Assembly (NCBI RefSeq): GCF_009856865.1
Contig: NZ_WVUD01000007.1
Coordinates: 1 to 64,000, forward strand
DNA length: 64,000 bases
DNA from: Solidesulfovibrio aerotolerans
GTDB lineage: Bacteria > Desulfobacterota > Desulfovibrionia > Desulfovibrionales > Desulfovibrionaceae
Direction: 5' to 3'
Shown: positions 1 to 64,000 of the stretch, one piece after another
Numbering within the stretch: position 1 is the first letter of the stretch
Layout of the letters: each line of letters begins with the position of its first letter
Notes under the pieces: model-generated
Database searches by the model: none
What the model saw: only the letters and a program-made list of their open reading frames with translations
Told to the model about the DNA's origin: nothing
Position numbers and translations under genes: made by a program

Positions 1-14
1 TTGAACTTGATGTC

Positions 15-36
15 ATGGCAATTTATGCCATTTTTT
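15..36 (+). terminator. Short hairpin with T tract
   Basis: ATGGCA pairs with TGCCAT across a 5-base loop and is followed by five further T. It looks like a rho-independent terminator for a gene lying to the left of the window. The stem is only 6 bp, so strength is uncertain. Confidence 0.5.
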
Positions 37-66
37 CAAAATTGATCGCCTAAGTGGAAAGGCATC

Positions 67-339
67 ATGAGCTTGCACCAGTTGTCGCTTTCAGGCGTCA
101 AGCCTTTTCTTAGCCGGACAGTAATGGAATATACTCTAACAACATCTTTAAACACATATCGCCCTTCAGTCAAGATGAGCACAAAACATAATGCGTTCAG
201 CTCAATACTTAACACCAAGCCTGTGATGTTCATATCGCAACAACCCGAACCATGGACCGATAAAACGCCAACGACACAGGTTAAACCCGTACGCCAAGCT
301 CAAAGGCTCCAGACTTATGTGCCTATTATTCGGGAATAA
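67..339 (+). CDS. Doubtful 90-residue ORF in an AT-rich region
   Basis: This ORF opens with ATG behind a weak AAAGG. The product has no motif, signal peptide or membrane segment that I recognise. The first 330 bases are clearly AT-richer than the rest of the window, and a competing 65-residue ORF lies on the minus strand (36-233). The region may be a decayed remnant of transferred DNA and not a live gene. No confident gene is present between 1 and 523. Confidence 0.15.
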   Translation: MSLHQLSLSGVKPFLSRTVMEYTLTTSLNTYRPSVKMSTKHNAFSSILNTKPVMFISQQPEPWTDKTPTTQVKPVRQAQRLQTYVPIIRE

Positions 340-523
340 CACGGAGATGCCGCAGGAACGGCGCTAAGACACACCGTTGCGGCTGCGACCGACGCAATAA
401 ACCAGAGAATGCACGGGGAACCGTCGCGTCGGCCCGGCAGACTAAGCTGCAGGAGCGCTTGGCAAAAGCCAGGAATGGCAACCGGCCTGGCATCGCTGCC
501 CACCGGCCTGACCGCACATCCTG

Positions 524-2935
524 TTAACCACCCTGGCCAAACAGCCGCTCCACGTCCTCCCGGCACACCGGCCGCGAGAACAGGAACCCTTGCCCGGCCT
601 CACAGGCAAAGCCGTTTAAGACGTCGGACTGCGTCTCCAGTTCCACGCCCTCGGCCACCACGTCCAGGCCCAGACTGTGGGCCAAAGCCACCACCGCGCC
701 CACGATCTTGCGGTTCTCGCTGCTCTCGATGTCGCTGACAAAGGCCCGGTCCACCTTGAGCGTGTCGATAGGGAAGCGTTGCAGATAGGACAGGGAGGAA
801 TAGCCTGTGCCGAAATCGTCCACCGAGAGGCGCACCCCCAGGGCTTTTAAGCGTTTTAGGCGCAGGATCGACACCTCGGGATTATCCATGATGACCGTTT
901 CGGTGATCTCGAGCTTGAGTGCTCTGGGGTCCATGCCGGTGGCGCGCAACACCCGCTCCACATCCTCGACCAAGGTCGGCTGGGCCAACTGCTTGGCCGA
1001 GAGGTTCACACTCATGGACATGCTGCGCGTCTCCGGGAACCGCTCATGCCACGAGGCCATGGTCCGGCAGGCCTCGGCCAGCACCCACAGCCCAAGGGGC
1101 ACAATGAGTCCGGTGTCCTCGGCCACGGGAATAAAATCATTGGGCGGAGCCACACCCTTGCCCGGCCGCCGCCAGCGCACCAGGGCCTCGAAGCCGGTCA
1201 TGCGCCGGTCGCAAAGGGCCAGGATGGGCTGGTAGTCGAGGAAAAACTCGCCGCGTTTGAGGGCCGCCCGCAGATCGTTTTCCAGATCCATAAGCCGGAT
1301 GGCGTCTTCCAGCATGCGGGTGTTGAAAACCTTGAAGCGGTTTCTCCCCTCGGCCTTGGCCCGATGCAGGGCGATATTGGCGTTTCGCAGCAGTTCCTCG
1401 GGCTTGTCGTAGCTGGCCGGGCTGACCACGATGCCCATGGAGGCCGTGATATGCACGTCGTGCCCGGACAGCGGAAAGACCAGGGCCATGGCGTCGCGCA
1501 TGCGTTTGATGATGCGCACCACCTCGCGGTACGAACCGGTCTCCTCCAGGACCACCACAAACTCGTCGCCGCCCAGGCGGGACACGGTGTCGAGGCTGCG
1601 CACACAGTCGCGCAGCCGGCGGGACACGCATTCCAGCAAGCGGTCGCCAATGTGGTGGCCCAGGCTGTCGTTGACCAGTTTGAAGCGGTCGAGATCGAGA
1701 AAGATAACGGCGTACTGGTAGTTGTCCCGGCGTTTGGAACGCTCCAGCGCCTGCCGGATGCGGTCCAGGCACAGGCTGCGGTTGGGCAACCCGGTCAGGG
1801 GATCGTGAAAGGCCATGTGGGCGAGCTGGCTTTCCAACTGCTTGCGGTCGGTGATGTCGGTGACCAGACAGCCGGCCAGCCGCCGGGATTCATCCAGGCC
1901 CATGGGGAACAAGGACAGGAGCAGCGTCTTGTCTGCGCTGCCGAGGGTCACCGTGATTTCCTTTTTCACCGGCTCGTTCCAGGCAATGACCCGGGAAGCG
2001 TCCCGGCCCAGGGAAGCGGCCAGTTCCTTGGGCAGGGCGGCGTCCAGGGCGACGTCGGCCAGGGGTACATTGTCCAGGGCAAACATGCGCACACAGGCGG
2101 CATTGATCTGGCGCAGCTTATCCTCGCCGTCGATAATGCAAAAGCCTTCGGCCGAGGCGGTCAGATCGGTGTCGGGAAGCTCAAGACGCACCCCGGGGGT
2201 CTGGCAGGGCCGCACCTCAAGCAGCACATGCCCGGGCTCGTCACCGACCCCGGGCAGGGGCGCGGCGGTGACGGCGACCGGGAATTCGCCGCCTTCGGGG
2301 CGCAGGCAGCGCAGGCGGGCCCGGGCCGTTTCGCCGTTGCCGGCGGCGTCGAGGAGCGGGAGCAATATGGCGGCGTCGCGGGCGGCAAAGACCTCCTGGA
2401 TGGGGCGGCCGCGAAAGGCTTCGGCGCAGGCGCCAAAAAGTCGGGCGGCGGCGGTATTGACGTCCCGGACCAGATTGCCGGCATCCAGCAGGGCCAGGGC
2501 CGTGGGGGCGGCGGCGAAAATCGCCCGGCTGCGCGCTTCGCTGCGGTGAAGGGCCTGTTCGGCTTTTTGACGGGCCAGGGTGCTTTCAATGGCCAGCAGC
2601 AGGGCCTGGCTGTCGATGGGCACGGCCAGACAGCAGCAGGGCACGGCCTTTTTGACCCGGGCCAGGATGTCGGGGCTGCTTGCAGGGGTAAGCAGGATGA
2701 CCGGAATGCCGGGGCCTTCGCGCAGCAGCAGCGCAGCATCCACCCCGTCGCAGGCACCGTTTAAGCGCAGATCCACAATGGCCATGCCCGGCCGCTGGGT
2801 AGCCGCCGTTTCCAGGGCCTCGCGGCAACTGCCGACCGGACCCAGGGGTTGGTAGCCGTGCTCGCCGAGCAGCCGGGCCACGGTCGAAGCCGCAGCGCGA
2901 TCCTGGTCCACGATGAGAATGCGGGGCTGCGTCAT
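524..2935 (-). CDS. Receiver-PAS-GGDEF-EAL cyclic di-GMP regulator
   Basis: This 803-residue cytoplasmic protein should make and/or break cyclic di-GMP. The order is receiver (about 1-120, phosphoacceptor Asp55 in IVDLRL), one or two PAS-like sensor regions (about 130-360), GGDEF (intact GGDEF near residue 454) and EAL (EAL near residue 582, with later NLSAKQL, DDFGTGYSSL and KVDRAF motifs). Both catalytic signatures look intact, so either activity is possible. The receiver is odd: the usual Lys-Pro is Val-Pro (LAVPID), and the acidic pocket reads Asp-Gln-Asp. Phosphorylation control may therefore be lost or altered. It stands alone, ahead of two smaller minus-strand genes. A paralogue with the same architecture starts at 14674. 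Confidence 0.93.
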   Translation of the reverse strand: MTQPRILIVDQDRAAASTVARLLGEHGYQPLGPVGSCREALETAATQRPGMAIVDLRLNGACDGVDAALLLREGPGIPVILLTPASSPDILARVKKAVPCCCLAVPIDSQALLLAIESTLARQKAEQALHRSEARSRAIFAAAPTALALLDAGNLVRDVNTAAARLFGACAEAFRGRPIQEVFAARDAAILLPLLDAAGNGETARARLRCLRPEGGEFPVAVTAAPLPGVGDEPGHVLLEVRPCQTPGVRLELPDTDLTASAEGFCIIDGEDKLRQINAACVRMFALDNVPLADVALDAALPKELAASLGRDASRVIAWNEPVKKEITVTLGSADKTLLLSLFPMGLDESRRLAGCLVTDITDRKQLESQLAHMAFHDPLTGLPNRSLCLDRIRQALERSKRRDNYQYAVIFLDLDRFKLVNDSLGHHIGDRLLECVSRRLRDCVRSLDTVSRLGGDEFVVVLEETGSYREVVRIIKRMRDAMALVFPLSGHDVHITASMGIVVSPASYDKPEELLRNANIALHRAKAEGRNRFKVFNTRMLEDAIRLMDLENDLRAALKRGEFFLDYQPILALCDRRMTGFEALVRWRRPGKGVAPPNDFIPVAEDTGLIVPLGLWVLAEACRTMASWHERFPETRSMSMSVNLSAKQLAQPTLVEDVERVLRATGMDPRALKLEITETVIMDNPEVSILRLKRLKALGVRLSVDDFGTGYSSLSYLQRFPIDTLKVDRAFVSDIESSENRKIVGAVVALAHSLGLDVVAEGVELETQSDVLNGFACEAGQGFLFSRPVCREDVERLFGQGG

Positions 2936-3072
2936 GATCCCCCCAAGTCGCCAGCGTCCCGGGGACGCCAGGCGTCGTCCTTCCTGTCAAGCGTAGGGAA
3001 AATACGCAAGAAAGTTGCTCGCTGCAATAATTACTTTGAGCACGAACGCAGCGCCGCAACGCGGCGGGAGGA

Positions 3073-3570
3073 TCAGTTGGTGGGTACCCAGAGCTTGATG
3101 GTCGAACCTTTATCGCCCTGGCGCTGGATCATATGAAATTCATACCGGGCCATATCCGCCTCAAGGCGGAAAGTGGCCGTGCCGATATTGCCCCGCACAA
3201 AACTTTGAAACTTAAACGTCCCGCAGGATTCGTCCAGGGCCTTGCCGGCCGCGTCGAAGGGAGCCATGCAGATTTTAAGAAACGGCTGGGCCGCGTCGCC
3301 GGCAAACATGGTGTCCATGCTGCTGGGCGGCCGCTGCACCATCTCCGCCGTTATCATCACTTCCTTGTAGGGAACCTTTTGCAGGGTCACCTTGCCGCCG
3401 GTGTCAACATAGCGTTCCTCGAAACGTTCGCGCTCCTTGATGTCCGTGACCTTGACATAATCGTTGCGCAGTTCCTTGTAGCGGCCAAGGTCCAGGGACT
3501 GGCCGGCCACGGCCGGCACAGCGGCCAAAACCAGAAAAACGGCCAGGAAACGAATGACGGCGTGGGGCAT
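3073..3570 (-). CDS. Secreted protein of unknown function
   Basis: This 165-residue protein begins with a clear signal peptide (MPHAVIRF then a hydrophobic stretch ending AVAGQ), so the mature form is probably periplasmic. The mature part is mixed alpha/beta in character and has two Cys (in KICMAP and ESCGTF) that could form a disulfide. I do not recognise the family. A GAGGAC motif precedes the ATG. It lies 21 bases downstream of the CBS-pair gene on the same strand, so the two may be co-transcribed. Confidence 0.75.
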   Translation of the reverse strand: MPHAVIRFLAVFLVLAAVPAVAGQSLDLGRYKELRNDYVKVTDIKERERFEERYVDTGGKVTLQKVPYKEVMITAEMVQRPPSSMDTMFAGDAAQPFLKICMAPFDAAGKALDESCGTFKFQSFVRGNIGTATFRLEADMARYEFHMIQRQGDKGSTIKLWVPTN

Positions 3571-3591
3571 GGGAGCGTCCTCGTACGACGG

Positions 3592-3981
3592 TCAGCCCGC
3601 GCGGCGGGGCGCGAGGGGAAAGATGGCGAGCTTTAAAAAATCGGTTTCGGTGATGATGCCGACCAGTTCTCCGTCGGCAACAACGGGCAGACAGCCGTAT
3701 TTGTGGAAAATCATGGTTTCGGCCGCGGTGCGCAGGGGCGTATCCGGGGCCACGGTCACAACATCGGTGCGCATCACCTCACGCAGGGCCGTGCCCGCGT
3801 CCTTTTTGTGCTCCAGGGCCAGCAGATCGCGCTGGGTGACGATTCCGGCCAGGCGGCCGTCGGCGTCGAGCACCGGCACGTGGCGGATAAAAAGCTCCTG
3901 CATGGCGGCGACGGCGTCGGCCAGACAGTCTGTTTCCTTAAGGCAACGCAATTGGCTGGTCATCAGGTCGGCTACAAGCAT
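3592..3981 (-). CDS. Stand-alone CBS domain pair protein
   Basis: The 129 residues consist of two CBS domains and nothing else. The first (about 1-60) has the pattern LMTSQ...HVPVLDADGRLAGIVTQRDLL. The second (about 65-123) has VMRTDVVTV...LPVVADGELVGIITETDFL. Such Bateman modules bind adenine nucleotides and regulate a partner. None is obvious here beyond the secreted protein downstream. TGGAGA lies 7 bases before the ATG. The short Ala/Arg-rich tail after residue 122 has no function I can name. Confidence 0.9.
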   Translation of the reverse strand: MLVADLMTSQLRCLKETDCLADAVAAMQELFIRHVPVLDADGRLAGIVTQRDLLALEHKKDAGTALREVMRTDVVTVAPDTPLRTAAETMIFHKYGCLPVVADGELVGIITETDFLKLAIFPLAPRRAG

Positions 3982-4145
3982 GCCGGTATCTCCAGGCGGC
4001 GCCGCTGGCGGATGAAGCGCCTTGTTGTCAAATCCTTGCCGAATCGCTACCGCAAGTCAAGCCGGCGCGGGCATTCCGGCGCGATCTGACACTGGTCCTT
4101 GCCTCTAAACGCCGCCTTCCGTAGGATGGAGGATGGGGGGAACAT

Positions 4146-6194
4146 ATGCGCCTGCGGTGGAAATTCTTCTTTATTCTGCTGGCCTTCAGCCTGGTACCCA
4201 TGGTCGTCCTGACAGGGATCAACCGCAAGCATGTGGAACGGCTTGGCCGGGCCATCGCGGCCGAGGGTCGCACGATCATGGAAGACGTGGTCAAAAACGA
4301 GCTGCGCCAGACCGCCGAGGACTTCTCCCTGGTCATGCGCCGCTCCAAAAGCGCCCTGGATTTCAGCCTGTCCATGCTGGCCATCGAGGCCGAACGCGCC
4401 CTGTTCGCGCCCCAGGCTCCGGTTGTCCCGTTGCCAGGGCCGCCGGACACCCCCCAGGCCGGTGTTGCCCGGCCCCTTTTAGCCAACGCCGGTTCCGGCC
4501 GGCTTGAACGCCTGGCCAGCCTGGCCCCGACCATGGCCCTGCTGCGCTCGGAACTCGGGGACATCGTGCACGCCGCCGCCGTCACCCTGGAGGACGGCAC
4601 CGCCATCACCTTCCCCAACCGCCCCGACCTGCCCGCCGACTACGATCCCCGGCAGCGCCCCTGGTATCGGGCGGCCAAGGCCGCCGTTGATCCCCAAAAC
4701 CCGGCCGCGCCCGGCGTCATCTGGAACGATGCCGCCGTGGATGCCGCCACGGGCCAGCTCACCCTGACCCTGTCGCGGCCGCTTCTCGCCCCCCACGGCC
4801 GCTTCATCGGCGTGGCCAGCCTGGACGTGCCCGTTGACCGCATCCTCCAGGGCCAGGAGATCGCCTCCCAATGGTCCCAGGCCATGCGCGCCTTCCTGGT
4901 GGCCCCGCAGTACGATCCGCACACCGGCCGGGCGTCCCTGGCTGTCTGGGCCAGACAGACCAACGGCGAACACGCCCGGGACTGGAAAAGCGCCGTCAAT
5001 TTCGAGCGTCTGACCTCACCCGACACCGCCGCCCTCACCGCCCTGGTTGCGACCATGGAGCGCGACCGCTCCGGCGTGGCCGAGCTGGCCTACAACGGGG
5101 AACCGTCTTTCTGGGCCTTTTCCCGGCTGTTGCAGGGGGCCTCGCTGCTTATCATCGTGCCCAAAGCCATGCTGGCCCCCCTGGCCGAACAGACCAGCCA
5201 GGAAATCCTGGCCGCCACCGACCGCATTGTCGCCCTTTCGGGCGCGGCCATGGCCGTGGTGCTGTTCGCCGTGGTCCTGGCCGCCTTTTGCAGCACCAAG
5301 GCCTTCGTGCGCCCCTTGCTCAACATGATCGAGGCCTGGAAGCGGCTGGGCAGCGGCGACTTCAACGTGCGCCTGACAGATCGCGCCGGCGATGAGCGCC
5401 AGTCCCTCATTGACGCTTTCAACGAGACCGTGCCGGTCCTGGCCGATCATGTGCGTCTGCAACGCTCCCTGGAACTGGCCCAGGAGGTGCAACGCAATCT
5501 GCTTCCGGCCGCGCCACCGGCCATACCGGGCCTGGACGTGGCCGGGGCGTCGCTTTCCTGCGATGAGACCGGCGGGGATTATTTCGATTATCGGGCGGTG
5601 CGGCGCGGTGACGAGATCTGTCTGGACACGGCCGTGGGCGATGTCACCGGCCACGGCGTGCCCTCGGCCCTGCTCATGGCCACGGCCCGGGCCTTGCTGC
5701 TGGCCACCGAGGACAGCGAAACCCCGGCCCAGCGCGTGTGCCGGGCCAATCGCCTGCTGTGCTGCGACGTGGCCGACTCGGGCCGGTTCATGACCCTGCT
5801 CGCCATGGAAATCCGGCCGCAGCAAGGGGTCGCCCGCTATGTCCGGGCCGGGCACGATCCGGCGCTGTGCTACGATCCGATCCTGGACACCTTTACGGAA
5901 TGGCCGGGCAACGGCCTGCCGCTGGGCATCGAGCCGGCTTATGCCTATGCCGAGCAGGGCATGCCCTTTGCCGGGGTGGGGCAAGTGCTGGTCCTTGGCA
6001 CCGACGGCATCTGGGAAGCCCGCGATCCGGCCGGCGAGATGTATGGCAAGGCCCGGTTTCGGGAGGTGGTGCGCCGCAGTGCCGGGTTGCCGGCAGCGGG
6101 CATTGTGGCGGCGGTGCTGGCCGAGCTGGCCGCCTACCGGGGCGAGCGCCGCCAGGAAGACGACGTCACGCTGGTCGTGGTCAAACGCGTCTAA
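4146..6194 (+). CDS. Membrane sensor PP2C phosphatase (RsbU/SpoIIE type)
   Basis: This 682-residue protein is a transmembrane receptor coupled to a serine/threonine phosphatase. An N-terminal membrane helix (about 5-23) leads into a large periplasmic Cache-like sensor with the PRQRPWYRAA signature near residue 180. A second membrane helix lies at about 358-382, followed by a HAMP linker and a PP2C/SpoIIE domain (GGDYFDY, VGDVTGHGVPSALLMATARA and terminal EDDVTLVVV). The metal-binding Asp residues appear to be present. In known systems such proteins dephosphorylate an anti-sigma-factor antagonist. The nearest STAS candidate here is at 42813, which is in an Mla operon and is not an obvious partner. 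A repeat element follows the stop codon. Confidence 0.92.
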   Translation: MRLRWKFFFILLAFSLVPMVVLTGINRKHVERLGRAIAAEGRTIMEDVVKNELRQTAEDFSLVMRRSKSALDFSLSMLAIEAERALFAPQAPVVPLPGPPDTPQAGVARPLLANAGSGRLERLASLAPTMALLRSELGDIVHAAAVTLEDGTAITFPNRPDLPADYDPRQRPWYRAAKAAVDPQNPAAPGVIWNDAAVDAATGQLTLTLSRPLLAPHGRFIGVASLDVPVDRILQGQEIASQWSQAMRAFLVAPQYDPHTGRASLAVWARQTNGEHARDWKSAVNFERLTSPDTAALTALVATMERDRSGVAELAYNGEPSFWAFSRLLQGASLLIIVPKAMLAPLAEQTSQEILAATDRIVALSGAAMAVVLFAVVLAAFCSTKAFVRPLLNMIEAWKRLGSGDFNVRLTDRAGDERQSLIDAFNETVPVLADHVRLQRSLELAQEVQRNLLPAAPPAIPGLDVAGASLSCDETGGDYFDYRAVRRGDEICLDTAVGDVTGHGVPSALLMATARALLLATEDSETPAQRVCRANRLLCCDVADSGRFMTLLAMEIRPQQGVARYVRAGHDPALCYDPILDTFTEWPGNGLPLGIEPAYAYAEQGMPFAGVGQVLVLGTDGIWEARDPAGEMYGKARFREVVRRSAGLPAAGIVAAVLAELAAYRGERRQEDDVTLVVVKRV

Positions 6195-6230
6195 AGCTTT
6201 GGGCCGGGAGCCCTTTTCCATTCTAAGAGT

Positions 6231-6377
6231 GCCTCCGGCGGCCAAAGGGGTGACCCCTTTGGAATCCCTCATGGAAGGCAAGGGTTTATGCGGGCCAGGG
6301 TGTCGCGTGCCGCAACCCCTTTATAAACTTTTCCCGTCGGGGGGTCCGGGGGGATCATCCCCCCGGCCGCCGGAGGC
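6231..6377. repeat. Tail-to-tail repeat element with 13-bp inverted ends, copy 1
   Basis: The 147-bp element starts with GCCTCCGGCGGCC and ends with its exact reverse complement, GGCCGCCGGAGGC. The left unit holds a perfect palindrome at 6242-6262 (CCAAAGGGG, TGA, CCCCTTTGG). The right unit holds another at 6346-6366 (CCGGGGGGAT, C, ATCCCCCCGG). It sits between two convergent genes, the phosphatase and the 3D protein, and a pyrimidine-rich tract follows at 6378-6405. It can be read as one MITE-like element or as two gene-end hairpin units meeting tail to tail. Confidence 0.85.
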
Positions 6378-6407
6378 ATCTTCTGCCTTTTCTTCCCGCC
6401 TCCCCCA

Positions 6408-6833
6408 TCAACTCCCACTCCTAGCGCCGGCTTCCAGCAGTGTCACCACGATGGCGCGGCGTCTGCCGATCTTTTCAGCGGCGGCCGTATTGGGCACGGC
6501 CACGTCGATGGTGCGGCGGTGGCGCTGGTGCATGGTATCTTCAATGGTGAAGATGCCCAGGCCTTCGATGTGGACCTTGTCGCCAAATCCCCAGCCCTGG
6601 CGCAGCAGATCGCGGGACACGGCCACGATGCCCGGTCGGATGCGGGTGCCGATGGCGGTGCCGGATTTCGTGCCCCGGCCGCCGTTTTCCCGGGGATCGG
6701 GGGTGTAGGCCGTGACCGTGGCGGCAATGCGCGATTTGGATGCATTGTTTCTATTAGAAACGTTTTTGTGTTTCGAAGCTTCGGCCGTGGCGGCAAAAAG
6801 AAGAACCGTAATGATGATTGCAATGACTCTCAT
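6408..6833 (-). CDS. Exported 3D (Asp-Asp-Asp) domain protein
   Basis: This is a 141-residue protein with a signal peptide (MRVIAIIITVLLFAATAEA) followed by a short basic Asn/Lys linker and a double-psi beta-barrel 3D domain (about 40-135). Visible family features are TVTAYTP, GTRIRPGIVAVSRDLL, the IEDTM segment and TIDVAVP, which carry the conserved Asp residues. Relatives such as the C-terminal part of MltA and RpfB-type proteins act on peptidoglycan, so a cell-wall role is likely. An upstream in-frame ATG at 6887 exists, but GGAGGTG 8 bases before the ATG at 6833 and the signal peptide favour 6833. Confidence 0.85.
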   Translation of the reverse strand: MRVIAIIITVLLFAATAEASKHKNVSNRNNASKSRIAATVTAYTPDPRENGGRGTKSGTAIGTRIRPGIVAVSRDLLRQGWGFGDKVHIEGLGIFTIEDTMHQRHRRTIDVAVPNTAAAEKIGRRRAIVVTLLEAGARSGS

Positions 6834-7027
6834 GGAATGAACACCTCCATGCAGTGTTTCAAGCGTTGACCGATACGGAAAAACCACCGGTCAGGTTATC
6901 CCGGAAGCATGATCCTGAATGCGGCGGTCATGGATCGATGGGTGGTTGGCGATGGGAAGAATACTCTCGGAGATGGATCGAGCCGCGAGGGTGATACGGA
7001 GGATTCTTGCGCCGTTGTGAGGGGCGC

Positions 7028-7056
7028 TTCCTAGTAAAGGCACTGCGGGATGTCAA
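7028..7056 (-). promoter_or_regulatory. Sigma70-type promoter for the 3D gene
   Basis: A perfect -35 TTGACA (7056-7051) is followed after 17 bases by TAGGAA (7033-7028). The same -35 and spacer with TAGGGT precede hisS. Transcription from here would give a leader of about 190 bases before the ATG at 6833. The leader contains the complementary pair AAGAATCCTC and GAGTATTCTT. Apart from this, the 6834-7329 interval holds an AT-rich patch near 7080-7130 and no gene that I can support. Confidence 0.5.
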
Positions 7057-7329
7057 CCCGAAAAGGGCTGTTTCAGCCTATCTGAAATTTTATTTAATAG
7101 TCCGGTTAATTCATTACAATACAGCATGATAGCGCCTAAAATCAGCCATTTTCCCAGTTTCGCGAGCACTTTTTTTCATACTGCGACAGTCTGACTTGCC
7201 CGGCCAATAACCAGTAATTTCAGGGGGTGCGGCTGCTCGCGCCTGCCCCTTGCGCCAAGGGCGGCTCCCGGCTACGGTAGAAGACCGCGCCCGGCAGCCG
7301 TTTCGACCGTGCGCCGAAGGAATCGCCCC

Positions 7330-7779
7330 ATGACCATAACCCGCGCCACCCCTGTCCTTATGGTTGAAGACGTCAGCCGCACCGTGGCCTTTTACCGCGA
7401 TATCCTGGGCTTTGCCTTTGTCGTCGGCGTTGTCGAAGGCACCCGCACGAGCGTGACCCAGTGGCCCGCCCCCGGCCCGCTGGCTTTTGCCCTGGTGGAA
7501 AGCGGACTGGCCCGGCTCATGTTCGAGACCCGCTCCGCCATGGCCGCCGAACTCCCCAGGTTCGCCGAAACAAAAATCGGCGGCTCCCTGTCCCTCTACC
7601 TGGACTGCGACGACCTCGACGGACTCTACGCCCGCATAAGCGAACACGCGCCTTTCATCAAAGCGCCCCATACAACCTTCTACGGCACGCGCGAATGCAG
7701 CATCAAAGACGTAAACGGCTACGTCTTAACCTTCGCCGAACGCGCCCCAACACCACCAACCCCGGAGACGCCCGCATGA
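7330..7779 (+). CDS. Glyoxalase/bleomycin-resistance (VOC) family protein
   Basis: The 149-residue protein fits a single vicinal-oxygen-chelate fold: [24 protein letters not shown] at the N terminus and [16 protein letters not shown] at the C terminus. The substrate cannot be told from sequence, and the metal ligands are not fully conserved. An upstream in-frame ATG (7309) is possible, but AAGGA lies 6 bases before the ATG at 7330. The stop overlaps the hemL start by 4 bases (ATGA), so the two should be translationally coupled. Pairing with hemL is unusual and may be only positional. Confidence 0.85.
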
Positions 7780-9041
7780 CCCTGTCTGCCGAACTGTTCG
7801 CCAAGGCCCAAAAATTCATCCCCGGCGGCGTCAACAGCCCTGTGCGCGCCTGCCGCAGCGTGGGCTGCGACCCGATTTTCATTGACTCCGCCGCCGGCTC
7901 CAAAATGACCACCGTCGAAGGCCGGGAGATGCTCGACTATGTCATGTCCTGGGGGCCGATGCTGCTCGGGCATGGCGATCCCGACGTCACCGCCGCCATC
8001 CGGGCCGCTGTGGAGAAAGGCGTCAGCTACGGCGCGCCGTGTGCCGGCGAAGTAGCCCTGGCCGAGGCCGTGGCCGAGGCCGTGCCCGGCATCGACATGG
8101 TGCGCATGGTCAATTCCGGCACCGAAGCCACCATGAGCGCCGTGCGTCTGGCCCGGGGCTACACCGGCAAGTCCCTGATCGTGAAGTTCGAGGGCTGCTA
8201 CCACGGCCACTCCGACGGCTTCCTGGCCGCTGCCGGCTCGGGGCTGGCCACCTTCTGCATCCCCGGCACCCCGGGCGTGCCGGCCGACACCGTGCGCCAC
8301 ACCCTGCTCGCCCCCTACAACGACCTGGACGCCGTCAAGGCGCTGTTTGAGGCCCGCCCGGACATCGCCGCCGTCATCGTCGAACCCGTGGCCGGCAACA
8401 TGGGCCTCGTTTTGCCCAAGCCCGGTTTTCTCGAAGGCCTGCGCGAACTGACCAGCGCCCACGGCGCGCTCCTTATCTTCGACGAGGTCATCACCGGCTT
8501 TCGTCTGGCCTACGGCGGTGCCCAGAGCGTCTACGGCATCGACCCGGATCTGACCTGTCTGGGCAAAATCATCGGCGGCGGCCTGCCTGTGGGGGCCTAC
8601 GGCGGCAAACGCCACATCATGGAACGCATCGCCCCCTGCGGCGACGTCTATCAGGCCGGCACGCTGTCCGGGAATCCGCTGGCCATGGCCGCCGGTCTGG
8701 CTACGCTGAATAAGTTAAAGACCTCTGACTACGCCGGCCTCACCGAACGCACCACGGCCCTGGCCGAAGAGATGGCCGCCATTTTGCGGGAAAAGGGCGC
8801 GCCGGTGACGCTGACCCGGGTGGCCTCGCTGTTTACGCTCTTTTTCTGCGACGGACCGGTCACCAACTTCGACGAAGCCAAAAAGGGCGACGCCGCCCGC
8901 TACGCCAGCTTCTACCAGCAGATGCGCGCAGCCGGCATCATCCTGGCCCCCTCGGCCTACGAATGCGCCTTCACCTCGTTTGCCCACTCGGCCGACGACT
9001 ACGCCCGCACCCTCGACGCCGTGCGTGGGGTGCAATTTTAA
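7776..9041 (+). CDS. hemL: Glutamate-1-semialdehyde 2,1-aminomutase
   Basis: The 421-residue PLP enzyme converts glutamate-1-semialdehyde to 5-aminolevulinate, the entry step of tetrapyrrole synthesis by the C5 route (haem d1-type cofactors, sirohaem, cobalamin). Recognisable features are [13 protein letters not shown] at the N terminus, [28 protein letters not shown] and the PLP-lysine segment [34 protein letters not shown] follows. Length is typical. The frame is open further upstream, but homology and the ATGA overlap with the glyoxalase gene fix the start at 7776. Confidence 0.97.
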
Positions 9042-9047
9042 ATAATC

Positions 9048-9096
9048 GGGGCGCTGCCCCGGCCCCGCCGGGGGGGATCATCCCCCCCGGACCCCC
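9048..9096 (+). repeat. Gene-end palindromic repeat downstream of hemL
   Basis: It begins 6 bases after the hemL stop. Hairpin 1 is GGGGC-GCT-GCCCC (9048-9060). Hairpin 2 is a perfect GC-rich palindrome (9068-9090, centre GATCATC) followed by ACCCCC. It belongs to the same family as the copies near 6346, 10353, 26220, 30743 and 39406. Confidence 0.8.
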
Positions 9097-9268
9097 TGGA
9101 AGGGGGGATGCTGGCGCGCAATGCGGGGCCGAAACCGCCGGCCCGAGTTGCCGCGTTTCAGCCCGACGCCCTGGAAATCACCCCGGTGCGCTCCCTTTGT
9201 TCTCTCCGCTGCTTGAGACTTTTGACGTCAGCTTTCGCGAACCCAAAACGCCTGCCGGGGAGTGCCCC

Positions 9269-9583
9269 ATGTCCGAAGAACTGTTTGCCGACGGCATCCT
9301 GGGCGTCGGTTACGGCAAAGGTGCCGTGCGCATTGATTTTTTCACCCTGTCCGCCGATGCCGTGGATGCCAAGGGGCAGCCGGCCAAGGAACGCCGCCAA
9401 CGCGTCGTCATGACCACCGAAGGTTTTGTGGAGGCCTTTGCCCTGCTGGCCGGCGTCATGGACAAGCTGCAGGCCCAGGGCGTTGTGCGCCGCCAAGCTG
9501 CCCCCGCCCCGGCCAGCCCGGGGACGCCCGGCCGAACCGACGCGCCCAAAGCCGACGAGGCCTGTCCCAACCCCAATTTCTAG
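9269..9583 (+). CDS. Small protein of unknown function
   Basis: This is a 104-residue soluble protein. The first 70 residues look ordered (IDFFTLSADAVDAKGQPAKERRQRVVMTTEGFVEAFALLAGVMDKL), and the last 30 are a Pro/Ala-rich tail ending DEACPNPNF. The R-VVMT-EGF-L-L pattern faintly recalls DUF3467-like proteins, but I would not assign it. GGGGAG precedes the ATG. The frame is open far upstream through the repeat region, but that stretch is not plausible protein. Confidence 0.6.
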   Translation: MSEELFADGILGVGYGKGAVRIDFFTLSADAVDAKGQPAKERRQRVVMTTEGFVEAFALLAGVMDKLQAQGVVRRQAAPAPASPGTPGRTDAPKADEACPNPNF

Positions 9584-9705
9584 CCGCCACCCGGCCATTC
9601 GCGGCGGCAGGCTGCGACGGCAGGCCTTGACAGGCCGCAGGCCTGTGCGTTCAATGCCCCAAGCTTGCAGGCAGGCGATAACGGTGCGGTGAGGGGGAAA
9701 GCGGC

Positions 9706-10296
9706 ATGGAAGAGCGCGAGATCACCATTTCCGAACGGGTGCTGGGGCTTTTACGCCGCATGCCCGCCTTTTCCGGCCTGGGCGATGACCAGATTGCCGA
9801 TCTTTTCGCGGACAAAGGCCTGCGCCACCGGGAATACCGGGCCGGCGAGACCATCATCCGCGAGGGCGACCACGACACCTGGGTCTATTACCTCATCTCC
9901 GGTCAGGCCCGGGTGCTGGCCCAGGAAGCCGAGGTGGCGCGGCTGACCAACTACGGCGAGATTTTCGGTGAGATGGGACCGCTGCGCGGCAAACCGCGCA
10001 ACGCCTCGGTTGTGGCCCACTCCAAAGTCACCAGTTTCGCCATCGATCTTTCCATCCTCGACCGCATGCCGCCGGGCGAACGCAAACAAGCCTGCCGGCT
10101 TTTCGAAGAAGTCATCAGCGACGTGGTCCACGACCGCCTGGCCCGGGCCAACCTCGACGCCGCCGCCCTTCGCCGCGACCTGGACATGGCCGCCTCGGCC
10201 CTGGCCGGCGTCACGGCCCGGGTGCGCGAACTGGAACGCCGCGTCCTCGACCTCACCCGCGAGAATCAGGATTTACGCTGTAAAGTACCGGAATAA
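9706..10296 (+). CDS. Cyclic nucleotide-binding domain protein
   Basis: This is a 196-residue protein. Residues about 20-135 form a Crp-type cNMP-binding beta-roll: FSGLGDDQIADLF, GETIIREGDHDTWVYYLISGQARVL, NYGEIFGEMGPLRGKPRNASVVA and a C-helix. There is no DNA-binding helix-turn-helix. Residues about 140-190 are instead a predicted coiled coil (LDMAASALAGVTARVRELERR). It is therefore more likely a ligand sensor or scaffold than a transcription factor. The loop EMGPLRGKPRNAS resembles the phosphate-binding cassette but lacks the canonical RAA. AGGGGGAA precedes the ATG. Confidence 0.87.
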   Translation: MEEREITISERVLGLLRRMPAFSGLGDDQIADLFADKGLRHREYRAGETIIREGDHDTWVYYLISGQARVLAQEAEVARLTNYGEIFGEMGPLRGKPRNASVVAHSKVTSFAIDLSILDRMPPGERKQACRLFEEVISDVVHDRLARANLDAAALRRDLDMAASALAGVTARVRELERRVLDLTRENQDLRCKVPE

Positions 10297-10396
10297 GAGA
10301 AGATAAGACAAGAAAAGAGAAGAGAAGAAAGCAGGGCGCTGCCCTGCACCCGCCGGGGGGGATGATCCCCCCCGGACCCCCTCGACTTGGAGGGGG
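10297..10396 (+). repeat. Purine tract plus three-hairpin gene-end repeat
   Basis: Directly after the stop codon lies a 35-base, almost pure purine tract (10297-10331). Three hairpins follow: GCAGGGC-GCT-GCCCTGC (10331-10347), the 23-bp core palindrome (10353-10375) and CCCCCTC/GAGGGGG (10377-10396). It lies between the cNMP-binding gene and the MurB-like gene, both on the plus strand, and is the most complete copy in this orientation. Confidence 0.8.
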
Positions 10397-10466
10397 TAAG
10401 CTGGGCCGGGTGTGGCGGCGGGCGGGAGTTGCTTGCAGGAGTAGGCACGGGAGCCAGCAGACTGAG

Positions 10467-11336
10467 ATGACGATTTTTTTTGCACCGGCATGGTTGACCG
10501 AACACAACTCTTACCGGGTCGTGGCCCGGGCTGAAGCCTGCGCTTTTCCCCAAACAGCAGACGAATTGATTGTTGCTTTGCAGGAGTCTGTTGGAGAGCG
10601 CACCGTGCTGCTCGGCCACGGCTGCAACGTCATACTTTCGCGCAATCATTACGATGCTGCGACACGCTTTGTCAGCACCAAACACGTTGACGCGGCTGTT
10701 GTCGTTGCGGATGATCTTGTCAAGGCCGGGGCTGGCGCGCGACTGCGCGACGTCTGCCGGGCCGCCGCCAGGGCCGGGCTGACCGGCCTGGAGCGGCTGT
10801 GGGACATCCCCGGCAGTGTCGGCGGCGCGGCGTATATGAACGCCGGGGCCTACGGCGCGTCGTTTTACGATGTGGTGGAATCAGTAAAGGTCTATTTCCC
10901 AGGAACGGGCGCGATAGCAGACCTCGCGCGGGAGCAATGCCGCCCGGCCTACCGCCTGACCGCCTTCCAGGGCACGGACGCCGTGATTTTAGGCGTCACC
11001 CTGCGCCTGCCCCCGGCCGCTGCTCCGGCGGCCGGGCTGCTCGAAATGGGCCGCATCGGCAAACTGCGCCGCTCCAAACTGCCGTATCATCTGCCGAGCG
11101 CCGGCAGCGTCTTTCGCCGCCCGCAAGGTGCCCCGCCCGTGGGCCAGATCATGGAAGAAGCCGGCTTGAAAGGCTTTACCCTCGGTGGCGCACAGATTTC
11201 CCAACGCCACGCCGGCATCATCGTCAACGCCAACGGCGCTACCGGAAGTGATATTCTGGGTGTTGTGGAAGTGATGCGGCAGGCGGCGCGGGAGCGCTAT
11301 GGGGTGGAGTTGGTGTTGGAGCAGGTGGTTCTGTAA
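10467..11336 (+). CDS. murB: MurB-like UDP-N-acetylenolpyruvoylglucosamine reductase
   Basis: This 289-residue FAD enzyme should reduce UDP-GlcNAc-enolpyruvate to UDP-MurNAc in the cytosol. FAD-domain motifs are GHGCNVILS (usually GGGSN) and LERLWDIPGSVGGAAYMNAGAYG. The catalytic regions AYRLTAFQ, SAGSVFRRP (active Ser) and GVELVLEQV (late Glu) are present, as is KGFTLGGAQISQRHAGIIVNANGAT. It is not in a cell-division cluster here, so a second murB may exist elsewhere in the genome. The ATG at 10467 is chosen because the upstream in-frame extension runs into the repeat. The upstream ribosome-binding site is poor. Confidence 0.88.
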   Translation: MTIFFAPAWLTEHNSYRVVARAEACAFPQTADELIVALQESVGERTVLLGHGCNVILSRNHYDAATRFVSTKHVDAAVVVADDLVKAGAGARLRDVCRAAARAGLTGLERLWDIPGSVGGAAYMNAGAYGASFYDVVESVKVYFPGTGAIADLAREQCRPAYRLTAFQGTDAVILGVTLRLPPAAAPAAGLLEMGRIGKLRRSKLPYHLPSAGSVFRRPQGAPPVGQIMEEAGLKGFTLGGAQISQRHAGIIVNANGATGSDILGVVEVMRQAARERYGVELVLEQVVL

Positions 11337-11403
11337 AAACACCGGGACAGGCATTTAATTTGCATGATAACGAAAACCACCCTACGGCAGGAGGTTTTTG
11401 CCC

Positions 11404-11961
11404 ATGTCAGACACGTCCTATCGCCTTGACATTGCCTCCGTGAAACCCTTGGCCGCCACGGTCAAAGCCGTGCCGCTTGCCGAAGCGCCCGAAGACCTTT
11501 TTCAAATGGTCATGGCAGCGAAGCAGGACATGCTGCAACTGCAATATTCCCAGGCACCAGACACTGCAAACAATCCAACGTACGCGCCGTATGCTACTGT
11601 TGTCGTCAATGGCAAAGTGGTCGCGAAAATCGATAATCACGGATTCGTGGAGACAACCAACGCAATGCACGCGTCGTGTGTCGACGCCATCAAGGCGGCG
11701 GACGCAGAGTCGAGTGTTTTGAGCGGCCCTGAGCTCGCCCAAGCCCGCGCCAGGAGAATTGCCGAGGCCGTGAACGGCACGATCAACAAGGCTCCAACAG
11801 CGATGTCGCAGCGCGCCTTTGACGCAACGCCCCAACCCAAAATGACGTTCAATTACGAGGCCATGCAGCGTGACCCTGAGTATGCGGCCATCGAACAACT
11901 CAAGAAAGCCCACGCCGCTTTTCTCGCCCAGCATATGGAGCCACAAAACAGCGCTGCGTAA
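11404..11961 (+). CDS. Protein of unknown function
   Basis: The 185-residue product has no signal peptide or membrane segment. It is Ala-rich and mostly helical in character, with a short beta-like section (YAPYATVVVNGKVVAKIDNHGFVETTN). I do not recognise a family. The start is well defined: AGGAGG lies 8 bases before the ATG at 11404, better than a TTG two codons upstream. Base composition is less GC-rich than the flanking genes, which may indicate later acquisition. It ends about 90 bases before the trmFO end on the opposite strand. Confidence 0.7.
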   Translation: MSDTSYRLDIASVKPLAATVKAVPLAEAPEDLFQMVMAAKQDMLQLQYSQAPDTANNPTYAPYATVVVNGKVVAKIDNHGFVETTNAMHASCVDAIKAADAESSVLSGPELAQARARRIAEAVNGTINKAPTAMSQRAFDATPQPKMTFNYEAMQRDPEYAAIEQLKKAHAAFLAQHMEPQNSAA

Positions 11962-12052
11962 AAGGCTCGCCTGAACACGTTGCAACGCCGCCATGCGCGC
12001 GACGCGGCCGGCTAGCGCGCGCATCTCCACCCGGGCAGGACGGCGTAATTTG

Positions 12053-13366
12053 TTACGGACGAACGAGCCACTCCCCCCACGCGGCCCGTGCGCGCTCGGG
12101 GTAGGCCAGCTTCCGGTTGGCCTTTTTCATGCGCTCTTCCAGCGGCGGCGTCAGGCCGAAATTGACGTTGCTCGGCTGGAATTTCTTGGTCGGCGTACGC
12201 AAGTGATTCAAAAGCGCCCCCAGCGAGGTGACTTGCGGCGGCGGGGCAATGTCCACGCCCCTGGCGATCTTGGCCCCAAGCTGGGTGCCCAGCCACAGGC
12301 CGCAGGCCGCCGACTCCACATAGCCTTCCACGCCCGTGATCTGGCCGGCCAGATACACGCCAGGGCGGGCCACAAGCTCCAAACGCTCGGTTAACACTTT
12401 GGGCGCATTGACAAACGTGTTGCGGTGGATGCTGCCCAGACGCGTAAATTCCGCCGCATGCAGCGCCGGGATGAGCCGAAACACCCGCTCCTGCTCGCCG
12501 TAGGCCAGCTTGGTCTGGAAACCGACCAGATTCAGCGTGCTGCGCTCCTTATTTTCCGGGCGCAACTGCACCACCGCATACGGCCAGCGGTCCGTGCGCG
12601 GATCGGTCAGCCCCACCGGCTTCATGGGGCCAAAGGTCAAGGTGCGCTCGCCGCGCTCGGCCATGGTCTCGATGGGCAGACAACCCTCGAAATGCAGCTC
12701 CTTCTCAAACTCCCGGCTCGGCACTTTGCGCGCGGCCAAAAGTTCGGTCAGAAACACCATGTATTCGTCCTTGGTCAGCGGACAGTTCAGATAATCGCCT
12801 TCCCCTTCCTGCCAGCGCGAAGCCCAAAAGGCCTTGTCCATGTCCACGGAATCGGTGGCTACGATAGGCGCAATGGCGTCGTAAAAATAGAGGCCCTCAC
12901 CACCAATGGTTTCCAAAAGACTGGCCGCCATGCGCTCGGAAGCCAGCGGCCCAGCCGCCACGACGACCGCTTCAAATCCGGCCAGGGCCGGATCGGCCAG
13001 CCCCATGATCTCGCGGCGAACAAGCGTCACCAACGGCTCGGCCTCGATGCGCGCCGTCATGGCGGCGCTGAAAAGGTCGCGGTCAACGGCCAAGGCCTTG
13101 CCCGCCGGCACCGCCGTCTCCCGGGCTGCGGCAATGACCGCGCTGCCAAGCTCGGCCATCTCGACCTTAAGCAGTCCAACCGCCGTCACCGGCTCATCGG
13201 AACGCAGCGAATTGGAACACACCAGCTCCGCCAACCCCGGCAGCAAATGGGCCGGGGAATACAGCGCCGGCTTGCACTCAAAAATCGTCGAAGGGACGCC
13301 CGCCCGGGCCAAAGCAAGAGCGCATTCACAACCAGCCAAACCGCCGCCGATGATTGCAAGAGACAT
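12053..13366 (-). CDS. trmFO: Folate- and FAD-dependent tRNA(uracil-54) C5-methyltransferase
   Basis: The 437-residue flavoprotein makes ribothymidine at position 54 of tRNA, using methylenetetrahydrofolate. The N terminus has the Rossmann FAD motif IIGGGLAGCECALALARAG. LVCSNSLRSDEP and HFEGCLPIE carry the two conserved catalytic Cys of the family. FGPMKPVGLTDPRT and GQITGVEGYVESAACG are also typical. The ATG at 13366 is chosen because it sits directly before the FAD motif; a 25-residue upstream extension starts inside the palindrome region and is unlikely. Confidence 0.96.
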   Translation of the reverse strand: MSLAIIGGGLAGCECALALARAGVPSTIFECKPALYSPAHLLPGLAELVCSNSLRSDEPVTAVGLLKVEMAELGSAVIAAARETAVPAGKALAVDRDLFSAAMTARIEAEPLVTLVRREIMGLADPALAGFEAVVVAAGPLASERMAASLLETIGGEGLYFYDAIAPIVATDSVDMDKAFWASRWQEGEGDYLNCPLTKDEYMVFLTELLAARKVPSREFEKELHFEGCLPIETMAERGERTLTFGPMKPVGLTDPRTDRWPYAVVQLRPENKERSTLNLVGFQTKLAYGEQERVFRLIPALHAAEFTRLGSIHRNTFVNAPKVLTERLELVARPGVYLAGQITGVEGYVESAACGLWLGTQLGAKIARGVDIAPPPQVTSLGALLNHLRTPTKKFQPSNVNFGLTPPLEERMKKANRKLAYPERARAAWGEWLVRP

Positions 13367-13387
13367 ATATTTCACTCCGAGAATGTC

Positions 13388-13424
13388 GGGAGGAACCCCT
13401 TTTTGAAAAAAGGGGTTCCTCCCC
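13388..13424. repeat. Palindrome upstream of trmFO
   Basis: GGGAGGAACCCCTTTTT pairs perfectly with AAAAAGGGGTTCCTCCC, giving a 17-bp stem with almost no loop. It is followed by GCCCCTTCTTCCC and an AAAAATTTTT stretch. It lies 22 bases upstream of the trmFO start, an odd place for a terminator. The rest of 13367-13831 has only a weak 59- to 83-residue minus-strand ORF that I do not trust. Confidence 0.7.
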
Positions 13425-13831
13425 ACGCCCCTTCTTCCCAAAAATTTTTAAGGGGGGCTGTTATAAACTGTTCTGTTGTCGTGGTGTCGCATTGCGTCCG
13501 GCTTCGGCGGCCATGGGCACCAGGATATCGGGGCCTGGTGCGGCCGCACCAAATCCGGAGCGCTCGCTGCCAGCGGCCGGGTCAAAGGGAAGTCCGCAGG
13601 CGTCGGCCACGGCCTTCAGGCAGACAAGGGCTGTCTGCATGGGCGGCCAAACCGTTTCGGCGCAAGGTTGGCGGGCAGCGGAAACCGGCCGCGCCGGCAT
13701 CCGGCGTTTCAATTAGGTGAAATCCGCCCGCCGGGCAAGACCAGTGCGTCGGCGGCCTTGTCCTTTGCCTGCCGGGGGCGTAGATGATGGGGAATCAGGA
13801 ACCCATAACCCAAATAGCGGAGCACAGACGT

Positions 13832-14443
13832 ATGAACGTGCTGATCGTGTATTACTCGCTTTACGGTCATATCGCGACCATGGCCCAGGCCGTGGCCGAA
13901 GGCGTGCATCAGGTTCCGGGCATGACCGCCACCCTGCGCCGCGTGCCCGAGACGCTGCCGGACGAGGTCATTGCCAAAATGGGTGGCACCGAGGCCCAGA
14001 AAGCCCAGTCCCATGTGCCGGTCTGCACCCTGGAGGAACTGGAGGCGGCCGACGCCATCGTCTTTGGGACGCCGACCCGGTTTGGCAACATGTGCGGCCA
14101 GTTGCGCCAGTTTCTCGACGCCACCGGCTCCATCTGGCAACGCGGCGGTCTGGTCGGCAAACCCGGTGGCGTTTTTTGCTCCACAGCCACCCAGCACGGC
14201 GGCCAGGAAACAACGCTCATGGCCTCCATCCAGACCCTGCTCCACCACGGCATGGTGGTGGTCGGACTGCCCTACGCCTTTGCCGGCCAGATGCGCCTGG
14301 ATGAAATCACGGGTGGTTCGCCCTACGGCGCAACCACCATCGCCGGCGGCGACGGCTCGCGCCGGCCCAGCGAAAACGAACTGGACGCGGCGCGCTTTCA
14401 GGGCAACCACATCGCCGCCATCACCCAAAAGCTTGGGGCCTGA
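13832..14443 (+). CDS. wrbA: WrbA-type NAD(P)H:quinone oxidoreductase
   Basis: This is a 203-residue flavodoxin-fold protein that reduces quinones by two electrons, protecting against semiquinone stress. Features are the FMN phosphate loop [49 protein letters not shown] and [24 protein letters not shown]. Length is typical. An in-frame ATG 16 codons earlier (13784) is less likely, since GGAG precedes the ATG at 13832 and the motif starts at once. In an anaerobe it may serve oxidative-stress defence. Confidence 0.95.
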
Positions 14444-14493
14444 GGCCCCGGCTTGAGGCACCGGCCCGAAGCCGCCGTCCGGCTTCGGGCCGG
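14435..14493 (+). terminator. Hairpins at the end of wrbA
   Basis: The wrbA stop codon TGA forms the loop of a small hairpin, GGGGCC-TGA-GGCCCC (14435-14449). It is followed by a perfect 14-bp stem at 14461-14474 and 14480-14493 (left arm CCGGCCCGAAGCCG). There is no T tract, so termination would be atypical. Confidence 0.55.
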
Positions 14494-14673
14494 GCCGGCC
14501 TGGACACGGCCCGACCCCGGCCCGGGGCTTGGCACGGCTGCTGTACCGACGAGCATTTGTCGTGAAAAAAAGAACAATCGGTCCTGGCCCTGGCAGCCAG
14601 CCCTTTACACCCAATCGGAAAACCGTCATCTTTCCGGATATCCGCAGCGACACTGCTGCTTTCTGGAGATGAA

Positions 14674-16830
14674 GTGAGCACCCCGCATCCTACAATTCCC
14701 TGCCAGGACGAGTCGTCCGTCGAAAACGGCCTGGACGGTCGCGCTCCGCGCCTGCTTATCGTTGAAGACGAACGTGTGGTGGCGCTTGACCTCAAAGGCA
14801 TTTTGCGTCGGCTGGGGTACATCCAGGCCGGCGTCACGGCTTCCGGTGCCGAAGCGGTGGAATTGTGCGCGTCCCTCAAGCCCGATCTGGTGCTCATGGA
14901 CATCTTCCTCTCGGGGGCCATGGACGGCGTTGAAGCCGCCTGCGTCATCCAGACCGAATGCGATGTCCCGGTTATCTTTCTCACGTCCCACACCGATCAG
15001 GTCACGCTGCAACGGGCCAAACGCACGGCCCCGTACGGGTACGTGCTCAAACCCGTGGACGAGGACTGGCTGCGAACGGCTGTGGAGGTGGCGCTGTTCA
15101 AACACCACACCGAACGCAAGCTGCGCCAAAGCGAACGGCACTACCGCGAGCTGTTCAGCGGCATGTTAAACGCCTTTTTGCTGCTGGAGTTGCTCCCGGC
15201 CCCGAACCAGGATTTCCGCATTCTCGCGGCCAACCCGGCTTTTGAACGCGTCACCGGTCTGGCCTGCGCCACGGTCGTTGGCCGCACCCTGCGCGAGGCC
15301 CTGCCCGGCATTGAACCGTTTTGGCTCGACACCCTGAGCACCACGGCCGTTTCGGGACGCCCGACCCGCTTTGAGAACTATCTGGGCGATCTGAATATGT
15401 ATTTTCTGGCCCAGGCCTACTGTCCCCAGCCCGGCCAGGTGGCCGTGGCCCTGGAAGACGTCACCGAGCGCAAACGCGGCGAGGAACGGCTGCGCTACCG
15501 CACCTTCCACGACGCCCTGACCGGCCTGCCCAACCGGGCCTTGTGCCTGGACCGCATCGCCCGGGCCATCGAACGGGCCAAACGCCGGTCCAACTACATT
15601 TACGCCCTGATTTTTCTGGATCTGGACCGCTTCAAGCTCGTCAACGACAGCCTGGGCCATCTGGCCGGGGACGGCTTGCTGCGCCGGGTGGCCGAACGGC
15701 TGCGCCGCGAGGTGCGCCAGCTCGACACCGTGGCCCGGGTGGGCGGCGACGAATTCGTCGTGCTGCTGGAAGAGATCGCCTCGCCCGGCGATGCCTTGCG
15801 CATTGTCAAAACCGTGCGCGAACGCCTGCGCATCCCGTTTACCGTGGAAGGACGCCAGATCTACATCACGGCCAGCCTGGGCGTGGTCCTTGGCCCGGCC
15901 GATTACGACCGGCCCGAGGAACTGCTGCAAAACGCCGCCATCGCCATGGGCAGCGCCCGGGTGGCTGGCTGCGGCCGGGTGCGGGTTTTCGACTGGTCCA
16001 TGCGGGAGCGGGCCGAGCGGGTCATGGACCTGGAAACCAACATGCGCCTGGGCCTGGAGCGCGGCGAATTCATCCTCTACTACCAGCCCATTTTCGATCT
16101 GGCCACCTTGGTGCCGCGCGGCGTCGAGGCTCTGGTGCGTTGGCGTCGGGCAGACGGCGAACTGGTTTCCCCGGCCGAATTTATCCCGGCTGCCGAGCAA
16201 AGCGGGCTCATCATTCCCCTGGGAGCTCTTGTGCTGGCCGAAGCCTGCCGGGCCTTGACCCGCTGGCGCGCGGGCACGCTCGCCGACCGGTCGTTTTTCA
16301 TGGCCGTCAACCTGTCGGCCCGCCAGTTCACCCAGCCGGATCTGGTCAAACAGGTCATTACCGCCCTGCGCCGGGAAAATATGGCTGCCGGCGATCTCAA
16401 GCTGGAGATCACCGAAAGCATCCTCATGGAGCATCCCGAATCGGCCATGCTCAAACTGCGCGGCCTGCGGGAACTCGGCGTCGGCATCGGCATAGACGAT
16501 TTTGGCACCGGCTATTCGTCCTTGTCCTATCTGCAACGTTTCCCCATCGACACGCTCAAAGTGGACCGCAGCTTTGTCTCGGGCATGGAGGAGCAAGGCA
16601 ACCGGGTCATTGTCCGGTCGGTGGTCAGTCTGGCCCACAACCTGGGCTACGACGTGGTGGCCGAGGGCATCGAGACAACAGCCCAGTTGGACGAACTGGC
16701 CGGCCTTGGCTGCGACCTGGGCCAGGGTTTTCTCTACGCCCGGCCCATGGACGAGAGCGCCCTGCTCGGTCTTTTGGGCCAGCATTTCGGGCCGGACGCG
16801 CCGCAGCACCTCAAGACGGATTGCGTCTGA
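14674..16830 (+). CDS. Receiver-PAS-GGDEF-EAL cyclic di-GMP regulator, paralogue
   Basis: This is a 718-residue protein with a receiver (about 25-145, Asp76 in LVLMDIFLSG, conserved Lys in VLKPVD), one PAS-like domain (about 155-265), GGDEF (near residue 356) and EAL (near residue 485). Unlike the paralogue at 524, the receiver looks functional. NLSARQF, DDFGTGYSSL and KVDRSF are intact in the EAL domain. It starts with GTG, with TGGAGA placed 5 bases before. No histidine kinase is adjacent; the nearest is at 23674. The two paralogues share long identical stretches in GGDEF and EAL, suggesting duplication. Confidence 0.93.
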   Translation: MSTPHPTIPCQDESSVENGLDGRAPRLLIVEDERVVALDLKGILRRLGYIQAGVTASGAEAVELCASLKPDLVLMDIFLSGAMDGVEAACVIQTECDVPVIFLTSHTDQVTLQRAKRTAPYGYVLKPVDEDWLRTAVEVALFKHHTERKLRQSERHYRELFSGMLNAFLLLELLPAPNQDFRILAANPAFERVTGLACATVVGRTLREALPGIEPFWLDTLSTTAVSGRPTRFENYLGDLNMYFLAQAYCPQPGQVAVALEDVTERKRGEERLRYRTFHDALTGLPNRALCLDRIARAIERAKRRSNYIYALIFLDLDRFKLVNDSLGHLAGDGLLRRVAERLRREVRQLDTVARVGGDEFVVLLEEIASPGDALRIVKTVRERLRIPFTVEGRQIYITASLGVVLGPADYDRPEELLQNAAIAMGSARVAGCGRVRVFDWSMRERAERVMDLETNMRLGLERGEFILYYQPIFDLATLVPRGVEALVRWRRADGELVSPAEFIPAAEQSGLIIPLGALVLAEACRALTRWRAGTLADRSFFMAVNLSARQFTQPDLVKQVITALRRENMAAGDLKLEITESILMEHPESAMLKLRGLRELGVGIGIDDFGTGYSSLSYLQRFPIDTLKVDRSFVSGMEEQGNRVIVRSVVSLAHNLGYDVVAEGIETTAQLDELAGLGCDLGQGFLYARPMDESALLGLLGQHFGPDAPQHLKTDCV

Positions 16831-16842
16831 TCCCGGGCTGAG

Positions 16843-16941
16843 CCTGCTCCCGGGGCGTTGCCGGCCGCACCCGCGGCCTGGCACTCGCAACGCTTTTACT
16901 TTCCCGGGTCATCTGCTCCGGGCGCGTTGCCGGCCGCACCC
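16843..16941 (+). repeat. Imperfect 30-bp direct repeat
   Basis: The sequence CTGCTCC followed by a shared GTTGCCGGCCGCACCCG occurs twice (16843-16872 and 16912-16941) with small differences, 69 bases apart, between the GGDEF-EAL gene and rlpA. It looks like a local duplication in the upstream region of rlpA. Confidence 0.6.
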
Positions 16942-16978
16942 GGTTGCCAGCCCGGCCGGCAACGGCTACCTAAGGCAC

Positions 16979-17728
16979 ATGGCTCACGGTTTTCGACGCG
17001 TCGCACTCTCCGGTATTCTCCTGCGCCTGCTGGCTGTGGCCCTGCTCGGCCTGTTCCTGGGCGGTTGCGCGGCCAAAGCTTCCATCCCGCGCTCGACAAA
17101 CCGCACGCCGGCCACCCTGCGCCCCTATACCATCAAGGGCGTGACCTATGTCCCGCTCCATTCGGCCAAGGGCTACCGCGAAGACGGCATCGCCTCCTGG
17201 TACGGGCCGGGCTTTCACGGCCACACCACCTCGTGCGGCGAAATTTACGACCAGTACAAGCTGACCTGCGCCCACAAGCTGTTGCCCATGCACACCATGG
17301 TGCGGGTGACCAATCTGGAGAACGGGCGCAGTCTGGTGCTGCGGGTCAACGACCGGGGGCCGTTCGTGGCCGGGCGGATTGTCGATCTGTCCCAGGCCGG
17401 GGCCAAGGAGCTTGGGGTCCATGCCAAGGGCACGGCCCGGGTGCGGCTGGAGATTGAAGGCGAGGTGCCGGGAGTTGCGCCCGGGGGCGAGCTGCCCGGA
17501 CCATTTTACGTGCAGGTGGGAGCGTTTGCCCGTGTGGGCAATGCCGAGAAGCTGTTGGGGCGGTTGCGCTCGGCCGGCTATGCCGGTTCACGCCTCCAGT
17601 TTCGCGAGATCGACGGAGTGGGCCTGCATCAGGTCCACGCCGGGGTTTTCCCCAGCACGGCAGCGGCCGAGGAAGCCCGGCTGCGCCTGGGGTCCGTCTT
17701 TGCCGGAGCCTTTGTCATCGCCCAATGA
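16979..17728 (+). CDS. rlpA: RlpA-type septal lipoprotein with SPOR domain
   Basis: This is a 249-residue protein. A lipoprotein signal (LLGLFLGGCAAK, lipobox Cys near residue 31) is followed by the double-psi beta-barrel (about 65-155: GIASWYGPGFHGHTTSCGEIYD, AHKLLPMHTMVRVTNLENG, VNDRGPFVAGRIVDLSQAGAKELG). A C-terminal SPOR domain (about 170-245: YVQVGAFARVGNAEKLL) binds denuded septal peptidoglycan. Family members are lytic transglycosylases or division-associated proteins. The catalytic Asp and His of the barrel appear present. The ATG at 16979 is set by the signal peptide. Confidence 0.93.
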   Translation: MAHGFRRVALSGILLRLLAVALLGLFLGGCAAKASIPRSTNRTPATLRPYTIKGVTYVPLHSAKGYREDGIASWYGPGFHGHTTSCGEIYDQYKLTCAHKLLPMHTMVRVTNLENGRSLVLRVNDRGPFVAGRIVDLSQAGAKELGVHAKGTARVRLEIEGEVPGVAPGGELPGPFYVQVGAFARVGNAEKLLGRLRSAGYAGSRLQFREIDGVGLHQVHAGVFPSTAAAEEARLRLGSVFAGAFVIAQ

Positions 17729-17733
17729 GGCGG

Positions 17734-17761
17734 GGGGTGCCACCCGGCCGGCCGGCACCCC
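17734..17761 (+). terminator. Hairpin between convergent rlpA and ihfA
   Basis: GGGGTGCC (17734-17741) pairs with GGCACCCC (17754-17761) just after the rlpA stop codon. The loop is GC-rich and no T tract follows. The remaining 140 bases up to the IHF gene show nothing else clear. Confidence 0.5.
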
Positions 17762-17904
17762 AAGGCCGCGACGCGACCAAGACCGCCATACCGCTGCCGT
17801 CCCACACGCCACAGCACCCCGGGCCACAGTTGCGCTGGAAGCAGAGCGTTCAGCCCAGGCCGACGTATCGCCGTGCCGCCGCAGCCTGCAGGCGGCTGGC
17901 GCGG

Positions 17905-18207
17905 CTACAGCACTTCGTCGGGATTAAGCTCGGCCCGAAACTTGCGCGACAGCCGAAAAACCACCACCTTGCGCGGCGGCAGCATGATGGAAGCGTTGGT
18001 CTGGGGATTGCGCCCCTTGCGGGCCTTTTTGTCGTAGGATTCAAACTTTCCAAAACCGCTGACCAACAGCGAATTGTCCCGTTTGATGGAGTCCTTCATA
18101 AGCTCCAGCAGATGATCCACGAGCACCTTGACCTCGGCCCGGTTGCGCTCGGTCTTTTCATAGATGTAATCAACGATGTCGGCCTTGGTGAGGGTTTTCC
18201 CATTCAT
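17905..18207 (-). CDS. ihfA: IHF/HU family DNA-bending protein (IHF alpha-like)
   Basis: The 100-residue protein has the complete histone-like fold: LTKADIVDYIYEKT helix, LMKDSIKRDNSLLVSGFGKFES, then the arm GRNPQTNASIMLPPRKVVVFRLSRKFRAELN. GRNPQT with the following Pro near the arm tip is typical of IHF/HU proteins that kink DNA. IHF-alpha is the closest fit, but a plain HU-like subunit cannot be excluded. GGAG lies 6 bases before the ATG. It is separate from the HIT gene upstream. Confidence 0.93.
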   Translation of the reverse strand: MNGKTLTKADIVDYIYEKTERNRAEVKVLVDHLLELMKDSIKRDNSLLVSGFGKFESYDKKARKGRNPQTNASIMLPPRKVVVFRLSRKFRAELNPDEVL

Positions 18208-18305
18208 GGCATTCTCCGGCGCGTTACGTTTGGGACACGGGGCAAAACGTCAAGCCTTCCTGGCGTCTTACCGAGATTGGTAGCACACATATGATTGTTC
18301 GTACA

Positions 18306-18734
18306 TTATTTCAAGGCAGACAGCGCACACCGTACCGATTCGGCCACGGCAGCCATGGCCGCGGCATCGGCATAGGGCGCGCCCGGCCACAGGGCCAAAC
18401 CGTCCCCGTCCCGGCGCGGGATAAGATGGACATGGGCGTGAAACACCACCTGCCCGGCGCTGACGCCATTATTTTGCTGCACGTTAAGCCCGGTCGCGCC
18501 AAGGGCCGTCATCACGGCCCGGCCCACCAGCTTCTGGGCGGCCAGCAAGGCGGCACCCAGGGCGTCGGGCAGGTCGAACAGGTCGGCGCAATGGAGCTTG
18601 GGGATGACCAGGGCATGGCCCGGTGCCACCGGGGCGATATCGAGAAAAGCCAACACCTGCCCGTCTTCGTAGAGCTTGGCGCAGGGGATTTCACCCGTGA
18701 CAATTTTGCAAAAGATACAGTCCGCAGTGTGCAT
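18306..18734 (-). CDS. HIT family nucleotide hydrolase
   Basis: The 142-residue protein has the histidine triad HAHVHLIPR near residue 100 and the N-terminal CIFCKIVTGEIPCAKLYED of the HINT/PKCI branch. Such enzymes hydrolyse AMP-linked phosphoramidates and similar mononucleotides as dimers. CXXC at the start may bind zinc. The reading frame is open to 18842, but the family begins at MHTADCIFCKI, so 18734 is chosen. GGAGA precedes it by 11 bases. Confidence 0.92.
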   Translation of the reverse strand: MHTADCIFCKIVTGEIPCAKLYEDGQVLAFLDIAPVAPGHALVIPKLHCADLFDLPDALGAALLAAQKLVGRAVMTALGATGLNVQQNNGVSAGQVVFHAHVHLIPRRDGDGLALWPGAPYADAAAMAAVAESVRCALSALK

Positions 18735-18868
18735 ATCGAGTGCTGTCTCCGGATCAGCGCAGGGCGCGGTTACGCACAACCGGCCCCACACGGCATGGGC
18801 CGGGCAAATGCATTGACGCCACTTATAGTAGAGGAAAGGCATTTTTTCAAGAGGTTTAGGAGAAAATA

Positions 18869-19963
18869 ATGTCCCCCCTGCCGCCTTCGCCCAATCTTTG
18901 CCAAAATGACACCTCGAAAACCGATGCGAACGGACGTTTTTTTCGACATCCCGAGCCGGAAAAACCCCGCACGCGCATCTGGCCGGTGTTTCTCAGCTTT
19001 AAGGGCTGCCCGGGCCGCTGCGTCTTTTGCGCCCAGCCTGTGCAATCCGGCACCAGGCCGCAACCCCTGGAAGCGACCCTGGACGCCCTGGAGCGCGATC
19101 TGGCGGCAGCGGTCCGGGACGGCCGGGGACCATACGAACTGGCCTTTTACGGCGGAGTGTTCACCGCCCTGCCCGAACCCTGGCCGGCCCGCTTTCTGGC
19201 CGCTGCGGCGCGCTTTCGCCAGGCCGGGGTGATCAGCCGGGTGCGCTGCTCCACCCGCCCCGACGCCTGCTCCCCGCCGCTGTTGGCCCAACTGGCCGAC
19301 CAGGGCCTGTCCCTGGTCGAAATCGGCGTCCAGACCTTTGACGACGCCGTGCTGGCAGCCAGCGGCCGGGGCCACGACGCCGCCGCCAGCCGCCGCGCCG
19401 CCCGCCAGATCATCGAAGCCGGCCTTGGGCTTGGCGTGCAACTGCTGCCCGGCCTGCCCGGCCACGAGCCGGCAACCCTGGCCCGGGACGTGGCCGAGAC
19501 GTGCGCCCTGGCCCCGGAGATCGTGCGCCTGCACCCTTGTCTGGTGGTGGACGGCACGCCGTTGGCCGCGCTCTACCGGGCCGGCGGCTTTTCGCCCTGG
19601 CCCCTGGAAACGACGCTTGACGCCCTGGCCGCAGCCGTTTTGCCCTTGTGGCAGGCCGGCATCCGGGTGGCCCGGCTGGGCCTGGCCCCGGAACCCGGCC
19701 TCGAAGCGGCGGTGCTGGCCGGGCCGCGCCATCCGGCCCTGGGGGCGCGGGTGCGGGCCAGAGCGCTCTTGGCGCTCATTGCTGCCGAAGTCCGCGCCCT
19801 GGGGTGCGCCCCGGCCGGCTTGGCTGCGCCCAGACGCTTTGCCGGAGAACTCTTTGGCCATGCCGGCGAACTGCTTCAGGCCTATGCCGACCTGGGCCTG
19901 CCCAGGGCAGGCGTGCGCTTTTGCGACCGGGAGGATTTCCATCTCCGGGTGCAAGCTGTTTGA
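18869..19963 (+). CDS. Elp3-like radical SAM protein
   Basis: The 364-residue enzyme has the cluster motif CPGRCVFC (CX3CX2C) near residue 50, within FLSFKGCPGRCVFCAQ. Further radical SAM motifs include YGGVFTALP, SLVEIGVQTFDDAVL and LLPGLPGHEPATLARDV. This matches the COG1243-like clade found as stand-alone proteins in anaerobes. No C-terminal acetyltransferase domain is present, unlike true Elp3. The reaction is unknown; tRNA wobble-uridine chemistry is only an analogy. AGGAGA precedes the ATG. Confidence 0.85.
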   Translation: MSPLPPSPNLCQNDTSKTDANGRFFRHPEPEKPRTRIWPVFLSFKGCPGRCVFCAQPVQSGTRPQPLEATLDALERDLAAAVRDGRGPYELAFYGGVFTALPEPWPARFLAAAARFRQAGVISRVRCSTRPDACSPPLLAQLADQGLSLVEIGVQTFDDAVLAASGRGHDAAASRRAARQIIEAGLGLGVQLLPGLPGHEPATLARDVAETCALAPEIVRLHPCLVVDGTPLAALYRAGGFSPWPLETTLDALAAAVLPLWQAGIRVARLGLAPEPGLEAAVLAGPRHPALGARVRARALLALIAAEVRALGCAPAGLAAPRRFAGELFGHAGELLQAYADLGLPRAGVRFCDREDFHLRVQAV

Positions 19964-20045
19964 CTTGGGGCGCGCTCTCGTGCCACATCTGGGAAACAGG
20001 GACGCTGCGTCCCACAACCCGTAAACCTCTGCCTGGTGAACGATC

Positions 20046-20573
20046 ATGAAGCGATTCCTTGCCGCCCTGGTCTGCTCCGTCTGCCTCGCCGGCCTCATCT
20101 GTCTCACCGGGGCCGTCCCGGCCTCGGCCGAAGCGCCCAACATGCGACAAAGCATCAACTACTTCATGAATTATTTCAATGAAGCGGTTGTCCAGGCCAT
20201 TAAGATCAAAGAATATGAGGAGCAGCAGGGGATTGCCGCGAAACACCCCTTTACCGACGAATTCGTCTTTTTCCAGGATTTAAACAGCCGCATTGAAAAA
20301 AGCCTGGGGCTGGCGCTCAACCTGTGCGATCTTTACTTTATCTATAATAAAACCACGTATTGCTTCACCAAAGACGAGAAAAACTACCTCTTTGACCGCC
20401 TCGACAATATCACGGAGGCTCTGCAAAAAATCCGGGACGCCCCCTATCCCCCCACTGCCAATCTGCTGGAAAACAAATCCTCGGTCCCGGCCAAACAGCT
20501 GGCGGAATTTAACGAACGCATCGACATGTTGCGCGCCTTCATCAAATCATCCCTGATCGTGTTCCAACGCTAA
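20046..20573 (+). CDS. Secreted helical protein of unknown function
   Basis: The 175-residue product has a signal peptide (MKRFLAALVCSVCLAGLICLTGAVPASA). The mature part is about 145 residues, probably all-helical (NYFMNYFNEAVVQAIKIKEYEEQQG, LDNITEALQKIRDAP, LAEFNERIDMLRAFIKSS). Two Cys (LNLCDL, TYCFTK) could pair. No family is recognised. It is less GC-rich than its neighbours. GGTGA precedes the ATG. It may form an operon with the amidohydrolase gene 140 bases downstream, but a large inverted repeat separates them. Confidence 0.72.
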   Translation: MKRFLAALVCSVCLAGLICLTGAVPASAEAPNMRQSINYFMNYFNEAVVQAIKIKEYEEQQGIAAKHPFTDEFVFFQDLNSRIEKSLGLALNLCDLYFIYNKTTYCFTKDEKNYLFDRLDNITEALQKIRDAPYPPTANLLENKSSVPAKQLAEFNERIDMLRAFIKSSLIVFQR

Positions 20574-20626
20574 CGGCCGCTGCCGCAAGTGCGCCCACCA
20601 CAGCAGCCCTGCCTCGGTCCGCTGTT

Positions 20627-20678
20627 GTCGTTGGCCAGGGCACAGGGAAGACACCGGCCTGCGCCCCTGGCCAACGAC
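20627..20678. repeat. 14-bp inverted repeat
   Basis: GTCGTTGGCCAGGG (20627-20640) is exactly complementary to CCCTGGCCAACGAC (20665-20678), with a 24-base GC-rich spacer. It fills most of the gap between the secreted-protein gene and the amidohydrolase. It could be a terminator without T tract, or a binding or processing site. Confidence 0.6.
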
Positions 20679-20712
20679 GGCTGCGGGCCGCGCTACCTCC
20701 GAGCAGCCACCC

Positions 20713-21939
20713 ATGCCCAACGCCCTGCCCCGTCCACACCGCCCGCCTGCTTCGCTCCACCCCCCGGGCGACGCCCCCCGGGCCGTCATAGCCCGTACCG
20801 CCCTGACCATGGTCCCCGGGGCCGCGCCACTGGATGACGCCGCCGTCATTCTGGCCGGCCGGCGCGTGCTCGACATCGGCCCCAGACGCTTGGTGTTGCG
20901 CGGCTTTTGCGGTCCAACCACCGACCTTGGCGCACAAGCCGTCCTGGTCCCGGGGCTTCTCAACGCCCACAGCCATCTGGAACTGTCCCATCTGGGCGCT
21001 CACTCCCCCAGCGGGGCCGGCTTTTGCGCCTGGGTCGCATGGCTTATGGGCCAAAACCTCCACGCCCTTTCCCCTGCCGCCCTCAATGCCGCCGTGGCCG
21101 AAACAGCCGGGTGCGGCGTGGCCGCCGTCATCGACATCGGCAGCCGGGCCGGACCGGCCGTGGCCGCCGCCCTGGGCCGGGCCGGCCTGCAAGGGTTGGT
21201 CTGCCACGAATTTCTCGGCTGGCGCTCTCTCGCCGCCACAGGCGTTCCCCCGGCCCTGGACGCAGCTGTCGGGGATGGACTGGCCGCGACCGTCAGCGGC
21301 CATGCCCTCTATTCCACCAGCCCCGACAATCTGCGCCAAGGCCAAGCCCTCTGCCGGGCCCGGGGCACGCCTTTTAGCCTGCATCTGGCCGAACATCCGG
21401 GCGAAGTGGAACTTTTTGCCAGCGGCACGGGGGAATTCGCCGCGCTGTTGCGCGGGCGGCTGCTCCCCAAGGGCTGGCGCGCTCCGGGCCGCACGCCGAC
21501 AGCCGAAGCCCTGGCCCAAGGCCTGCTCGGACCGGACACCCTGGCCGTGCATGCCGTGCATCTGAGCGCCACGGATGTGGCCCTTTTGGCAAACTCCGGT
21601 GCCACGGTGTGCCTGTGTCCGCGCAGCAACGCCCGCATTGGCGTGGGTGTGGCCGATGTCGCGGCCCTGGTGGCTGCCGGCGTGCCCCTGGCCCTTGGCA
21701 CGGACTCTCTGGCCTCCAATGACGATCTTGACCTTTGGAACGAGGTGCGCGCCCTGCTCGCCGTCCATCCCGGCCTGCCTGGGTCGGTGGTCCTTGATGC
21801 GCTAACGACCACCCCGGCCCGGCTGCTGGGAAGGGCACACGACCTGGGCAGGCTGGTTCCCGGGGCTGTGGGCGGGGTCGCCGTCATCCCGCCCGATCTG
21901 GCCGAGGCCTTGGACCTGGGCAGCCCAGGCCGGGGCTAA
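20713..21939 (+). CDS. Amidohydrolase of the SsnA/aminofutalosine deaminase type
   Basis: This is a 408-residue metal-dependent hydrolase. The metal ligands are seen in NAHSHLELS (HxH near residue 80), SLHLAEH (about 226), AVHAVHLSATD (about 278) and GTDSLASNDDLDLWNE (about 338). NAHSHLELS resembles enzymes that deaminate 6-aminodeoxyfutalosine in the futalosine route to menaquinone, which Desulfovibrionaceae use. That assignment is an inference; other aminohydrolases share the motif. No other menaquinone gene is nearby. The first 25 residues are Pro-rich, so the true start may be later, for example the Met of LTMVPGA. Confidence 0.8.
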   Translation: MPNALPRPHRPPASLHPPGDAPRAVIARTALTMVPGAAPLDDAAVILAGRRVLDIGPRRLVLRGFCGPTTDLGAQAVLVPGLLNAHSHLELSHLGAHSPSGAGFCAWVAWLMGQNLHALSPAALNAAVAETAGCGVAAVIDIGSRAGPAVAAALGRAGLQGLVCHEFLGWRSLAATGVPPALDAAVGDGLAATVSGHALYSTSPDNLRQGQALCRARGTPFSLHLAEHPGEVELFASGTGEFAALLRGRLLPKGWRAPGRTPTAEALAQGLLGPDTLAVHAVHLSATDVALLANSGATVCLCPRSNARIGVGVADVAALVAAGVPLALGTDSLASNDDLDLWNEVRALLAVHPGLPGSVVLDALTTTPARLLGRAHDLGRLVPGAVGGVAVIPPDLAEALDLGSPGRG

Positions 21940-22206
21940 GCCAGCGCGTCTTGCCTCGTACGGCCCGCGTCCTGCCGCGTCAGGTTTCGCCCCACCTCGT
22001 CCTGCTTTGTCAGGCCTCGCCACCTTCGTCAGGCCCAGGCATCCGGGCGCTGTTGCGCTCCGGAGCATTTCACCTTGAATTATCGCAGCAAAACACGTAT
22101 TGTTTAAGCAAGATTTTCCCCAGCCGGTCACGCCCAGGACACTTTCCGGCCTTAGTCTTCAGCGCAACCAAGGCCCATAACCGCCCGGCTTTTTGGACAC
22201 CAATCC

Positions 22207-23445
22207 ATGACCTCCGACACCGATTCGAACTACGCCGTCGCCCGGCATCCCATCTACCATGTGGACGGCGATGTCTTTGGCTACGAACTGCTTTATCGCA
22301 CTGTGGGCGGGGGCAATGTCGCCACGTTCCCCTCCGACGCCGAGGCCACCCTGGCTGTCCTGGCCAACGGCATCCATGCCATTTCCCAGGATATCCCCCG
22401 GGATAAACGCATCTTTATCAATTTTTCCACGGTCATTTTGGCAGCCGGCCACCACCGGTTTCTCGACCCGGCCCGCTACGTCCTTGAAGTGCTGGAACAT
22501 GTGACCTGCGACGCGGCCTTTGTCGAACTGGTGCGCGGCATCCGCGAGGCCGGATACGTTCTGGCCCTGGACGACTACGTGGGCCAGGCGAGCTTCGACC
22601 CGATCCTGCCGTATATGACCTTTATCAAGCTGGATCTGCTGGCCCTGCGCGACGATCCGGTCCATATGGCGGCGGTGGCGGACCGCTGTCTGGCTCTTGG
22701 CAAGACCGTTCTGGCCGAGAAAGTGGAAACGGCTGCGGATATTGCCTGGTGCCGCGACCGGGGCATTCCCCTGGCCCAGGGCTTTTACTACAGCCGCCCG
22801 CAGGTGGTGACGACCAAGATTTTGGAACCCAACCAGGCGATCAAGCTGAATCTGCTGGCCGAAGTCGGCCGGGCGGAATTGGACGTGCGGCGCATCCGGG
22901 AGATCATCGGCTCCGACGTTTCCCTGACGTACAAGCTGCTGCGCTACGTCAACACGGCCAGTTTCTATCGGGGCCAGCCCATTGAATCCCTGGACTTCGC
23001 CATCTCCCGCCTGGGCCGCAACGCCCTGGCCAGTTGGGTGGCGGTCAACATGCTCTCCAACCTGGGTTCAACAGCCCACGACCGGGAACTGGCCTTTGCC
23101 TCGGCCGTGCGGGGCCGTTTCCTGGCCCTGGCCGACGCCAGACGCGCCAAACCCTGCCACCAGGGTGACAGCATCTGCCTGTTGGGGCTGCTCTCGCTGC
23201 TCGACGCCATGCTTGCCATGCCCATGGCCAAAGCCCTGACCGGCATTACCATCGATAGCCACATCCGGGACGCCCTAAACGGCCAAGCCAGTCCCTGCGC
23301 CCCCTGTCTGGCCCTGGCCGGCTGCTACGACAACGGCGGCGCACAGGCCGCTGCGGCCATGAAGACCTTCGGCATCCGCCCGGACGACGCCTCGGACAGC
23401 TATTTCGCGGCCTTGGCCTGGGCAGCGGACATGTTCCGGTCCTGA
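22207..23445 (+). CDS. EAL-HDOD signalling protein with degenerate EAL
   Basis: This is a 412-residue protein with an EAL-like domain (about 8-205) and an HDOD domain (about 210-405), as in YuxH/CdgJ proteins. The EAL signature is replaced (GYELLYR), and the metal-site loop reads LALDDYVGQ, so phosphodiesterase activity is unlikely. It may bind cyclic di-GMP or a protein instead. The HDOD part has SDVSLTYKLLRYVNTASFY and the Leu-rich LCLLGLLSLLDAMLAMP helix. It lies upstream of a histidine kinase with its own gap and probably has its own promoter. The ribosome-binding site is weak. Confidence 0.9.
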   Translation: MTSDTDSNYAVARHPIYHVDGDVFGYELLYRTVGGGNVATFPSDAEATLAVLANGIHAISQDIPRDKRIFINFSTVILAAGHHRFLDPARYVLEVLEHVTCDAAFVELVRGIREAGYVLALDDYVGQASFDPILPYMTFIKLDLLALRDDPVHMAAVADRCLALGKTVLAEKVETAADIAWCRDRGIPLAQGFYYSRPQVVTTKILEPNQAIKLNLLAEVGRAELDVRRIREIIGSDVSLTYKLLRYVNTASFYRGQPIESLDFAISRLGRNALASWVAVNMLSNLGSTAHDRELAFASAVRGRFLALADARRAKPCHQGDSICLLGLLSLLDAMLAMPMAKALTGITIDSHIRDALNGQASPCAPCLALAGCYDNGGAQAAAAMKTFGIRPDDASDSYFAALAWAADMFRS

Positions 23446-23673
23446 CGCGGCGTCCTCGATCGCCGGCTCTGTGCAAAAGCAATCCAACACACTCCAATTA
23501 CAGTTTATTTTTTGAACAAATCCTATTGCTGCGTTCATAAGAGGGCCACACGGCCGACCGCCTTGCCCTTTCACCGCGCATTGGATAGGTTGCCTCTGTT
23601 TACCCGACCAGACTTCTGACGGCTTGCGCGGCGTCGGCATGCAAACGAAACCCGCAACAACCAAGTCGTCGCC

Positions 23674-25911
23674 ATGACCACCTATCGCCAGAATACCCAC
23701 CGTTTTCCCGTTCGCTTTGCCCTGGCGCTGTTCGGTGCCGGGCTGGCCCTCTACGCTGCCCTGGGCTGGCTGGTGCTGACGACCAGCCGCACGGCAGCGG
23801 CGTTTCACGATGTGGAACTGATGGCCGAAGAGGCCCTCAACCAGATTCGCGCGGCCAGCGACGGGCTGCACGCCTTGATGCTCCTGCGCCTGGGCACAGG
23901 GGAGCAGCGGTATGCCGTGGCCTACCGGGAACGCAGCGCCGCCCTGGCTGCCCCCCTGGAGACCCTGCACCGGCTCGCCCCGCAAACCGCCGGCCGCTCC
24001 GATCCGACCGGGATCGAAGCCCATCTCCGCCAGCTTGGCACCCTCCAGGCCGAGGCCATGGCCCAGGCCGCTGCCGCGCCGGACCAGGCCTGGGAGACGG
24101 TGCGCGGGCGCGCCTACGCCGTGGCCCAGGCCGAGCTGCAGGCCTGCCTGGAACGCTGCCACGCCGCCCTCGACGCCGGGATGGATGCTTTGCTGGCCAG
24201 ACAGCAAGGCCTGGCCCGGGCCGGCCTCGCCGCCCTGGCCGTGGGCATGCCGCTGCTCGGGGTCTGTTTTGCGCTGCTGCTGCGCCGGGCCGTGCTGGCC
24301 ACCCGGATAAGCGCCGACGCCCAGGCCGCCCTGGCCGCCTCCGAACAGCGGTTTCGGGCCACCTTTGAACTGGCGGCGGTGGGCATTGCCCATGTGAGCC
24401 TGGACGGCACATTGCTACGGGTCAACTCCCGATTCGAGGGCATCACCGGCTACAGCGGCCAGGAGCTGGCCGCCCTGACCTTTGCCGCCATCACCCACCC
24501 CGACGATCTGAACGAGGATCTCCGCCAGCTCGCCCGACTCCAGGCCGGGGAAATCAGCACCTATACATTGGACAAGCGGTATGTGCGTAAAGACGGGGCC
24601 TTGGTCTGGGTCAGCCTGACCGTGTCGCTGATGCGGGACGAGGCCGGAATCCCCCTATATTGCATTGCCGTCATTGCCGACATCAGCGCCCGCATAGCAG
24701 CCGAAGCCGCGGCCCGGGAGAATGCGGCGGCCGTGACGACGCTGCTCAACGCCGCCTCGGACCGCGTGCTGGTGGTAGACACCGCCGGGCGAATCCTTGG
24801 TGCCAATGACGCCGCCGCAACCGGCTTGCAAACTACACCGGGTGCCCTTCTCGGCCTGAGCCTTGGCGACGTTTTCCCCCTCGCCATTGCCCGGTTGCGG
24901 CTGGCCCATCTGCGCCGCGCCCTGGAGATCGGGCAGCCGGTGCGTTTTACCGATGAACGGGCCGGCATTGTTTTCGACAATATCATCGCCCCCTTGCCCT
25001 CGGTTGCCGGTGCGAGCGACCGGGCGGTCCTGTTTGCCCGGGACGCCACGGAATTCGTGCGGGCCAGGGAAGCGGCCGAGGCAGCCAGCCGGGCCAAAAG
25101 CGATTTTATGGCCAATGTCAGCCACGAGTTGCGCACGCCACTAAATGGCATCCTGGGTATGGCCCAGCTGCTTGAAATTTCGCCCCTTGAGCCCGGGCAA
25201 CGCCAATGGCTCGCCGATCTGACCAGCGCCGCCGATTCCTTGCTGATGCTGGTTGACAATCTGCTGAAGCTGGCCCGCATTGATGCCGAGCGCTTCGTGC
25301 TTGCCCGCCAGCCCGTGGTCCTTGCCTCCCTCCTCGAGGGTGTGGCGGGCACGCTGACGCCCGTGGCCGCCCAAAAGGGCCTGACGTTTACGACGCAGCT
25401 TGCGCCGGACGTGCCGCGTCTGGTCCTTGGCGACGGCGAACGGCTGCGGGAAGTGCTGGAGCATCTGGCGGGCAATGCCGTGAAATTCACGGTGACAGGC
25501 GGGGTCACGGTGGCCGTGGCCTGCGCCCGCCCGTGTCGGCTGCCGGGGCAAGTGGGCCAGGCAAGCCCGGTAGATCAGGCAGACCAGACAGATCAGGTGA
25601 GCCAGGCGGGCCAAGCAGGCCCGATGGATCAGATGGGTCAGGCAAGTCAGACGGCGGAAATCATTTTTGCCGTACGCGATACCGGCATCGGCATCGCTGC
25701 GGCCGATCAAGCCAGGATATTTGACGATTTCACCCAGGTGGACGGCTCATCCACCCGGCGCTTCGGCGGTGTGGGCCTGGGGCTGACCATCAGCCGGCGG
25801 CTGGTCGGGCTCATGGGCGGGGAGATCACCGTCGCAAGCGAACCGGGCAAGGGCAGCGTGTTTTCGTTTGCCGTGTGCCTGGAAGTGCCGGCCGAGGAAA
25901 ACGCGTCCTAG
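23674..25911 (+). CDS. Membrane PAS-PAS histidine kinase with Gln-rich insert
   Basis: This is a 745-residue sensor kinase. Membrane helices lie near 12-33 and 190-210 around a periplasmic sensor. Two PAS domains follow (about 225-345 with PAC-like ending, and 350-455), then HisKA with His484 in NVSHELRTPLNGILG and an HATPase domain (N-box LEHLAGNAVKF, G1 RDTGIGIA, G2 FGGVGLGLTIS). Between N-box and G1, residues about 625-660 are a low-complexity Gln/Asp/Ala-rich run encoded by degenerate tandem repeats. No receiver domain is attached and no response regulator is adjacent. A purine tract and repeat element follow the stop. Confidence 0.92.
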   Translation: MTTYRQNTHRFPVRFALALFGAGLALYAALGWLVLTTSRTAAAFHDVELMAEEALNQIRAASDGLHALMLLRLGTGEQRYAVAYRERSAALAAPLETLHRLAPQTAGRSDPTGIEAHLRQLGTLQAEAMAQAAAAPDQAWETVRGRAYAVAQAELQACLERCHAALDAGMDALLARQQGLARAGLAALAVGMPLLGVCFALLLRRAVLATRISADAQAALAASEQRFRATFELAAVGIAHVSLDGTLLRVNSRFEGITGYSGQELAALTFAAITHPDDLNEDLRQLARLQAGEISTYTLDKRYVRKDGALVWVSLTVSLMRDEAGIPLYCIAVIADISARIAAEAAARENAAAVTTLLNAASDRVLVVDTAGRILGANDAAATGLQTTPGALLGLSLGDVFPLAIARLRLAHLRRALEIGQPVRFTDERAGIVFDNIIAPLPSVAGASDRAVLFARDATEFVRAREAAEAASRAKSDFMANVSHELRTPLNGILGMAQLLEISPLEPGQRQWLADLTSAADSLLMLVDNLLKLARIDAERFVLARQPVVLASLLEGVAGTLTPVAAQKGLTFTTQLAPDVPRLVLGDGERLREVLEHLAGNAVKFTVTGGVTVAVACARPCRLPGQVGQASPVDQADQTDQVSQAGQAGPMDQMGQASQTAEIIFAVRDTGIGIAAADQARIFDDFTQVDGSSTRRFGGVGLGLTISRRLVGLMGGEITVASEPGKGSVFSFAVCLEVPAEENAS
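25549..25655 (+). repeat. In-frame degenerate microsatellite in kinase gene
   Basis: Short units resembling GGCCAGGCA, GATCAGGCA and GACCAGACA repeat about a dozen times without breaking the frame. They code for alternating Gln with Ala, Val, Asp, Thr or Gly. The tract lies within the ATP-binding domain of the histidine kinase. Confidence 0.75.
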
Positions 25912-25920
25912 AGAGAGAGG

Positions 25921-25961
<41 letters not shown>

Positions 25962-26253
25962 GCCTCCGGCGGCCAAAGGGGTGGCCCCTTTGGAATCCCA
26001 CCCTAAAGGCAAGGGGTTAGGGGGGAAGGGCGTTGCCGTGACGGTGGGTGGGAGCGGGACGTCCGACGGGCGGGCGCATGCCGCAGGGCATGGTTGACGA
26101 GCACCGCCGCAACAACGGTGTCCCCGTCAATCCCAAACGCTGGCGGCCCAGGCCGGCAGCCACCCAGCTTGCCACCAATGCCCAATAACCCCTCAAAATA
26201 CTTCTCCAATCAAGGGGGTCCGGGGGGGATTATCCCCCCCGGCCGCCGGAGGC
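25962..26253. repeat. Tail-to-tail repeat element with 13-bp inverted ends, copy 2
   Basis: The 292-bp element begins GCCTCCGGCGGCC and ends with the exact reverse complement, like copy 1 at 6231. Left palindrome 25973-25993 (CCAAAGGGG, TGG, CCCCTTTGG); right palindrome 26220-26242 (centre GATTATC). The interior is longer than in copy 1 and mostly unrelated. It lies between convergent genes (kinase and Old Yellow Enzyme) and is flanked by a purine tract on the left and a pyrimidine tract (26254-26285) on the right. It accounts for nearly all of the 25912-26290 gap. Confidence 0.85.
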
Positions 26254-26290
26254 TCTTCCTCTTACTCTTTCTCTTCTTCTTCACCACGCC

Positions 26291-27397
26291 TCAGCGGCGT
26301 TGTACTGCGTAGCCGTACTGGATCGGCCAAGTCTGGGCAGCGCCCAGTTCCTGCTGGGCGTGGAGCGCCCAATAGGGCGTGCGCAGCATCTCCCGGGCCA
26401 GCAGCACCAGATCGGCCTGGCCTGAGGCCACGATTGCCTCGGCCTGGGCCGGTTCCGTAATAAGGCCCACGGCGCTGGTGAGCACCCCGGCCCGGGCGCG
26501 GATGGCGGCGGCAAACGGCACCTGAAAGCCCGGTGCCACCGGAATCCGGGCATGGGGAACCAAGGCCCCGGAACTGACGTCGATCAGATCCACGCCCCGG
26601 GCGGCCAGCTCCTTGGACAGGACCACCGACTGTTCCAGATCCCAACCGCCTTCCACCCAATCCGTGGCTGAAATGCGCGTGAAAAGCGGCATATCGGCCG
26701 GGATCACGGCCCGGATGGCTGCAGCGACCTCCAAGGGCAGCCGCATGCGGTTTTCCAGGCTGCCGCCGTAGGCGTCGGTGCGGGTGTTGCTTAAGGGCGA
26801 GAGGAACTGGTGGAGCAGATAGCCGTGGGCGGCGTGCAGCTCGATGAGGCCAAAGCCTGCGGCCACGGCGCGTTGGGCCGCCGCGACAAAGGCCGCTGTA
26901 ACAGCCGCGATGCCAGCCAGATCCAGGGCGTGGGGCAGGGGGTCGCTTTCGGAAAAGGGGAGGGCGCTTGGGGCGAGGACGTCCCAGCCGCCGTCTTTGG
27001 CGTCCACGATCCTGGCCCCGCCTTCCCAGGGCGGACGGCAGCTGGCCTTGCGGCCGGCGTGGGCCAGTTGGATGCCGGGAACCGCGCCCATGCGGCGGAT
27101 AAAGGCGGCAACCGGGGCCAGGGCGCGCCCGTGGGCGTCGCTCCACAAACCCAAATCGCCCGGGGCAATGCGGCCCTCGGGCACTACTGCCGTGGCCTCG
27201 GCCATGACCAGACCGGCCCCGCCCACGGCCCGGCTGCCCAGATGCACCAGATGCCAGTCGTCGGCCAGACCATCGGTGCAGCAATACTGGCACATGGGGG
27301 ACACGCCGATGCGGTTGCGCAGGGTGACGCTGCGAATGGTCAACGGTGAAAGGAGTTTGGCTTCGCCAGGGGATGTCGTTGTGGTTGTGTTGGTCAT
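26291..27397 (-). CDS. NADH:flavin oxidoreductase, Old Yellow Enzyme family
   Basis: The 368-residue FMN enzyme is of the YqjM/NamA class, reducing activated C=C bonds of enones and similar electrophiles. It shows LTIRSVTLRNRIGVSPMCQYC (FMN-site Cys), QLAHAGRKAS, ELHAAHGYLLHQFLSPLSNTRTDAYGGSLENR with substrate-binding His pair, and ADLVLLAREMLRTPYW at the end. Length is typical. AGGAG lies 8 bases before the ATG. The start overlaps the stop of the upstream alpha/beta hydrolase by 4 bases (ATGA), so both are coupled. The physiological substrate is unknown. Confidence 0.94.
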   Translation of the reverse strand: MTNTTTTTSPGEAKLLSPLTIRSVTLRNRIGVSPMCQYCCTDGLADDWHLVHLGSRAVGGAGLVMAEATAVVPEGRIAPGDLGLWSDAHGRALAPVAAFIRRMGAVPGIQLAHAGRKASCRPPWEGGARIVDAKDGGWDVLAPSALPFSESDPLPHALDLAGIAAVTAAFVAAAQRAVAAGFGLIELHAAHGYLLHQFLSPLSNTRTDAYGGSLENRMRLPLEVAAAIRAVIPADMPLFTRISATDWVEGGWDLEQSVVLSKELAARGVDLIDVSSGALVPHARIPVAPGFQVPFAAAIRARAGVLTSAVGLITEPAQAEAIVASGQADLVLLAREMLRTPYWALHAQQELGAAQTWPIQYGYAVQRR

Positions 27398-28251
27398 TGT
27401 GGTTGCTCCTGGTGCCCAATGGGGCGAGCACTTGTTGTAGCCGTTTGCGGCGGTATCGTCGCATCGATTTTTAAAAAGGCCAGAACTGTTGTGGCAAAAG
27501 CTGTTGGCGCTTCAAACATCAGCCCGTGTGTCGCGTTTTTAAATTGCACCAGCCACGCCCCAGGCAGCGTTGTGGCCAGGATCTTGGAGCTTTCCGGGCC
27601 AACAACCGTATCAGCCGTCCCTACGAGAAACAGGACCGGATTCGTGATGCCCGGCAATTTCTCGAGCGGCGTTTTCCAATGGGCTGTCGCCTCCAGATAG
27701 CGCAAAATGATGGGGTCGGTAATTTGCATGCCGCTCAAGACTTTCGCAACATTGCTTCCATCGACTGACGTGGCGTAGATGATCGCTTTATTGACGCGTT
27801 GTGGATATGCATACAACAATTCCTGCGTCATGGTACTGCCGAGAGAATAGCCAAGGATATTCGCTTGCGCGACGCCAAGCGCATCAAGCAAGCCGACAAC
27901 ATCATCCGCAAACAGTTTGTAGCTGAAGGCTTCGTCATTGACGGTGGTCAGGCCCATGCCCCGATTATCCAGAATAATCAGCTGATACTGCTTGGACAAG
28001 AGATCGACGACCTCTTGCGGCCAACGCTCCATGGTACCGCCAAGCCCCATCAGCATGACCAAGGGCTGGCCCGAGCCAATCAATTTATAGGCAATATCGA
28101 TGCCATTGGCGCGAACCCGGTGAATGCTGTTTCCCTGTTTGTCGGTGCCAATCGCTGCACCAACAGGGGCAATATCGCCGGCGAATACACTTGCCACCAA
28201 CAACGCCAGCACAACAGCCACAGACACACAACAAGAAACGATCCGTTTCAT
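27394..28251 (-). CDS. Exported alpha/beta hydrolase
   Basis: The 285-residue protein carries a signal peptide (MKRIVSCCVSVAVVLALLVASVFAGD) and an alpha/beta-hydrolase fold. Catalytic candidates are Ser in ILGYSLGS, Asp in LFLVGTADTVVGP and His in NATHGLMFE, with the oxyanion region VMLMGLGGTMERW. The substrate is unknown. The frame stays open to 28389 through a 12-bp tandem repeat coding MSLGMSLG, but the signal peptide and a GGGAG at -8 fix 28251. Base composition is clearly less GC-rich than the surroundings, suggesting acquisition. It is coupled to the Old Yellow Enzyme gene. Confidence 0.88.
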   Translation of the reverse strand: MKRIVSCCVSVAVVLALLVASVFAGDIAPVGAAIGTDKQGNSIHRVRANGIDIAYKLIGSGQPLVMLMGLGGTMERWPQEVVDLLSKQYQLIILDNRGMGLTTVNDEAFSYKLFADDVVGLLDALGVAQANILGYSLGSTMTQELLYAYPQRVNKAIIYATSVDGSNVAKVLSGMQITDPIILRYLEATAHWKTPLEKLPGITNPVLFLVGTADTVVGPESSKILATTLPGAWLVQFKNATHGLMFEAPTAFATTVLAFLKIDATIPPQTATTSARPIGHQEQPQ

Positions 28252-28341
28252 TTGGCTCCCTTCACAATGTACAGAAGTGCTGTGACGGCACTGCCTCCGC
28301 GTAATTCCCAGTGAGCGGGCATAAAGGCGCACCAAGCCCAA

Positions 28342-28391
28342 GCCCAAGGACATGCCCAAGGACATGCCCAAGGACATGCCCAAGGACATGC
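28342..28391. repeat. 12-bp tandem repeat (CCCAAGGACATG)
   Basis: About four head-to-tail copies of CCCAAGGACATG lie about 90 bases upstream of the alpha/beta hydrolase start. They are preceded by shorter CCCAAG-like units. The tract could be read through in either strand, but it lies outside any gene I accept. The unit is AT-richer than the flanks. Confidence 0.9.
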
Positions 28392-28496
28392 CTTCAAAGA
28401 CTGTAGTCAGCCCACAGCCGCAAATGCAACTTGTTTTAAGCGACCTGGGCCTCTTGTTTCCAAGGCCCAGGAGCAGGGGAGGGGAGGGGAGGGCGG

Positions 28497-29840
28497 TCAG
28501 GCCGGTTTGCGCAGGACTGCCCCGTAAAACGTTTCGCCCAAGAGCGTTTCCGGGCCGGCCGCCAGCTCGGCTTCCAGCACCAGCTCCCGACGCCGGCTGC
28601 CGAGGCGGTCCACGGCCTTTTCATTCTCTGCCGGATTGACCGTGCAGGTGACGTAGACGATGCGCCCGCCCGGCGGAAGCGCTGCGTAGGCCGATTCCAG
28701 CATGGCCCCTTGCAGGCGGATCAGGCCCGCGATGTCCTCGGGGTTGCGCCGCCATTTGGAATCGGGCCGGCGCGAGAGCACGCCCAGGCCGGAACAGGGG
28801 GCGTCAAGCAGGATGGTCCCGGGCGGCGCGGCCAGGGGCATGCGCGTGGCCGAGGCGCGAAAGGCCGGCAGCGGGGCCAGCCCGAGCCGGGCCGCTTCCC
28901 GGGGCAGGGCGGAGAGGCGGGCGGCATGCATGTCCGCGGCAAAAACGCGCTTGCCGGCCTCGGCCAACAAAAGCGCCTTGCCGCCGCGCCCGGCGCAGGC
29001 GTCAAAGATCGGCTCGGGCCAGTCGCCAAGCCCCAACTGGTACAGAATGCGCTGGGCTGCAGCCGATTGCCGGGACAGGCGGCCGGCAGCCAGGGCCTCG
29101 GCCAGATTGATGCCGGCCGGGGCGAAATCGGCCCCGGTGGGCACGGCCAGGGTGGGGAAATCGGCCCACAGGACGCCGGGCAGGGCGGCCAGGGCGTCAA
29201 AGAGTTCCCTGGCCCCTTCCCGGGTCCGGTTGATCCGCAGCCCCAGCGGGGCGGGTTCGGCCTGGGCGGTCAGCAGCTCCCGGGCGGCTTCGGGACCGTA
29301 GGCCCCCAGCCACAGGGACACGATCCACTCCGGGCAGGAATAATACCGGCTCAGATGGACGGCTTCGGTGGGTCGGTCGCGGCGGTAGAAATTCGGATCG
29401 TCAAAGGCCCGGGGATCGGCCGCCACCCGGCGCAGCACGGCGTTGGCCATGCCGGAAAGGCCCTTGCCCGCCGCCCGGCGCACGGCTGAAACGGCCCAAT
29501 CCACCGAGGCATAGGCCGGCACCTTGGCGCAGTAGAGAATTTCGTAAGCGGCCAGCCCCAGAATGCGCCGCACCGGTACGGGCACGGCAGCCGGGTTTTT
29601 CAAAAACCCGGACAAAGCGAAATCAATGCGCCCGCACAGGCGCAGATAGCCGTAGACCAGTTCCGTGGCCAGGCCACGATCCCGGGGGTCCAGGGTCGAA
29701 TCAGCCAGTCCGGCGTCCAGGGCCGCCTGCACGTCCTGGCCCTGGTTACCCTTGGGTCCGGGGCTGGGCAGCACCCGGCTCAACACGGCCAAGGCGATTC
29801 TGCGGGCTGGCGGCAACGCGGCCGGTGTCGGCGAAGTCAT
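28497..29840 (-). CDS. rsmB: 16S rRNA (cytosine-967-C5) methyltransferase
   Basis: The 447-residue protein has an N-terminal NusB-like RNA-binding domain (about 10-140) and a SAM methyltransferase domain. FDACAGRGGKALLLAE is the SAM-binding motif I region, LDAPCSGLGVLSRRPDSKW holds the helper Cys, and VYVTCTVNPAENEKAV holds the catalytic Cys. The start overlaps the DUF116 stop by 4 bases (ATGA). It is the last gene of the hisS-aspS-def-fmt-DUF116-rsmB run. Length is normal. Confidence 0.95.
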   Translation of the reverse strand: MTSPTPAALPPARRIALAVLSRVLPSPGPKGNQGQDVQAALDAGLADSTLDPRDRGLATELVYGYLRLCGRIDFALSGFLKNPAAVPVPVRRILGLAAYEILYCAKVPAYASVDWAVSAVRRAAGKGLSGMANAVLRRVAADPRAFDDPNFYRRDRPTEAVHLSRYYSCPEWIVSLWLGAYGPEAARELLTAQAEPAPLGLRINRTREGARELFDALAALPGVLWADFPTLAVPTGADFAPAGINLAEALAAGRLSRQSAAAQRILYQLGLGDWPEPIFDACAGRGGKALLLAEAGKRVFAADMHAARLSALPREAARLGLAPLPAFRASATRMPLAAPPGTILLDAPCSGLGVLSRRPDSKWRRNPEDIAGLIRLQGAMLESAYAALPPGGRIVYVTCTVNPAENEKAVDRLGSRRRELVLEAELAAGPETLLGETFYGAVLRKPA

Positions 29841-30670
29841 TTCGTACCGCCTGTGGGATGCAGCCGGGCCAGTCCGGGAAACGGACCAAACACGGGTTTA
29901 CGGACTTCGCCGCCGATCAGGAAAAAGCGCAGGGCGGCCTCCAGATGGGGCAGGGCGACCTGGGTGTCCAGGCAGGGGCCGTTTGGCCGGTCATTAAGCA
30001 CGCCGTAGACCGGGATGGGGTAGGTGTCCTGGATGCCGCTGGTCAGATCGCGTTCGCAGGCCACGGCCACGATCAGCCTGGGCCGCTTTTGCACCACAAT
30101 GCGCCGGGCAATGGTGCCGCCGGTGGCGATGGCGATATGGACGCCGTAAGCCTGGGACAGGGCGAGCAGGCCGTCCACCGGGCATTCGCCACAGCGCTTG
30201 CAGTTGTTGATGTCGTAGGTGAGCCGATGCTTACACCTGCTCGATTGCAGGCAATGGGGCAGCAGCACCAAAATCTGGCCCGGCTCATAGCGCCCGGCCT
30301 CGGCCGCCACCATTTCGTTATTGACCTTGATAAACGACGAACGCACCCGGGACTTGGAGATGTGGACCAACCGGGCAAAGATGGTCATGAGCGGCAAAAA
30401 CACCCGGGCCATGACCCCGCGCAGACGGGTCGAGCCCAGAAACGGCCGGCTCAGGGCGACGCTGGCGGCCAGCCCCAGGGTCGCCCACAGCACCAGGACA
30501 ATGGCGGCGGCGCAGACCAGCCCGAGAACCCAGGGGGCCAGGGGATGGATATTGGCCAACCCAATGGAGGGAACAGCCCAGACAAAAGCCAAAAGCGCGC
30601 ACACGGCCAGTCCCGTGCCGCACAAAAGGCCTATGAAAAGACGTTTTCTGGAAGGCTCGTTACGTTCCAC
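29837..30670 (-). CDS. DUF116 family membrane-anchored Cys-rich protein
   Basis: The 277-residue protein has two N-terminal membrane helices (about 10-32 and 42-68). The soluble domain has a dense Cys set: LPHCLQSSRCKHRLT and NNCKRCGECPVDG, with more in VACERD and GPCLD. This pattern suggests an iron-sulfur or zinc centre. DUF116 genes are found next to fmt and rsmB in related bacteria, so a role in translation or formate/folate metabolism has been guessed, but no function is established. I choose GTG at 30670, since AGGAG lies 4 bases ahead; a TTG at 30712 is possible. Confidence 0.9.
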   Translation of the reverse strand: MERNEPSRKRLFIGLLCGTGLAVCALLAFVWAVPSIGLANIHPLAPWVLGLVCAAAIVLVLWATLGLAASVALSRPFLGSTRLRGVMARVFLPLMTIFARLVHISKSRVRSSFIKVNNEMVAAEAGRYEPGQILVLLPHCLQSSRCKHRLTYDINNCKRCGECPVDGLLALSQAYGVHIAIATGGTIARRIVVQKRPRLIVAVACERDLTSGIQDTYPIPVYGVLNDRPNGPCLDTQVALPHLEAALRFFLIGGEVRKPVFGPFPGLARLHPTGGTK

Positions 30671-30734
30671 AAGGCTCCTGATACCAACCTGACATGGCGT
30701 CCCCAGAGGCAACGCCGCTCCCCCTTAACCCATT

Positions 30735-30774
30735 CGGGGGGTCCGGGGGGATCATCCCCCCGGCCGCCGGAGGC
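30735..30774 (-). repeat. Gene-end palindromic repeat downstream of fmt
   Basis: This is a single unit of the repeat family. On the minus strand it reads GCCTCCGGCGGCC followed by the core palindrome (30743-30763). A pyrimidine-rich tract at 30775-30800 (purine on the minus strand) separates it from the fmt stop. There is no second unit facing it, as the next gene is on the same strand. Confidence 0.8.
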
Positions 30775-30812
30775 CTCTTCATCTTCTCTTCGTCTTCGTC
30801 TTTCTTAGCCGC

Positions 30813-31829
30813 CTAGGCTAAACCATCCGGCGGACCGCACACGGCCATGGCGTCTTCGTCGCATTTGCCGAGATAGCCGCAGGAAAAGGCCTGGGCGTTC
30901 ATGGGCCGCTTGCCGGCCGGGATAACGGCCGGGACGAGATAGACCGCGTCGGCGCAGGCCACGCCGATCTGGCAATCCATAAGCCCCAGGATGTCGCCGG
31001 GTTTGGCCCCGGGCGGCAGGGGACAGCCCACCTTGCCGGGCTGGGCGATGATGCGCAGGGCCGGCTTATCGGCCGCCGGCTTCCAGAAAAAAAACGCCCC
31101 GGGGTTGGGGGTCATGGCCCGGATCAGATTGTGGACTTCGGCCGCCGGCCTGGTCCAATCAATGAGCGCCTCGGCCTTGTCGATCTTTTTGGCGTAGGTG
31201 ACCCGGCTGGCGTCCTGCTCAATGAGCGGCACCGCCCCCATACGCAGCCGCATGAGGCAGTGGGTGAGCAGTCGTCCGCCCAGATCGGCCAGTTCAGCCC
31301 GCAGCTCGCCGCCGGTGTCGTTGACGCCGATATTCATGCTGCGCTGCATGACCATGGGTCCGGCATCAAGGGCCAGGGCCATACGCATGATGGTTACACC
31401 CGTTATTTGCTCGCCAGCGGCAATGGAGCGCTCGATGGGGGCCGCGCCGCGCCAGGAGGGCAAAAGCGAGGCATGGACGTTGAGCGGCATTTTCGTCGGC
31501 ACGTCGAGCACCGTCTGGGGCAAAATCATGCCGTAGGCAGCGACCAGCAGGACATCGGGCTTGTAGGCCGCAAGGGTTGCCACCTCGGCCGGGTCTTTAA
31601 AGGATTGGGGCTGATGCACGGGCAGCCCTTTTTCCAGGGCCAGTTTTTTGACCGGCCCCAGCAAACACTTCTTGCCCCGCCCGCAAGGCCGGTCAGGCTG
31701 GGTGTAGACAGCGGCCACAGTCACGTCGTCGCTGCCCAGCACGTGCTCAAGCACTGTGGCGGCGAACTCGGGCGTGCCCATGAAAACGGCTACGAGTTTG
31801 TCTGGTCCGGTTTTGGCGTCAAGGCCCAT
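30813..31829 (-). CDS. fmt: Methionyl-tRNA formyltransferase
   Basis: The 338-residue enzyme formylates initiator Met-tRNA from 10-formyltetrahydrofolate. FMGTPEFAATVL opens the Rossmann domain. The catalytic set is seen as PLNVHASLLPSWRGAAPIERSI (Asn, His) and LALDAGPMV (Asp). A C-terminal OB-fold domain follows (about 225-330) and ends in an extra Cys-containing tail (FSCGYLGKCDEDAMAVCG) longer than usual. The only usable start is ATG 31829, which overlaps the def end by 40 bases. Confidence 0.96.
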   Translation of the reverse strand: MGLDAKTGPDKLVAVFMGTPEFAATVLEHVLGSDDVTVAAVYTQPDRPCGRGKKCLLGPVKKLALEKGLPVHQPQSFKDPAEVATLAAYKPDVLLVAAYGMILPQTVLDVPTKMPLNVHASLLPSWRGAAPIERSIAAGEQITGVTIMRMALALDAGPMVMQRSMNIGVNDTGGELRAELADLGGRLLTHCLMRLRMGAVPLIEQDASRVTYAKKIDKAEALIDWTRPAAEVHNLIRAMTPNPGAFFFWKPAADKPALRIIAQPGKVGCPLPPGAKPGDILGLMDCQIGVACADAVYLVPAVIPAGKRPMNAQAFSCGYLGKCDEDAMAVCGPPDGLA

Positions 31830-32314
31830 CGTTTCACCCGCTTGTCGTACATGGCGCGTTTGAGGCGGCTTATGCGGTCGATAAACAGCACGCCCTCGAG
31901 ATGGTCTATCTCATGCTGGAGGCAAACGGCCAACAACTCGTCCGCCTCGATGGCAAACGGGTTCCCGTCGAGATCCTGGGCTGTTACCGTGACAGTGGCC
32001 GCCCGTTTGACCACGGTGCGGTAGCTGCGCACGGACAGACAGCCTTCCTCGTCCTCCTGCTCGCCCGAAGCGGCCGTGATGACGGGATTAACCAGGGTCA
32101 TAAGCGCCTCGCGCTTATCCGGGCCGGACAGATCAATAACGATCAGCCGCAGGGACGCGCCAACCTGGGGCGCGGCCAAACCAACACCCTGGTTGGCGTA
32201 CATGGCTTCGGCCATGCCCGCCGCCAGTTCCCGGATTTCCGGGGTGACGGCAGGGACAGGCGCTGCCTTGCGGGCCAGGATCGGATTGGGATATTTCAGT
32301 ATTTCAAGCGTCAT
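31790..32314 (-). CDS. def: Peptide deformylase
   Basis: The 174-residue metalloenzyme removes the formyl group from nascent chains. All three motifs are present: GVGLAAPQVG, EEGCLSV (metal Cys) and QHEIDHLEG (two metal His and catalytic Glu). It starts at MTLEILKYPNP, five bases after the aspS stop, so it is in the operon. A longer in-frame start at 32365 lies inside aspS and is unlikely. The overlap with fmt suggests coupled synthesis of the two formylation-cycle enzymes. Confidence 0.96.
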   Translation of the reverse strand: MTLEILKYPNPILARKAAPVPAVTPEIRELAAGMAEAMYANQGVGLAAPQVGASLRLIVIDLSGPDKREALMTLVNPVITAASGEQEDEEGCLSVRSYRTVVKRAATVTVTAQDLDGNPFAIEADELLAVCLQHEIDHLEGVLFIDRISRLKRAMYDKRVKRWALTPKPDQTNS

Positions 32315-32318
32315 GGCG

Positions 32319-34124
32319 TCAGGATTGTTCCTTGTCCTTCTCGCGCGTCCGCAACTTGATGCCAAGCTCTCGCAACTGGTTGTTGGATACTTCGCCCGGG
32401 GCTTCGGTGAGCAGGCACAAGGCCTTCTGGGTCTTAGGGAAAGCGATGACGTCGCGGATGGATTTGGCCCCGGCCAAGATCATGATAAGGCGGTCCAGGC
32501 CAAAGGCAATGCCGCCGTGGGGCGGTGCGCCGTATTCCAGGGCGCGCAGCAAAAAGCCAAACTTGTCCTCGGCCTCTTCGGCCCCGATGCCGAGCACGGC
32601 GAACATGGCCCGCTGGGACTCGCGGTCGTGGATGCGGATGGAACCGCCGCCGATCTCGCTGCCGTTGAGCACAAGATCATAGGCCCGGGCCAGGGCTTCG
32701 CCCGGGGCGGATTCGATGGTCCCCATCTGGCCGGGCTGGGGCGAGGTGAAGGGATGGTGGCGGGCCACCCAGCGCTTGGCCTCGGCGTCGTATTCCAGGA
32801 GCGGGAAATCCGTGATCCAGACCGGGGCGAAGCTGTCTTCGGGGATCAGCTTGAAGCGCTCGCCGAGTTGCAGGCGCAGATAGCCCAGGGCGTTATTGAC
32901 CATGTCGGACGCGCCGGCCTGAAAAAAGACAATGTCGCCGATTTCAAGGCCAAAGGCGTCGGTCAGGCCCTGGCGCTCTTCGTCGCTTAAGAACTTGGCA
33001 AAGGGCGACTGCCATTCGTCTTCCTTGATCTTGATCCAGGCCAAGCCCTTGGCCCCATAGATTTTGACGAACTCGGTCAGGTCGTCAATCTCCTTGCGCG
33101 ACAGGGCGCCGCCGCCCGGAACGCGAATGCCCTTGACCAGCTCGGCCTTGGCAAAAACCTGGAACCCCGAGCCGCGAACGATGGAGGTGACGTCCACGAG
33201 CTTAAGATCAAAGCGGATGTCGGGCTTGTCCAGGCCGTAGTCGCGGATGGCCTCGGCAAAGGGCATGCGCGGGAAAACGGCCGGCAGGGTAACGCCGGCG
33301 GCCTCGCGAAACATGGTCTTGACCATGGTCTCGGCCATGCCCATGACCTGCTCTTCGTCCACAAAGCTCATTTCGATATCGACCTGGGTAAATTCCGGCT
33401 GGCGGTCGGCGCGCAGGTCTTCGTCGCGAAAGCACTTGACCACCTGATAGTAGCGGTCAAACCCGGACATCATGAGCAACTGCTTAAACAGCTGGGGCGA
33501 CTGGGGCAGGGCGTAGAACGAGCCGTTGTTGACCCGACTGGGCACCAGAAAATCGCGCGCGCCCTCGGGGGTGGATTTGGTCAGCACCGGGGTTTCGACT
33601 TCGAGAAAGCCCAGCTCATCGAGGTAGCGGCGGATGCTCTGGACGGCGCGGTGGCGCAACATGAAGTTGGCGGCCAGTTTGGGCCGGCGCAGATCCAGAT
33701 AGCGGTATTTCAGGCGCAGCAGTTCCGAGGCGTCGATGCGGTCTTCGATGGGAAAGGGCGGGGTGATGGCGGTATTTAAGAGCTTGAATTCCGCGACCTC
33801 AACCTCGACAGCGCCGGTGGGCATATTGGGATTGGCCATGCCTTCGGGCCGGGCGCGCACCCGGCCTTTGACGGCCAGCACGAATTCGGTACGCAGCACA
33901 TGGGCGCGTTCCAGGGCCGATTCGCTGCCTTCGGGGCAAAAGACCACCTGGGTCAGGCCGCCCCGGTCGCGCAGATCGATAAAAATAAGGCCGCCATGGT
34001 CGCGGCGGAACTGGGCCCAGCCCATAAGGCAGACGTCGCTGCCGACATCGGTTGCCCGAAGCGCGCCGCAATCGTGGCTGCGCCGCCAATCGCCCAGAAT
34101 ATCGAGGGCCAGGGTCTCGCTCAT
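32319..34124 (-). CDS. aspS: Aspartyl-tRNA synthetase
   Basis: The 601-residue class II synthetase has an OB-fold anticodon-binding domain (about 20-110, WAQFRRDHGGLIFIDLRDRGG), motif 2 YYQVVKCFRDEDLRADRQPEFTQ, the bacterial GAD insertion (about 290-410) and motif 3 GIAFGLDRLIMIL. HHPFTSP matches bacterial AspRS. Whether it is discriminating or makes Asp-tRNA(Asn) too cannot be decided here. The frame is open far upstream, but the protein start MSETLALDILG is at 34124. Confidence 0.97.
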   Translation of the reverse strand: MSETLALDILGDWRRSHDCGALRATDVGSDVCLMGWAQFRRDHGGLIFIDLRDRGGLTQVVFCPEGSESALERAHVLRTEFVLAVKGRVRARPEGMANPNMPTGAVEVEVAEFKLLNTAITPPFPIEDRIDASELLRLKYRYLDLRRPKLAANFMLRHRAVQSIRRYLDELGFLEVETPVLTKSTPEGARDFLVPSRVNNGSFYALPQSPQLFKQLLMMSGFDRYYQVVKCFRDEDLRADRQPEFTQVDIEMSFVDEEQVMGMAETMVKTMFREAAGVTLPAVFPRMPFAEAIRDYGLDKPDIRFDLKLVDVTSIVRGSGFQVFAKAELVKGIRVPGGGALSRKEIDDLTEFVKIYGAKGLAWIKIKEDEWQSPFAKFLSDEERQGLTDAFGLEIGDIVFFQAGASDMVNNALGYLRLQLGERFKLIPEDSFAPVWITDFPLLEYDAEAKRWVARHHPFTSPQPGQMGTIESAPGEALARAYDLVLNGSEIGGGSIRIHDRESQRAMFAVLGIGAEEAEDKFGFLLRALEYGAPPHGGIAFGLDRLIMILAGAKSIRDVIAFPKTQKALCLLTEAPGEVSNNQLRELGIKLRTREKDKEQS

Positions 34125-34170
34125 GTGTGTGATCCTTTTTTCAAGCCGGTGGGGCAGCGCCCCGGATTTC

Positions 34171-35439
34171 TTATTCTTGCGCTCTGCCTTCTTCCAGGCG
34201 GGCGCGCAGGTAGGCGGCGAGCAGGGCCTGGCCGATTGTTTCCTGGCCGCCGGCCCGCATATTTTTGACCACCACGGTATTGGCGGCCAGTTCGTCCGTG
34301 CCGAGCACCAGGCAGAAGGCGGCTTTGGACTTATCCGCCGCGCGCATCTGGCTTTTGGCGCTTTTGGCGGCGTAGGGCGCTTCGCCGCCAAACCCGGCCA
34401 GGCGCAGCTCCTGGGCCAGCAGCAGGCCGCGTTCCAGGCCGGTGGCGTCGAGAACGACCAGGGCGAAATCGGGGGCGGGGTCGGCCGTTTTATCAATGAG
34501 CAAAGCCAGCCGCTCCATGCCGCAGGCAAAGCCGACGCCGGGCACGTCCGGGCCGCCGATGGAGTGGACCAAGCCATCGTAGCGGCCACCGCCGGCCACG
34601 GAGGATTGGGAGCCGATGTCGCCGGAGACGATCTCAAAGGTGGTGCGCACGTAGTAATCCAGGCCGCGCACCAGCCGGGGACTCAGGCTGTAAGCCAACC
34701 CGGCCCCGTCGAGGATGCGGCGCACCACGGCGAAATGCTCGGCGCAGTCCGGGCAGAGATGATCGGTTATTTTGGGCGCGTCGGCCGTATATTCCTTGCA
34801 GGTCGGCACCTTGCAGTCCAGCACGCGCAGCGGGTTGGTGAGCTTGCGGCGCATGCAGTCGTCGCAAAGCCGTTCCTTGTGCATGCCCTTTAAAAACTCG
34901 CGCAGGGTATCGAGAAAGACCGGCCGGCAGTCGCGGCAACCGAGTGAATTGAGTTCGATGGTCAGGTTGGTCAGCCCCAGCGCGCGCAGATACTGGTCGA
35001 GCATGAGCAGCACTTCGGCGTCGAGCAGGGCGTCGGGGGAGCCGACGGCTTCAACGTCGATCTGGTGGAACTGGCGCATGCGGCCTTTTTGCGGCCGTTC
35101 GTAGCGAAACATCGGCCCGTAGGCGTAGTATTTGGCCAGACCTTCGCTGGCGCGGCCTTCTTCGACCAGGGCGCGCATGACGCTGGCCGTGGCTTCGGGG
35201 CGCAGGGTGAGCGAGCGGCCTTTGCGGTCCGGGAAGGTGTACATTTCCTTCTGGACCACATCGGTTTCCTCGCCGATGGAGCGGCAAAAGAGTTCGGTGC
35301 GTTCGAGGATGGGAACGCGCAATTCTTTGTAACCGTAGCGGGAGAACACGTCCCGGGCAGTGGCCTCGATAAACGAGAACACACTGGAATCGGGCGGAAA
35401 GAGATCGGCAAAGCCTTTGATTTTCTGTATTTTTTCCAT
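34171..35439 (-). CDS. hisS: Histidyl-tRNA synthetase
   Basis: This is a 422-residue class II synthetase. It shows KIKGFADLFPPDS, motif 2 MFRYERPQKGRMRQFHQ, histidine-binding SPRLVRGLDYYVRTTFE and motif 3 GVGFACGMERLALL. An insertion at about 165-235 is rich in Cys (RDCRPVF, LCDDCMRRK, DCKVPTC, LCPDCAEHF), which suggests a metal-binding module. It is first in the translation operon. The end is close to aspS (46 bases). Confidence 0.97.
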   Translation of the reverse strand: MEKIQKIKGFADLFPPDSSVFSFIEATARDVFSRYGYKELRVPILERTELFCRSIGEETDVVQKEMYTFPDRKGRSLTLRPEATASVMRALVEEGRASEGLAKYYAYGPMFRYERPQKGRMRQFHQIDVEAVGSPDALLDAEVLLMLDQYLRALGLTNLTIELNSLGCRDCRPVFLDTLREFLKGMHKERLCDDCMRRKLTNPLRVLDCKVPTCKEYTADAPKITDHLCPDCAEHFAVVRRILDGAGLAYSLSPRLVRGLDYYVRTTFEIVSGDIGSQSSVAGGGRYDGLVHSIGGPDVPGVGFACGMERLALLIDKTADPAPDFALVVLDATGLERGLLLAQELRLAGFGGEAPYAAKSAKSQMRAADKSKAAFCLVLGTDELAANTVVVKNMRAGGQETIGQALLAAYLRARLEEGRAQE

Positions 35440-35488
35440 TGAATCCGCCGGGCTGGGCGATGGTGTCGCGTCGTTAAAAAAGAGGGCT

Positions 35489-35517
35489 ACCCTAGATCAG
35501 GGCGCTCGCCTTGTCAA
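35489..35517 (-). promoter_or_regulatory. Sigma70-type promoter for the hisS operon
   Basis: TTGACA (35517-35512) and TAGGGT (35494-35489) are separated by 17 bases, 50 bases upstream of the hisS ATG. The -35 is perfect and the -10 fits a TAnnnT pattern. A TAGG-type -10 is also seen upstream of the 3D gene. Confidence 0.6.
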
Positions 35518-35528
35518 AAGGCCGGGCG

Positions 35529-36266
35529 CTACCCGGCGCACGCGCCTGCCTTGGCCCCAAAGGCCGGCAGCGGCGTCACCACCGGCTCGCGCGTCAGATT
35601 GACCGCGCAGGCGCAAATAGCCCCCACCGGCACCGGCAACATGAGCGAATTGAGCTGCCGCCATGGCGAGGCCTCGCGCCAGGTGGATTTCGGTCCGACA
35701 AGCACCGACCCCAGCCGCAGGGGACGCGGCCCCAGGCTTTGGCGCACCAGACCGGTCAGCCCCCAGGGGGTAAACCAGCAGGCGTTGCGCAACAGCTTGC
35801 CCGTGGACCCAGGCCAGAGCTTTGAGGACAGCCCGTAGAACGAAAAACGGTTTAAAAACCCCACCAGCACGGCCTTTCGGGCCACCCGGGCCGCCTCTTG
35901 CAGCACCAGGGCCGGATCAGGGCAAAATTCCAGCACGGTCAGCAACACGGCGTAATCATAGGCCTTGTCATCAAAAGGCAGATGCCCGGCGTCGCCCAGG
36001 TGCAGATCGGCCCGATTGCCCAGGCGTCCCCGGGCCTGCTCCAGCATATCCGGCGACGCATCCAGGCCGGTGACGTCAAAGCCGCTGTGGTGCAGCACTT
36101 CCAGGAACACCCCGGTGCCGCAGCCAATCTCCAGCAGCCGCTGGCCGCGCCGGGGCCAGGCTGCGGTCATGCGTTCCAAAAGGCGCAGTTCGCGCTTGAG
36201 CGCAAACGACCCGGCTTCGGTCTGAAACCAGGCATCGTAGCGTCGGGCGGTTTCTTTGTCCCACAT
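35529..36266 (-). CDS. Class I SAM-dependent methyltransferase
   Basis: The 245-residue protein begins MWDKETARRYDAWFQTEAG and has motif I LLEIGCGTGVFLEVL, motif post-I GLDASPDMLEQARGRLG and YDYAVLLTVLEFCPDPALVLQEAARV. It belongs to the UbiE/type-11 methyltransferase group. The substrate is unknown. The start at 36266 matches the usual MWDK opening; the ORF opens 17 codons earlier but without support. It lies upstream of hisS with its own terminator region. Confidence 0.87.
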   Translation of the reverse strand: MWDKETARRYDAWFQTEAGSFALKRELRLLERMTAAWPRRGQRLLEIGCGTGVFLEVLHHSGFDVTGLDASPDMLEQARGRLGNRADLHLGDAGHLPFDDKAYDYAVLLTVLEFCPDPALVLQEAARVARKAVLVGFLNRFSFYGLSSKLWPGSTGKLLRNACWFTPWGLTGLVRQSLGPRPLRLGSVLVGPKSTWREASPWRQLNSLMLPVPVGAICACAVNLTREPVVTPLPAFGAKAGACAG

Positions 36267-36383
36267 GGCGTGTGCGAAGCAGCCGGCAAGGCTCCCCGGG
36301 CCGTTTGCCCAAGGCAAGCAACAGTCCTCGCCCGACCACCTTCCCTCCCTTTGGCGATTCCGGCAAAGGCGGTGGCGTGTTGC

Positions 36384-36411
36384 CCTGCCCGGACCGCCCT
36401 GGCCGGGCAGG
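36384..36411. terminator. Hairpin downstream of ilvD
   Basis: CCTGCCCGG (36384-36392) pairs with CCGGGCAGG (36403-36411) across a 10-base loop, about 70 bases beyond the ilvD stop. There is no T tract on either strand. The rest of 36267-36481 shows nothing clear. Confidence 0.45.
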
Positions 36412-36481
36412 TGTCCGTGGGCGGCCGCCCACAGGCAGGCTGGCAGGGCTGCACCCGGCGGTCCAGGCGCAGCCCTGTCTT

Positions 36482-38158
36482 CTACCGTCCCCGGGGGTCC
36501 TTGTACACAGCACCCTGGGCAGCCGATTTGACCAGGGATGCATAGCGGCGCAACAGCGGCGATTCAATGACCTTTTCGGGATGGACCAGTGTTGCCCGAC
36601 GGGCCTCCAATTCGGCCGCGTCCACGCAGACATCGAGCCGGCGGCCCGGGATATCGATTTCGATGCGATCACCTTCGCGGACCAAGCCAATGGGGCCGTC
36701 GTCGGCCGCCTCGGGCGAGACGTGGCCGATGGCCGCGCCGCGCGTGCCGCCGCTAAAGCGCCCGTCGGTAATAAGGGCCACGGATTCGCCCAGGCCCATG
36801 CCCATGATATTGGAGGTGGGGGAGAGCATTTCGCGCATACCCGGCCCGCCCTGCGGTCCTTCGTAGCGGATGACCACCACGTCGCCGGGGTTGATCTGGC
36901 CGCCAAGGATGGCCGTATTGGCCGCTTCCTCGCTGTCAAACACCCGGGCCGGGCCGGCGTGGCGCATCATGGCCGGCAGGACGGCCGACTGCTTGACCAC
37001 GGCCCCGTCGGGAGCCAGACTGCCGCGCAAAATCGCGATGCCGCCCTCGTTGGCATAGGGCTCCTTGGCCCGGATGACGTCGAAATTGCGCACCCGCGCC
37101 TTCAAATCCGTCAGATTTTCCCCCAGCGTCTTGCCCGTAGCGGTCATGACGTCGAGGTGAATCAGCCCCCGCGTGGCCAACTCGGACATGACCGCCGGGA
37201 TGCCACCGGCCCGCTCCAGATCGTCCAGATAGTGCTTGCCGGCCGGGGACAGCTTGCACAAATTCGGGGTTTTGCGCGAAATGGCGTCAAAGATATCAAG
37301 TGTGAGCGGCAGACCGGCTTCGGCAAAAACGGCCGGCAGATGGAGCACCGTGTTGGTGGAACAGCCCAGGGCCATGTCCATGGTCACGGCGTTTTCGATG
37401 CTCTTGGCCGTGACGATATCCCGGGGCCGGATGTTTTTGGCCAGCAGATCCATGACGCGCATGCCGGCCGTCTTGGCGAGGCGCACCCGCTTGGCCGTCA
37501 CGGCCGGGATGGTGCCGTTGCCGGGAAGCCCCAGGCCCACGGACTCGGACAGGCAGTTCATGGAATTGGCCGTAAACATGCCCGAACATGAGCCGCAGCC
37601 CGGACAGGCGTTTTGCTCCAGTTCCTCCAGCCCCTCGGCGTCCATGGTGCCGCGCTTGAATTTGCCCACGGCCTCGAACACGTCGATGAGATCGACCTGC
37701 CCGGCGTCGGTGACGCCCGCCAGCATGGGGCCGCCGCTCACGATTATCGACGGGATATTGAGCCGCAGCATGGCCATAAGCATCCCAGGCACCACCTTGT
37801 CGCAGTTGGGGATGCACACCAACGCGTCAAAGGGATGGGCCGAGGCCATGATCTCGATGGAATCGGCGATGATCTCGCGGCTGACCAGGGAAAAATGCAT
37901 GCCGGCATGGTTCATGGCCAACCCGTCGCACACGCCGATAACCGGGAAGGTCATGGGCGTGCCGCCAGCCATACGGATGCCGGCCTTGACCGCTTCGGCA
38001 ATGGTGTTCAAATGGATGTGGCCGGGAACGACCTCGTTGGCGGAATTGACCACGCCAATCAGCGGGCGCTCCATTTCCTCTTTCGTCAGACCAAGAGCGT
38101 AGAGCAACGAACGGTGCGGGGCCTTTTCCAGCCCGGATTTGAAAAGCGAACTGCGCAT
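36482..38158 (-). CDS. ilvD: Dihydroxy-acid dehydratase
   Basis: The 558-residue iron-sulfur enzyme dehydrates 2,3-dihydroxy acids in valine, leucine and isoleucine synthesis. Typical segments are [58 protein letters not shown] (cluster Cys) and [22 protein letters not shown]. Length is normal. AAGGA is 7 bases before the ATG at 38158. The ORF opens 22 codons earlier but this is not family-like. It is divergent from the glycosyltransferase gene. Confidence 0.97.
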
Positions 38159-38207
38159 GACGGTTTCCTTGGGGGAGGGTTGTCCGGCCGTGCGCCGGAA
38201 CGTGGAG

Positions 38208-38216
38208 TTTTCCACA
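38208..38216 (+). promoter_or_regulatory. Single DnaA-box-like 9-mer
   Basis: TTTTCCACA fits the loose consensus TTWTNCACA and lies in the divergent gap between ilvD and the glycosyltransferase. It is isolated, so it may be chance or a titration/regulatory site, and I do not call an origin here. Confidence 0.25.
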
Positions 38217-38292
38217 ATCACCACCCGACTGGCAAGGCCGGCCCGCCCTCGCCCCAGCCCACATCTACCAAAGCCTTCCCGCCGGAGCCTGA

Positions 38293-39303
38293 ATGCGCAT
38301 CGTTAATCTCCACCACCCGGCCTTCGTCCCCACTTTCCGCAAACTCGGCCACGACGTCCTGGCCATCGGCACCACGCCCGACTGTGACGTCCATCTCGAC
38401 CAGCCGCTCTCCTGTAAACGGTTTCTGGAAGTGCTCGCGGCCAAGGACATGCGCCCGGATCTGATCCTTTGGTGCGACGCCTGCCAACCTCCCTGGATTT
38501 TCGGCTTTGAAAATCTGCCGGCCGTGGTCATCGGCTATTCCGTGGACCAGTACTTAAACCCCTGGCATGTCCCCTACAGCGCCGGCTTTGACGCCGTTTT
38601 CGTGGCCCAAAAAGACTATCTGCCACTGTTTGCCGCTGCGCCAACCAACCGGCCCGCCGCCTGGATGCCGCTTTTTTGCGATCCAACCGTTGACCGCGAC
38701 CCGCTTATCCCCCGCGACATTCCCGTGAGCTTCGTCGGCACGCTCAAAAGCTTTGCCAACCCCGGCCGCAAAGCCTTCCTCGACGCCTTTCGCGCCCAGG
38801 CACCACTTTTCGCCAAACAAGGCGCCTACCCGCCCATCTTCGCCCGCAGCCAGATCGTTTTGAATCAATCCGCAGCCGGCGAACTCAATTTCCGCCTGTT
38901 CCAGGCCATGGCCTGCGGTGCTGCCGTTTTAACCGAAGCAACCCATAACGGCCTGGCCGACCTCTTTACGCCAGGCCTTGAGTGCCTCACCTACACCCGT
39001 GGCGATGCCGGTCATGCCGCCGCCGTGGCCCGGGCAACGCTTGCCGACCCGGCCACCCTGGCCGCCATCGCCGCTGCCGGCAAACGCAAGACCCTGGCCC
39101 GGCACACCGTCCTTCACCGCGCCCGCCAAATCCTCGACACAGCCCTGCACTTGGCCCAAACCGGCGCGCCAGCCCAAAGAATGGCCGCCATCCAAACGGT
39201 GCACCCGGAAATGCGCAAAGCGTTCGCCATGCTCGCCACAGACGAAGGCCTGCCGCTGCCTGTGAGCGAACGGCAGTTTTTTCTGGATATGTCCCGGCCC
39301 TAG
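38293..39303 (+). CDS. CgeB-like glycosyltransferase
   Basis: The 336-residue protein resembles GT-B fold CgeB/spore-maturation type transferases. Features are [37 protein letters not shown] and VSFVGTLKS. The C-terminal nucleotide-sugar region is [27 protein letters not shown] with Glu. Proteins of this kind modify surface polysaccharides or flagellin. Donor and acceptor are unknown. GGAG precedes the ATG at 38293 by 5 bases. It is alone on the plus strand and followed by repeats. Confidence 0.82.
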
Positions 39304-39339
39304 CGAAGCGGGGAGGGATGGCCGGCGGCGAGGGCGGGG

Positions 39340-39436
39340 AGAGAAGGGTGGAAGGTGGAGGAGGAAGGCAGGAGGCGGAGAATCGGGGCTTTGCCCCGAA
39401 CCCCACCGGGGGGATGATCCCCCCGGACCCCTCGAC
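39340..39436 (+). repeat. Purine tract plus gene-end palindromic repeat
   Basis: A purine-rich tract (39340-39382) is followed by CGGGGC-TTT-GCCCCG (39384-39398... see 39384-39398) and the core palindrome (39406-39426) with ACCCCTCGA. It lies 3' of the glycosyltransferase in the same orientation as the copies after hemL and the cNMP-binding gene. The gap 39304-39624 also contains the hairpins listed next and no gene. Confidence 0.8.
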
Positions 39437-39500
39437 GGGATGGGTGGGTGGTTGCGACTGGGAGGGCGGGGTGGCAGGGCGGCGGGGCGTGCAAGAGAAT

Positions 39501-39572
39501 GGGCGTTGGGATTTGGGTGGTTGGGCCAGCCGTCAAAGCCCGGCTGGCCCAACCACCCAAATCCCAACGCCC
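39501..39572. repeat. Perfect 32-bp hairpin between convergent genes
   Basis: The left arm 39501-39532 (starting GGGCGTTGGGATTTGGG) is exactly complementary to the right arm 39541-39572, with an 8-base loop (TCAAAGCC). Such a long mismatch-free stem is unusual. It lies between the glycosyltransferase (plus) and the Mla lipoprotein (minus), so it could terminate transcription from both sides, though neither side has a T tract next to the stem. Confidence 0.9.
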
Positions 39573-39581
39573 AACTCGCCA

Positions 39582-39601
39582 GCGGCCAAGGGCCGCATTT
39601 T
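39582..39601 (+). terminator. Small hairpin with T-rich tail
   Basis: GCGGCC-AAG-GGCCGC is followed by ATTTTC. It could terminate transcripts from the glycosyltransferase side. The stem is 6 bp and all G/C. Confidence 0.5.
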
Positions 39602-39624
39602 CTTGAAAAAAATCCTTTACGGCC

Positions 39625-40260
39625 TTACTTGCGTTCCATGGCTTTTTGCAATTTTGGCATGCCCTGATCCAGCCACTCGATGACTTTGGGGGTGACCCGG
39701 CCCAGGGCGCTGGTTGCGGCCTTGGCAATGGTGTCGCCCTTAAAGTCGTCCAGCGGGGCGTAGGCGTTGAAATCGCCGGTGGAAATCCGCGCGCCCATGT
39801 TTTTGGTCCACAGGTCGAGGTGTAGGGAGACCACGAAGCGGCCGCCGTCGGTGTAGTCCACATTAAAGGCGGTGACTTCGCCGGTGAGCACGGCGTCGTG
39901 TTCGACCCGGGGCTGGTAGTCCACCGGGGTCAGGGCCGTGGACTGGCATTCGATGCCCTGGCGCAAAATGCCCCCAACGACATCCTGGGGCGGACCTTCC
40001 CAATAATACTGAAGGCTTGCGGTTAAAACTTGGTTCTGGGCGGTCATGACGGCCGTGCGGTCGAGGTTTTCCAGGGACTTCAGCGGCTTAAACCCCAGGG
40101 GCAGGCGATGCTGTTGGCTGGCGGAACCGGGGCAGGGCGTCGATTCCATGGCCACGCGCAGATAGCGTTGCTCCGGCGGCGGTTTGCCGAAACAGCCGGC
40201 CAGACAGGCGGCAACAAGGCCGAGCAGGGCCAGTCGGCCCAGGGCAGTGGCGTACTTCAT
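39625..40260 (-). CDS. ABC-transport auxiliary lipoprotein of the Mla-type operon
   Basis: The 211-residue protein has a lipoprotein signal (LVAACLAGCFGK, lipobox Cys near residue 23). The mature part resembles the ABC_trans_aux/PqiC domain (RYLRVAMEST, HDAVLTGEVTAFNVDYTD, FVVSLHLDLWTK). Such lipoproteins work with an MCE protein at the outer membrane in phospholipid transport. Its start overlaps the MCE gene stop by 4 bases (ATGA). It is the last gene of the operon; no MlaC-like periplasmic carrier was seen. Confidence 0.85.
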   Translation of the reverse strand: MKYATALGRLALLGLVAACLAGCFGKPPPEQRYLRVAMESTPCPGSASQQHRLPLGFKPLKSLENLDRTAVMTAQNQVLTASLQYYWEGPPQDVVGGILRQGIECQSTALTPVDYQPRVEHDAVLTGEVTAFNVDYTDGGRFVVSLHLDLWTKNMGARISTGDFNAYAPLDDFKGDTIAKAATSALGRVTPKVIEWLDQGMPKLQKAMERK

Positions 40261-41168
40261 TTGGCTGGTCCTGAGGGCGGCCGGAGCAGTTCCCAGGGGC
40301 GTTCCCGCAAACGGGCGGAAAGCTCCCGGACATCCCGGCTCGTCCGGTTGAGGTTTTTTAAAATGTCTTCAATTTGTTCCTGGTCGTAGTTAAACCCCTG
40401 GCGCACATCGCCCACGAGTCCGCCGACGCTTATCGCCTGGGTGCGGAAGTTGGCCAGGGTCTTGGTCAGTTCGGCCTCGATGGTGGTTACGGTCTTGTCC
40501 ATGCGCTTAAGGCTTGCGTCCAGGGTTTCGGCCGCCTTGCCGCCCTTGCTCGAAAGGGACTCCCAATTTTTGCGGAAGTCGCCCGCTGCCAATCGTAGAT
40601 CATTAACCAGTTCCGGGGTTCCTTCCAGGGCTTTTTTGAGCGCTTCGGAATTTTCTGGCGTAAACAACTTTGCAATGTTGTCGGCGATGTCGGTGATTTT
40701 GGGTTTGATGTCGTCGAGGAGTTCGCCGGCCTTGGCCGCCAGTTCCTGCATGTCCATGGTGACCACGGCCGGGATGGTCCCGCCAGGTGCAAACTGGGCA
40801 CCAGGTACTCCGCGCAGTTCGAGCAGCACGTAGTAATCGCCGACCAGACCCTTTTGGGCAATGCGGGCCACGGTGCCGGTGAAAAGGGGAAAGCCCTGTT
40901 TGATGGCCACCTTAACTGCTATGAAGCGGGGATCGGCCAGATCCAGGGTGATGGCCTCCACGCGCCCCACATCCAGGCCGGCATATTTGACCGGCCGGCC
41001 GCGGCTCAAATCCTTGATGGAAGGAAAACGGATGTCGTAGAAATCGTATTTGACCCAGAACCAGTTGCCGCCCAGCACCACCATAAAGCCCCCGAGGATG
41101 CACAACCCCAGGGCCAGGGTCACGGCGGCCTTGACGTATTCCGACCGGCTGGCCTTGGCGGTGAGCAT
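40257..41168 (-). CDS. mlaD: MCE-domain phospholipid transport protein (MlaD family)
   Basis: This is a 303-residue protein with an N-terminal anchor helix (about 13-32) and one MCE domain (about 40-120: DLSRGRPVKYAGLDVGRVEAITL, FTGTVARIAQKGLVGDYYVLL). A long predicted helical tail follows (about 140-300, with ITDIADNIAKLF and repeated heptad-like stretches). In the known system an MCE hexamer bridges the inner-membrane ABC complex and the outer membrane. GGGAGG precedes the ATG. Four bases separate it from the ATPase gene. Confidence 0.93.
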   Translation of the reverse strand: MLTAKASRSEYVKAAVTLALGLCILGGFMVVLGGNWFWVKYDFYDIRFPSIKDLSRGRPVKYAGLDVGRVEAITLDLADPRFIAVKVAIKQGFPLFTGTVARIAQKGLVGDYYVLLELRGVPGAQFAPGGTIPAVVTMDMQELAAKAGELLDDIKPKITDIADNIAKLFTPENSEALKKALEGTPELVNDLRLAAGDFRKNWESLSSKGGKAAETLDASLKRMDKTVTTIEAELTKTLANFRTQAISVGGLVGDVRQGFNYDQEQIEDILKNLNRTSRDVRELSARLRERPWELLRPPSGPAK

Positions 41169-41172
41169 GGTA

Positions 41173-42000
41173 TCAGGGCCTCCCGGCGCTCAAATCGCGC
41201 CGTTTTTCGATCATGGTGGCCCAGTTCTCGCCCAGGATGCGGCTTTCGCGGTTGGGCTGGCGGGCTAGAAACTGTCGGATAAACGGATCGTCGCAGGCAG
41301 TCAGTTCGGGGAGTGAACCCTCAAAGAGCATTTTGCCCTCGCTTAAGACCACCACGTGATCGGCAATGGCGGTGAGACTTTGCAGGTCGTGGGTGACGAC
41401 AACGATGGTCATATCAAAGGTGGTTCGCAGTTCGAGGATGAGTTGGTCCATGTCGGCTGCGGTGATGGGGTCCAACCCGGAGGTGGGCTCGTCGCACAGG
41501 AGCACGGCCGGGTCCAGGGCCATGGCCCGGGCCAGTCCGGCCCGTTTGCGCATCCCACCCGACAGTTCGCTGGGAAAATAGTCCGTGAAATCGGCCAGCC
41601 CCACCAGTTTGAGCTTCATGCCAACGACCTCTTCGATCAGCGAATTGGTCAGCTCGGTATGTTCGCGCAGGGGCAGGGCGATGTTCTCGCCCAGCCGCAA
41701 CGAGCCGAGCAGCGCCCCATCCTGAAAGAGCACGCCCATGCGCCGTCGCGTGTCCAGCCGGTCTTCGGGGGAAAGGTGTTCCATATCCCGGCCGCCAAGG
41801 ACGATGCGGCCGCTTTGAATGGGAACCAAGCCGATAATGTTTCGCAGCAAGGTGGATTTGCCGCAGCCCGAGCCGCCGAGGATCACGCTGACCTTGCCCC
41901 CGGGCAGCACCGTGGTGATGCCCGAAAGCACCACCCGGTCCCCATAGCCGACGCTGACGTCGGTCAGGGCGATGTCAGGGGATTCCAGCCGACCGGTCAC
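41173..42000 (-). CDS. mlaF: ABC ATPase of lipid-asymmetry transporter (MlaF family)
   Basis: The 275-residue ATPase has Walker A GGSGCGKSTLLRN, the Q-loop region VLFQDGALLGSL, signature LSGGMRKRAGLARAMALDP and Walker B VLLCDEPTSGLDP, then the VVVTHDLQS switch. GMRKR in the signature is typical of MlaF. It starts with GTG; AAGGAG lies 6 bases ahead. It should energise the MlaE permease for phospholipid movement. Confidence 0.95.
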   Translation of the reverse strand: MTGRLESPDIALTDVSVGYGDRVVLSGITTVLPGGKVSVILGGSGCGKSTLLRNIIGLVPIQSGRIVLGGRDMEHLSPEDRLDTRRRMGVLFQDGALLGSLRLGENIALPLREHTELTNSLIEEVVGMKLKLVGLADFTDYFPSELSGGMRKRAGLARAMALDPAVLLCDEPTSGLDPITAADMDQLILELRTTFDMTIVVVTHDLQSLTAIADHVVVLSEGKMLFEGSLPELTACDDPFIRQFLARQPNRESRILGENWATMIEKRRDLSAGRP

Positions 42001-42014
42001 AGGGGACTCCTTTT

Positions 42015-42785
42015 TTACCGGAAACTATAATTGAGAGCTGTAAAAAACAAATCCAAAAGGATCATGACGAAGATCGACTGGACCACGGCGCTGGTGGTGC
42101 GCCGGCCGACATCGGCCGCGCCTTCCCGGGCCAATAACCCCTGCCAGCAGGAGACGACGGTGATGGCCACCCCGAAACCGGCAGCCTTGACCAGACCGGA
42201 GAGCACATCGCGCATGGTCAGAAAATAGGCCGTCTGCTCGAAATAGACCGTGCCGGACAGCCCCAGGGCCAGGGCAGCGAACACGCCGCCGGCCGTAATG
42301 CCCACGGCATCGGCCCACAGGGACAAAAGCGGCGCCATGAGGCCAAGGGCCACGAATTTCGGCCAGATCAAAAACCGCACCGGCTCGATGCCCATGACTG
42401 TGAGGGCGTCCACTTCCTCGTTAATCTGCATGGTGGCGATTTCCGCGGTAAAGGCCGCCCCGGCCCGGCCGGAGAGGATCAGGCAGGTCAAAAGCGGCCC
42501 AAGCTCGGTGACCAGGGAATACCCCACCAGATTGGCCACATAGCTCATGGCCCCGACTTTTTCCAGTTGAATAGCGGCCTGCAGGGCCAGGATGATGCCG
42601 ACACAGGCGGCAATGATGCTGACGATTGCCAGAGAATCGGCCCCGACCCAGGCAAGATGGCTGACCGTGCGCGAGCGCAGATAGGTTTTGGTGCGGTGCC
42701 TGGGATTGACGGTATCCCTGGCGCAGGCCAGCAACCCGGAAACGAGTCCGACAAGGACGCCGAGGTCGTCTTGTTTGCGAGCCAT
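42015..42785 (-). CDS. mlaE: MlaE-family ABC permease
   Basis: The 256-residue membrane protein has about five or six hydrophobic segments. The permease signature GRAGAAFTAEIATMQINEEVDALTVMGIEPVRFLIWPK (quoted in part: AEIATMQINEEVDALTVMG) is diagnostic. In the transporter two copies form the inner-membrane core bound to MlaF. It lies between the STAS gene and mlaF in one direction. The ribosome-binding site is weak, so translation may depend on the operon. Confidence 0.94.
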   Translation of the reverse strand: MARKQDDLGVLVGLVSGLLACARDTVNPRHRTKTYLRSRTVSHLAWVGADSLAIVSIIAACVGIILALQAAIQLEKVGAMSYVANLVGYSLVTELGPLLTCLILSGRAGAAFTAEIATMQINEEVDALTVMGIEPVRFLIWPKFVALGLMAPLLSLWADAVGITAGGVFAALALGLSGTVYFEQTAYFLTMRDVLSGLVKAAGFGVAITVVSCWQGLLAREGAADVGRRTTSAVVQSIFVMILLDLFFTALNYSFR

Positions 42786-42812
42786 AACCGCTGTCGCGCG
42801 CCTTGCCTGCCG

Positions 42813-43148
42813 CTACTCGGGCAGGCCGAACAGGCCGCCGAGCTGGGTCAGACTGAAGAGTTTGCCGACTTGCGGCGAAATGTCGGCGATACGGATGGTG
42901 CGGCCGGTTTCGGCCAGGTGCTTTCGCGCTTCAATGAAAAGGGCCAGCCCGGAGCTATCAACATAGACCAGCTTGGCCAGCGAGAGGACAATTTCCGGGG
43001 CGTCGTTGTCCATTGCTTCAAGGAGGCGCAGACGTACTTCAGGGGTCGAGGAAAAATCTATTTCACCGGCCAGGATCACCTGACCGGGTCCATCGCCCCG
43101 AGTGAGCGTCCAGGTCGGCGGGGGCGTTTTTGCGGAGGTCGTGCTCAA
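42813..43148 (-). CDS. STAS-domain protein (MlaB-like)
   Basis: The 111-residue protein is a single STAS domain: LAGEIDFSSTPEVRLRLLEAM, VLSLAKLVYVDSSGLALFIEARKHL. The Ser in YVDSSGL is the position phosphorylated in anti-sigma-factor antagonists. Its place in the operon argues for MlaB, which stabilises the MlaFE complex. Its start overlaps the heptose kinase stop by 4 bases (ATGA). A partner of the phosphatase at 4146 is possible but not suggested by location. Confidence 0.88.
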   Translation of the reverse strand: MSTTSAKTPPPTWTLTRGDGPGQVILAGEIDFSSTPEVRLRLLEAMDNDAPEIVLSLAKLVYVDSSGLALFIEARKHLAETGRTIRIADISPQVGKLFSLTQLGGLFGLPE

Positions 43149-44242
43149 GAGGAACTCCCGTCTGGGACGCCTGGGACGTCTGGGGCGGTCGAGGTTGTTC
43201 GGGACGGCTCAAGCCAGCGCTCCAGGGCCGGGGCAACGGCGGTGGCCAGGGCAGCGGCCAGTTCCTGGCGCGTGACAGCCACGGCTCCCACCTGGGACAC
43301 GGCAATTCCGGCGCAATAGTTGGATAGCACGCAGGCATCGAGCAGGTCGAGCCCGGCGGCCAGCCCGCAGGCCAGGGCCGCCATGACCGAATCGCCGGCC
43401 CCGGTCACGTCATAGACCCGTTTGGCCACGGTGGGGAGGTGGGTCACGTCCGAGGGCGAACGAAACAGAGCAATGCCTTCCGGTCCCAAAGTGACGCACA
43501 GGTGCTTGACCCGCGTGGCCTTAAAAAGTGCCAACCCGGCCCGCAGCACGCCGGTACGCCCGGATTCCCGGCCCAGACCGTGGGCTCCGGCCATTTCGAG
43601 CGTTTCCTTGAGATTGGGCGTGAGCAGATCGACCCCGGCATAGCAGGCGGCGTTGGCCGGTTTGGGATCGACCAGCACCAGAGGTTTGGGATCGAGTCCG
43701 GCGATGGCGGCGCGCAGGGCGTCCATGAGTTCGCGGCCGATCACCCCCTTGGCATAGTCGGAAACCACGATGACACGGGCTTCCCGGGCCAGTTTGGTCA
43801 GGGCGTCGATGAGGCCACGTCTGGCCCGGTCAGCCAGGGGCGCGTCGGATTCGCGGTCCACCCGCACCACCTGCTGGTTCTGGGCGATGATGCGGGTCTT
43901 TATGGTGGTTGGGCGGGTGCGGTCGCGCACCAGCAAGGCTTCGATGCCCTCGCTTTCCAGGATGGCGGCCAGCATGCGCCCGGCATCGTCATCGCCCGTG
44001 GCCGAGACGAGAAACGGCTTGGCCCCCAGGGCCACGAGGTTGCGCGCCACGTTGCCGGCTCCGCCGGCGGTATGGCGTTCGCTGGCCACCCGCACCACCG
44101 GCACCGGCGCTTCGGGCGAAATGCGGCCCACGTCGCCCATCAGATAGTGGTCGAGCATGCAGTCGCCGACAACCAGGATGGGCTTGCCGGCCACAGCTTC
44201 CAGGGCCGCCGCCAGCCTGGGAAGGTCGGTGGTGGCGTTCAC
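43145..44242 (-). CDS. rfaE1: Heptose-7-phosphate kinase (RfaE1/HldA type)
   Basis: This is a 365-residue PfkB-fold kinase that phosphorylates D-glycero-D-manno-heptose 7-phosphate for the LPS inner core. It shows ILVVGDCMLDHYLMGDVGRISPEAPVPVV, GGAGNVARNLVALGAKPFLV, LVDPKPANAACYAGVDLLTPNLKE and VTGAGDSVMAALACGLA. No cytidylyltransferase domain follows, so it is the monofunctional form. The GTG start at 44242 overlaps the parB stop (GTGA). The last 20 residues (STAPDVPGVPDG) are encoded by a short CTGGGACG-like tandem repeat. Confidence 0.93.
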   Translation of the reverse strand: MNATTDLPRLAAALEAVAGKPILVVGDCMLDHYLMGDVGRISPEAPVPVVRVASERHTAGGAGNVARNLVALGAKPFLVSATGDDDAGRMLAAILESEGIEALLVRDRTRPTTIKTRIIAQNQQVVRVDRESDAPLADRARRGLIDALTKLAREARVIVVSDYAKGVIGRELMDALRAAIAGLDPKPLVLVDPKPANAACYAGVDLLTPNLKETLEMAGAHGLGRESGRTGVLRAGLALFKATRVKHLCVTLGPEGIALFRSPSDVTHLPTVAKRVYDVTGAGDSVMAALACGLAAGLDLLDACVLSNYCAGIAVSQVGAVAVTRQELAAALATAVAPALERWLEPSRTTSTAPDVPGVPDGSSS

Positions 44243-45168
44243 GCCTCGTCTCCCAGGGCGGCCGGTTGCAGATTGAAGCGCTCCAAAAGCCCCTCCAATT
44301 CGCGCCGGGAGCTGAAATGGAAGGTGAGCTTGCCGTGATCGGCCGTGCCCCCGGTCTTGACCAGCACCCCGGCCCGCTCGGTGAGCAGGGCTTCCAGGCC
44401 GACGAGCCGGGCATCCACGGCCGGCTTGGCGCTGCGTTTGGGCGGCGTTTCGGCCGCCGGGGCGTCTCCCGCCCCGGGCAGGCAACCGTTCTGCTTGGCA
44501 TAGCCGGCAGCGGCCTCGGCCTCGCGCACGCTGAGGCCATCGGTGACGACGCGTTGCCACAACGCGTCACGGAGTGCCCCTTCCGGCAGCGACAGCAATG
44601 CCCGGGCATGGCCGGCGGTGAGGCGTCCCTCGGCCAGATCCTGGCGCATGGGTTCGGCCAGGGCATTAAGGCGCAGAGCATTGGCCACGGCGGAACGGCT
44701 TTTGCCAACTTTTTTGGCCAGGGCGTCCTGGCTCAGGCCAAACCGGCTGACCAGCAACTGATAGCCGGCCGCCTCTTCCATGGGATTGAGATCTTCGCGC
44801 TGGAGATTTTCAACCAAAGCCAGGGCAAAGCCGGTTTCATCGTCCACGTCCCGGATAAGGGCGGGAATCTCGGTCAACCCGGCCAGTCTAGCGGCCCGCC
44901 AGCGACGTTCGCCGGCCACGATTTCGTGGCTGATCTGACCCGGGCCGGAGACCGGCCGCACCAGCACGGGCTGGAGCACGCCTTGGGCGCGAATGGAGTC
45001 GGCCAGTTCGGCCAGGGCGTCATCGGCAAAAGCGCGGCGCGGTTGTTCCGGGTTGGCCCGAATGGCGTCCAGGGCCAGGGTCAGGATGTCGCCGGCCTCC
45101 CGTTCGTCCTGATAGCCGCCGAGCAGGGCCTCAAGTCCCCGTCCCAAACCTTTTTGGGCTTGCGCCAT
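44239..45168 (-). CDS. parB: Chromosome partitioning protein ParB
   Basis: The 309-residue protein has KGLGRGLEALLGG at the start and the ParB/Srx CTPase domain (DAIRANPEQPRRAF, GERRWRAARLAGL, ALVENLQREDLNPMEEA). The helix-turn-helix follows (GLSQDALAKKVGKSRSAVANALRL), then a Pro/Ala linker and C-terminal dimer domain. It binds parS and loads SMC. The start is placed at MAQAQKG. It lies 660 bases from parA, separated by an opposing gene, and is instead coupled to the heptose kinase. Confidence 0.96.
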   Translation of the reverse strand: MAQAQKGLGRGLEALLGGYQDEREAGDILTLALDAIRANPEQPRRAFADDALAELADSIRAQGVLQPVLVRPVSGPGQISHEIVAGERRWRAARLAGLTEIPALIRDVDDETGFALALVENLQREDLNPMEEAAGYQLLVSRFGLSQDALAKKVGKSRSAVANALRLNALAEPMRQDLAEGRLTAGHARALLSLPEGALRDALWQRVVTDGLSVREAEAAAGYAKQNGCLPGAGDAPAAETPPKRSAKPAVDARLVGLEALLTERAGVLVKTGGTADHGKLTFHFSSRRELEGLLERFNLQPAALGDEA

Positions 45169-45304
45169 GGATGCTTTCCTTCTTACTGTAGTGCTCGGAC
45201 GACGCCCGTGGCGCATCCGCTGTCAGGTTTATCCGATACTGTTTTAAATGGCCGCTGCGACCACCCTGTCCCGGTCCGGCCTGCCGCCAGCCAAGGAGCC
45301 ATTT

Positions 45305-45736
45305 GTGCCGCCCATTTCGCCCCATTTTCTCGAACTCTTCGACGCCGCCGGTGCCCCGCGCGGCGTCCACATCAGCCCGCAACTCTGGGAACTGTGCAAG
45401 GAGGCCGTGCTGCCGGGCCTGACCAAGGCTCTGTATAAGCTCGACCCGTCCAGCCGGCCGGAGCCGGACGAACGGCCCGAACCCATGGCCGAGTTGGAAC
45501 AACTGCTGGCCTATTGGGATTTTACCTATCCGCCGACCTACGACGTCCACTGCGATTGCTGCGGTGCCAAGACGGATGATTGGCGCGCGGACACGCCGCG
45601 CGTTTTCCGGTTGCGAAACGCCAATCTCGGTGGATTGGTAACCTTCCAATGCGCCGCATGCAAGGCCCTGGTGCTCAAGAAACATTTCAAAAAGCATTTG
45701 ACCGTGGAGTGCAAGCCTTACATCGAAAAGGGCTGA
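45305..45736 (+). CDS. Cys-rich protein of unknown function between parB and parA
   Basis: The 143-residue protein has two pairs of Cys, CDCCG and CAAC (about residues 83 and 116), plus a late Cys in TVECKPY, a layout that suggests a zinc ribbon. The N-terminal half is helical (HISPQLWELCKEAVLPGLTKALYKLD). I do not recognise the family. GTG at 45305 is chosen, as AAGGAG is placed 6 bases before it; ATG at 45248 has no ribosome-binding site. It runs opposite to parA and parB and ends at a bidirectional terminator shared with parA. Confidence 0.75.
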   Translation: MPPISPHFLELFDAAGAPRGVHISPQLWELCKEAVLPGLTKALYKLDPSSRPEPDERPEPMAELEQLLAYWDFTYPPTYDVHCDCCGAKTDDWRADTPRVFRLRNANLGGLVTFQCAACKALVLKKHFKKHLTVECKPYIEKG

Positions 45737-45752
45737 TCCGTTTCCCAGGCAC

Positions 45753-45788
45753 AAAAAAGCCGCCGGCGTTCGCGCCGGCGGCTTTTTT
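45753..45788. terminator. Bidirectional terminator between the Cys-rich gene and parA
   Basis: AAAAAAGCCGCCGGCG (45753-45768) and CGCCGGCGGCTTTTTT (45773-45788) form a perfect 16-bp stem with a TTCG tetraloop. T tracts exist on both strands, so transcripts from both convergent genes can end here. It is the best terminator in the window. Confidence 0.93.
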
Positions 45789-45831
45789 TATGGGGAGTCC
45801 CGACTGCAGGAAAACTCCCTGCGTGCCGGTA

Positions 45832-46605
45832 TCAACCGGCGGCGGTCTGGCGTCGCACGACTTCCTGGGCCAGGGACAGATAGGCTTCCGCCCCCCGCGA
45901 TTTGACATCGTGGGTGAGCACGGGTTTGCCGTAGCTGGGGGCTTCGGACAGGCGGATATTACGCGGAATGAGCGTTTGGAAATAGAGCTTGGGGAAGCAT
46001 TTCCAGACTTCGCGTTTGACGTGGCGATTAAGCTTGTTGCGGCCGTCGTACATGGTGAGCACCACGCCGAGCAGTTTGAGCCGGGGATTGAGCCGTTTGC
46101 GCACCTGATCATAGGTCCGCAGCAGTTGGGCGATGCCTTCCAGGGCGTAGTATTCGCACTGCAGCGGCACGAGCATTTCGGTTGCGGCGCACAAGGCGTT
46201 GAGTGTCACCAGCCCCAGGGACGGCGGGCAGTCGAGCAGGATATACTCGAAATCCCCGGCCACCTGTTCGATCAGGCTGCGCAGATAAAATTCCCGGCCC
46301 GGTTTATCCACCAATTCGATATCTGCGGCCACGAGGTCCGGGGCCGAGGGCAACACGGTCAAAAAGGGCAGTTCCGTGCCGACAAAGGCTTTGCTGGCAT
46401 TTTGGGGATCAAACAGGACGGAATAGAGATTTTCGGTGATGGCATCCTGGTAGATGGACAACCCGCTGCTGGCGTTGGCCTGGGGATCGCAGTCGATCAG
46501 CAGGGTTTTTTTTTCCATCACCGCCAGGGAAGCGGCCAGATTGACGGCGGTGGTGGTTTTTCCCACGCCGCCTTTTTGATTGGCAATAACAATGACACGG
46601 GCCAT
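45832..46605 (-). CDS. parA: Chromosome partitioning ATPase ParA (Soj)
   Basis: The 257-residue deviant Walker ATPase has [22 protein letters not shown] near the start (Walker A with signature Lys), [12 protein letters not shown], and [16 protein letters not shown]. It forms dynamic DNA-bound dimers that move ParB-parS complexes. GAGGAG lies 7 bases ahead of the ATG. A perfect parS is 57 bases upstream of its start. Downstream it ends at the shared bidirectional terminator, so it is not cotranscribed with parB. Confidence 0.97.
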
Positions 46606-46661
46606 GACGCATCTCCTCGGCCGGATACGTCCCGTAACGGTCGAGACGCGCCTCCCCCGAC

Positions 46662-46677
46662 TGTTTCACGTGAAACA
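46662..46677. other. parS centromere site
   Basis: TGTTTCACGTGAAACA is a perfect 16-bp palindrome and matches the bacterial parS consensus exactly. It lies between the XXXCH-like gene and parA, in the parA upstream region. I saw no second copy in the window. Confidence 0.97.
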
Positions 46678-46690
46678 GCGGGGCAGCGGC

Positions 46691-46984
46691 TTATTCGCGA
46701 AAGGTGCGATGGCAAAAGGTCTGGGCATCGTCAAGAGACTCGACGAGCATGACGCAGCCTTCCACATCGCCCTTTTTTACAGCATTGAGCAGTTGACCGG
46801 CAAGATGGGAAAAATCCTCGGCCTCGTCTGCCCAGGCGTCTTGAGCCAGTTGATGCATCCTGCGGGCGAGACGGGTCAAGCGGTGAACCAATTCTTCATC
46901 AGGCAGCGTCGCATCCACGACCTGGTTTTGGATTTGGGCAAATACCGCCTCGAGATCACGTTTCGTGGTCTTGAATTCCATCAC
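46691..46984 (-). CDS. Small helical protein resembling XXXCH-domain proteins
   Basis: The 97-residue protein is all-helical in character (TLPDEELVHRLTRLARRMHQLAQDAWADEAEDFSHLAGQLLNAVKKGDVEGCVMLVESL). It ends DAQTFCHRTFRE. A late Cys-His after a conserved helix is the hallmark of the XXXCH domain reported in Desulfovibrio; I recall that family only loosely. Start codons GTG 46984 and ATG 46981 are adjacent; AAGGA is 9 bases before the GTG. It lies just across parS from parA. Confidence 0.65.
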   Translation of the reverse strand: MMEFKTTKRDLEAVFAQIQNQVVDATLPDEELVHRLTRLARRMHQLAQDAWADEAEDFSHLAGQLLNAVKKGDVEGCVMLVESLDDAQTFCHRTFRE

Positions 46985-47062
46985 CGCTGTCCGTCCTTAG
47001 AAACGGGTTAGAGAGGGTTCTGTAAAAGGCCCGATTAGAGGACCGAACGCATCCTGTCAATA

Positions 47063-48070
47063 TTAATGAAGGTAATACTCACGATACCAGTCGATAAAAT
47101 TGGCGATGCCTGTCTGTATGGTGGTGGACGGCTTAAAGCCCACGTCGCTGATCAGATCGTCAATATTGGCGCAGGTGGCTGGAACGTCGCCGGGCTGGAG
47201 CGGCAGAAATTCCTTGATGGCCTTCTTGCCCAGAGCCGATTCAATGGCTTCGATAAACTCCAGCAACGTGACACTGTTGTTGTTGCCGATGTTGTACAGC
47301 TTGTACGGACACATGCTGGAACTGGGGTCTGGCTGCGCCGGGTCCCAGGCCGGATTGGGCGTGGGAATATTTTGCGTCACCCGGACAACACCTTCGACGA
47401 TATCATCGATATAGGTGAAATCCCGCTCCATCTTGCCGTGGTTGAAAACCTGGATGGGCTTGTCCTCGATAATGGCCTTGGCAAACAAAAACAAAGCCAT
47501 GTCCGGCCGGCCCCAAGGCCCGTAGACCGTGAAAAAACGCAGCCCGGTGCACGGCAGTCCGAACAGATAGCTGTAGGAGTGGGCCATCAACTCGTTGGAC
47601 TTTTTGGACGCCGCATAGAGGCTGATCGGATGGTCCACGTTGTCGTGGACGGAAAAAGGCATCTTGGTGTTTAAGCCATAGACCGAACTCGACGAGGCGA
47701 ACACAAAATGGTCCACCTTGTGCTGGCGGCAATTCTCCAAGATATTGAAGTAGCCGATTATATTGGCATTAATGTAATCTTCAGGATGCGTCAGGCTGTG
47801 GCGCACGCCGGCCTGGGCCGCCAGATTGATGACATAGTTAAAGCCGCCGGCGTCAAAGAGACGATCCATGGCCGCACGGTCAACCATGTCTTCCTGGACG
47901 AACCGGAACCGGGCGTCGGCGGAGAGCAGGGCGATGCGGTCCTTTTTCAGGGCAACGGAATAATACGGGTTGAGGTTGTCCAGACCGGTAACGTCAAAAC
48001 CCATGGACAAGAAACGGCGACACAGATGGAAGCCGATGAAGCCGGCAGCGCCGGTAACAAGAATATTCAT
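47063..48070 (-). CDS. NAD-dependent sugar epimerase (UDP-glucuronate 4-epimerase type)
   Basis: The 335-residue short-chain dehydrogenase-like enzyme has [59 protein letters not shown] (catalytic YxxxK), [19 protein letters not shown] and the long C-terminal part typical of UDP-glucuronate 4-epimerases. It would supply galacturonate for polysaccharide. AAAGGA lies before the ATG at 48070. The frame is open upstream into the slipin gap but without family features. Confidence 0.93.
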
Positions 48071-48128
48071 GATTCCTTTGGGTAACAGTCCTATCAAAAA
48101 TTGGGGCACGCCGGGCACCGAGACGACA

Positions 48129-48989
48129 TCAGGCGTCATCCCGGGGAGCTGCAAGTGCTCCGGGCACGGCCGGGTCGTCTCTTCCCAATCCTTCCCGGGG
48201 TTGGGCCACCGTCACCGGGGACTGGGCACTTGTGGGCGCGGCGGCGTGGCTCGGACCATTAAAAAAAGAGCGGATAAAATCAAGTGGGATGGGCAAAATT
48301 GTCGTGGCCTGGCTTTCCGCAGCCATCTCGCGGATGGTTTGCAGATAGCGCAACTGCATGGCTTCGGGCCGAACGCTGATGATCTCGGCCGCCTCGGCCA
48401 AGCGGGCCGCAGCCTGGAACTCACCTTCGGCATTGATGATCTTGGCCCGGCGTTCACGCTCGGCCTCGGCCTGTTTGGCCATGGCCCGCTGCATCTCCTG
48501 GGGCAGATCGATATATTTCAGCTCCACATTGGCCACCTTGATGCCCCACGGGCCGGTGTGGGCGTCCAGAATCGTCTGCACCCGCTCGTTGACCTTGTCG
48601 CGGTGGGCCAAAATTTCATCCAGCTCCACGCCGCCGCAGACACTGCGCAGGGTCGTCTGGGAAATCTGGGAGGTGGCGTACATGTAGTCCTCGACCTCCA
48701 GGATGGCCTTGATCGGCTCGGCCACCCGGAAATAGACCACGGCATTGACTTTGATGCTCACGTTGTCCCGGGTGATAACGTCCTGATGCGGTATGTCCAT
48801 GGCAATGGTGCGCAGGGACACCTTGGTCATGCGATCAATGACCGGGAAGAGCAAAATAAGACCTGGCCCTTTGGCCTTGATGATGCGGCCCAGGCGAAAG
48901 ATCACACCGCGCTCGTATTCATTGAGCACCCGTAGCGAAGCCATGAGCAGAAAAATCACAATGGCAAGCAGTGGCAAATAGCCGAACAT
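48129..48989 (-). CDS. Slipin (stomatin/SPFH family membrane protein)
   Basis: The 286-residue protein has an N-terminal membrane helix (about 3-22) and a band-7 domain ([79 protein letters not shown]), then a helical stretch ([16 protein letters not shown]). Slipins oligomerise and organise membrane patches. The NfeD-type gene lies 27 bases upstream, a pairing known across bacteria. GGAGG precedes the ATG. Confidence 0.95.
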
Positions 48990-49016
48990 GGTATCCTCCG
49001 CGCCTGGTGGCCTTGG

Positions 49017-50393
49017 TTAGGACGTTGGCGACTTCGTGGCCAAGCTTACTAACAACGTAAATTCCTCCACCCCGTCAATGACGACCTCCGCACCCGGGGC
49101 CAGGGCCACGGCCGGGCCGTCGCCCACAAGCCGGGCGTCCCAGATTTCGCCGTGCACAAAGACTTTGCCCATGCGCCCCTTAAAATGGCGCACCAGGGCT
49201 TTCTGGCCGATAAGTGCTTCCAGGCCCGTTTGGGGTTTGCTGCGTTGCGACCGGGACAAAATCCAGACCGCGCCAAGGAGCAGGGCGGAAACCCCGGCCA
49301 CGGTGGGCAGGATCAGGCCCAAGGGCAGGCCGCTGCTGCCGTCAAAGCGGAAAAGCAGCAACGATCCCAGAAAAAGCGAGGCCACCGCGGCAAGGCTTAA
49401 CAGGCCGAAACTGGTGACGTGCAGTTCCAGCAGGAACAACCCGCCGGAAAGGAGCAGCAGCAACAGCCCGGCGGCATTGGTCGGCAAAATGGAGAGGGCA
49501 TACAGGGCCACGATAAGGCTCAAGCCGCCAACCACGCCGGGCAGGATGGCCCCTGGGGTTGTCAGCTCGAAAAATACGCCGGCCACGCCAATAAGCAGCA
49601 ACACATAGGCGATCTGCGGATCGAGCAGCCAGGAAAGCAGATTATACCACGGCCCGGGTTCGTAGGCGACAAACCGGGCCTGACTGCCGTCAAAGCGCAC
49701 TTTGCCGGTGGGGGTGGGCAGGCCGCGCTTGCCGATCTGGACCAGCAGATCGGCCTGATCCACCGCGATATAGTCCACCACTTTTTCAGTCACTGCCTCG
49801 GCAGCGTTCAAGCTGGCCGCCTGATCGATGGCCTGTTTGTACCAGTTGACGTTGCGCCCGTATTTGTCGGCCAGACCGCGCACCAGACTTTGCAGATCGT
49901 TGCGAACCTTTTTATCAGCGGTCTTCTCCAAATCGTCGCCACTGGCAGTAATGGGCGAGGCCGCGCCGATGGTGGTCTGGGGGGCCATGGCGGCCACGGC
50001 GGCGGCGGCAACGAGAAAGACGCCGGCCGAAGCAGCCCGGGCTCCGCCGGGGCTCACGTAGACCGCCACCGGGGTTGGCGCATTGAGGATGGAAGCGACC
50101 ATGCGGCGCATGACCTCGATACTGCCGCCCGGAGTGTCCAGGCGTAACAGGACCAAATCGAAACGCTGTTCCTGGGCCGCAGGGCGGGTTGGATCGGGGT
50201 TGGCCTGCCTGCCGGCCAAAGCCAAGGCGGCATCGAGCATATCGGCCTGGGCCGGCGAGATGGCCCCGGCCAGACGCACATCCAGGACCGTAAAGGCCAG
50301 GCTCGGCCCGGCACAAAGCAGACAGCCCAGGAGCAGGGCGCAGGCAGGAAAAAACCGGCGGATCTTAGTCGATGCCAAGGAGGCTACACACAT
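49017..50393 (-). CDS. NfeD/ClpP-class membrane serine protease
   Basis: This is a 458-residue protein. A signal peptide (about 8-35) is followed by a ClpP-like domain (about 35-220): LLRLDTPGGSIEVMRRM, VAVYVSPGGARAASAGVFLVAAA with probable catalytic Ser, and later DKKVRNDLQ with a candidate Lys. Five or six membrane helices (about 255-385) and a C-terminal NfeD OB-fold (GLEALIGQKALVRHF) follow. In archaeal relatives this protease cleaves stomatin. GGAGGT 8 bases upstream fixes the ATG at 50393, which overlaps the previous gene by 29 bases. Confidence 0.93.
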   Translation of the reverse strand: MCVASLASTKIRRFFPACALLLGCLLCAGPSLAFTVLDVRLAGAISPAQADMLDAALALAGRQANPDPTRPAAQEQRFDLVLLRLDTPGGSIEVMRRMVASILNAPTPVAVYVSPGGARAASAGVFLVAAAAVAAMAPQTTIGAASPITASGDDLEKTADKKVRNDLQSLVRGLADKYGRNVNWYKQAIDQAASLNAAEAVTEKVVDYIAVDQADLLVQIGKRGLPTPTGKVRFDGSQARFVAYEPGPWYNLLSWLLDPQIAYVLLLIGVAGVFFELTTPGAILPGVVGGLSLIVALYALSILPTNAAGLLLLLLSGGLFLLELHVTSFGLLSLAAVASLFLGSLLLFRFDGSSGLPLGLILPTVAGVSALLLGAVWILSRSQRSKPQTGLEALIGQKALVRHFKGRMGKVFVHGEIWDARLVGDGPAVALAPGAEVVIDGVEEFTLLVSLATKSPTS

Positions 50394-51093
50394 GGTCCCA
50401 GACCTCCGGGTCGCCTTGAAGCAGGACATCGGGATGGGGAAGCACGGTGATCGGCAACGTGGCCGTGTCGGTTCTGGCGGCCAGGGCTGCGGCCACCACT
50501 TCGGGCAAGGGACCGAAAACAGCCGTTATTTCTGGAGAAAAAAGGGCCAGCCCCGCGGCAAAGGCTTCGGGCTGATCCACCAGTTCGCCGTCCCGGGGCA
50601 GGGCCAGGGGCCAAAAGGCCACGGCGTTTTGGCCGGTCAGGCGCAAATCGCGGATAAGGTTGCGCCAGAGCCCGCCGCGCCGGGGATCGGCCTGACCGGT
50701 GAGATCCAGGCCCAATTCGCGGTAGGCGATGACCAGCCGGGGCCGGGCCGGGGCCTTGGCGAAAAGGCCGGGCCAGGGCTGCGGCCAGTCGCCGGGGTGG
50801 GGCGGCAGGACAGTGGGCGGGGAAGTCTGCGACGCTTCGGACGCAGCCAGGACGGCTGCGCTCGGGGTTGCGACCGTGGCTGCGGCGCAAGGGGAAGCGT
50901 CGCTGCCGGGGCCGCAGGCTGCGCCGGCCGGGCTGTCGGCTAAAGGCAGGGCGGCAAGGCCGGGCTGGTCGCCGGGTGGCCTGTCGCCCGGCACCGGAAC
51001 CGCGTCGGGGTCGAGGTAGAAATGGCGCACGCCGGCCATCTGCCAGACGCGCAGATGTTCGGGCACCTCTAGGAGCGAATCGAGAAGTCCCAT
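50365..51093 (-). CDS. Unknown protein with a UDG-like C-terminal half
   Basis: This is a 242-residue protein. The first 95 residues contain a low-complexity Ala/Ser/Pro linker (about 45-95). The second half (about 110-240) has LVIAYRELGLD, NAVAFWPLALP, LFSPEITAVFGPLP and ends LPHPDVLLQGDPEVWDHVCSLL. That ending resembles the HP-LL-nP--W--L helix of uracil-DNA glycosylase family 4/5 proteins, but no N-terminal Cys cluster or clear active site is seen. I suggest a UDG-like fold only. It overlaps coaBC by 25 bases and nfeD by 29, so it is a true operon member. Confidence 0.6.
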   Translation of the reverse strand: MGLLDSLLEVPEHLRVWQMAGVRHFYLDPDAVPVPGDRPPGDQPGLAALPLADSPAGAACGPGSDASPCAAATVATPSAAVLAASEASQTSPPTVLPPHPGDWPQPWPGLFAKAPARPRLVIAYRELGLDLTGQADPRRGGLWRNLIRDLRLTGQNAVAFWPLALPRDGELVDQPEAFAAGLALFSPEITAVFGPLPEVVAAALAARTDTATLPITVLPHPDVLLQGDPEVWDHVCSLLGID

Positions 51094-52289
51094 ATTTTCA
51101 TGGCCATTTCGGTTTTGGGGATACTGCCCCAGGTTTCCTGCCGCCCGCCGGCATCCAAGGCCAGGGCTTCGTTGGATACCGCGGCAAAGCCGGCGTCGCT
51201 GCGGCCGATGGGATTGGCGATGATGGCGTCGCAGCGTTTGCGGGTCAGCTTTCCCTTGGCGTTTTCATACAAATTGTCTGTCTCGGCGCAAAAGCCGATA
51301 AGATATTGCCCGGGCCGTTTGACGCCACCCATGGCCGCCAGGATATCATGGGTGGGGACAAATTCCAGCGGTGGACGGCCGCTTGCCGCATCTTTTTTAA
51401 ATTTGCCGCCGCCCGGGTGGGGCAAGGGCGAAAAATCGGCCACGGCAGCCGCCATGACGCCGTAGTCGCTGTCCGGCCAGACATCGAGGCAGGCGTCATA
51501 CATCTGGGCCGCGCTGGTCACCGGCAACAGCCGTACGTCCTGGGGGAACCACCAGGATACCGGACCGGACACCACCGTGACCGTGGCACCGCGCAGCCAG
51601 GCGGCCATGGCCACACAGGCTCCCATGCGCCCGGTGGAGGGATTGGACCAAAACCGGGCGGCGTCGAAATATTCCCGGGTCGGGCCAAGGCTCACCAGCA
51701 CACTGCGCCCGGCCAGATCCTGGGGGGTCAGGGCGCGCAGCATGGTAGCAAAAATGGCGTCGTCGTCAGCCAGACGCCCCTGGCCGGTTTCGCCGCAGGC
51801 CATGGGGCCGCACTGGGGGGTTAATCCGATGACACCGCGCCCAAGCAGGGTGCGCCAGTTGTCCTGGGTGGCCGGGGCCTGCCACAGGCGGGAATTCATG
51901 GCCGGGGCAATGACCAGCGGCCCGGCAAAGGCCAGGGACTGGCAGGACAGCAAATCATCGGCCAGCCCGTGGGCCAGTTTGGCCAGGGTGTTGGCCGTGG
52001 CCGGGACGATGGCCAGCAGATCGGCGGTCTGGGCCGGGGCCAGATGGGCGAAATTGGCCGAATCCGGCAGAAAAAGATCGGTAAAGACCGGATCAGCCCC
52101 CAGGGCTTCAAAGGACAGGGGGGTGACAAATTGCCGGGCCGCTTGGGTCAAGGTGACGCCCACCCCGGCCCCGGTGGCCAACAGCCGGCGCAGGAGTGGC
52201 AGGGCTTTGTAAGCTGCCACCGAGCCGGTGACGCCAAGATGGATGCGTCGGCCCATGTAGCCGGTAAAATCGAGATGGGTGCTCTGCAT
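51069..52289 (-). CDS. coaBC: Bifunctional coenzyme A synthesis protein CoaBC
   Basis: The 406-residue enzyme joins Cys to 4-phosphopantothenate (C-terminal CoaB) and decarboxylates the product (N-terminal CoaC). CoaC: HLGVTGSVAAYKA, LLAIVPATANTLAKLAHGLADDL, IAPAMNSRLW, and the Cys loop PMACGETGQGRLAD. CoaB: GPTREYFDAARFWSNPSTGRMG, AVADFSP, GGKFKKDA and GFCAETDNL. ATG 52289 is preferred over an earlier in-frame start, since the upstream residues are not family-like. Confidence 0.95.
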   Translation of the reverse strand: MQSTHLDFTGYMGRRIHLGVTGSVAAYKALPLLRRLLATGAGVGVTLTQAARQFVTPLSFEALGADPVFTDLFLPDSANFAHLAPAQTADLLAIVPATANTLAKLAHGLADDLLSCQSLAFAGPLVIAPAMNSRLWQAPATQDNWRTLLGRGVIGLTPQCGPMACGETGQGRLADDDAIFATMLRALTPQDLAGRSVLVSLGPTREYFDAARFWSNPSTGRMGACVAMAAWLRGATVTVVSGPVSWWFPQDVRLLPVTSAAQMYDACLDVWPDSDYGVMAAAVADFSPLPHPGGGKFKKDAASGRPPLEFVPTHDILAAMGGVKRPGQYLIGFCAETDNLYENAKGKLTRKRCDAIIANPIGRSDAGFAAVSNEALALDAGGRQETWGSIPKTEMAMKIWDFSIRS

Positions 52290-52332
52290 GGGGTGTCCTT
52301 GGCCAGGGCCGGCCATCAAGGGAAGCTCGGGG

Positions 52333-53208
52333 TCAGGTCAGTCCCCGATCACGGTAGAGGGCCACGTGCCAGAGATAGATGCGCTGGGCCAGATCGTCGA
52401 TGACGTTATCCGTGATTTTGGACCATTCCACCTTGCTGGATTCGGGCTGGCGCACGCCGTTGGCGACAAATTCAAGACCCAGGGCCAGATCGCCCGAGAC
52501 AGGATCGGGCTGGATGTTATTGACCTTGGCCACCAGCCAATACTCTTCGCGCAGTTTGGGAACCTTGTCGCCAAAGGTGAGAAACAAAATGAAGCGATCC
52601 CCTTTTTTGGGGTCCAGGGCGCTTTCTTTCAGATGCGGCCGACGCACGACAAAGCGCAATCCGCCGGCGGAAATATTATCGATATGGGCCAAACCGTTTT
52701 TAAAATGGCAGTGGCCTACCGAGGGTTTGTTGATATCGAAACCGCTGGCCTCGTATTTCCAAATGCCAATGTGGGAAAACTGTTGAAAATCCGGCCGCAT
52801 ACGCAGGCTTTTACGGCGTTGGGCACCGTTTAAAGCAGCCGGAAAGGCCACGGCGATCTGGGGCGGGCCATCGAGCTGTTGCCGGATGCGCAGGATCTCG
52901 CTGGTGAAATTATAAAAAATCTCGCGATGCCGTTCATCACGCTCAATAATGCGAAAAAAACAGGTGACGTTTTTTTTCAGAAACCGGTCTTTGAGGCCGG
53001 ACACGCCGCCCAGTTCCAGCAACACGGCGGCATCATTGACCCCCATGACCGTGGCGGTCACGCCAGTCAGATTCGTGTCTTTTTCATCGAATTGGACATG
53101 GACCTTGGCGCGCTGGCCCATAGCCAGATCCAGGATATCAGCGTTTCGCCGCCGTTCCTGCTCTGCCTCTTTGGAGGGCTTTTTGCCTCGCAAAAGATCC
53201 AAAACCAT
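52333..53208 (-). CDS. PilZ-domain cyclic di-GMP effector
   Basis: The 291-residue protein has an N-terminal YcgR-like domain (about 30-125) and a PilZ domain (about 130-265). The binding motif is seen as QRRKSLRMR (RxxxR, near residue 133) and IDNISAGGLRF (D/NxSxxG, near residue 178). It is a probable receptor for the cyclic di-GMP made by the GGDEF proteins at 524 and 14674. The start of the frame has a GGCAGG before ATG. It lies between coaBC and the lipoprotein gene. Confidence 0.9.
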   Translation of the reverse strand: MVLDLLRGKKPSKEAEQERRRNADILDLAMGQRAKVHVQFDEKDTNLTGVTATVMGVNDAAVLLELGGVSGLKDRFLKKNVTCFFRIIERDERHREIFYNFTSEILRIRQQLDGPPQIAVAFPAALNGAQRRKSLRMRPDFQQFSHIGIWKYEASGFDINKPSVGHCHFKNGLAHIDNISAGGLRFVVRRPHLKESALDPKKGDRFILFLTFGDKVPKLREEYWLVAKVNNIQPDPVSGDLALGLEFVANGVRQPESSKVEWSKITDNVIDDLAQRIYLWHVALYRDRGLT

Positions 53209-53307
53209 GGCCTGCCAATCCGGTCAAAGGATGGTGCACCCAGGTGGGGCGAAATGTGCGTCACTGGCGCGGGCCGGGCTCTGCACGAGCGGCCCTGGCC
53301 GGGGTTT

Positions 53308-54114
53308 TCAATTTTGAAGCGAATCGAGTCGTTTGTCCACAACCATGGGATTGGGATGCAGGGGCCGCACGGCCTCATAGACCGCTTTGGCTGCGGCCTT
53401 GTCATTTCGGGCTTCATAGAGCAGGCCCAGATCAAAGCCGGCCTGGGCCCGCAGGGCCGGGTCAATATCTGCCGCCTGGAAAACGGCCTGCAAGAGAGGT
53501 TCCACTTCACTATCGCGCTGAAAACGGCTGAGCAGTTCGGCCTGGGCCAGGGCACAGCGGGCCTTGCCAGAGGGCGGCAAGCGGCTTTGGCCGCAGGCGA
53601 TGTAGCGGGCCAAAGCCTTTTCCCCCTGGCCCAGGGCCAGCTCACTGCGCGCGGCCAGCAACGAGCACTCCAGCAAAGAATTATCCGGCGCACCGGGATT
53701 GTCCAGCACAACACGGCAATGGGAAACCGCCTTGGCGTACTCTTTGCGATCAAAGCGCAGCCGGGCCGCCCGGACATCAAGGGCTGCGGCCGTGGGGGTG
53801 TCGCCGCCAAATTCCAGCAAAGCCGCTTCCGCCAGACTGGTGGCCTGCCCGGTTGCGCCCTGGGCATCCTGGCTTATATCCACCAGCCGCTGCCAGGCTT
53901 CAAGCCGGGCACTCCCCTGGGGATAGGTCTGCAAATAGGACTGGTAGGCCGTTTGCGCTTGCAAAAATCGGCCGTCGAGCAAAGCCCGGCGAGCCGATTC
54001 CAGCAGGCGTCCTTCAGGGTCCGGTTGCGGTCCGCTGCACCCGGCCTGGCCCAGCAGCAGCCAGGCCAGACCGGCGTACAGGAACGCTCGGGCTATTCGA
54101 CGGACGGCGTACAC
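53308..54114 (-). CDS. TPR-like lipoprotein downstream of gyrA
   Basis: The 268-residue protein has a lipoprotein signal (WLLLGQAGCSGP, lipobox Cys near residue 26). It then has helical repeats of TPR type (ARRALLDGRFLQAQTAYQSYLQTYP, AARLRFDRKEYAKAVSHCRVVL, LLARSELALGQGEKALARYIA-like, AGFDLGLLYEARNDKAAAKAVYEAV). It may serve as an envelope scaffold. Start is GTG at 54114, within the gyrA end (22-base overlap), so it should be coupled to gyrA. No specific family is recognised. Confidence 0.78.
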   Translation of the reverse strand: MYAVRRIARAFLYAGLAWLLLGQAGCSGPQPDPEGRLLESARRALLDGRFLQAQTAYQSYLQTYPQGSARLEAWQRLVDISQDAQGATGQATSLAEAALLEFGGDTPTAAALDVRAARLRFDRKEYAKAVSHCRVVLDNPGAPDNSLLECSLLAARSELALGQGEKALARYIACGQSRLPPSGKARCALAQAELLSRFQRDSEVEPLLQAVFQAADIDPALRAQAGFDLGLLYEARNDKAAAKAVYEAVRPLHPNPMVVDKRLDSLQN

Positions 54115-56534
54115 CGTTCGAGGTCGCTCGGATCGACCAGGTCAAAACCGATGACACTGTCGTTTTCATCCATGCGCACCAGCATAACACCTTGCGTCGC
54201 CCGGCCGACCGTGGAGATGCCGGCAACCGAAAGGCGGATGATCTTGTTGGCTGATGTGAGCAGCAGCATCTCATCACCTTCGCCCACCATCACCGCACCA
54301 ATGACCAGCCCGGTTTTGGGAGTGACGCGCATGTTGATAACGCCGGACCCGCCGCGATTGCGCAGGGGATAATGGTCAATGGAGGTGCGCTTGCCGTAGC
54401 CATTGGTCGAGATGGTCAAGACCTCGCTGCGGCTGGCATGGGTGATGACCACCCCGGCGGCCACGCGGTCGTTGCCTTTAAGGGCAATGCCCTTAACCCC
54501 TGCCGCGCCGCGGCCGGTGGGCCGCACGCCGCTGATATGAAACCGGTTGGACAGGCCGTGCTGGGTTGCCAGGAGCACTTCGGTCTCGTCGTCAATTTCT
54601 TTGACCGTCAAGAGTTCGTCGTTTTCCTTAAGGCCCACGGCAATGATGCCGGTTGAGCGGCAGTTTTTATACAGGTCGGTGCAGGTGCGCTTGACCATGC
54701 CCTTTCGCGTCACGAACAGGAAATAGCGTTCCTCGGAAAATTCGCGGATGGCCAAAGCCGTGGCCACAAATTCTTCCTTGTCCATGGGGAGCAGGTTGGC
54801 GATATGGGCACCCTTGGCCGTGCGCTGGCCTTCGGGAATCTGGTGCACCGGCAGCATGAACATGCGGCCGAGGTTGGTAAACAGCAGCAGTTGCTGGTGG
54901 TTGGTTGTGGCGCAAAAGGACTGGACAAAGTCGTCGGCCGAGGTCGAAACCCCGGCGATGCCTTTGCCGCCGCGTTTTTGCTGCTGGTAGTTGTCGATGC
55001 GGGTGCGTTTGATGTAGCCGCGCCGCGACAGGGTGATGACCACGTCCTCGTCGGGAATGAGATCGAGGATGTTTATGCCTTCGAGGTCTTCGAGAATCTC
55101 AGTTTTACGCGGGGTGGCGTAGCGCGTTTGTATCTCGGTGATCTCATCGCGGATGACGCCGCGCAGCACCTCGTCGTTTTCCAGGATCGAGCGCAGGTAT
55201 TCGATGAGCTTAATGAGCTCATTGTATTCGTCAATGAGCTTTTGGCGCTCGAGGTTGGTCAGCCGCTGCAAGCGCATGTCGAGGATGGCCTGGGACTGGC
55301 GCTCGGACAGTTCAAAACGCTCCATGAGGCGTTCCCGGGCTTCGACGGCGTTTTTGGACGCCCGGATGATGGCCACCACTTCGTCGATATTGTCCAGAGC
55401 GATGCGCAACCCTTCCAGGATGTGGGCGCGTTCCTCGGATTTGCGCAGATCAAACCGGGTGCGGCGGATAATGACGTCGCGGCGGTGGGTTAAAAAATGC
55501 TCCAGCATCTGCTTGATATTGAGCAGGGCCGGGCGGTTCTCAGCCACCACCAGCATGTTGATGCCAAAGGACGTTTCCAGGGGCGTGTACTTGTACAGGG
55601 CGTTGATGACGATGTCCGGGATGGTGCCCTTTTTCAGATCAAGGACAATGCGGATGCCCTTGCGGTCGGACTCATCGCGCAAATCAGACACGCCTTCAAT
55701 GCGGCCGTCGTTGATAAGGGCCGCGATCTTTTCCACCAGCGAGGATTTATTGAGCGCATAGGGAATCTCGCGGATGACCACCGAGGCATAGTCTTTCTTG
55801 CGCTCTTCGACTTCGGTCCGGCCCCGGATTTTGATGCTGCCGCGCCCGGTGGTGTAGGCTTCGATCAGTCCCTTGCCGCCGTAGATGGAAGCGGCCGTGG
55901 GAAAATCCGGGCCTTTGACCAGACCGATGATGTCGGTCACCGGGCAGTGCGGATTGTCGAGCAAGTGGAGCAGGCCGTCGCACAGTTCGCCCAGGTTATG
56001 CGGCGGAATGTTGGTGGCCATGCCGACGGCGATACCCGAGGAGCCGTTTAAGAGCAGGTTGGGCACCTTGGTCGGCAACACGGCCGGCTCTTGCAGGCTG
56101 TTGTCGTAGTTGGGGCGAAAATCGACGGTTTCCTTTTCGATGTCGGCCAGAAATTCGCCGGCCAGACGGGACATGCGCACTTCGGTGTATCGCATGGCCG
56201 CAGCAGCGTCGCCGTCGATGGAGCCGAAGTTGCCCTGGCCATCGACGATGGCGTCGCGCATGGAGAAATCCTGGGCCATGCGCACCAAGGCATCGTAAAC
56301 GGACTGGTCGCCGTGGGGATGGTATTTACCAATGACGTCACCGACCACGCGGGCGGACTTTTTGTACGGTCGGTTAAACGTATTGGACAGGTCGTGCATG
56401 GCGTAGAGGATGCGCCGGTGCACGGGTTTGAGTCCGTCGCGCACGTCCGGGATGGCCCGGCCGATGATGACGCTTAAGGAGTATTCCAGATAGGACTTCT
56501 TAAGCTCTTCTTCAATATGGATTTGATCGCTCAC
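54093..56534 (-). CDS. gyrA: DNA gyrase subunit A
   Basis: The 813-residue subunit breaks and rejoins DNA. Catalytic Tyr116 lies in AMRYTEVRMS, and the C-terminal beta-pinwheel carries the GyrA-box variant QKRGGKG. The quinolone-resistance region reads HPHGDQSVYDALVRMAQ: the residue equal to E. coli Ser83 is Gln77 here, while Asp81 (E. coli Asp87) is kept. It starts with GTG; GGAG is 6 bases ahead. It is followed by a lipoprotein gene that overlaps its end. Confidence 0.97.
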   Translation of the reverse strand: MSDQIHIEEELKKSYLEYSLSVIIGRAIPDVRDGLKPVHRRILYAMHDLSNTFNRPYKKSARVVGDVIGKYHPHGDQSVYDALVRMAQDFSMRDAIVDGQGNFGSIDGDAAAAMRYTEVRMSRLAGEFLADIEKETVDFRPNYDNSLQEPAVLPTKVPNLLLNGSSGIAVGMATNIPPHNLGELCDGLLHLLDNPHCPVTDIIGLVKGPDFPTAASIYGGKGLIEAYTTGRGSIKIRGRTEVEERKKDYASVVIREIPYALNKSSLVEKIAALINDGRIEGVSDLRDESDRKGIRIVLDLKKGTIPDIVINALYKYTPLETSFGINMLVVAENRPALLNIKQMLEHFLTHRRDVIIRRTRFDLRKSEERAHILEGLRIALDNIDEVVAIIRASKNAVEARERLMERFELSERQSQAILDMRLQRLTNLERQKLIDEYNELIKLIEYLRSILENDEVLRGVIRDEITEIQTRYATPRKTEILEDLEGINILDLIPDEDVVITLSRRGYIKRTRIDNYQQQKRGGKGIAGVSTSADDFVQSFCATTNHQQLLLFTNLGRMFMLPVHQIPEGQRTAKGAHIANLLPMDKEEFVATALAIREFSEERYFLFVTRKGMVKRTCTDLYKNCRSTGIIAVGLKENDELLTVKEIDDETEVLLATQHGLSNRFHISGVRPTGRGAAGVKGIALKGNDRVAAGVVITHASRSEVLTISTNGYGKRTSIDHYPLRNRGGSGVINMRVTPKTGLVIGAVMVGEGDEMLLLTSANKIIRLSVAGISTVGRATQGVMLVRMDENDSVIGFDLVDPSDLERCTPSVE

Positions 56535-56665
56535 AATGTGCTCCAGTGCAATGGGGAGGCTTCATGGGTCGGCTCTCGCGTTGCTGCCGCTGCCGGCCGG
56601 CCGCGGATTGTTCCCCGGCTCCGGTCCGATGCCCGGCGGCCGGCTGGCAGCGACTCCATTGGCGC

Positions 56666-60279
<3,614 letters not shown>

Positions 60280-60466
60280 GCGCGTCTCCTTGGCGTTTTG
60301 GTTTGAACGCCTTTCGGCTTCAAGGATAGAAGAGATTTAAAGTTGTAGGAGTAGTAGGGGCTGTCACTTTGTTCCAACTTCAGACAAGTGTCTGATATTA
60401 AACGAAAAAGAACGATTTGAGAAGCGGCGGCCAAGGCGCGGTTGGAACCAGCGGACAGGACAGGGC

Positions 60467-61816
60467 TCATGCCGGACCACCTTGGCGACACTTTTTGGAA
60501 AGCTGACGGAATAAAAGTTTCGTATCCTGGTTATCATCCAGTATTTGCTGGAATTTTCGGATCGAATAAAGCACCGTCGAGTGGTCCTTGCCGCCGAAAA
60601 TCTTGCCCAGGGCCGGGTAGGAAATGCCCAGCAGGGTGCGGCACAAGGCCATGGCCGCTTGCCTGGCAAAGACCAGTTCCTTTTTGCGCCCCGGTCCGGT
60701 GATCTCCCGGGCCGGGATGCCGAAATGTTCGGCGCACACGGCCAGCACCCGCTCCGGGGTCAGTTCCGGGGCCTTTTTATCTTCAGACAGGCGGATATGG
60801 CGGGTAAATTCCGCCTCCGACAGTTCCCCCCCGGCATGCTGGCGAAAGGCCTCCAGGCGCAGGAGCACGCCTTCCAGACGGCGAAAGCCTTCAAACCGGC
60901 TGGCCAGGGTGAGAATCTGCTCCCGGGACAGCCCCAGGCGCTTGTCTTTATTGATCTGCTCCACAAACTGGCTGCGCACCGACAGGTCCGGGGCCTTTAA
61001 ATGGACCATAAGGCCCCATTCCAGCCGCGAGCGGAAGGTGGGGTCGAGAAAATCGCAGGAAGCGGCCCGCTCCCGGCTGGAAAAGACCATCTGGCGGCCG
61101 GCGTCGTGGAAGGCGTTAAAAACGCCAATCAGTTCCTGCTCCAGGTCCGGGGTGCGGGCGATATCCGTCAACTCATCGATAAAAAGCCAGTCATGCCCGG
61201 CCAATTCAGCCCGGATCTCGGGACCGCAACGCTTTTGGTCGGCAAAAAGGCCCTGCACATCGGCCACAGAGCCAAAATAAATACTGGCCCCGGGCTGGCT
61301 CCTGGTCACGGCATTGGCCATGGCCCGCAGCAGATGGGTTTTGCCTGACCCGGACGGGCCGCACACGAGAAAGGGGTTGTAGCGCACGGCGTCCCCCCGG
61401 CCCACTTCCCGGGCCAAAGCCAGGGGGAAGGCATTTTTCTCGTTGGCCAGAAACGTTTCGAAGGTAAAGCGGTGGCCGTAGGGAAAATCCGTGACCACGG
61501 CGACGGCGCTGTGCTGGGGCGTGCCGGTCCCGTTGCCGGGAGAGCTTCCCCGGGTGCGGTAGCGCAGGATATGGCCGGGTCCGAGGTATTGGGCCAGTTG
61601 GCGCTCGAAGAGTTCCTTGACCGAACCCTCGAACCAGGCCCCAAAATAGGCGTGGGGAAAGACGACGCAATAGGACTGGTCGGCCTCACTGACGCAAATG
61701 TCTAATGGGTCGAACCAGCGCCGGATATCCTGCTCAGGGCAGGTGCGCAGAAGATGCTGGCGGAAATCGTTTTTGAGCACGCCGTCACCGGATGCAGATT
61801 GGGGCGTGGGCGTCAT
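60467..61816 (-). CDS. dnaA: Chromosomal replication initiator DnaA
   Basis: The 449-residue AAA+ protein has domain I (about 15-85), a short linker and domain III with Walker A GPSGSGKTHLLRA (about 152) and Walker B DWLFIDELTDI (about 209). Domain IV includes GKIFGGKDHSTVLYSIRKFQ (about 407), where the usual GxDHTTV reads KDHSTV. The Asp-Glu of Walker B and a possible Arg-finger region are kept. ATG 61816 lacks a ribosome-binding site; GTG at about 61780 (VLKNDFRQHLLRTC) is an alternative that matches other DnaA starts better. The 187-base gap to dnaN shows no cluster of DnaA boxes. Confidence 0.93.
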   Translation of the reverse strand: MTPTPQSASGDGVLKNDFRQHLLRTCPEQDIRRWFDPLDICVSEADQSYCVVFPHAYFGAWFEGSVKELFERQLAQYLGPGHILRYRTRGSSPGNGTGTPQHSAVAVVTDFPYGHRFTFETFLANEKNAFPLALAREVGRGDAVRYNPFLVCGPSGSGKTHLLRAMANAVTRSQPGASIYFGSVADVQGLFADQKRCGPEIRAELAGHDWLFIDELTDIARTPDLEQELIGVFNAFHDAGRQMVFSSRERAASCDFLDPTFRSRLEWGLMVHLKAPDLSVRSQFVEQINKDKRLGLSREQILTLASRFEGFRRLEGVLLRLEAFRQHAGGELSEAEFTRHIRLSEDKKAPELTPERVLAVCAEHFGIPAREITGPGRKKELVFARQAAMALCRTLLGISYPALGKIFGGKDHSTVLYSIRKFQQILDDNQDTKLLFRQLSKKCRQGGPA

Positions 61817-61837
61817 CGGGCCGCAGTAGTGATTTCA

Positions 61838-61843
61838 ATTATA
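61838..61843 (-). promoter_or_regulatory. -10 element upstream of dnaA
   Basis: TATAAT is perfect and lies about 22 bases ahead of the dnaA ATG. No good -35 is seen at 16-18 bases upstream. The leader would be short. The gap 61817-62014 is AT-rich only near this element. Confidence 0.45.
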
Positions 61844-62014
61844 TTCATGAGTTAGAAAGGAAAACTCGGACCACTCCCCCAGGTCGCGAGACTTTGCGAT
61901 CCTAGCCTATTTCCCACGGGAAGCCAAGGGGGGGTACAGCCGGTTGCCAAGCGGCCTGAAATGGGCCAGAAAAGGCCCCGCCGGCCGCAATGCGTCGGGA
62001 GAGGGGAGGATGGC

Positions 62015-63181
62015 ATGACCCATGAGGTGAAAAAGACTGTCGCCGAAATCAACAGGCGTATTGAAAAGGGCAAGGCCGTGGTCCTAACCGCCGCCGAGAT
62101 GGTCGAGACGGTCCGCCGGCTCGGCAAAGTCCGGGCGGCCAAGGAAGTGGACGTGGTGACCACGGGCACGTTTTCGCCCATGTGCTCCTCGGGCATGCTG
62201 TTTAATTTCGGCCAGGAACCGCCGACGCTCAAAGCCCAGAAGGTGCGGCTCAATAACGTGCCGGCCCATGCCGGTCTGGCGGCTGTGGACGCCTATATCG
62301 GAGCCACGGAGCTGCCCAAGGACGATCCGCTCAATAAGGTGCACCCGGGCCGGTTCAAGTACGGCGGGGCCCATGTCATCGAAGATCTCTTGCGCGGCAA
62401 GGCGGTGCGTCTTTTCTGCGAATCCTACGGCACGGACTGCTATCCGCGCCGGACCCTGGAAAAAGACATCACCTTGGCGGATATGAAGTATGCGGCGCTC
62501 TTTAATCCCCGCAACTGCTATCAAAACTACAATGTGGCCGTGAATCTGACCAGCCGCATCATCTATACCTACATGGGGCCGCTCAAGCCCAACGCCCGAA
62601 ACGCCAATTACGCCACGGCCGGCGAGCTGTCGCCGCTGTTTAACGATCCGTATTTGAAAACAATCGGCCTTGGCACCCGGATTTTTATGGGCGGCGGCAT
62701 CGGCTACGTCATGGGAGCCGGCACCCAGCACGATCCCAAACCCAAGCGCAACGAACGCGGCATCCCCATTTCCGCTTCCGGCACGCTGATGCTCAAGGGC
62801 GATCTCAAGGGCATGAACGCGCGCTACGTGCGCGCCGTGTCCATCCTGGGGTACGGCGTGTCCCTGGCCATGGGCATAGGCATTCCCATTCCCATTCTCA
62901 ATGAAGACATGGCCTTTTTTACCGGCGTGTCCGATGCCGACATCCAGATGCCGGTCAAAGACTACGGCCACGACTATCCCAACGGCGTCGGCCGGTCCCT
63001 GGGGCTGGTCACCTACGCCGAGTGCCGCAGCGGCGAAATTCTGGTCAACGGCAAAAAGACCCCGGCCGTGCCGCTGACCAGCCTGACCATGTCCCTGGAA
63101 GTGGCGCAGAAGCTTAAGGAACAAATCGAGCAGGGCAAGTTCCTGCTCACCGAACCGGTGGAGGCCATTCCCTCGGAATAG
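62015..63181 (+). CDS. Homocysteine biosynthesis protein (HcyBio, former DUF39)
   Basis: The 388-residue protein belongs to the COG1900 family needed for making homocysteine from aspartate semialdehyde and sulfide in sulfate reducers and methanogens. Conserved Cys motifs are MCSSGMLFNFGQEPP, FCESYGTDCYPRR and FNPRNCYQNYN. TRIFMGGGIGYVMGAGTQHDP is typical. No ferredoxin or CBS domain is fused. A longer start at 61961 is less likely; GGGGAGG precedes the ATG at 62015. Confidence 0.92.
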   Translation: MTHEVKKTVAEINRRIEKGKAVVLTAAEMVETVRRLGKVRAAKEVDVVTTGTFSPMCSSGMLFNFGQEPPTLKAQKVRLNNVPAHAGLAAVDAYIGATELPKDDPLNKVHPGRFKYGGAHVIEDLLRGKAVRLFCESYGTDCYPRRTLEKDITLADMKYAALFNPRNCYQNYNVAVNLTSRIIYTYMGPLKPNARNANYATAGELSPLFNDPYLKTIGLGTRIFMGGGIGYVMGAGTQHDPKPKRNERGIPISASGTLMLKGDLKGMNARYVRAVSILGYGVSLAMGIGIPIPILNEDMAFFTGVSDADIQMPVKDYGHDYPNGVGRSLGLVTYAECRSGEILVNGKKTPAVPLTSLTMSLEVAQKLKEQIEQGKFLLTEPVEAIPSE

Positions 63182-63256
63182 GCGGGTTTTCGGCTTTACA
63201 AACACCTTGCCTTGGGATACGGCATCGGGTTCTTTCATCCGATAGGAGGATTTCCC

Positions 63257-63370
63257 ATGTCCAAGCATAAGAAGCATGAGCGCCACAAGGAATTGGATCG
63301 TCGCCGCAAACGCCGCAAGGAACGCCTCAAAGAGCGTGTCCGCCAGGCCATGGCCACCAAGAAGGCCTAG
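63257..63370 (+). CDS. 37-residue highly basic protein
   Basis: A strong AGGAGG 8 bases ahead of ATG opens a 37-codon frame with the product MSKHKKHERHKELDRRRKRR followed by an equally basic helix ending ATKKA. Lys and Arg make up about half of the residues, and the pattern fits one long amphipathic helix. The function is unknown; RNA or DNA binding is an inference. Similar short Lys/Arg-rich proteins exist in other bacteria, but I cannot name the family with confidence. It lies 75 bases after the HcyBio gene. Confidence 0.75.
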   Translation: MSKHKKHERHKELDRRRKRRKERLKERVRQAMATKKA

Positions 63371-63660
63371 CGTTACGGTCTGACGTTTCCTTTGATTTCA
63401 AGGTGTTCGCGACAACCGGCAGGGTGACCGGCCGGTTTGACGCAGGACGCTTTCCGAGACTGTCGCCGTTCGTCTCTGGCACCTGGCCCGCGAAATCGCA
63501 GCCCGCTATTTCGCTGACAACGCTTTGTCCCAAAGCCGGTCCCCGGAGCGCGCCAGCGTCCCGGGAGTCCGGGCAGGGACGGCGGCAAGGTTTTTTTTCA
63601 TGCGAAAGACGTACGAGCTTTGGATGCGACCCGGGCAAGGCCAGCACTTGCCCGGCTTTT
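63371..63660 (+). ncRNA. Structured gap, possible small RNA or terminator pair
   Basis: The gap contains a chain of hairpins: AACCGGC/GCCGGTT (63414-63437), GCGAAAT/ATTTCGC (63490-63514), GCTTTG/CAAAGC (63522-63536), and a GC stem (63553-63587) followed by AAGG and eight T. A second terminator-like stem is CCGGGCAAG/CTTGCCCGG (63631-63655) with CTTTT. Parts faintly resemble 6S RNA ends, but I could not build the 6S fold. At least one terminator is likely; a separate RNA gene is only a possibility. The 313-base gap shows no protein gene. Confidence 0.3.
63631..63660 (+). terminator. Rho-independent terminator
   Basis: The stem CCGGGCAAG/CTTGCCCGG (9 bp, 7-base loop) is followed by CTTTT just before the FmdB gene. 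It would end transcription from the left. Confidence 0.65.
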
Positions 63661-63684
63661 CGCGTGCTCTATGGGGAGGGCCAC

Positions 63685-64000
63685 ATGCCCTTGTATGAAT
63701 TTGAGTGTCCCGCCTGCGGTCGGGTTTTTGAGGAACTGCGCCGCAGCGGCGACGACGCCGAGGCAGCCTGCCCGGATTGCGGCCGCCCCGCCCCGCGTAT
63801 CGTCTCCCTCTCTTCCTTTGCCCTCAAAGGTTCGGGCTTTTACGCCACCGACTACGTCAAGCGTCGGCCCGGCACCTTTAAACGCGACGGCAACGAGACC
63901 ACCAAGGGCACGCCCGTTGCCGTGCCCCAGCTTGCCCGCGATCCGTCCGTGCCGCTGACTGCCGAAGAGCAGCTGGAGGGCGACGAAGACGCCGCCATTG
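63685..64000 (+). CDS. FmdB-family zinc-ribbon protein, truncated by window end
   Basis: The frame opens at ATG 63685, behind GGGAGG, and runs off the window at 64000. The first residues PLYEFECPACGRVFEELRRSGD and CPDCGRPAPRIVSLSSFALKGSGFY match the FmdB zinc ribbon, with four Cys as metal ligands. The rest is charged and probably disordered. FmdB proteins have been linked to regulation of formamidase genes, but the function here is open. Confidence 0.9.
   Translation, partial: MPLYEFECPACGRVFEELRRSGDDAEAACPDCGRPAPRIVSLSSFALKGSGFYATDYVKRRPGTFKRDGNETTKGTPVAVPQLARDPSVPLTAEEQLEGDEDAAI

What the first reader, a model, noticed from the sequence alone, without database searches (positions are those of the whole stretch)
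6231..39436. Dispersed palindromic repeat family placed at gene 3' ends
Six copies of a core like CCGGGGGGATGATCCCCCCGG-ACCCC occur at about 6346, 9068, 10353, 26220, 30743 and 39406. Each lies just 3' of a gene and in the same orientation relative to that gene (3D protein, hemL, cNMP-binding protein, Old Yellow Enzyme, fmt, glycosyltransferase). A second hairpin or the header GCCTCCGGCGGCC usually stands between stop codon and core. A related unit with CCAAAGGGG-CCCCTTTGG lies after the phosphatase and the kinase. Placement this regular suggests a role in transcript ends or stability, not random insertion. It could be a family comparable to REP elements but tied to 3' ends.
Basis: seen in the sequence. 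Interest (0 to 1): 0.75.

Follow-up and report, generated by a model that had tools for sequence, protein, structure and literature searches.

The report
Three-strand hairpin repeats at gene ends
Over two hundred copies of a short DNA hairpin lie scattered through a sulfate-reducing bacterium, mostly just after the stop codons of genes and nearly always facing them, each followed by a tail that mirrors the hairpin as the third strand of a triple helix would; the same design appears in an unrelated bacterial group.

Summary
Observation confirmed and enlarged. The genome (Solidesulfovibrio or close; 4.61 Mb) holds 241 cores, reversed-pattern control 0. In an 852-kb sample, elements occupy 30 of 106 convergent gaps, 32 of 200 tandem gaps of at least 100 bp and 2 of 107 divergent gaps. 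Same-strand headers start 3-81 bp after the stop codon; 45 of 47 elements in convergent gaps face the nearest stop.

Anatomy: GA-rich leader, header GCCTCCGGCGGCC, GC-rich hairpin, C-rich tail. New point: the tail is the mirror image of the hairpin's 3' arm, i.e. the parallel complement of the 5' arm. It changes with the stem (hairpins from 14 genomes of 8 genera) and does so independently in the Roseomonas group (p 6e-19 and 4e-11; direct copy 0 of 156). This is the grammar of an intrastrand triplex motif, but in another strand order than the E. coli BoxC/PIT motif and, unlike it, tied to gene 3' ends in one orientation.

Positions persist between species while stems are exchanged. Paired units share interiors, so copies also spread or convert.

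Likely role: a U-tract-less transcript-end/boundary element. That function, and triplex formation in the cell, are inferred, not shown. New variant of a known kind.

The parts
6231..6243 (+). header GCCTCCGGCGGCC of the element 3' of the SpoIIE/Cache phosphatase gene (stop at 6194)
6242..6262 (+). hairpin CCAAAGGGG-TGA-CCCCTTTGG
   Evidence: RNA fold
6263..6268 (+). tail AATCCC (mirror-type third strand, class with A-run then G-run)
6365..6377 (-). header of the facing element, 30 bp after the stop of gene 6408-6833 (-)
6346..6366 (-). core hairpin CCGGGGGGA-TGA-TCCCCCCGG
6339..6345 (-). tail ACCCCCC
6263..6345 (.). interior between the two facing elements, similar to the interior of a pair on contig C24 (74.7% over 83 bp)
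9048..9060 (+). leading hairpin GGGGC-GCT-GCCCC (header-less type), 6 bp after the hemL stop
9068..9090 (+). core hairpin CCGGGGGGGA-TCA-TCCCCCCCGG
9091..9096 (+). tail ACCCCC (can also pair with GGGGG just downstream)
10297..10332 (+). GA-rich leader after the cNMP-binding gene
   Evidence: purine enrichment of header-type elements
10334..10344 (+). leading hairpin GGGC-GCT-GCCC
10353..10375 (+). core hairpin CCGGGGGGGA-TGA-TCCCCCCCGG
10376..10381 (+). tail ACCCCC
25912..25961 (+). GA-rich leader after the PAS/histidine kinase gene
   Evidence: purine enrichment
25962..25974 (+). header
25973..25993 (+). hairpin CCAAAGGGG-TGG-CCCCTTTGG
25994..25999 (+). tail AATCCC
25994..26219 (.). interior of the facing pair, similar to interiors of pairs on C24, C11 and C72 (72-76% over 99-119 bp)
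26241..26253 (-). header, 37 bp after the stop of the Old Yellow Enzyme family gene (26291-27343, -)
26220..26242 (-). core hairpin
26214..26219 (-). tail ACCCCC
30762..30774 (-). header, 38 bp after the fmt stop
30743..30763 (-). core hairpin; in 9 of 14 genus genomes the fmt gap shows no element
30736..30742 (-). tail ACCCCCC
39385..39397 (+). leading hairpin GGGGC-TTT-GCCCC after the glycosyltransferase gene
39406..39426 (+). core hairpin
39427..39431 (+). tail ACCCC

Best explanation
A dispersed family of gene-3'-end elements. Each consists of a GA-rich leader, a family-specific header (or leading hairpins), a GC-rich hairpin with a mostly 3-nt loop, and a C-rich, G-poor tail that mirrors the hairpin's 3' arm. 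In strand order this is purine-pyrimidine-pyrimidine on the sense strand and purine-purine-pyrimidine on the template strand, the grammar of an intrastrand triplex. Shown: the anatomy, the placement, the orientation, the mirror rule across stems and in a second phylum, conserved position with exchanged stems, and shared interiors of pairs. Inferred: copies are spread and homogenised inside a genome by copying or gene conversion, and are kept where they face a stop codon because they mark the end of the transcript. As RNA polymerase leaves the gene, the hairpin forms without a U-tract and the tail (in RNA) or the G-rich mirror arm (in the template strand) folds back as a third strand, which locks the hairpin and halts polymerase or blocks 3'-5' decay. 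My split of the function is about 0.4 termination/boundary and about 0.25 3'-end protection of the mRNA.
For: Placement and orientation. 85 of 88 exact 11-nt headers outside genes are followed by a >=7-bp perfect hairpin (letter-shuffled control 1 of 88); 2 further headers lie inside genes. Mirror tail: 33 distinct arm/tail pairs with an A inside the purine run, anchored odds ratio 25.5, p 1.5e-16 (positions counted as independent), vs 1.17 (p 0.68) for a direct copy; permutation mean match 0.807 vs 0.609. 52 distinct arms unanchored, z 6.6 vs 3.4 for direct. 14 long arms, 0.542 vs null 0.362. Pattern scans in two phyla: the A/T of the tail shifts with the arm, [[22,0],[1,58]] p 6e-19 and [[13,1],[2,53]] p 4e-11; direct copy 0 of 156. 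Both T and A stand opposite A (59:23 and 31:39), as the purine-motif code allows (Holder 2015). Terminator slot: canonical U-tract hairpins within 120 nt of the stop at 0 of 76 ends with an element vs 27 of 398 without, p 0.013. Position kept at hemL in 13 of 13 genomes with a hemL hit (two cut by contig ends), with different stems. G005 vs G008: 8 of 8 ends with an element in either species share it, at least 3 with clearly different stems.
Against: No RNA 3'-end, expression or structural data. The E. coli PIT motif showed neither promoter nor terminator activity (as cited in Holder 2015). Ten of the 34 tandem gaps with an element hold a facing second copy and 4 hold only a reverse copy; reverse headers lie 24-400 bp from a start codon, where no gene of that strand ends. 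At fmt the element stands between two genes that are close neighbours without it in 9 other genomes. Only 74 of 412 eligible gene 3' ends have one. Exclusion of canonical terminators is modest (within 250 nt 2 of 76 vs 34 of 398, p 0.096) and could follow simply from occupying the place. Direct-copy scores also exceed their null. The C-rich sense tail would need protonated C for a pyrimidine-motif triplex, and A opposite A does not fit that motif. RNA folds are only 1.4-2.5 sd better than shuffles.
Confidence: 0.5

Rival explanations
1. Selfish REP/BIME- or MITE-like repeats. Composite units with outward-facing ends copy themselves; those that land in coding or promoter DNA are purged, so survivors lie after stop codons. 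No 3'-end function.
For: 26 gaps in the sample hold facing pairs; 19 of the 26 interiors match at least one other interior (>=80 bp, E<=1e-8), the longest 83.6% over 408 bp in opposite orientation. Exact-core number varies from 0 to 212 in the genus. Site without an element at fmt in 9 of 14 genomes. REPs show the same preference for convergent and unidirectional gaps and form dimers (Di Nocera 2013). The own genome has two Y1-transposase matches.
Against: Purging alone does not give header-towards-stop orientation (30 vs 4 in tandem gaps; 45 of 47 in convergent gaps), nor the mirror rule kept across stems, nor exchange of stems at a fixed site. No Y1 transposase match in G010, which has 153 exact cores. 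No gain or loss found between G005 and G008 at 47 ends compared.
Confidence: 0.22
2. REP-like 3' exonuclease barriers that protect upstream mRNA, working through the hairpin alone; the tail is incidental.
For: Stable stems directly after stop codons (distances). Presence between closely spaced genes at fmt.
Against: Does not explain the mirror tail.
Confidence: 0.2
3. G-quadruplex elements: the template strand reads G-tracts (e.g. GGGTGGG-TCC-GGGAGGGG).
For: 20 of 202 first hairpins have four separate G3 tracts (loops 1-7) in third arm plus purine arm on the template strand (unbroken G6-7 runs were not split, so this undercounts).
Against: The other 182 do not by that rule; AAAGGGG/AATCCC and GAGAGGG/CTCTCCC types, which obey the same mirror rule, lack four G-tracts (read).
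Confidence: 0.05
4. Ordinary U-tract intrinsic terminators.
For: GC hairpin soon after the stop codon; some tails are followed by T-runs about 20 nt on.
Against: A hairpin followed directly by a T-run was found within 120 nt at 0 of 76 ends with an element; the tail next to the stem is C-rich.
Confidence: 0.03

Closest known systems
BoxC / PIT / TM_ECO intrastrand triplex motif of E. coli and other Proteobacteria (Holder et al. 2015, PMC4666352)
   Same: Short G/C-rich intergenic repeat of three arms, two mirror-related and two complementary; many copies; second loop of 3 nt.
   Different: Order is Y-R-R there, R-Y-Y (template strand R-R-Y) here. There no strand bias and more often upstream of ORFs; here tied to 3' ends with a fixed orientation. 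There one highly conserved sequence; here many stems with the third arm changing along.
REP sequences with GTAG/CGTC tags and their dimers (Di Nocera et al. 2013, PMC3733652)
   Same: Short hairpins between convergent or same-direction genes, near 3' ends, often as facing dimers, many subfamilies by stem.
   Different: No GTAG/CGTC tag in 88 of 88 header-type elements; a 13-nt header and a mirror tail instead; no Y1 transposase match in G010.
U-tract-less or clustered-hairpin intrinsic terminators (Gupta and Pal 2021, PMC8355165)
   Same: One or several hairpins within about 80 nt of the stop codon, no U-tract needed.
   Different: Those are defined by hairpin and position; here a conserved header and a covarying third arm.
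MITEs (definition recalled)
   Same: Paired copies form units with inverted ends and related interiors.
   Different: No target-site duplication shown; single copies common; stems are exchanged at fixed sites.

Membership tests
Intrastrand triplex motif (as in ITxF, classes I-IV) | Three arms on one strand: complementary pair plus a third arm in mirror order | tested here: met
Intrastrand triplex motif (as in ITxF, classes I-IV) | Third-strand code fits purine motif (G on GC, A or T on AT) on the template strand | tested here: met
   A and T both used opposite A, C (template G) opposite G; the pyrimidine-containing inner part of long arms does not follow a standard code
Intrastrand triplex motif (as in ITxF, classes I-IV) | Triplex forms in solution or in the cell | not testable with these tools
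   needs CD/NMR or footprinting
BoxC/PIT/TM_ECO | CCCTCNCCC-N3-6-GGGNGAGGG-N3-GGGNGAGGG, order Y-R-R | tested here: not met
   order here is R-Y-Y in the direction of the gene (read); consensus taken
REP (GTAG/CGTC) | GTAG or CGTC tetranucleotide at the hairpin foot | tested here: not met
   neither, nor their complements, at either foot in 88 of 88 header-type elements of the G000 sample
REP (GTAG/CGTC) | Associated Y1 (RAYT-type) transposase | tested here: inconclusive
   Y1_Tnp matches in 8 of 14 genus genomes, including two in the own genome, none in G010 with 153 cores; whether any is a RAYT was not tested
REP (GTAG/CGTC) | Located in convergent and unidirectional gaps, often as dimers | tested here: met
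Canonical intrinsic terminator | GC hairpin followed directly by a U-tract | tested here: not met
   0 of 76 ends with an element within 120 nt
Canonical intrinsic terminator | Transcripts end there | not testable with these tools
   no RNA data
MITE | Inverted ends with related interior | tested here: met
   for facing pairs only
MITE | Target-site duplication at insertion | tested here: inconclusive
   fmt sites with and without an element, read by eye, are too diverged to show one
Rfam RNA family | Match above gathering score | tested here: not met
   0 matches in the window

The most novel reading that the evidence does not exclude
A cross-phylum class of transcript-end elements that work by a triple helix: when RNA polymerase reaches the 3' end of the gene, the template strand (G-rich third arm, purine-motif code) or the nascent RNA (C-rich third arm) folds into an intrastrand triplex that stops or delimits transcription. 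This would give the long-known but functionless bacterial intrastrand triplex motifs a job. The third strand would be under selection, which its covariation with the stem suggests.
Probability: 0.22. Interest if true: 0.88.

Novelty: new variant of a known kind. Interest (0 to 1): 0.66.

Why it matters
Bacterial intrastrand triplex motifs have been known since about 2000 without an assigned function (E. coli PIT elements: no strand bias, no terminator activity, as told in Holder 2015). Here such a motif is tied to gene 3' ends in one orientation, and its third arm changes together with the stem in two phyla. That is comparative evidence that the third strand itself matters. It makes the question of whether triplexes act in bacterial transcription directly testable by 3'-end sequencing and simple reporter mutants.

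Tried and rejected
Direct repeat of the 3' arm (a Watson-Crick competitor for the 5' arm): my first reading of the tail, rejected because order and A/T position follow the mirror, not the copy. A free-offset direct copy still scores above its own null (z 3.4, p 0.011), as many arms are short and nearly symmetric; two G003 tails (CCTCCTCG) fit a shifted direct copy at least as well.

RAYT-mobilised REP: not supported for G010; not excluded for the own genome. Rfam: nothing. Replication-strand explanation: rejected by reasoning, since the two members of a facing pair lie in opposite orientation at one locus.

Sites called present in only one of G005/G008: both turned out shared on inspection (one mutated header, one gene-call error).

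The first context analysis of the Roseomonas-group loci (16 same-strand, 13 inside genes, of 51) was unreliable: its calls put clear gene ends on the wrong strand. A caller trained on GC at codon position 3 gave 39 of 51 same-strand with stop-to-hairpin 3-45 nt, 9 opposite strand, 2 inside, 1 without an upstream gene. The caller was changed after seeing the first result. Pattern scans fix C at tail positions 1, 2, 6 and 7, so they cannot show every alternative tail.

Paper searches showed no paper on this family (34 gave Di Nocera 2013 and RepRanger); two gave Holder 2015.
Full report
WHAT WAS CHECKED. The window is G000:C139:1-64000 of a 4.61-Mb genome in 161 contigs. A scan of named genomes with one stem type returned 56 loci, most of them Solidesulfovibrio or Desulfovibrio records, so the genus is Solidesulfovibrio or very close; the species is not identified. 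The six cores and the two CCAAAGGGG units are real. Genome-wide there are 241 cores with up to 2 mismatches and 212 exact ones, control 0.

PLACEMENT. I took 40 stretches of the genome plus the window (852,006 bases, 18.5%). The other nine contigs were chosen because they were listed as holding cores, so densities are not a genome average; the comparison between gap classes does not depend on that. Genes were called with my own hexamer caller (722 genes). 102 elements were found and 2 inside a called gene were dropped; one of the 100 kept (stem CCGGCAAACACGGCC...) is doubtful; 94 of the 100 lie between two called genes. An earlier pass on 456 kb found 76 and dropped 3 false in-gene hits. Gaps holding at least one element: convergent 30 of 106, tandem >=100 bp 32 of 200, tandem <100 bp 2 of 299, divergent 2 of 107 although divergent gaps hold more DNA than convergent ones (29.8 vs 22.7 kb); convergent vs divergent p 1.4e-8. 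Stop-to-header distance for 77 same-strand cases: 3-81 bp, median 37. In tandem gaps the first element faces the upstream stop in 30 of 34; in convergent gaps 45 of 47 elements face the nearest stop. 74 of 412 eligible gene 3' ends have an own-strand element.

ANATOMY. Before the header lies a purine-rich stretch (25 nt, mean purine fraction 0.797 for 88 elements vs 0.485 for 285 control 3' regions). Of 88 exact 11-nt headers outside genes, 85 are followed by a perfect hairpin of at least 7 bp (letter-shuffled control 1 of 88); 2 more headers lie inside genes. Stem sequences differ widely: G-runs around ATNAT, AAAGGG(G/C), GGGAGGGGG, GGGGGCC, AGGAGAGG, and, in G010 and other genera, arms of about 20 nt that also hold A- and T-runs. 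A second type has one or more leading hairpins (GGGGC-NNN-GCCCC) in place of the header.

THE MIRROR TAIL. After the stem comes GG-A and then a C-rich tail. Its order follows the 5' arm read in parallel: GAGAGGG gives CTCTCCC, GGGGAGG gives CCCCTCC, GGAGGGG gives CC(T/A)CCCC, GGGGGAAACTTTT gives CCCCTTTCAAAAA. Hairpins were collected by header and hairpin only, not by tail: 271 hairpins from 14 genomes of 8 genera. Tests: (i) 33 distinct arm/tail pairs with an A inside the purine run: opposite A the tail has A/T in 31 of 41 positions, opposite G in 21 of 194 (p 1.5e-16, positions taken as independent); the same table for a direct copy gives p 0.68; permuting tails gives at most 0.695 in 5000 trials against 0.807 observed. 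(ii) 52 distinct arms, local alignment without anchor: mirror z 6.6, direct z 3.4; mirror better in 19, direct in 5, 28 ties. (iii) 14 arms of at least 10 nt, strong/weak pattern: mirror 0.542 vs null 0.362; direct 0.168 vs 0.086; mirror better in 11, direct in 3. (iv) Arms that begin with an A-run have tails AAT or AAA then C in 21 of 23 listed rows (others AAAT, TAT); arms that begin with a G-run then A-run have A/T right after the C-run in 9 of 10. (v) Whole-genome pattern scans that allow either order: in 83 places in the own family (9 of 149 genomes, each of this genus) and 73 places in the Roseomonas group (15 of 200 genomes of the family of Falsiroseomonas tokyonensis, plus further Roseomonas-group genomes), the A/T of the tail sits at position 3 or 4 as the outer base of the arm requires: [[22,0],[1,58]] and [[13,1],[2,53]]; a direct copy 0 of 156. 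Six places fit neither column (two with outer base G, CCCCACC twice, CCTGCCC, CCCTTCC). One further match lies in an uncultured Clostridiales genome.

A SECOND PHYLUM. Falsiroseomonas is in Alphaproteobacteria, phylum Pseudomonadota, family Roseomonadaceae in NCBI's taxonomy, while Solidesulfovibrio is in Thermodesulfobacteriota. In 51 Roseomonas-group loci, 39 hairpins follow a same-strand stop codon by 3-45 nt (median 11), 9 face the other way, 2 lie inside a called gene and 1 has no upstream gene (second gene caller; the first caller failed). The header GCCTCCGGCGGCC does not precede the hairpin in the 11 such loci printed. So the grammar and the 3'-end placement recur without the header. 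Whether this is common descent, transfer or convergence is open.

EVOLUTION. Header plus NGGG is in 14 of 14 genus genomes, 10 of 21 other genera sampled in the family, and as single hits in 3 of 24 genomes of other families; the particular core is in 13 of 14, 4 of 21 and 0 of 24. After hemL, 13 of 13 genomes with a hemL hit carry an element (two cut by contig ends) but with different stems; after fmt, 5 of 14 carry one (one cut by a contig end) and 9 do not. Between G005 and G008 (103 reciprocal best hits, median 97.9% identity), of 47 comparable ends 8 have an element in at least one species; inspection shows 8 of 8 shared, at least 3 with clearly different stems; in one of these the tail changed with the stem (CCAGGGC..ACCC vs CCAGGAGAGGC..ACCTCTCC). 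Facing pairs: 26 gaps in the G000 sample; 19 of 26 interiors match at least one other, the longest match 83.6% over 408 bp in opposite orientation. So units are copied or converted within the genome. Y1-transposase matches occur in 8 of 14 genus genomes, two in the own one, none in G010.

MECHANISM. Orientation tied to the gene, even for two facing elements at one locus, points to transcription rather than replication. Canonical U-tract terminators within 120 nt occur at 0 of 76 ends with and 27 of 398 ends without an element (p 0.013; within 250 nt 2 of 76 vs 34 of 398, p 0.096). The RNA hairpins fold strongly, but only about 1.4-2.5 sd better than shuffles of the same GC-rich letters (four window elements). 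I read them as 3'-boundary elements without a U-tract, with a third strand. Which strand forms a triplex is open: A and T both stand opposite A, which fits the purine motif on the template DNA, a motif said not to form in RNA; the pyrimidine motif can form in RNA (Holder 2015). Against: PIT elements had no terminator activity, and reverse copies lie before start codons.

KNOWN WORK. Holder et al. 2015 (abstract, sections 15-16 and passages read; [quoted passage not shown] Desulfovibrio, Roseomonas, Acetobacter and Gluconacetobacter do not occur in its main text; its database was not available here and may list some of these sites. Di Nocera et al. 2013 (passages): REPs share the gap preference. 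Gupta and Pal 2021 (abstract and one section): hairpin clusters without U-tracts as terminators. RepRanger 2025 (one passage): no Desulfovibrio in its main text. Searches of an open-access library showed no paper on this family.

Noticed in passing
window 39500-39573: A perfect 33-bp inverted repeat with an 8-nt spacer between the glycosyltransferase gene and the next convergent gene, beyond the element at 39385-39431; it does not look like this family.
   Followed up: partly
L020 (G000:C41) 2421-2547: Two elements in tandem, 93 bp apart, lie inside a called gene; the only two of 102 found within a gene call, perhaps a wrong call.
   Followed up: no
G010 stretch L104-L113: In G010 a GC-rich 20-23-bp inverted repeat holding AAAGGGCGGTC or GAAGGGCGGTC lies between the members of several facing pairs.
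   Followed up: no
G000:C118:8747-8968 and G000:C85:993-1349: Two Y1-transposase matches in the own genome, one with an in-frame stop; relation to the repeats not tested.
   Followed up: partly
L146, L131, L133, L196 (other genera of the family): Mirror tails extending about 18-28 nt along arms that also contain C- and T-runs; in the tail C stands opposite C and A opposite T, which I cannot fit to a standard triplex code.
   Followed up: partly
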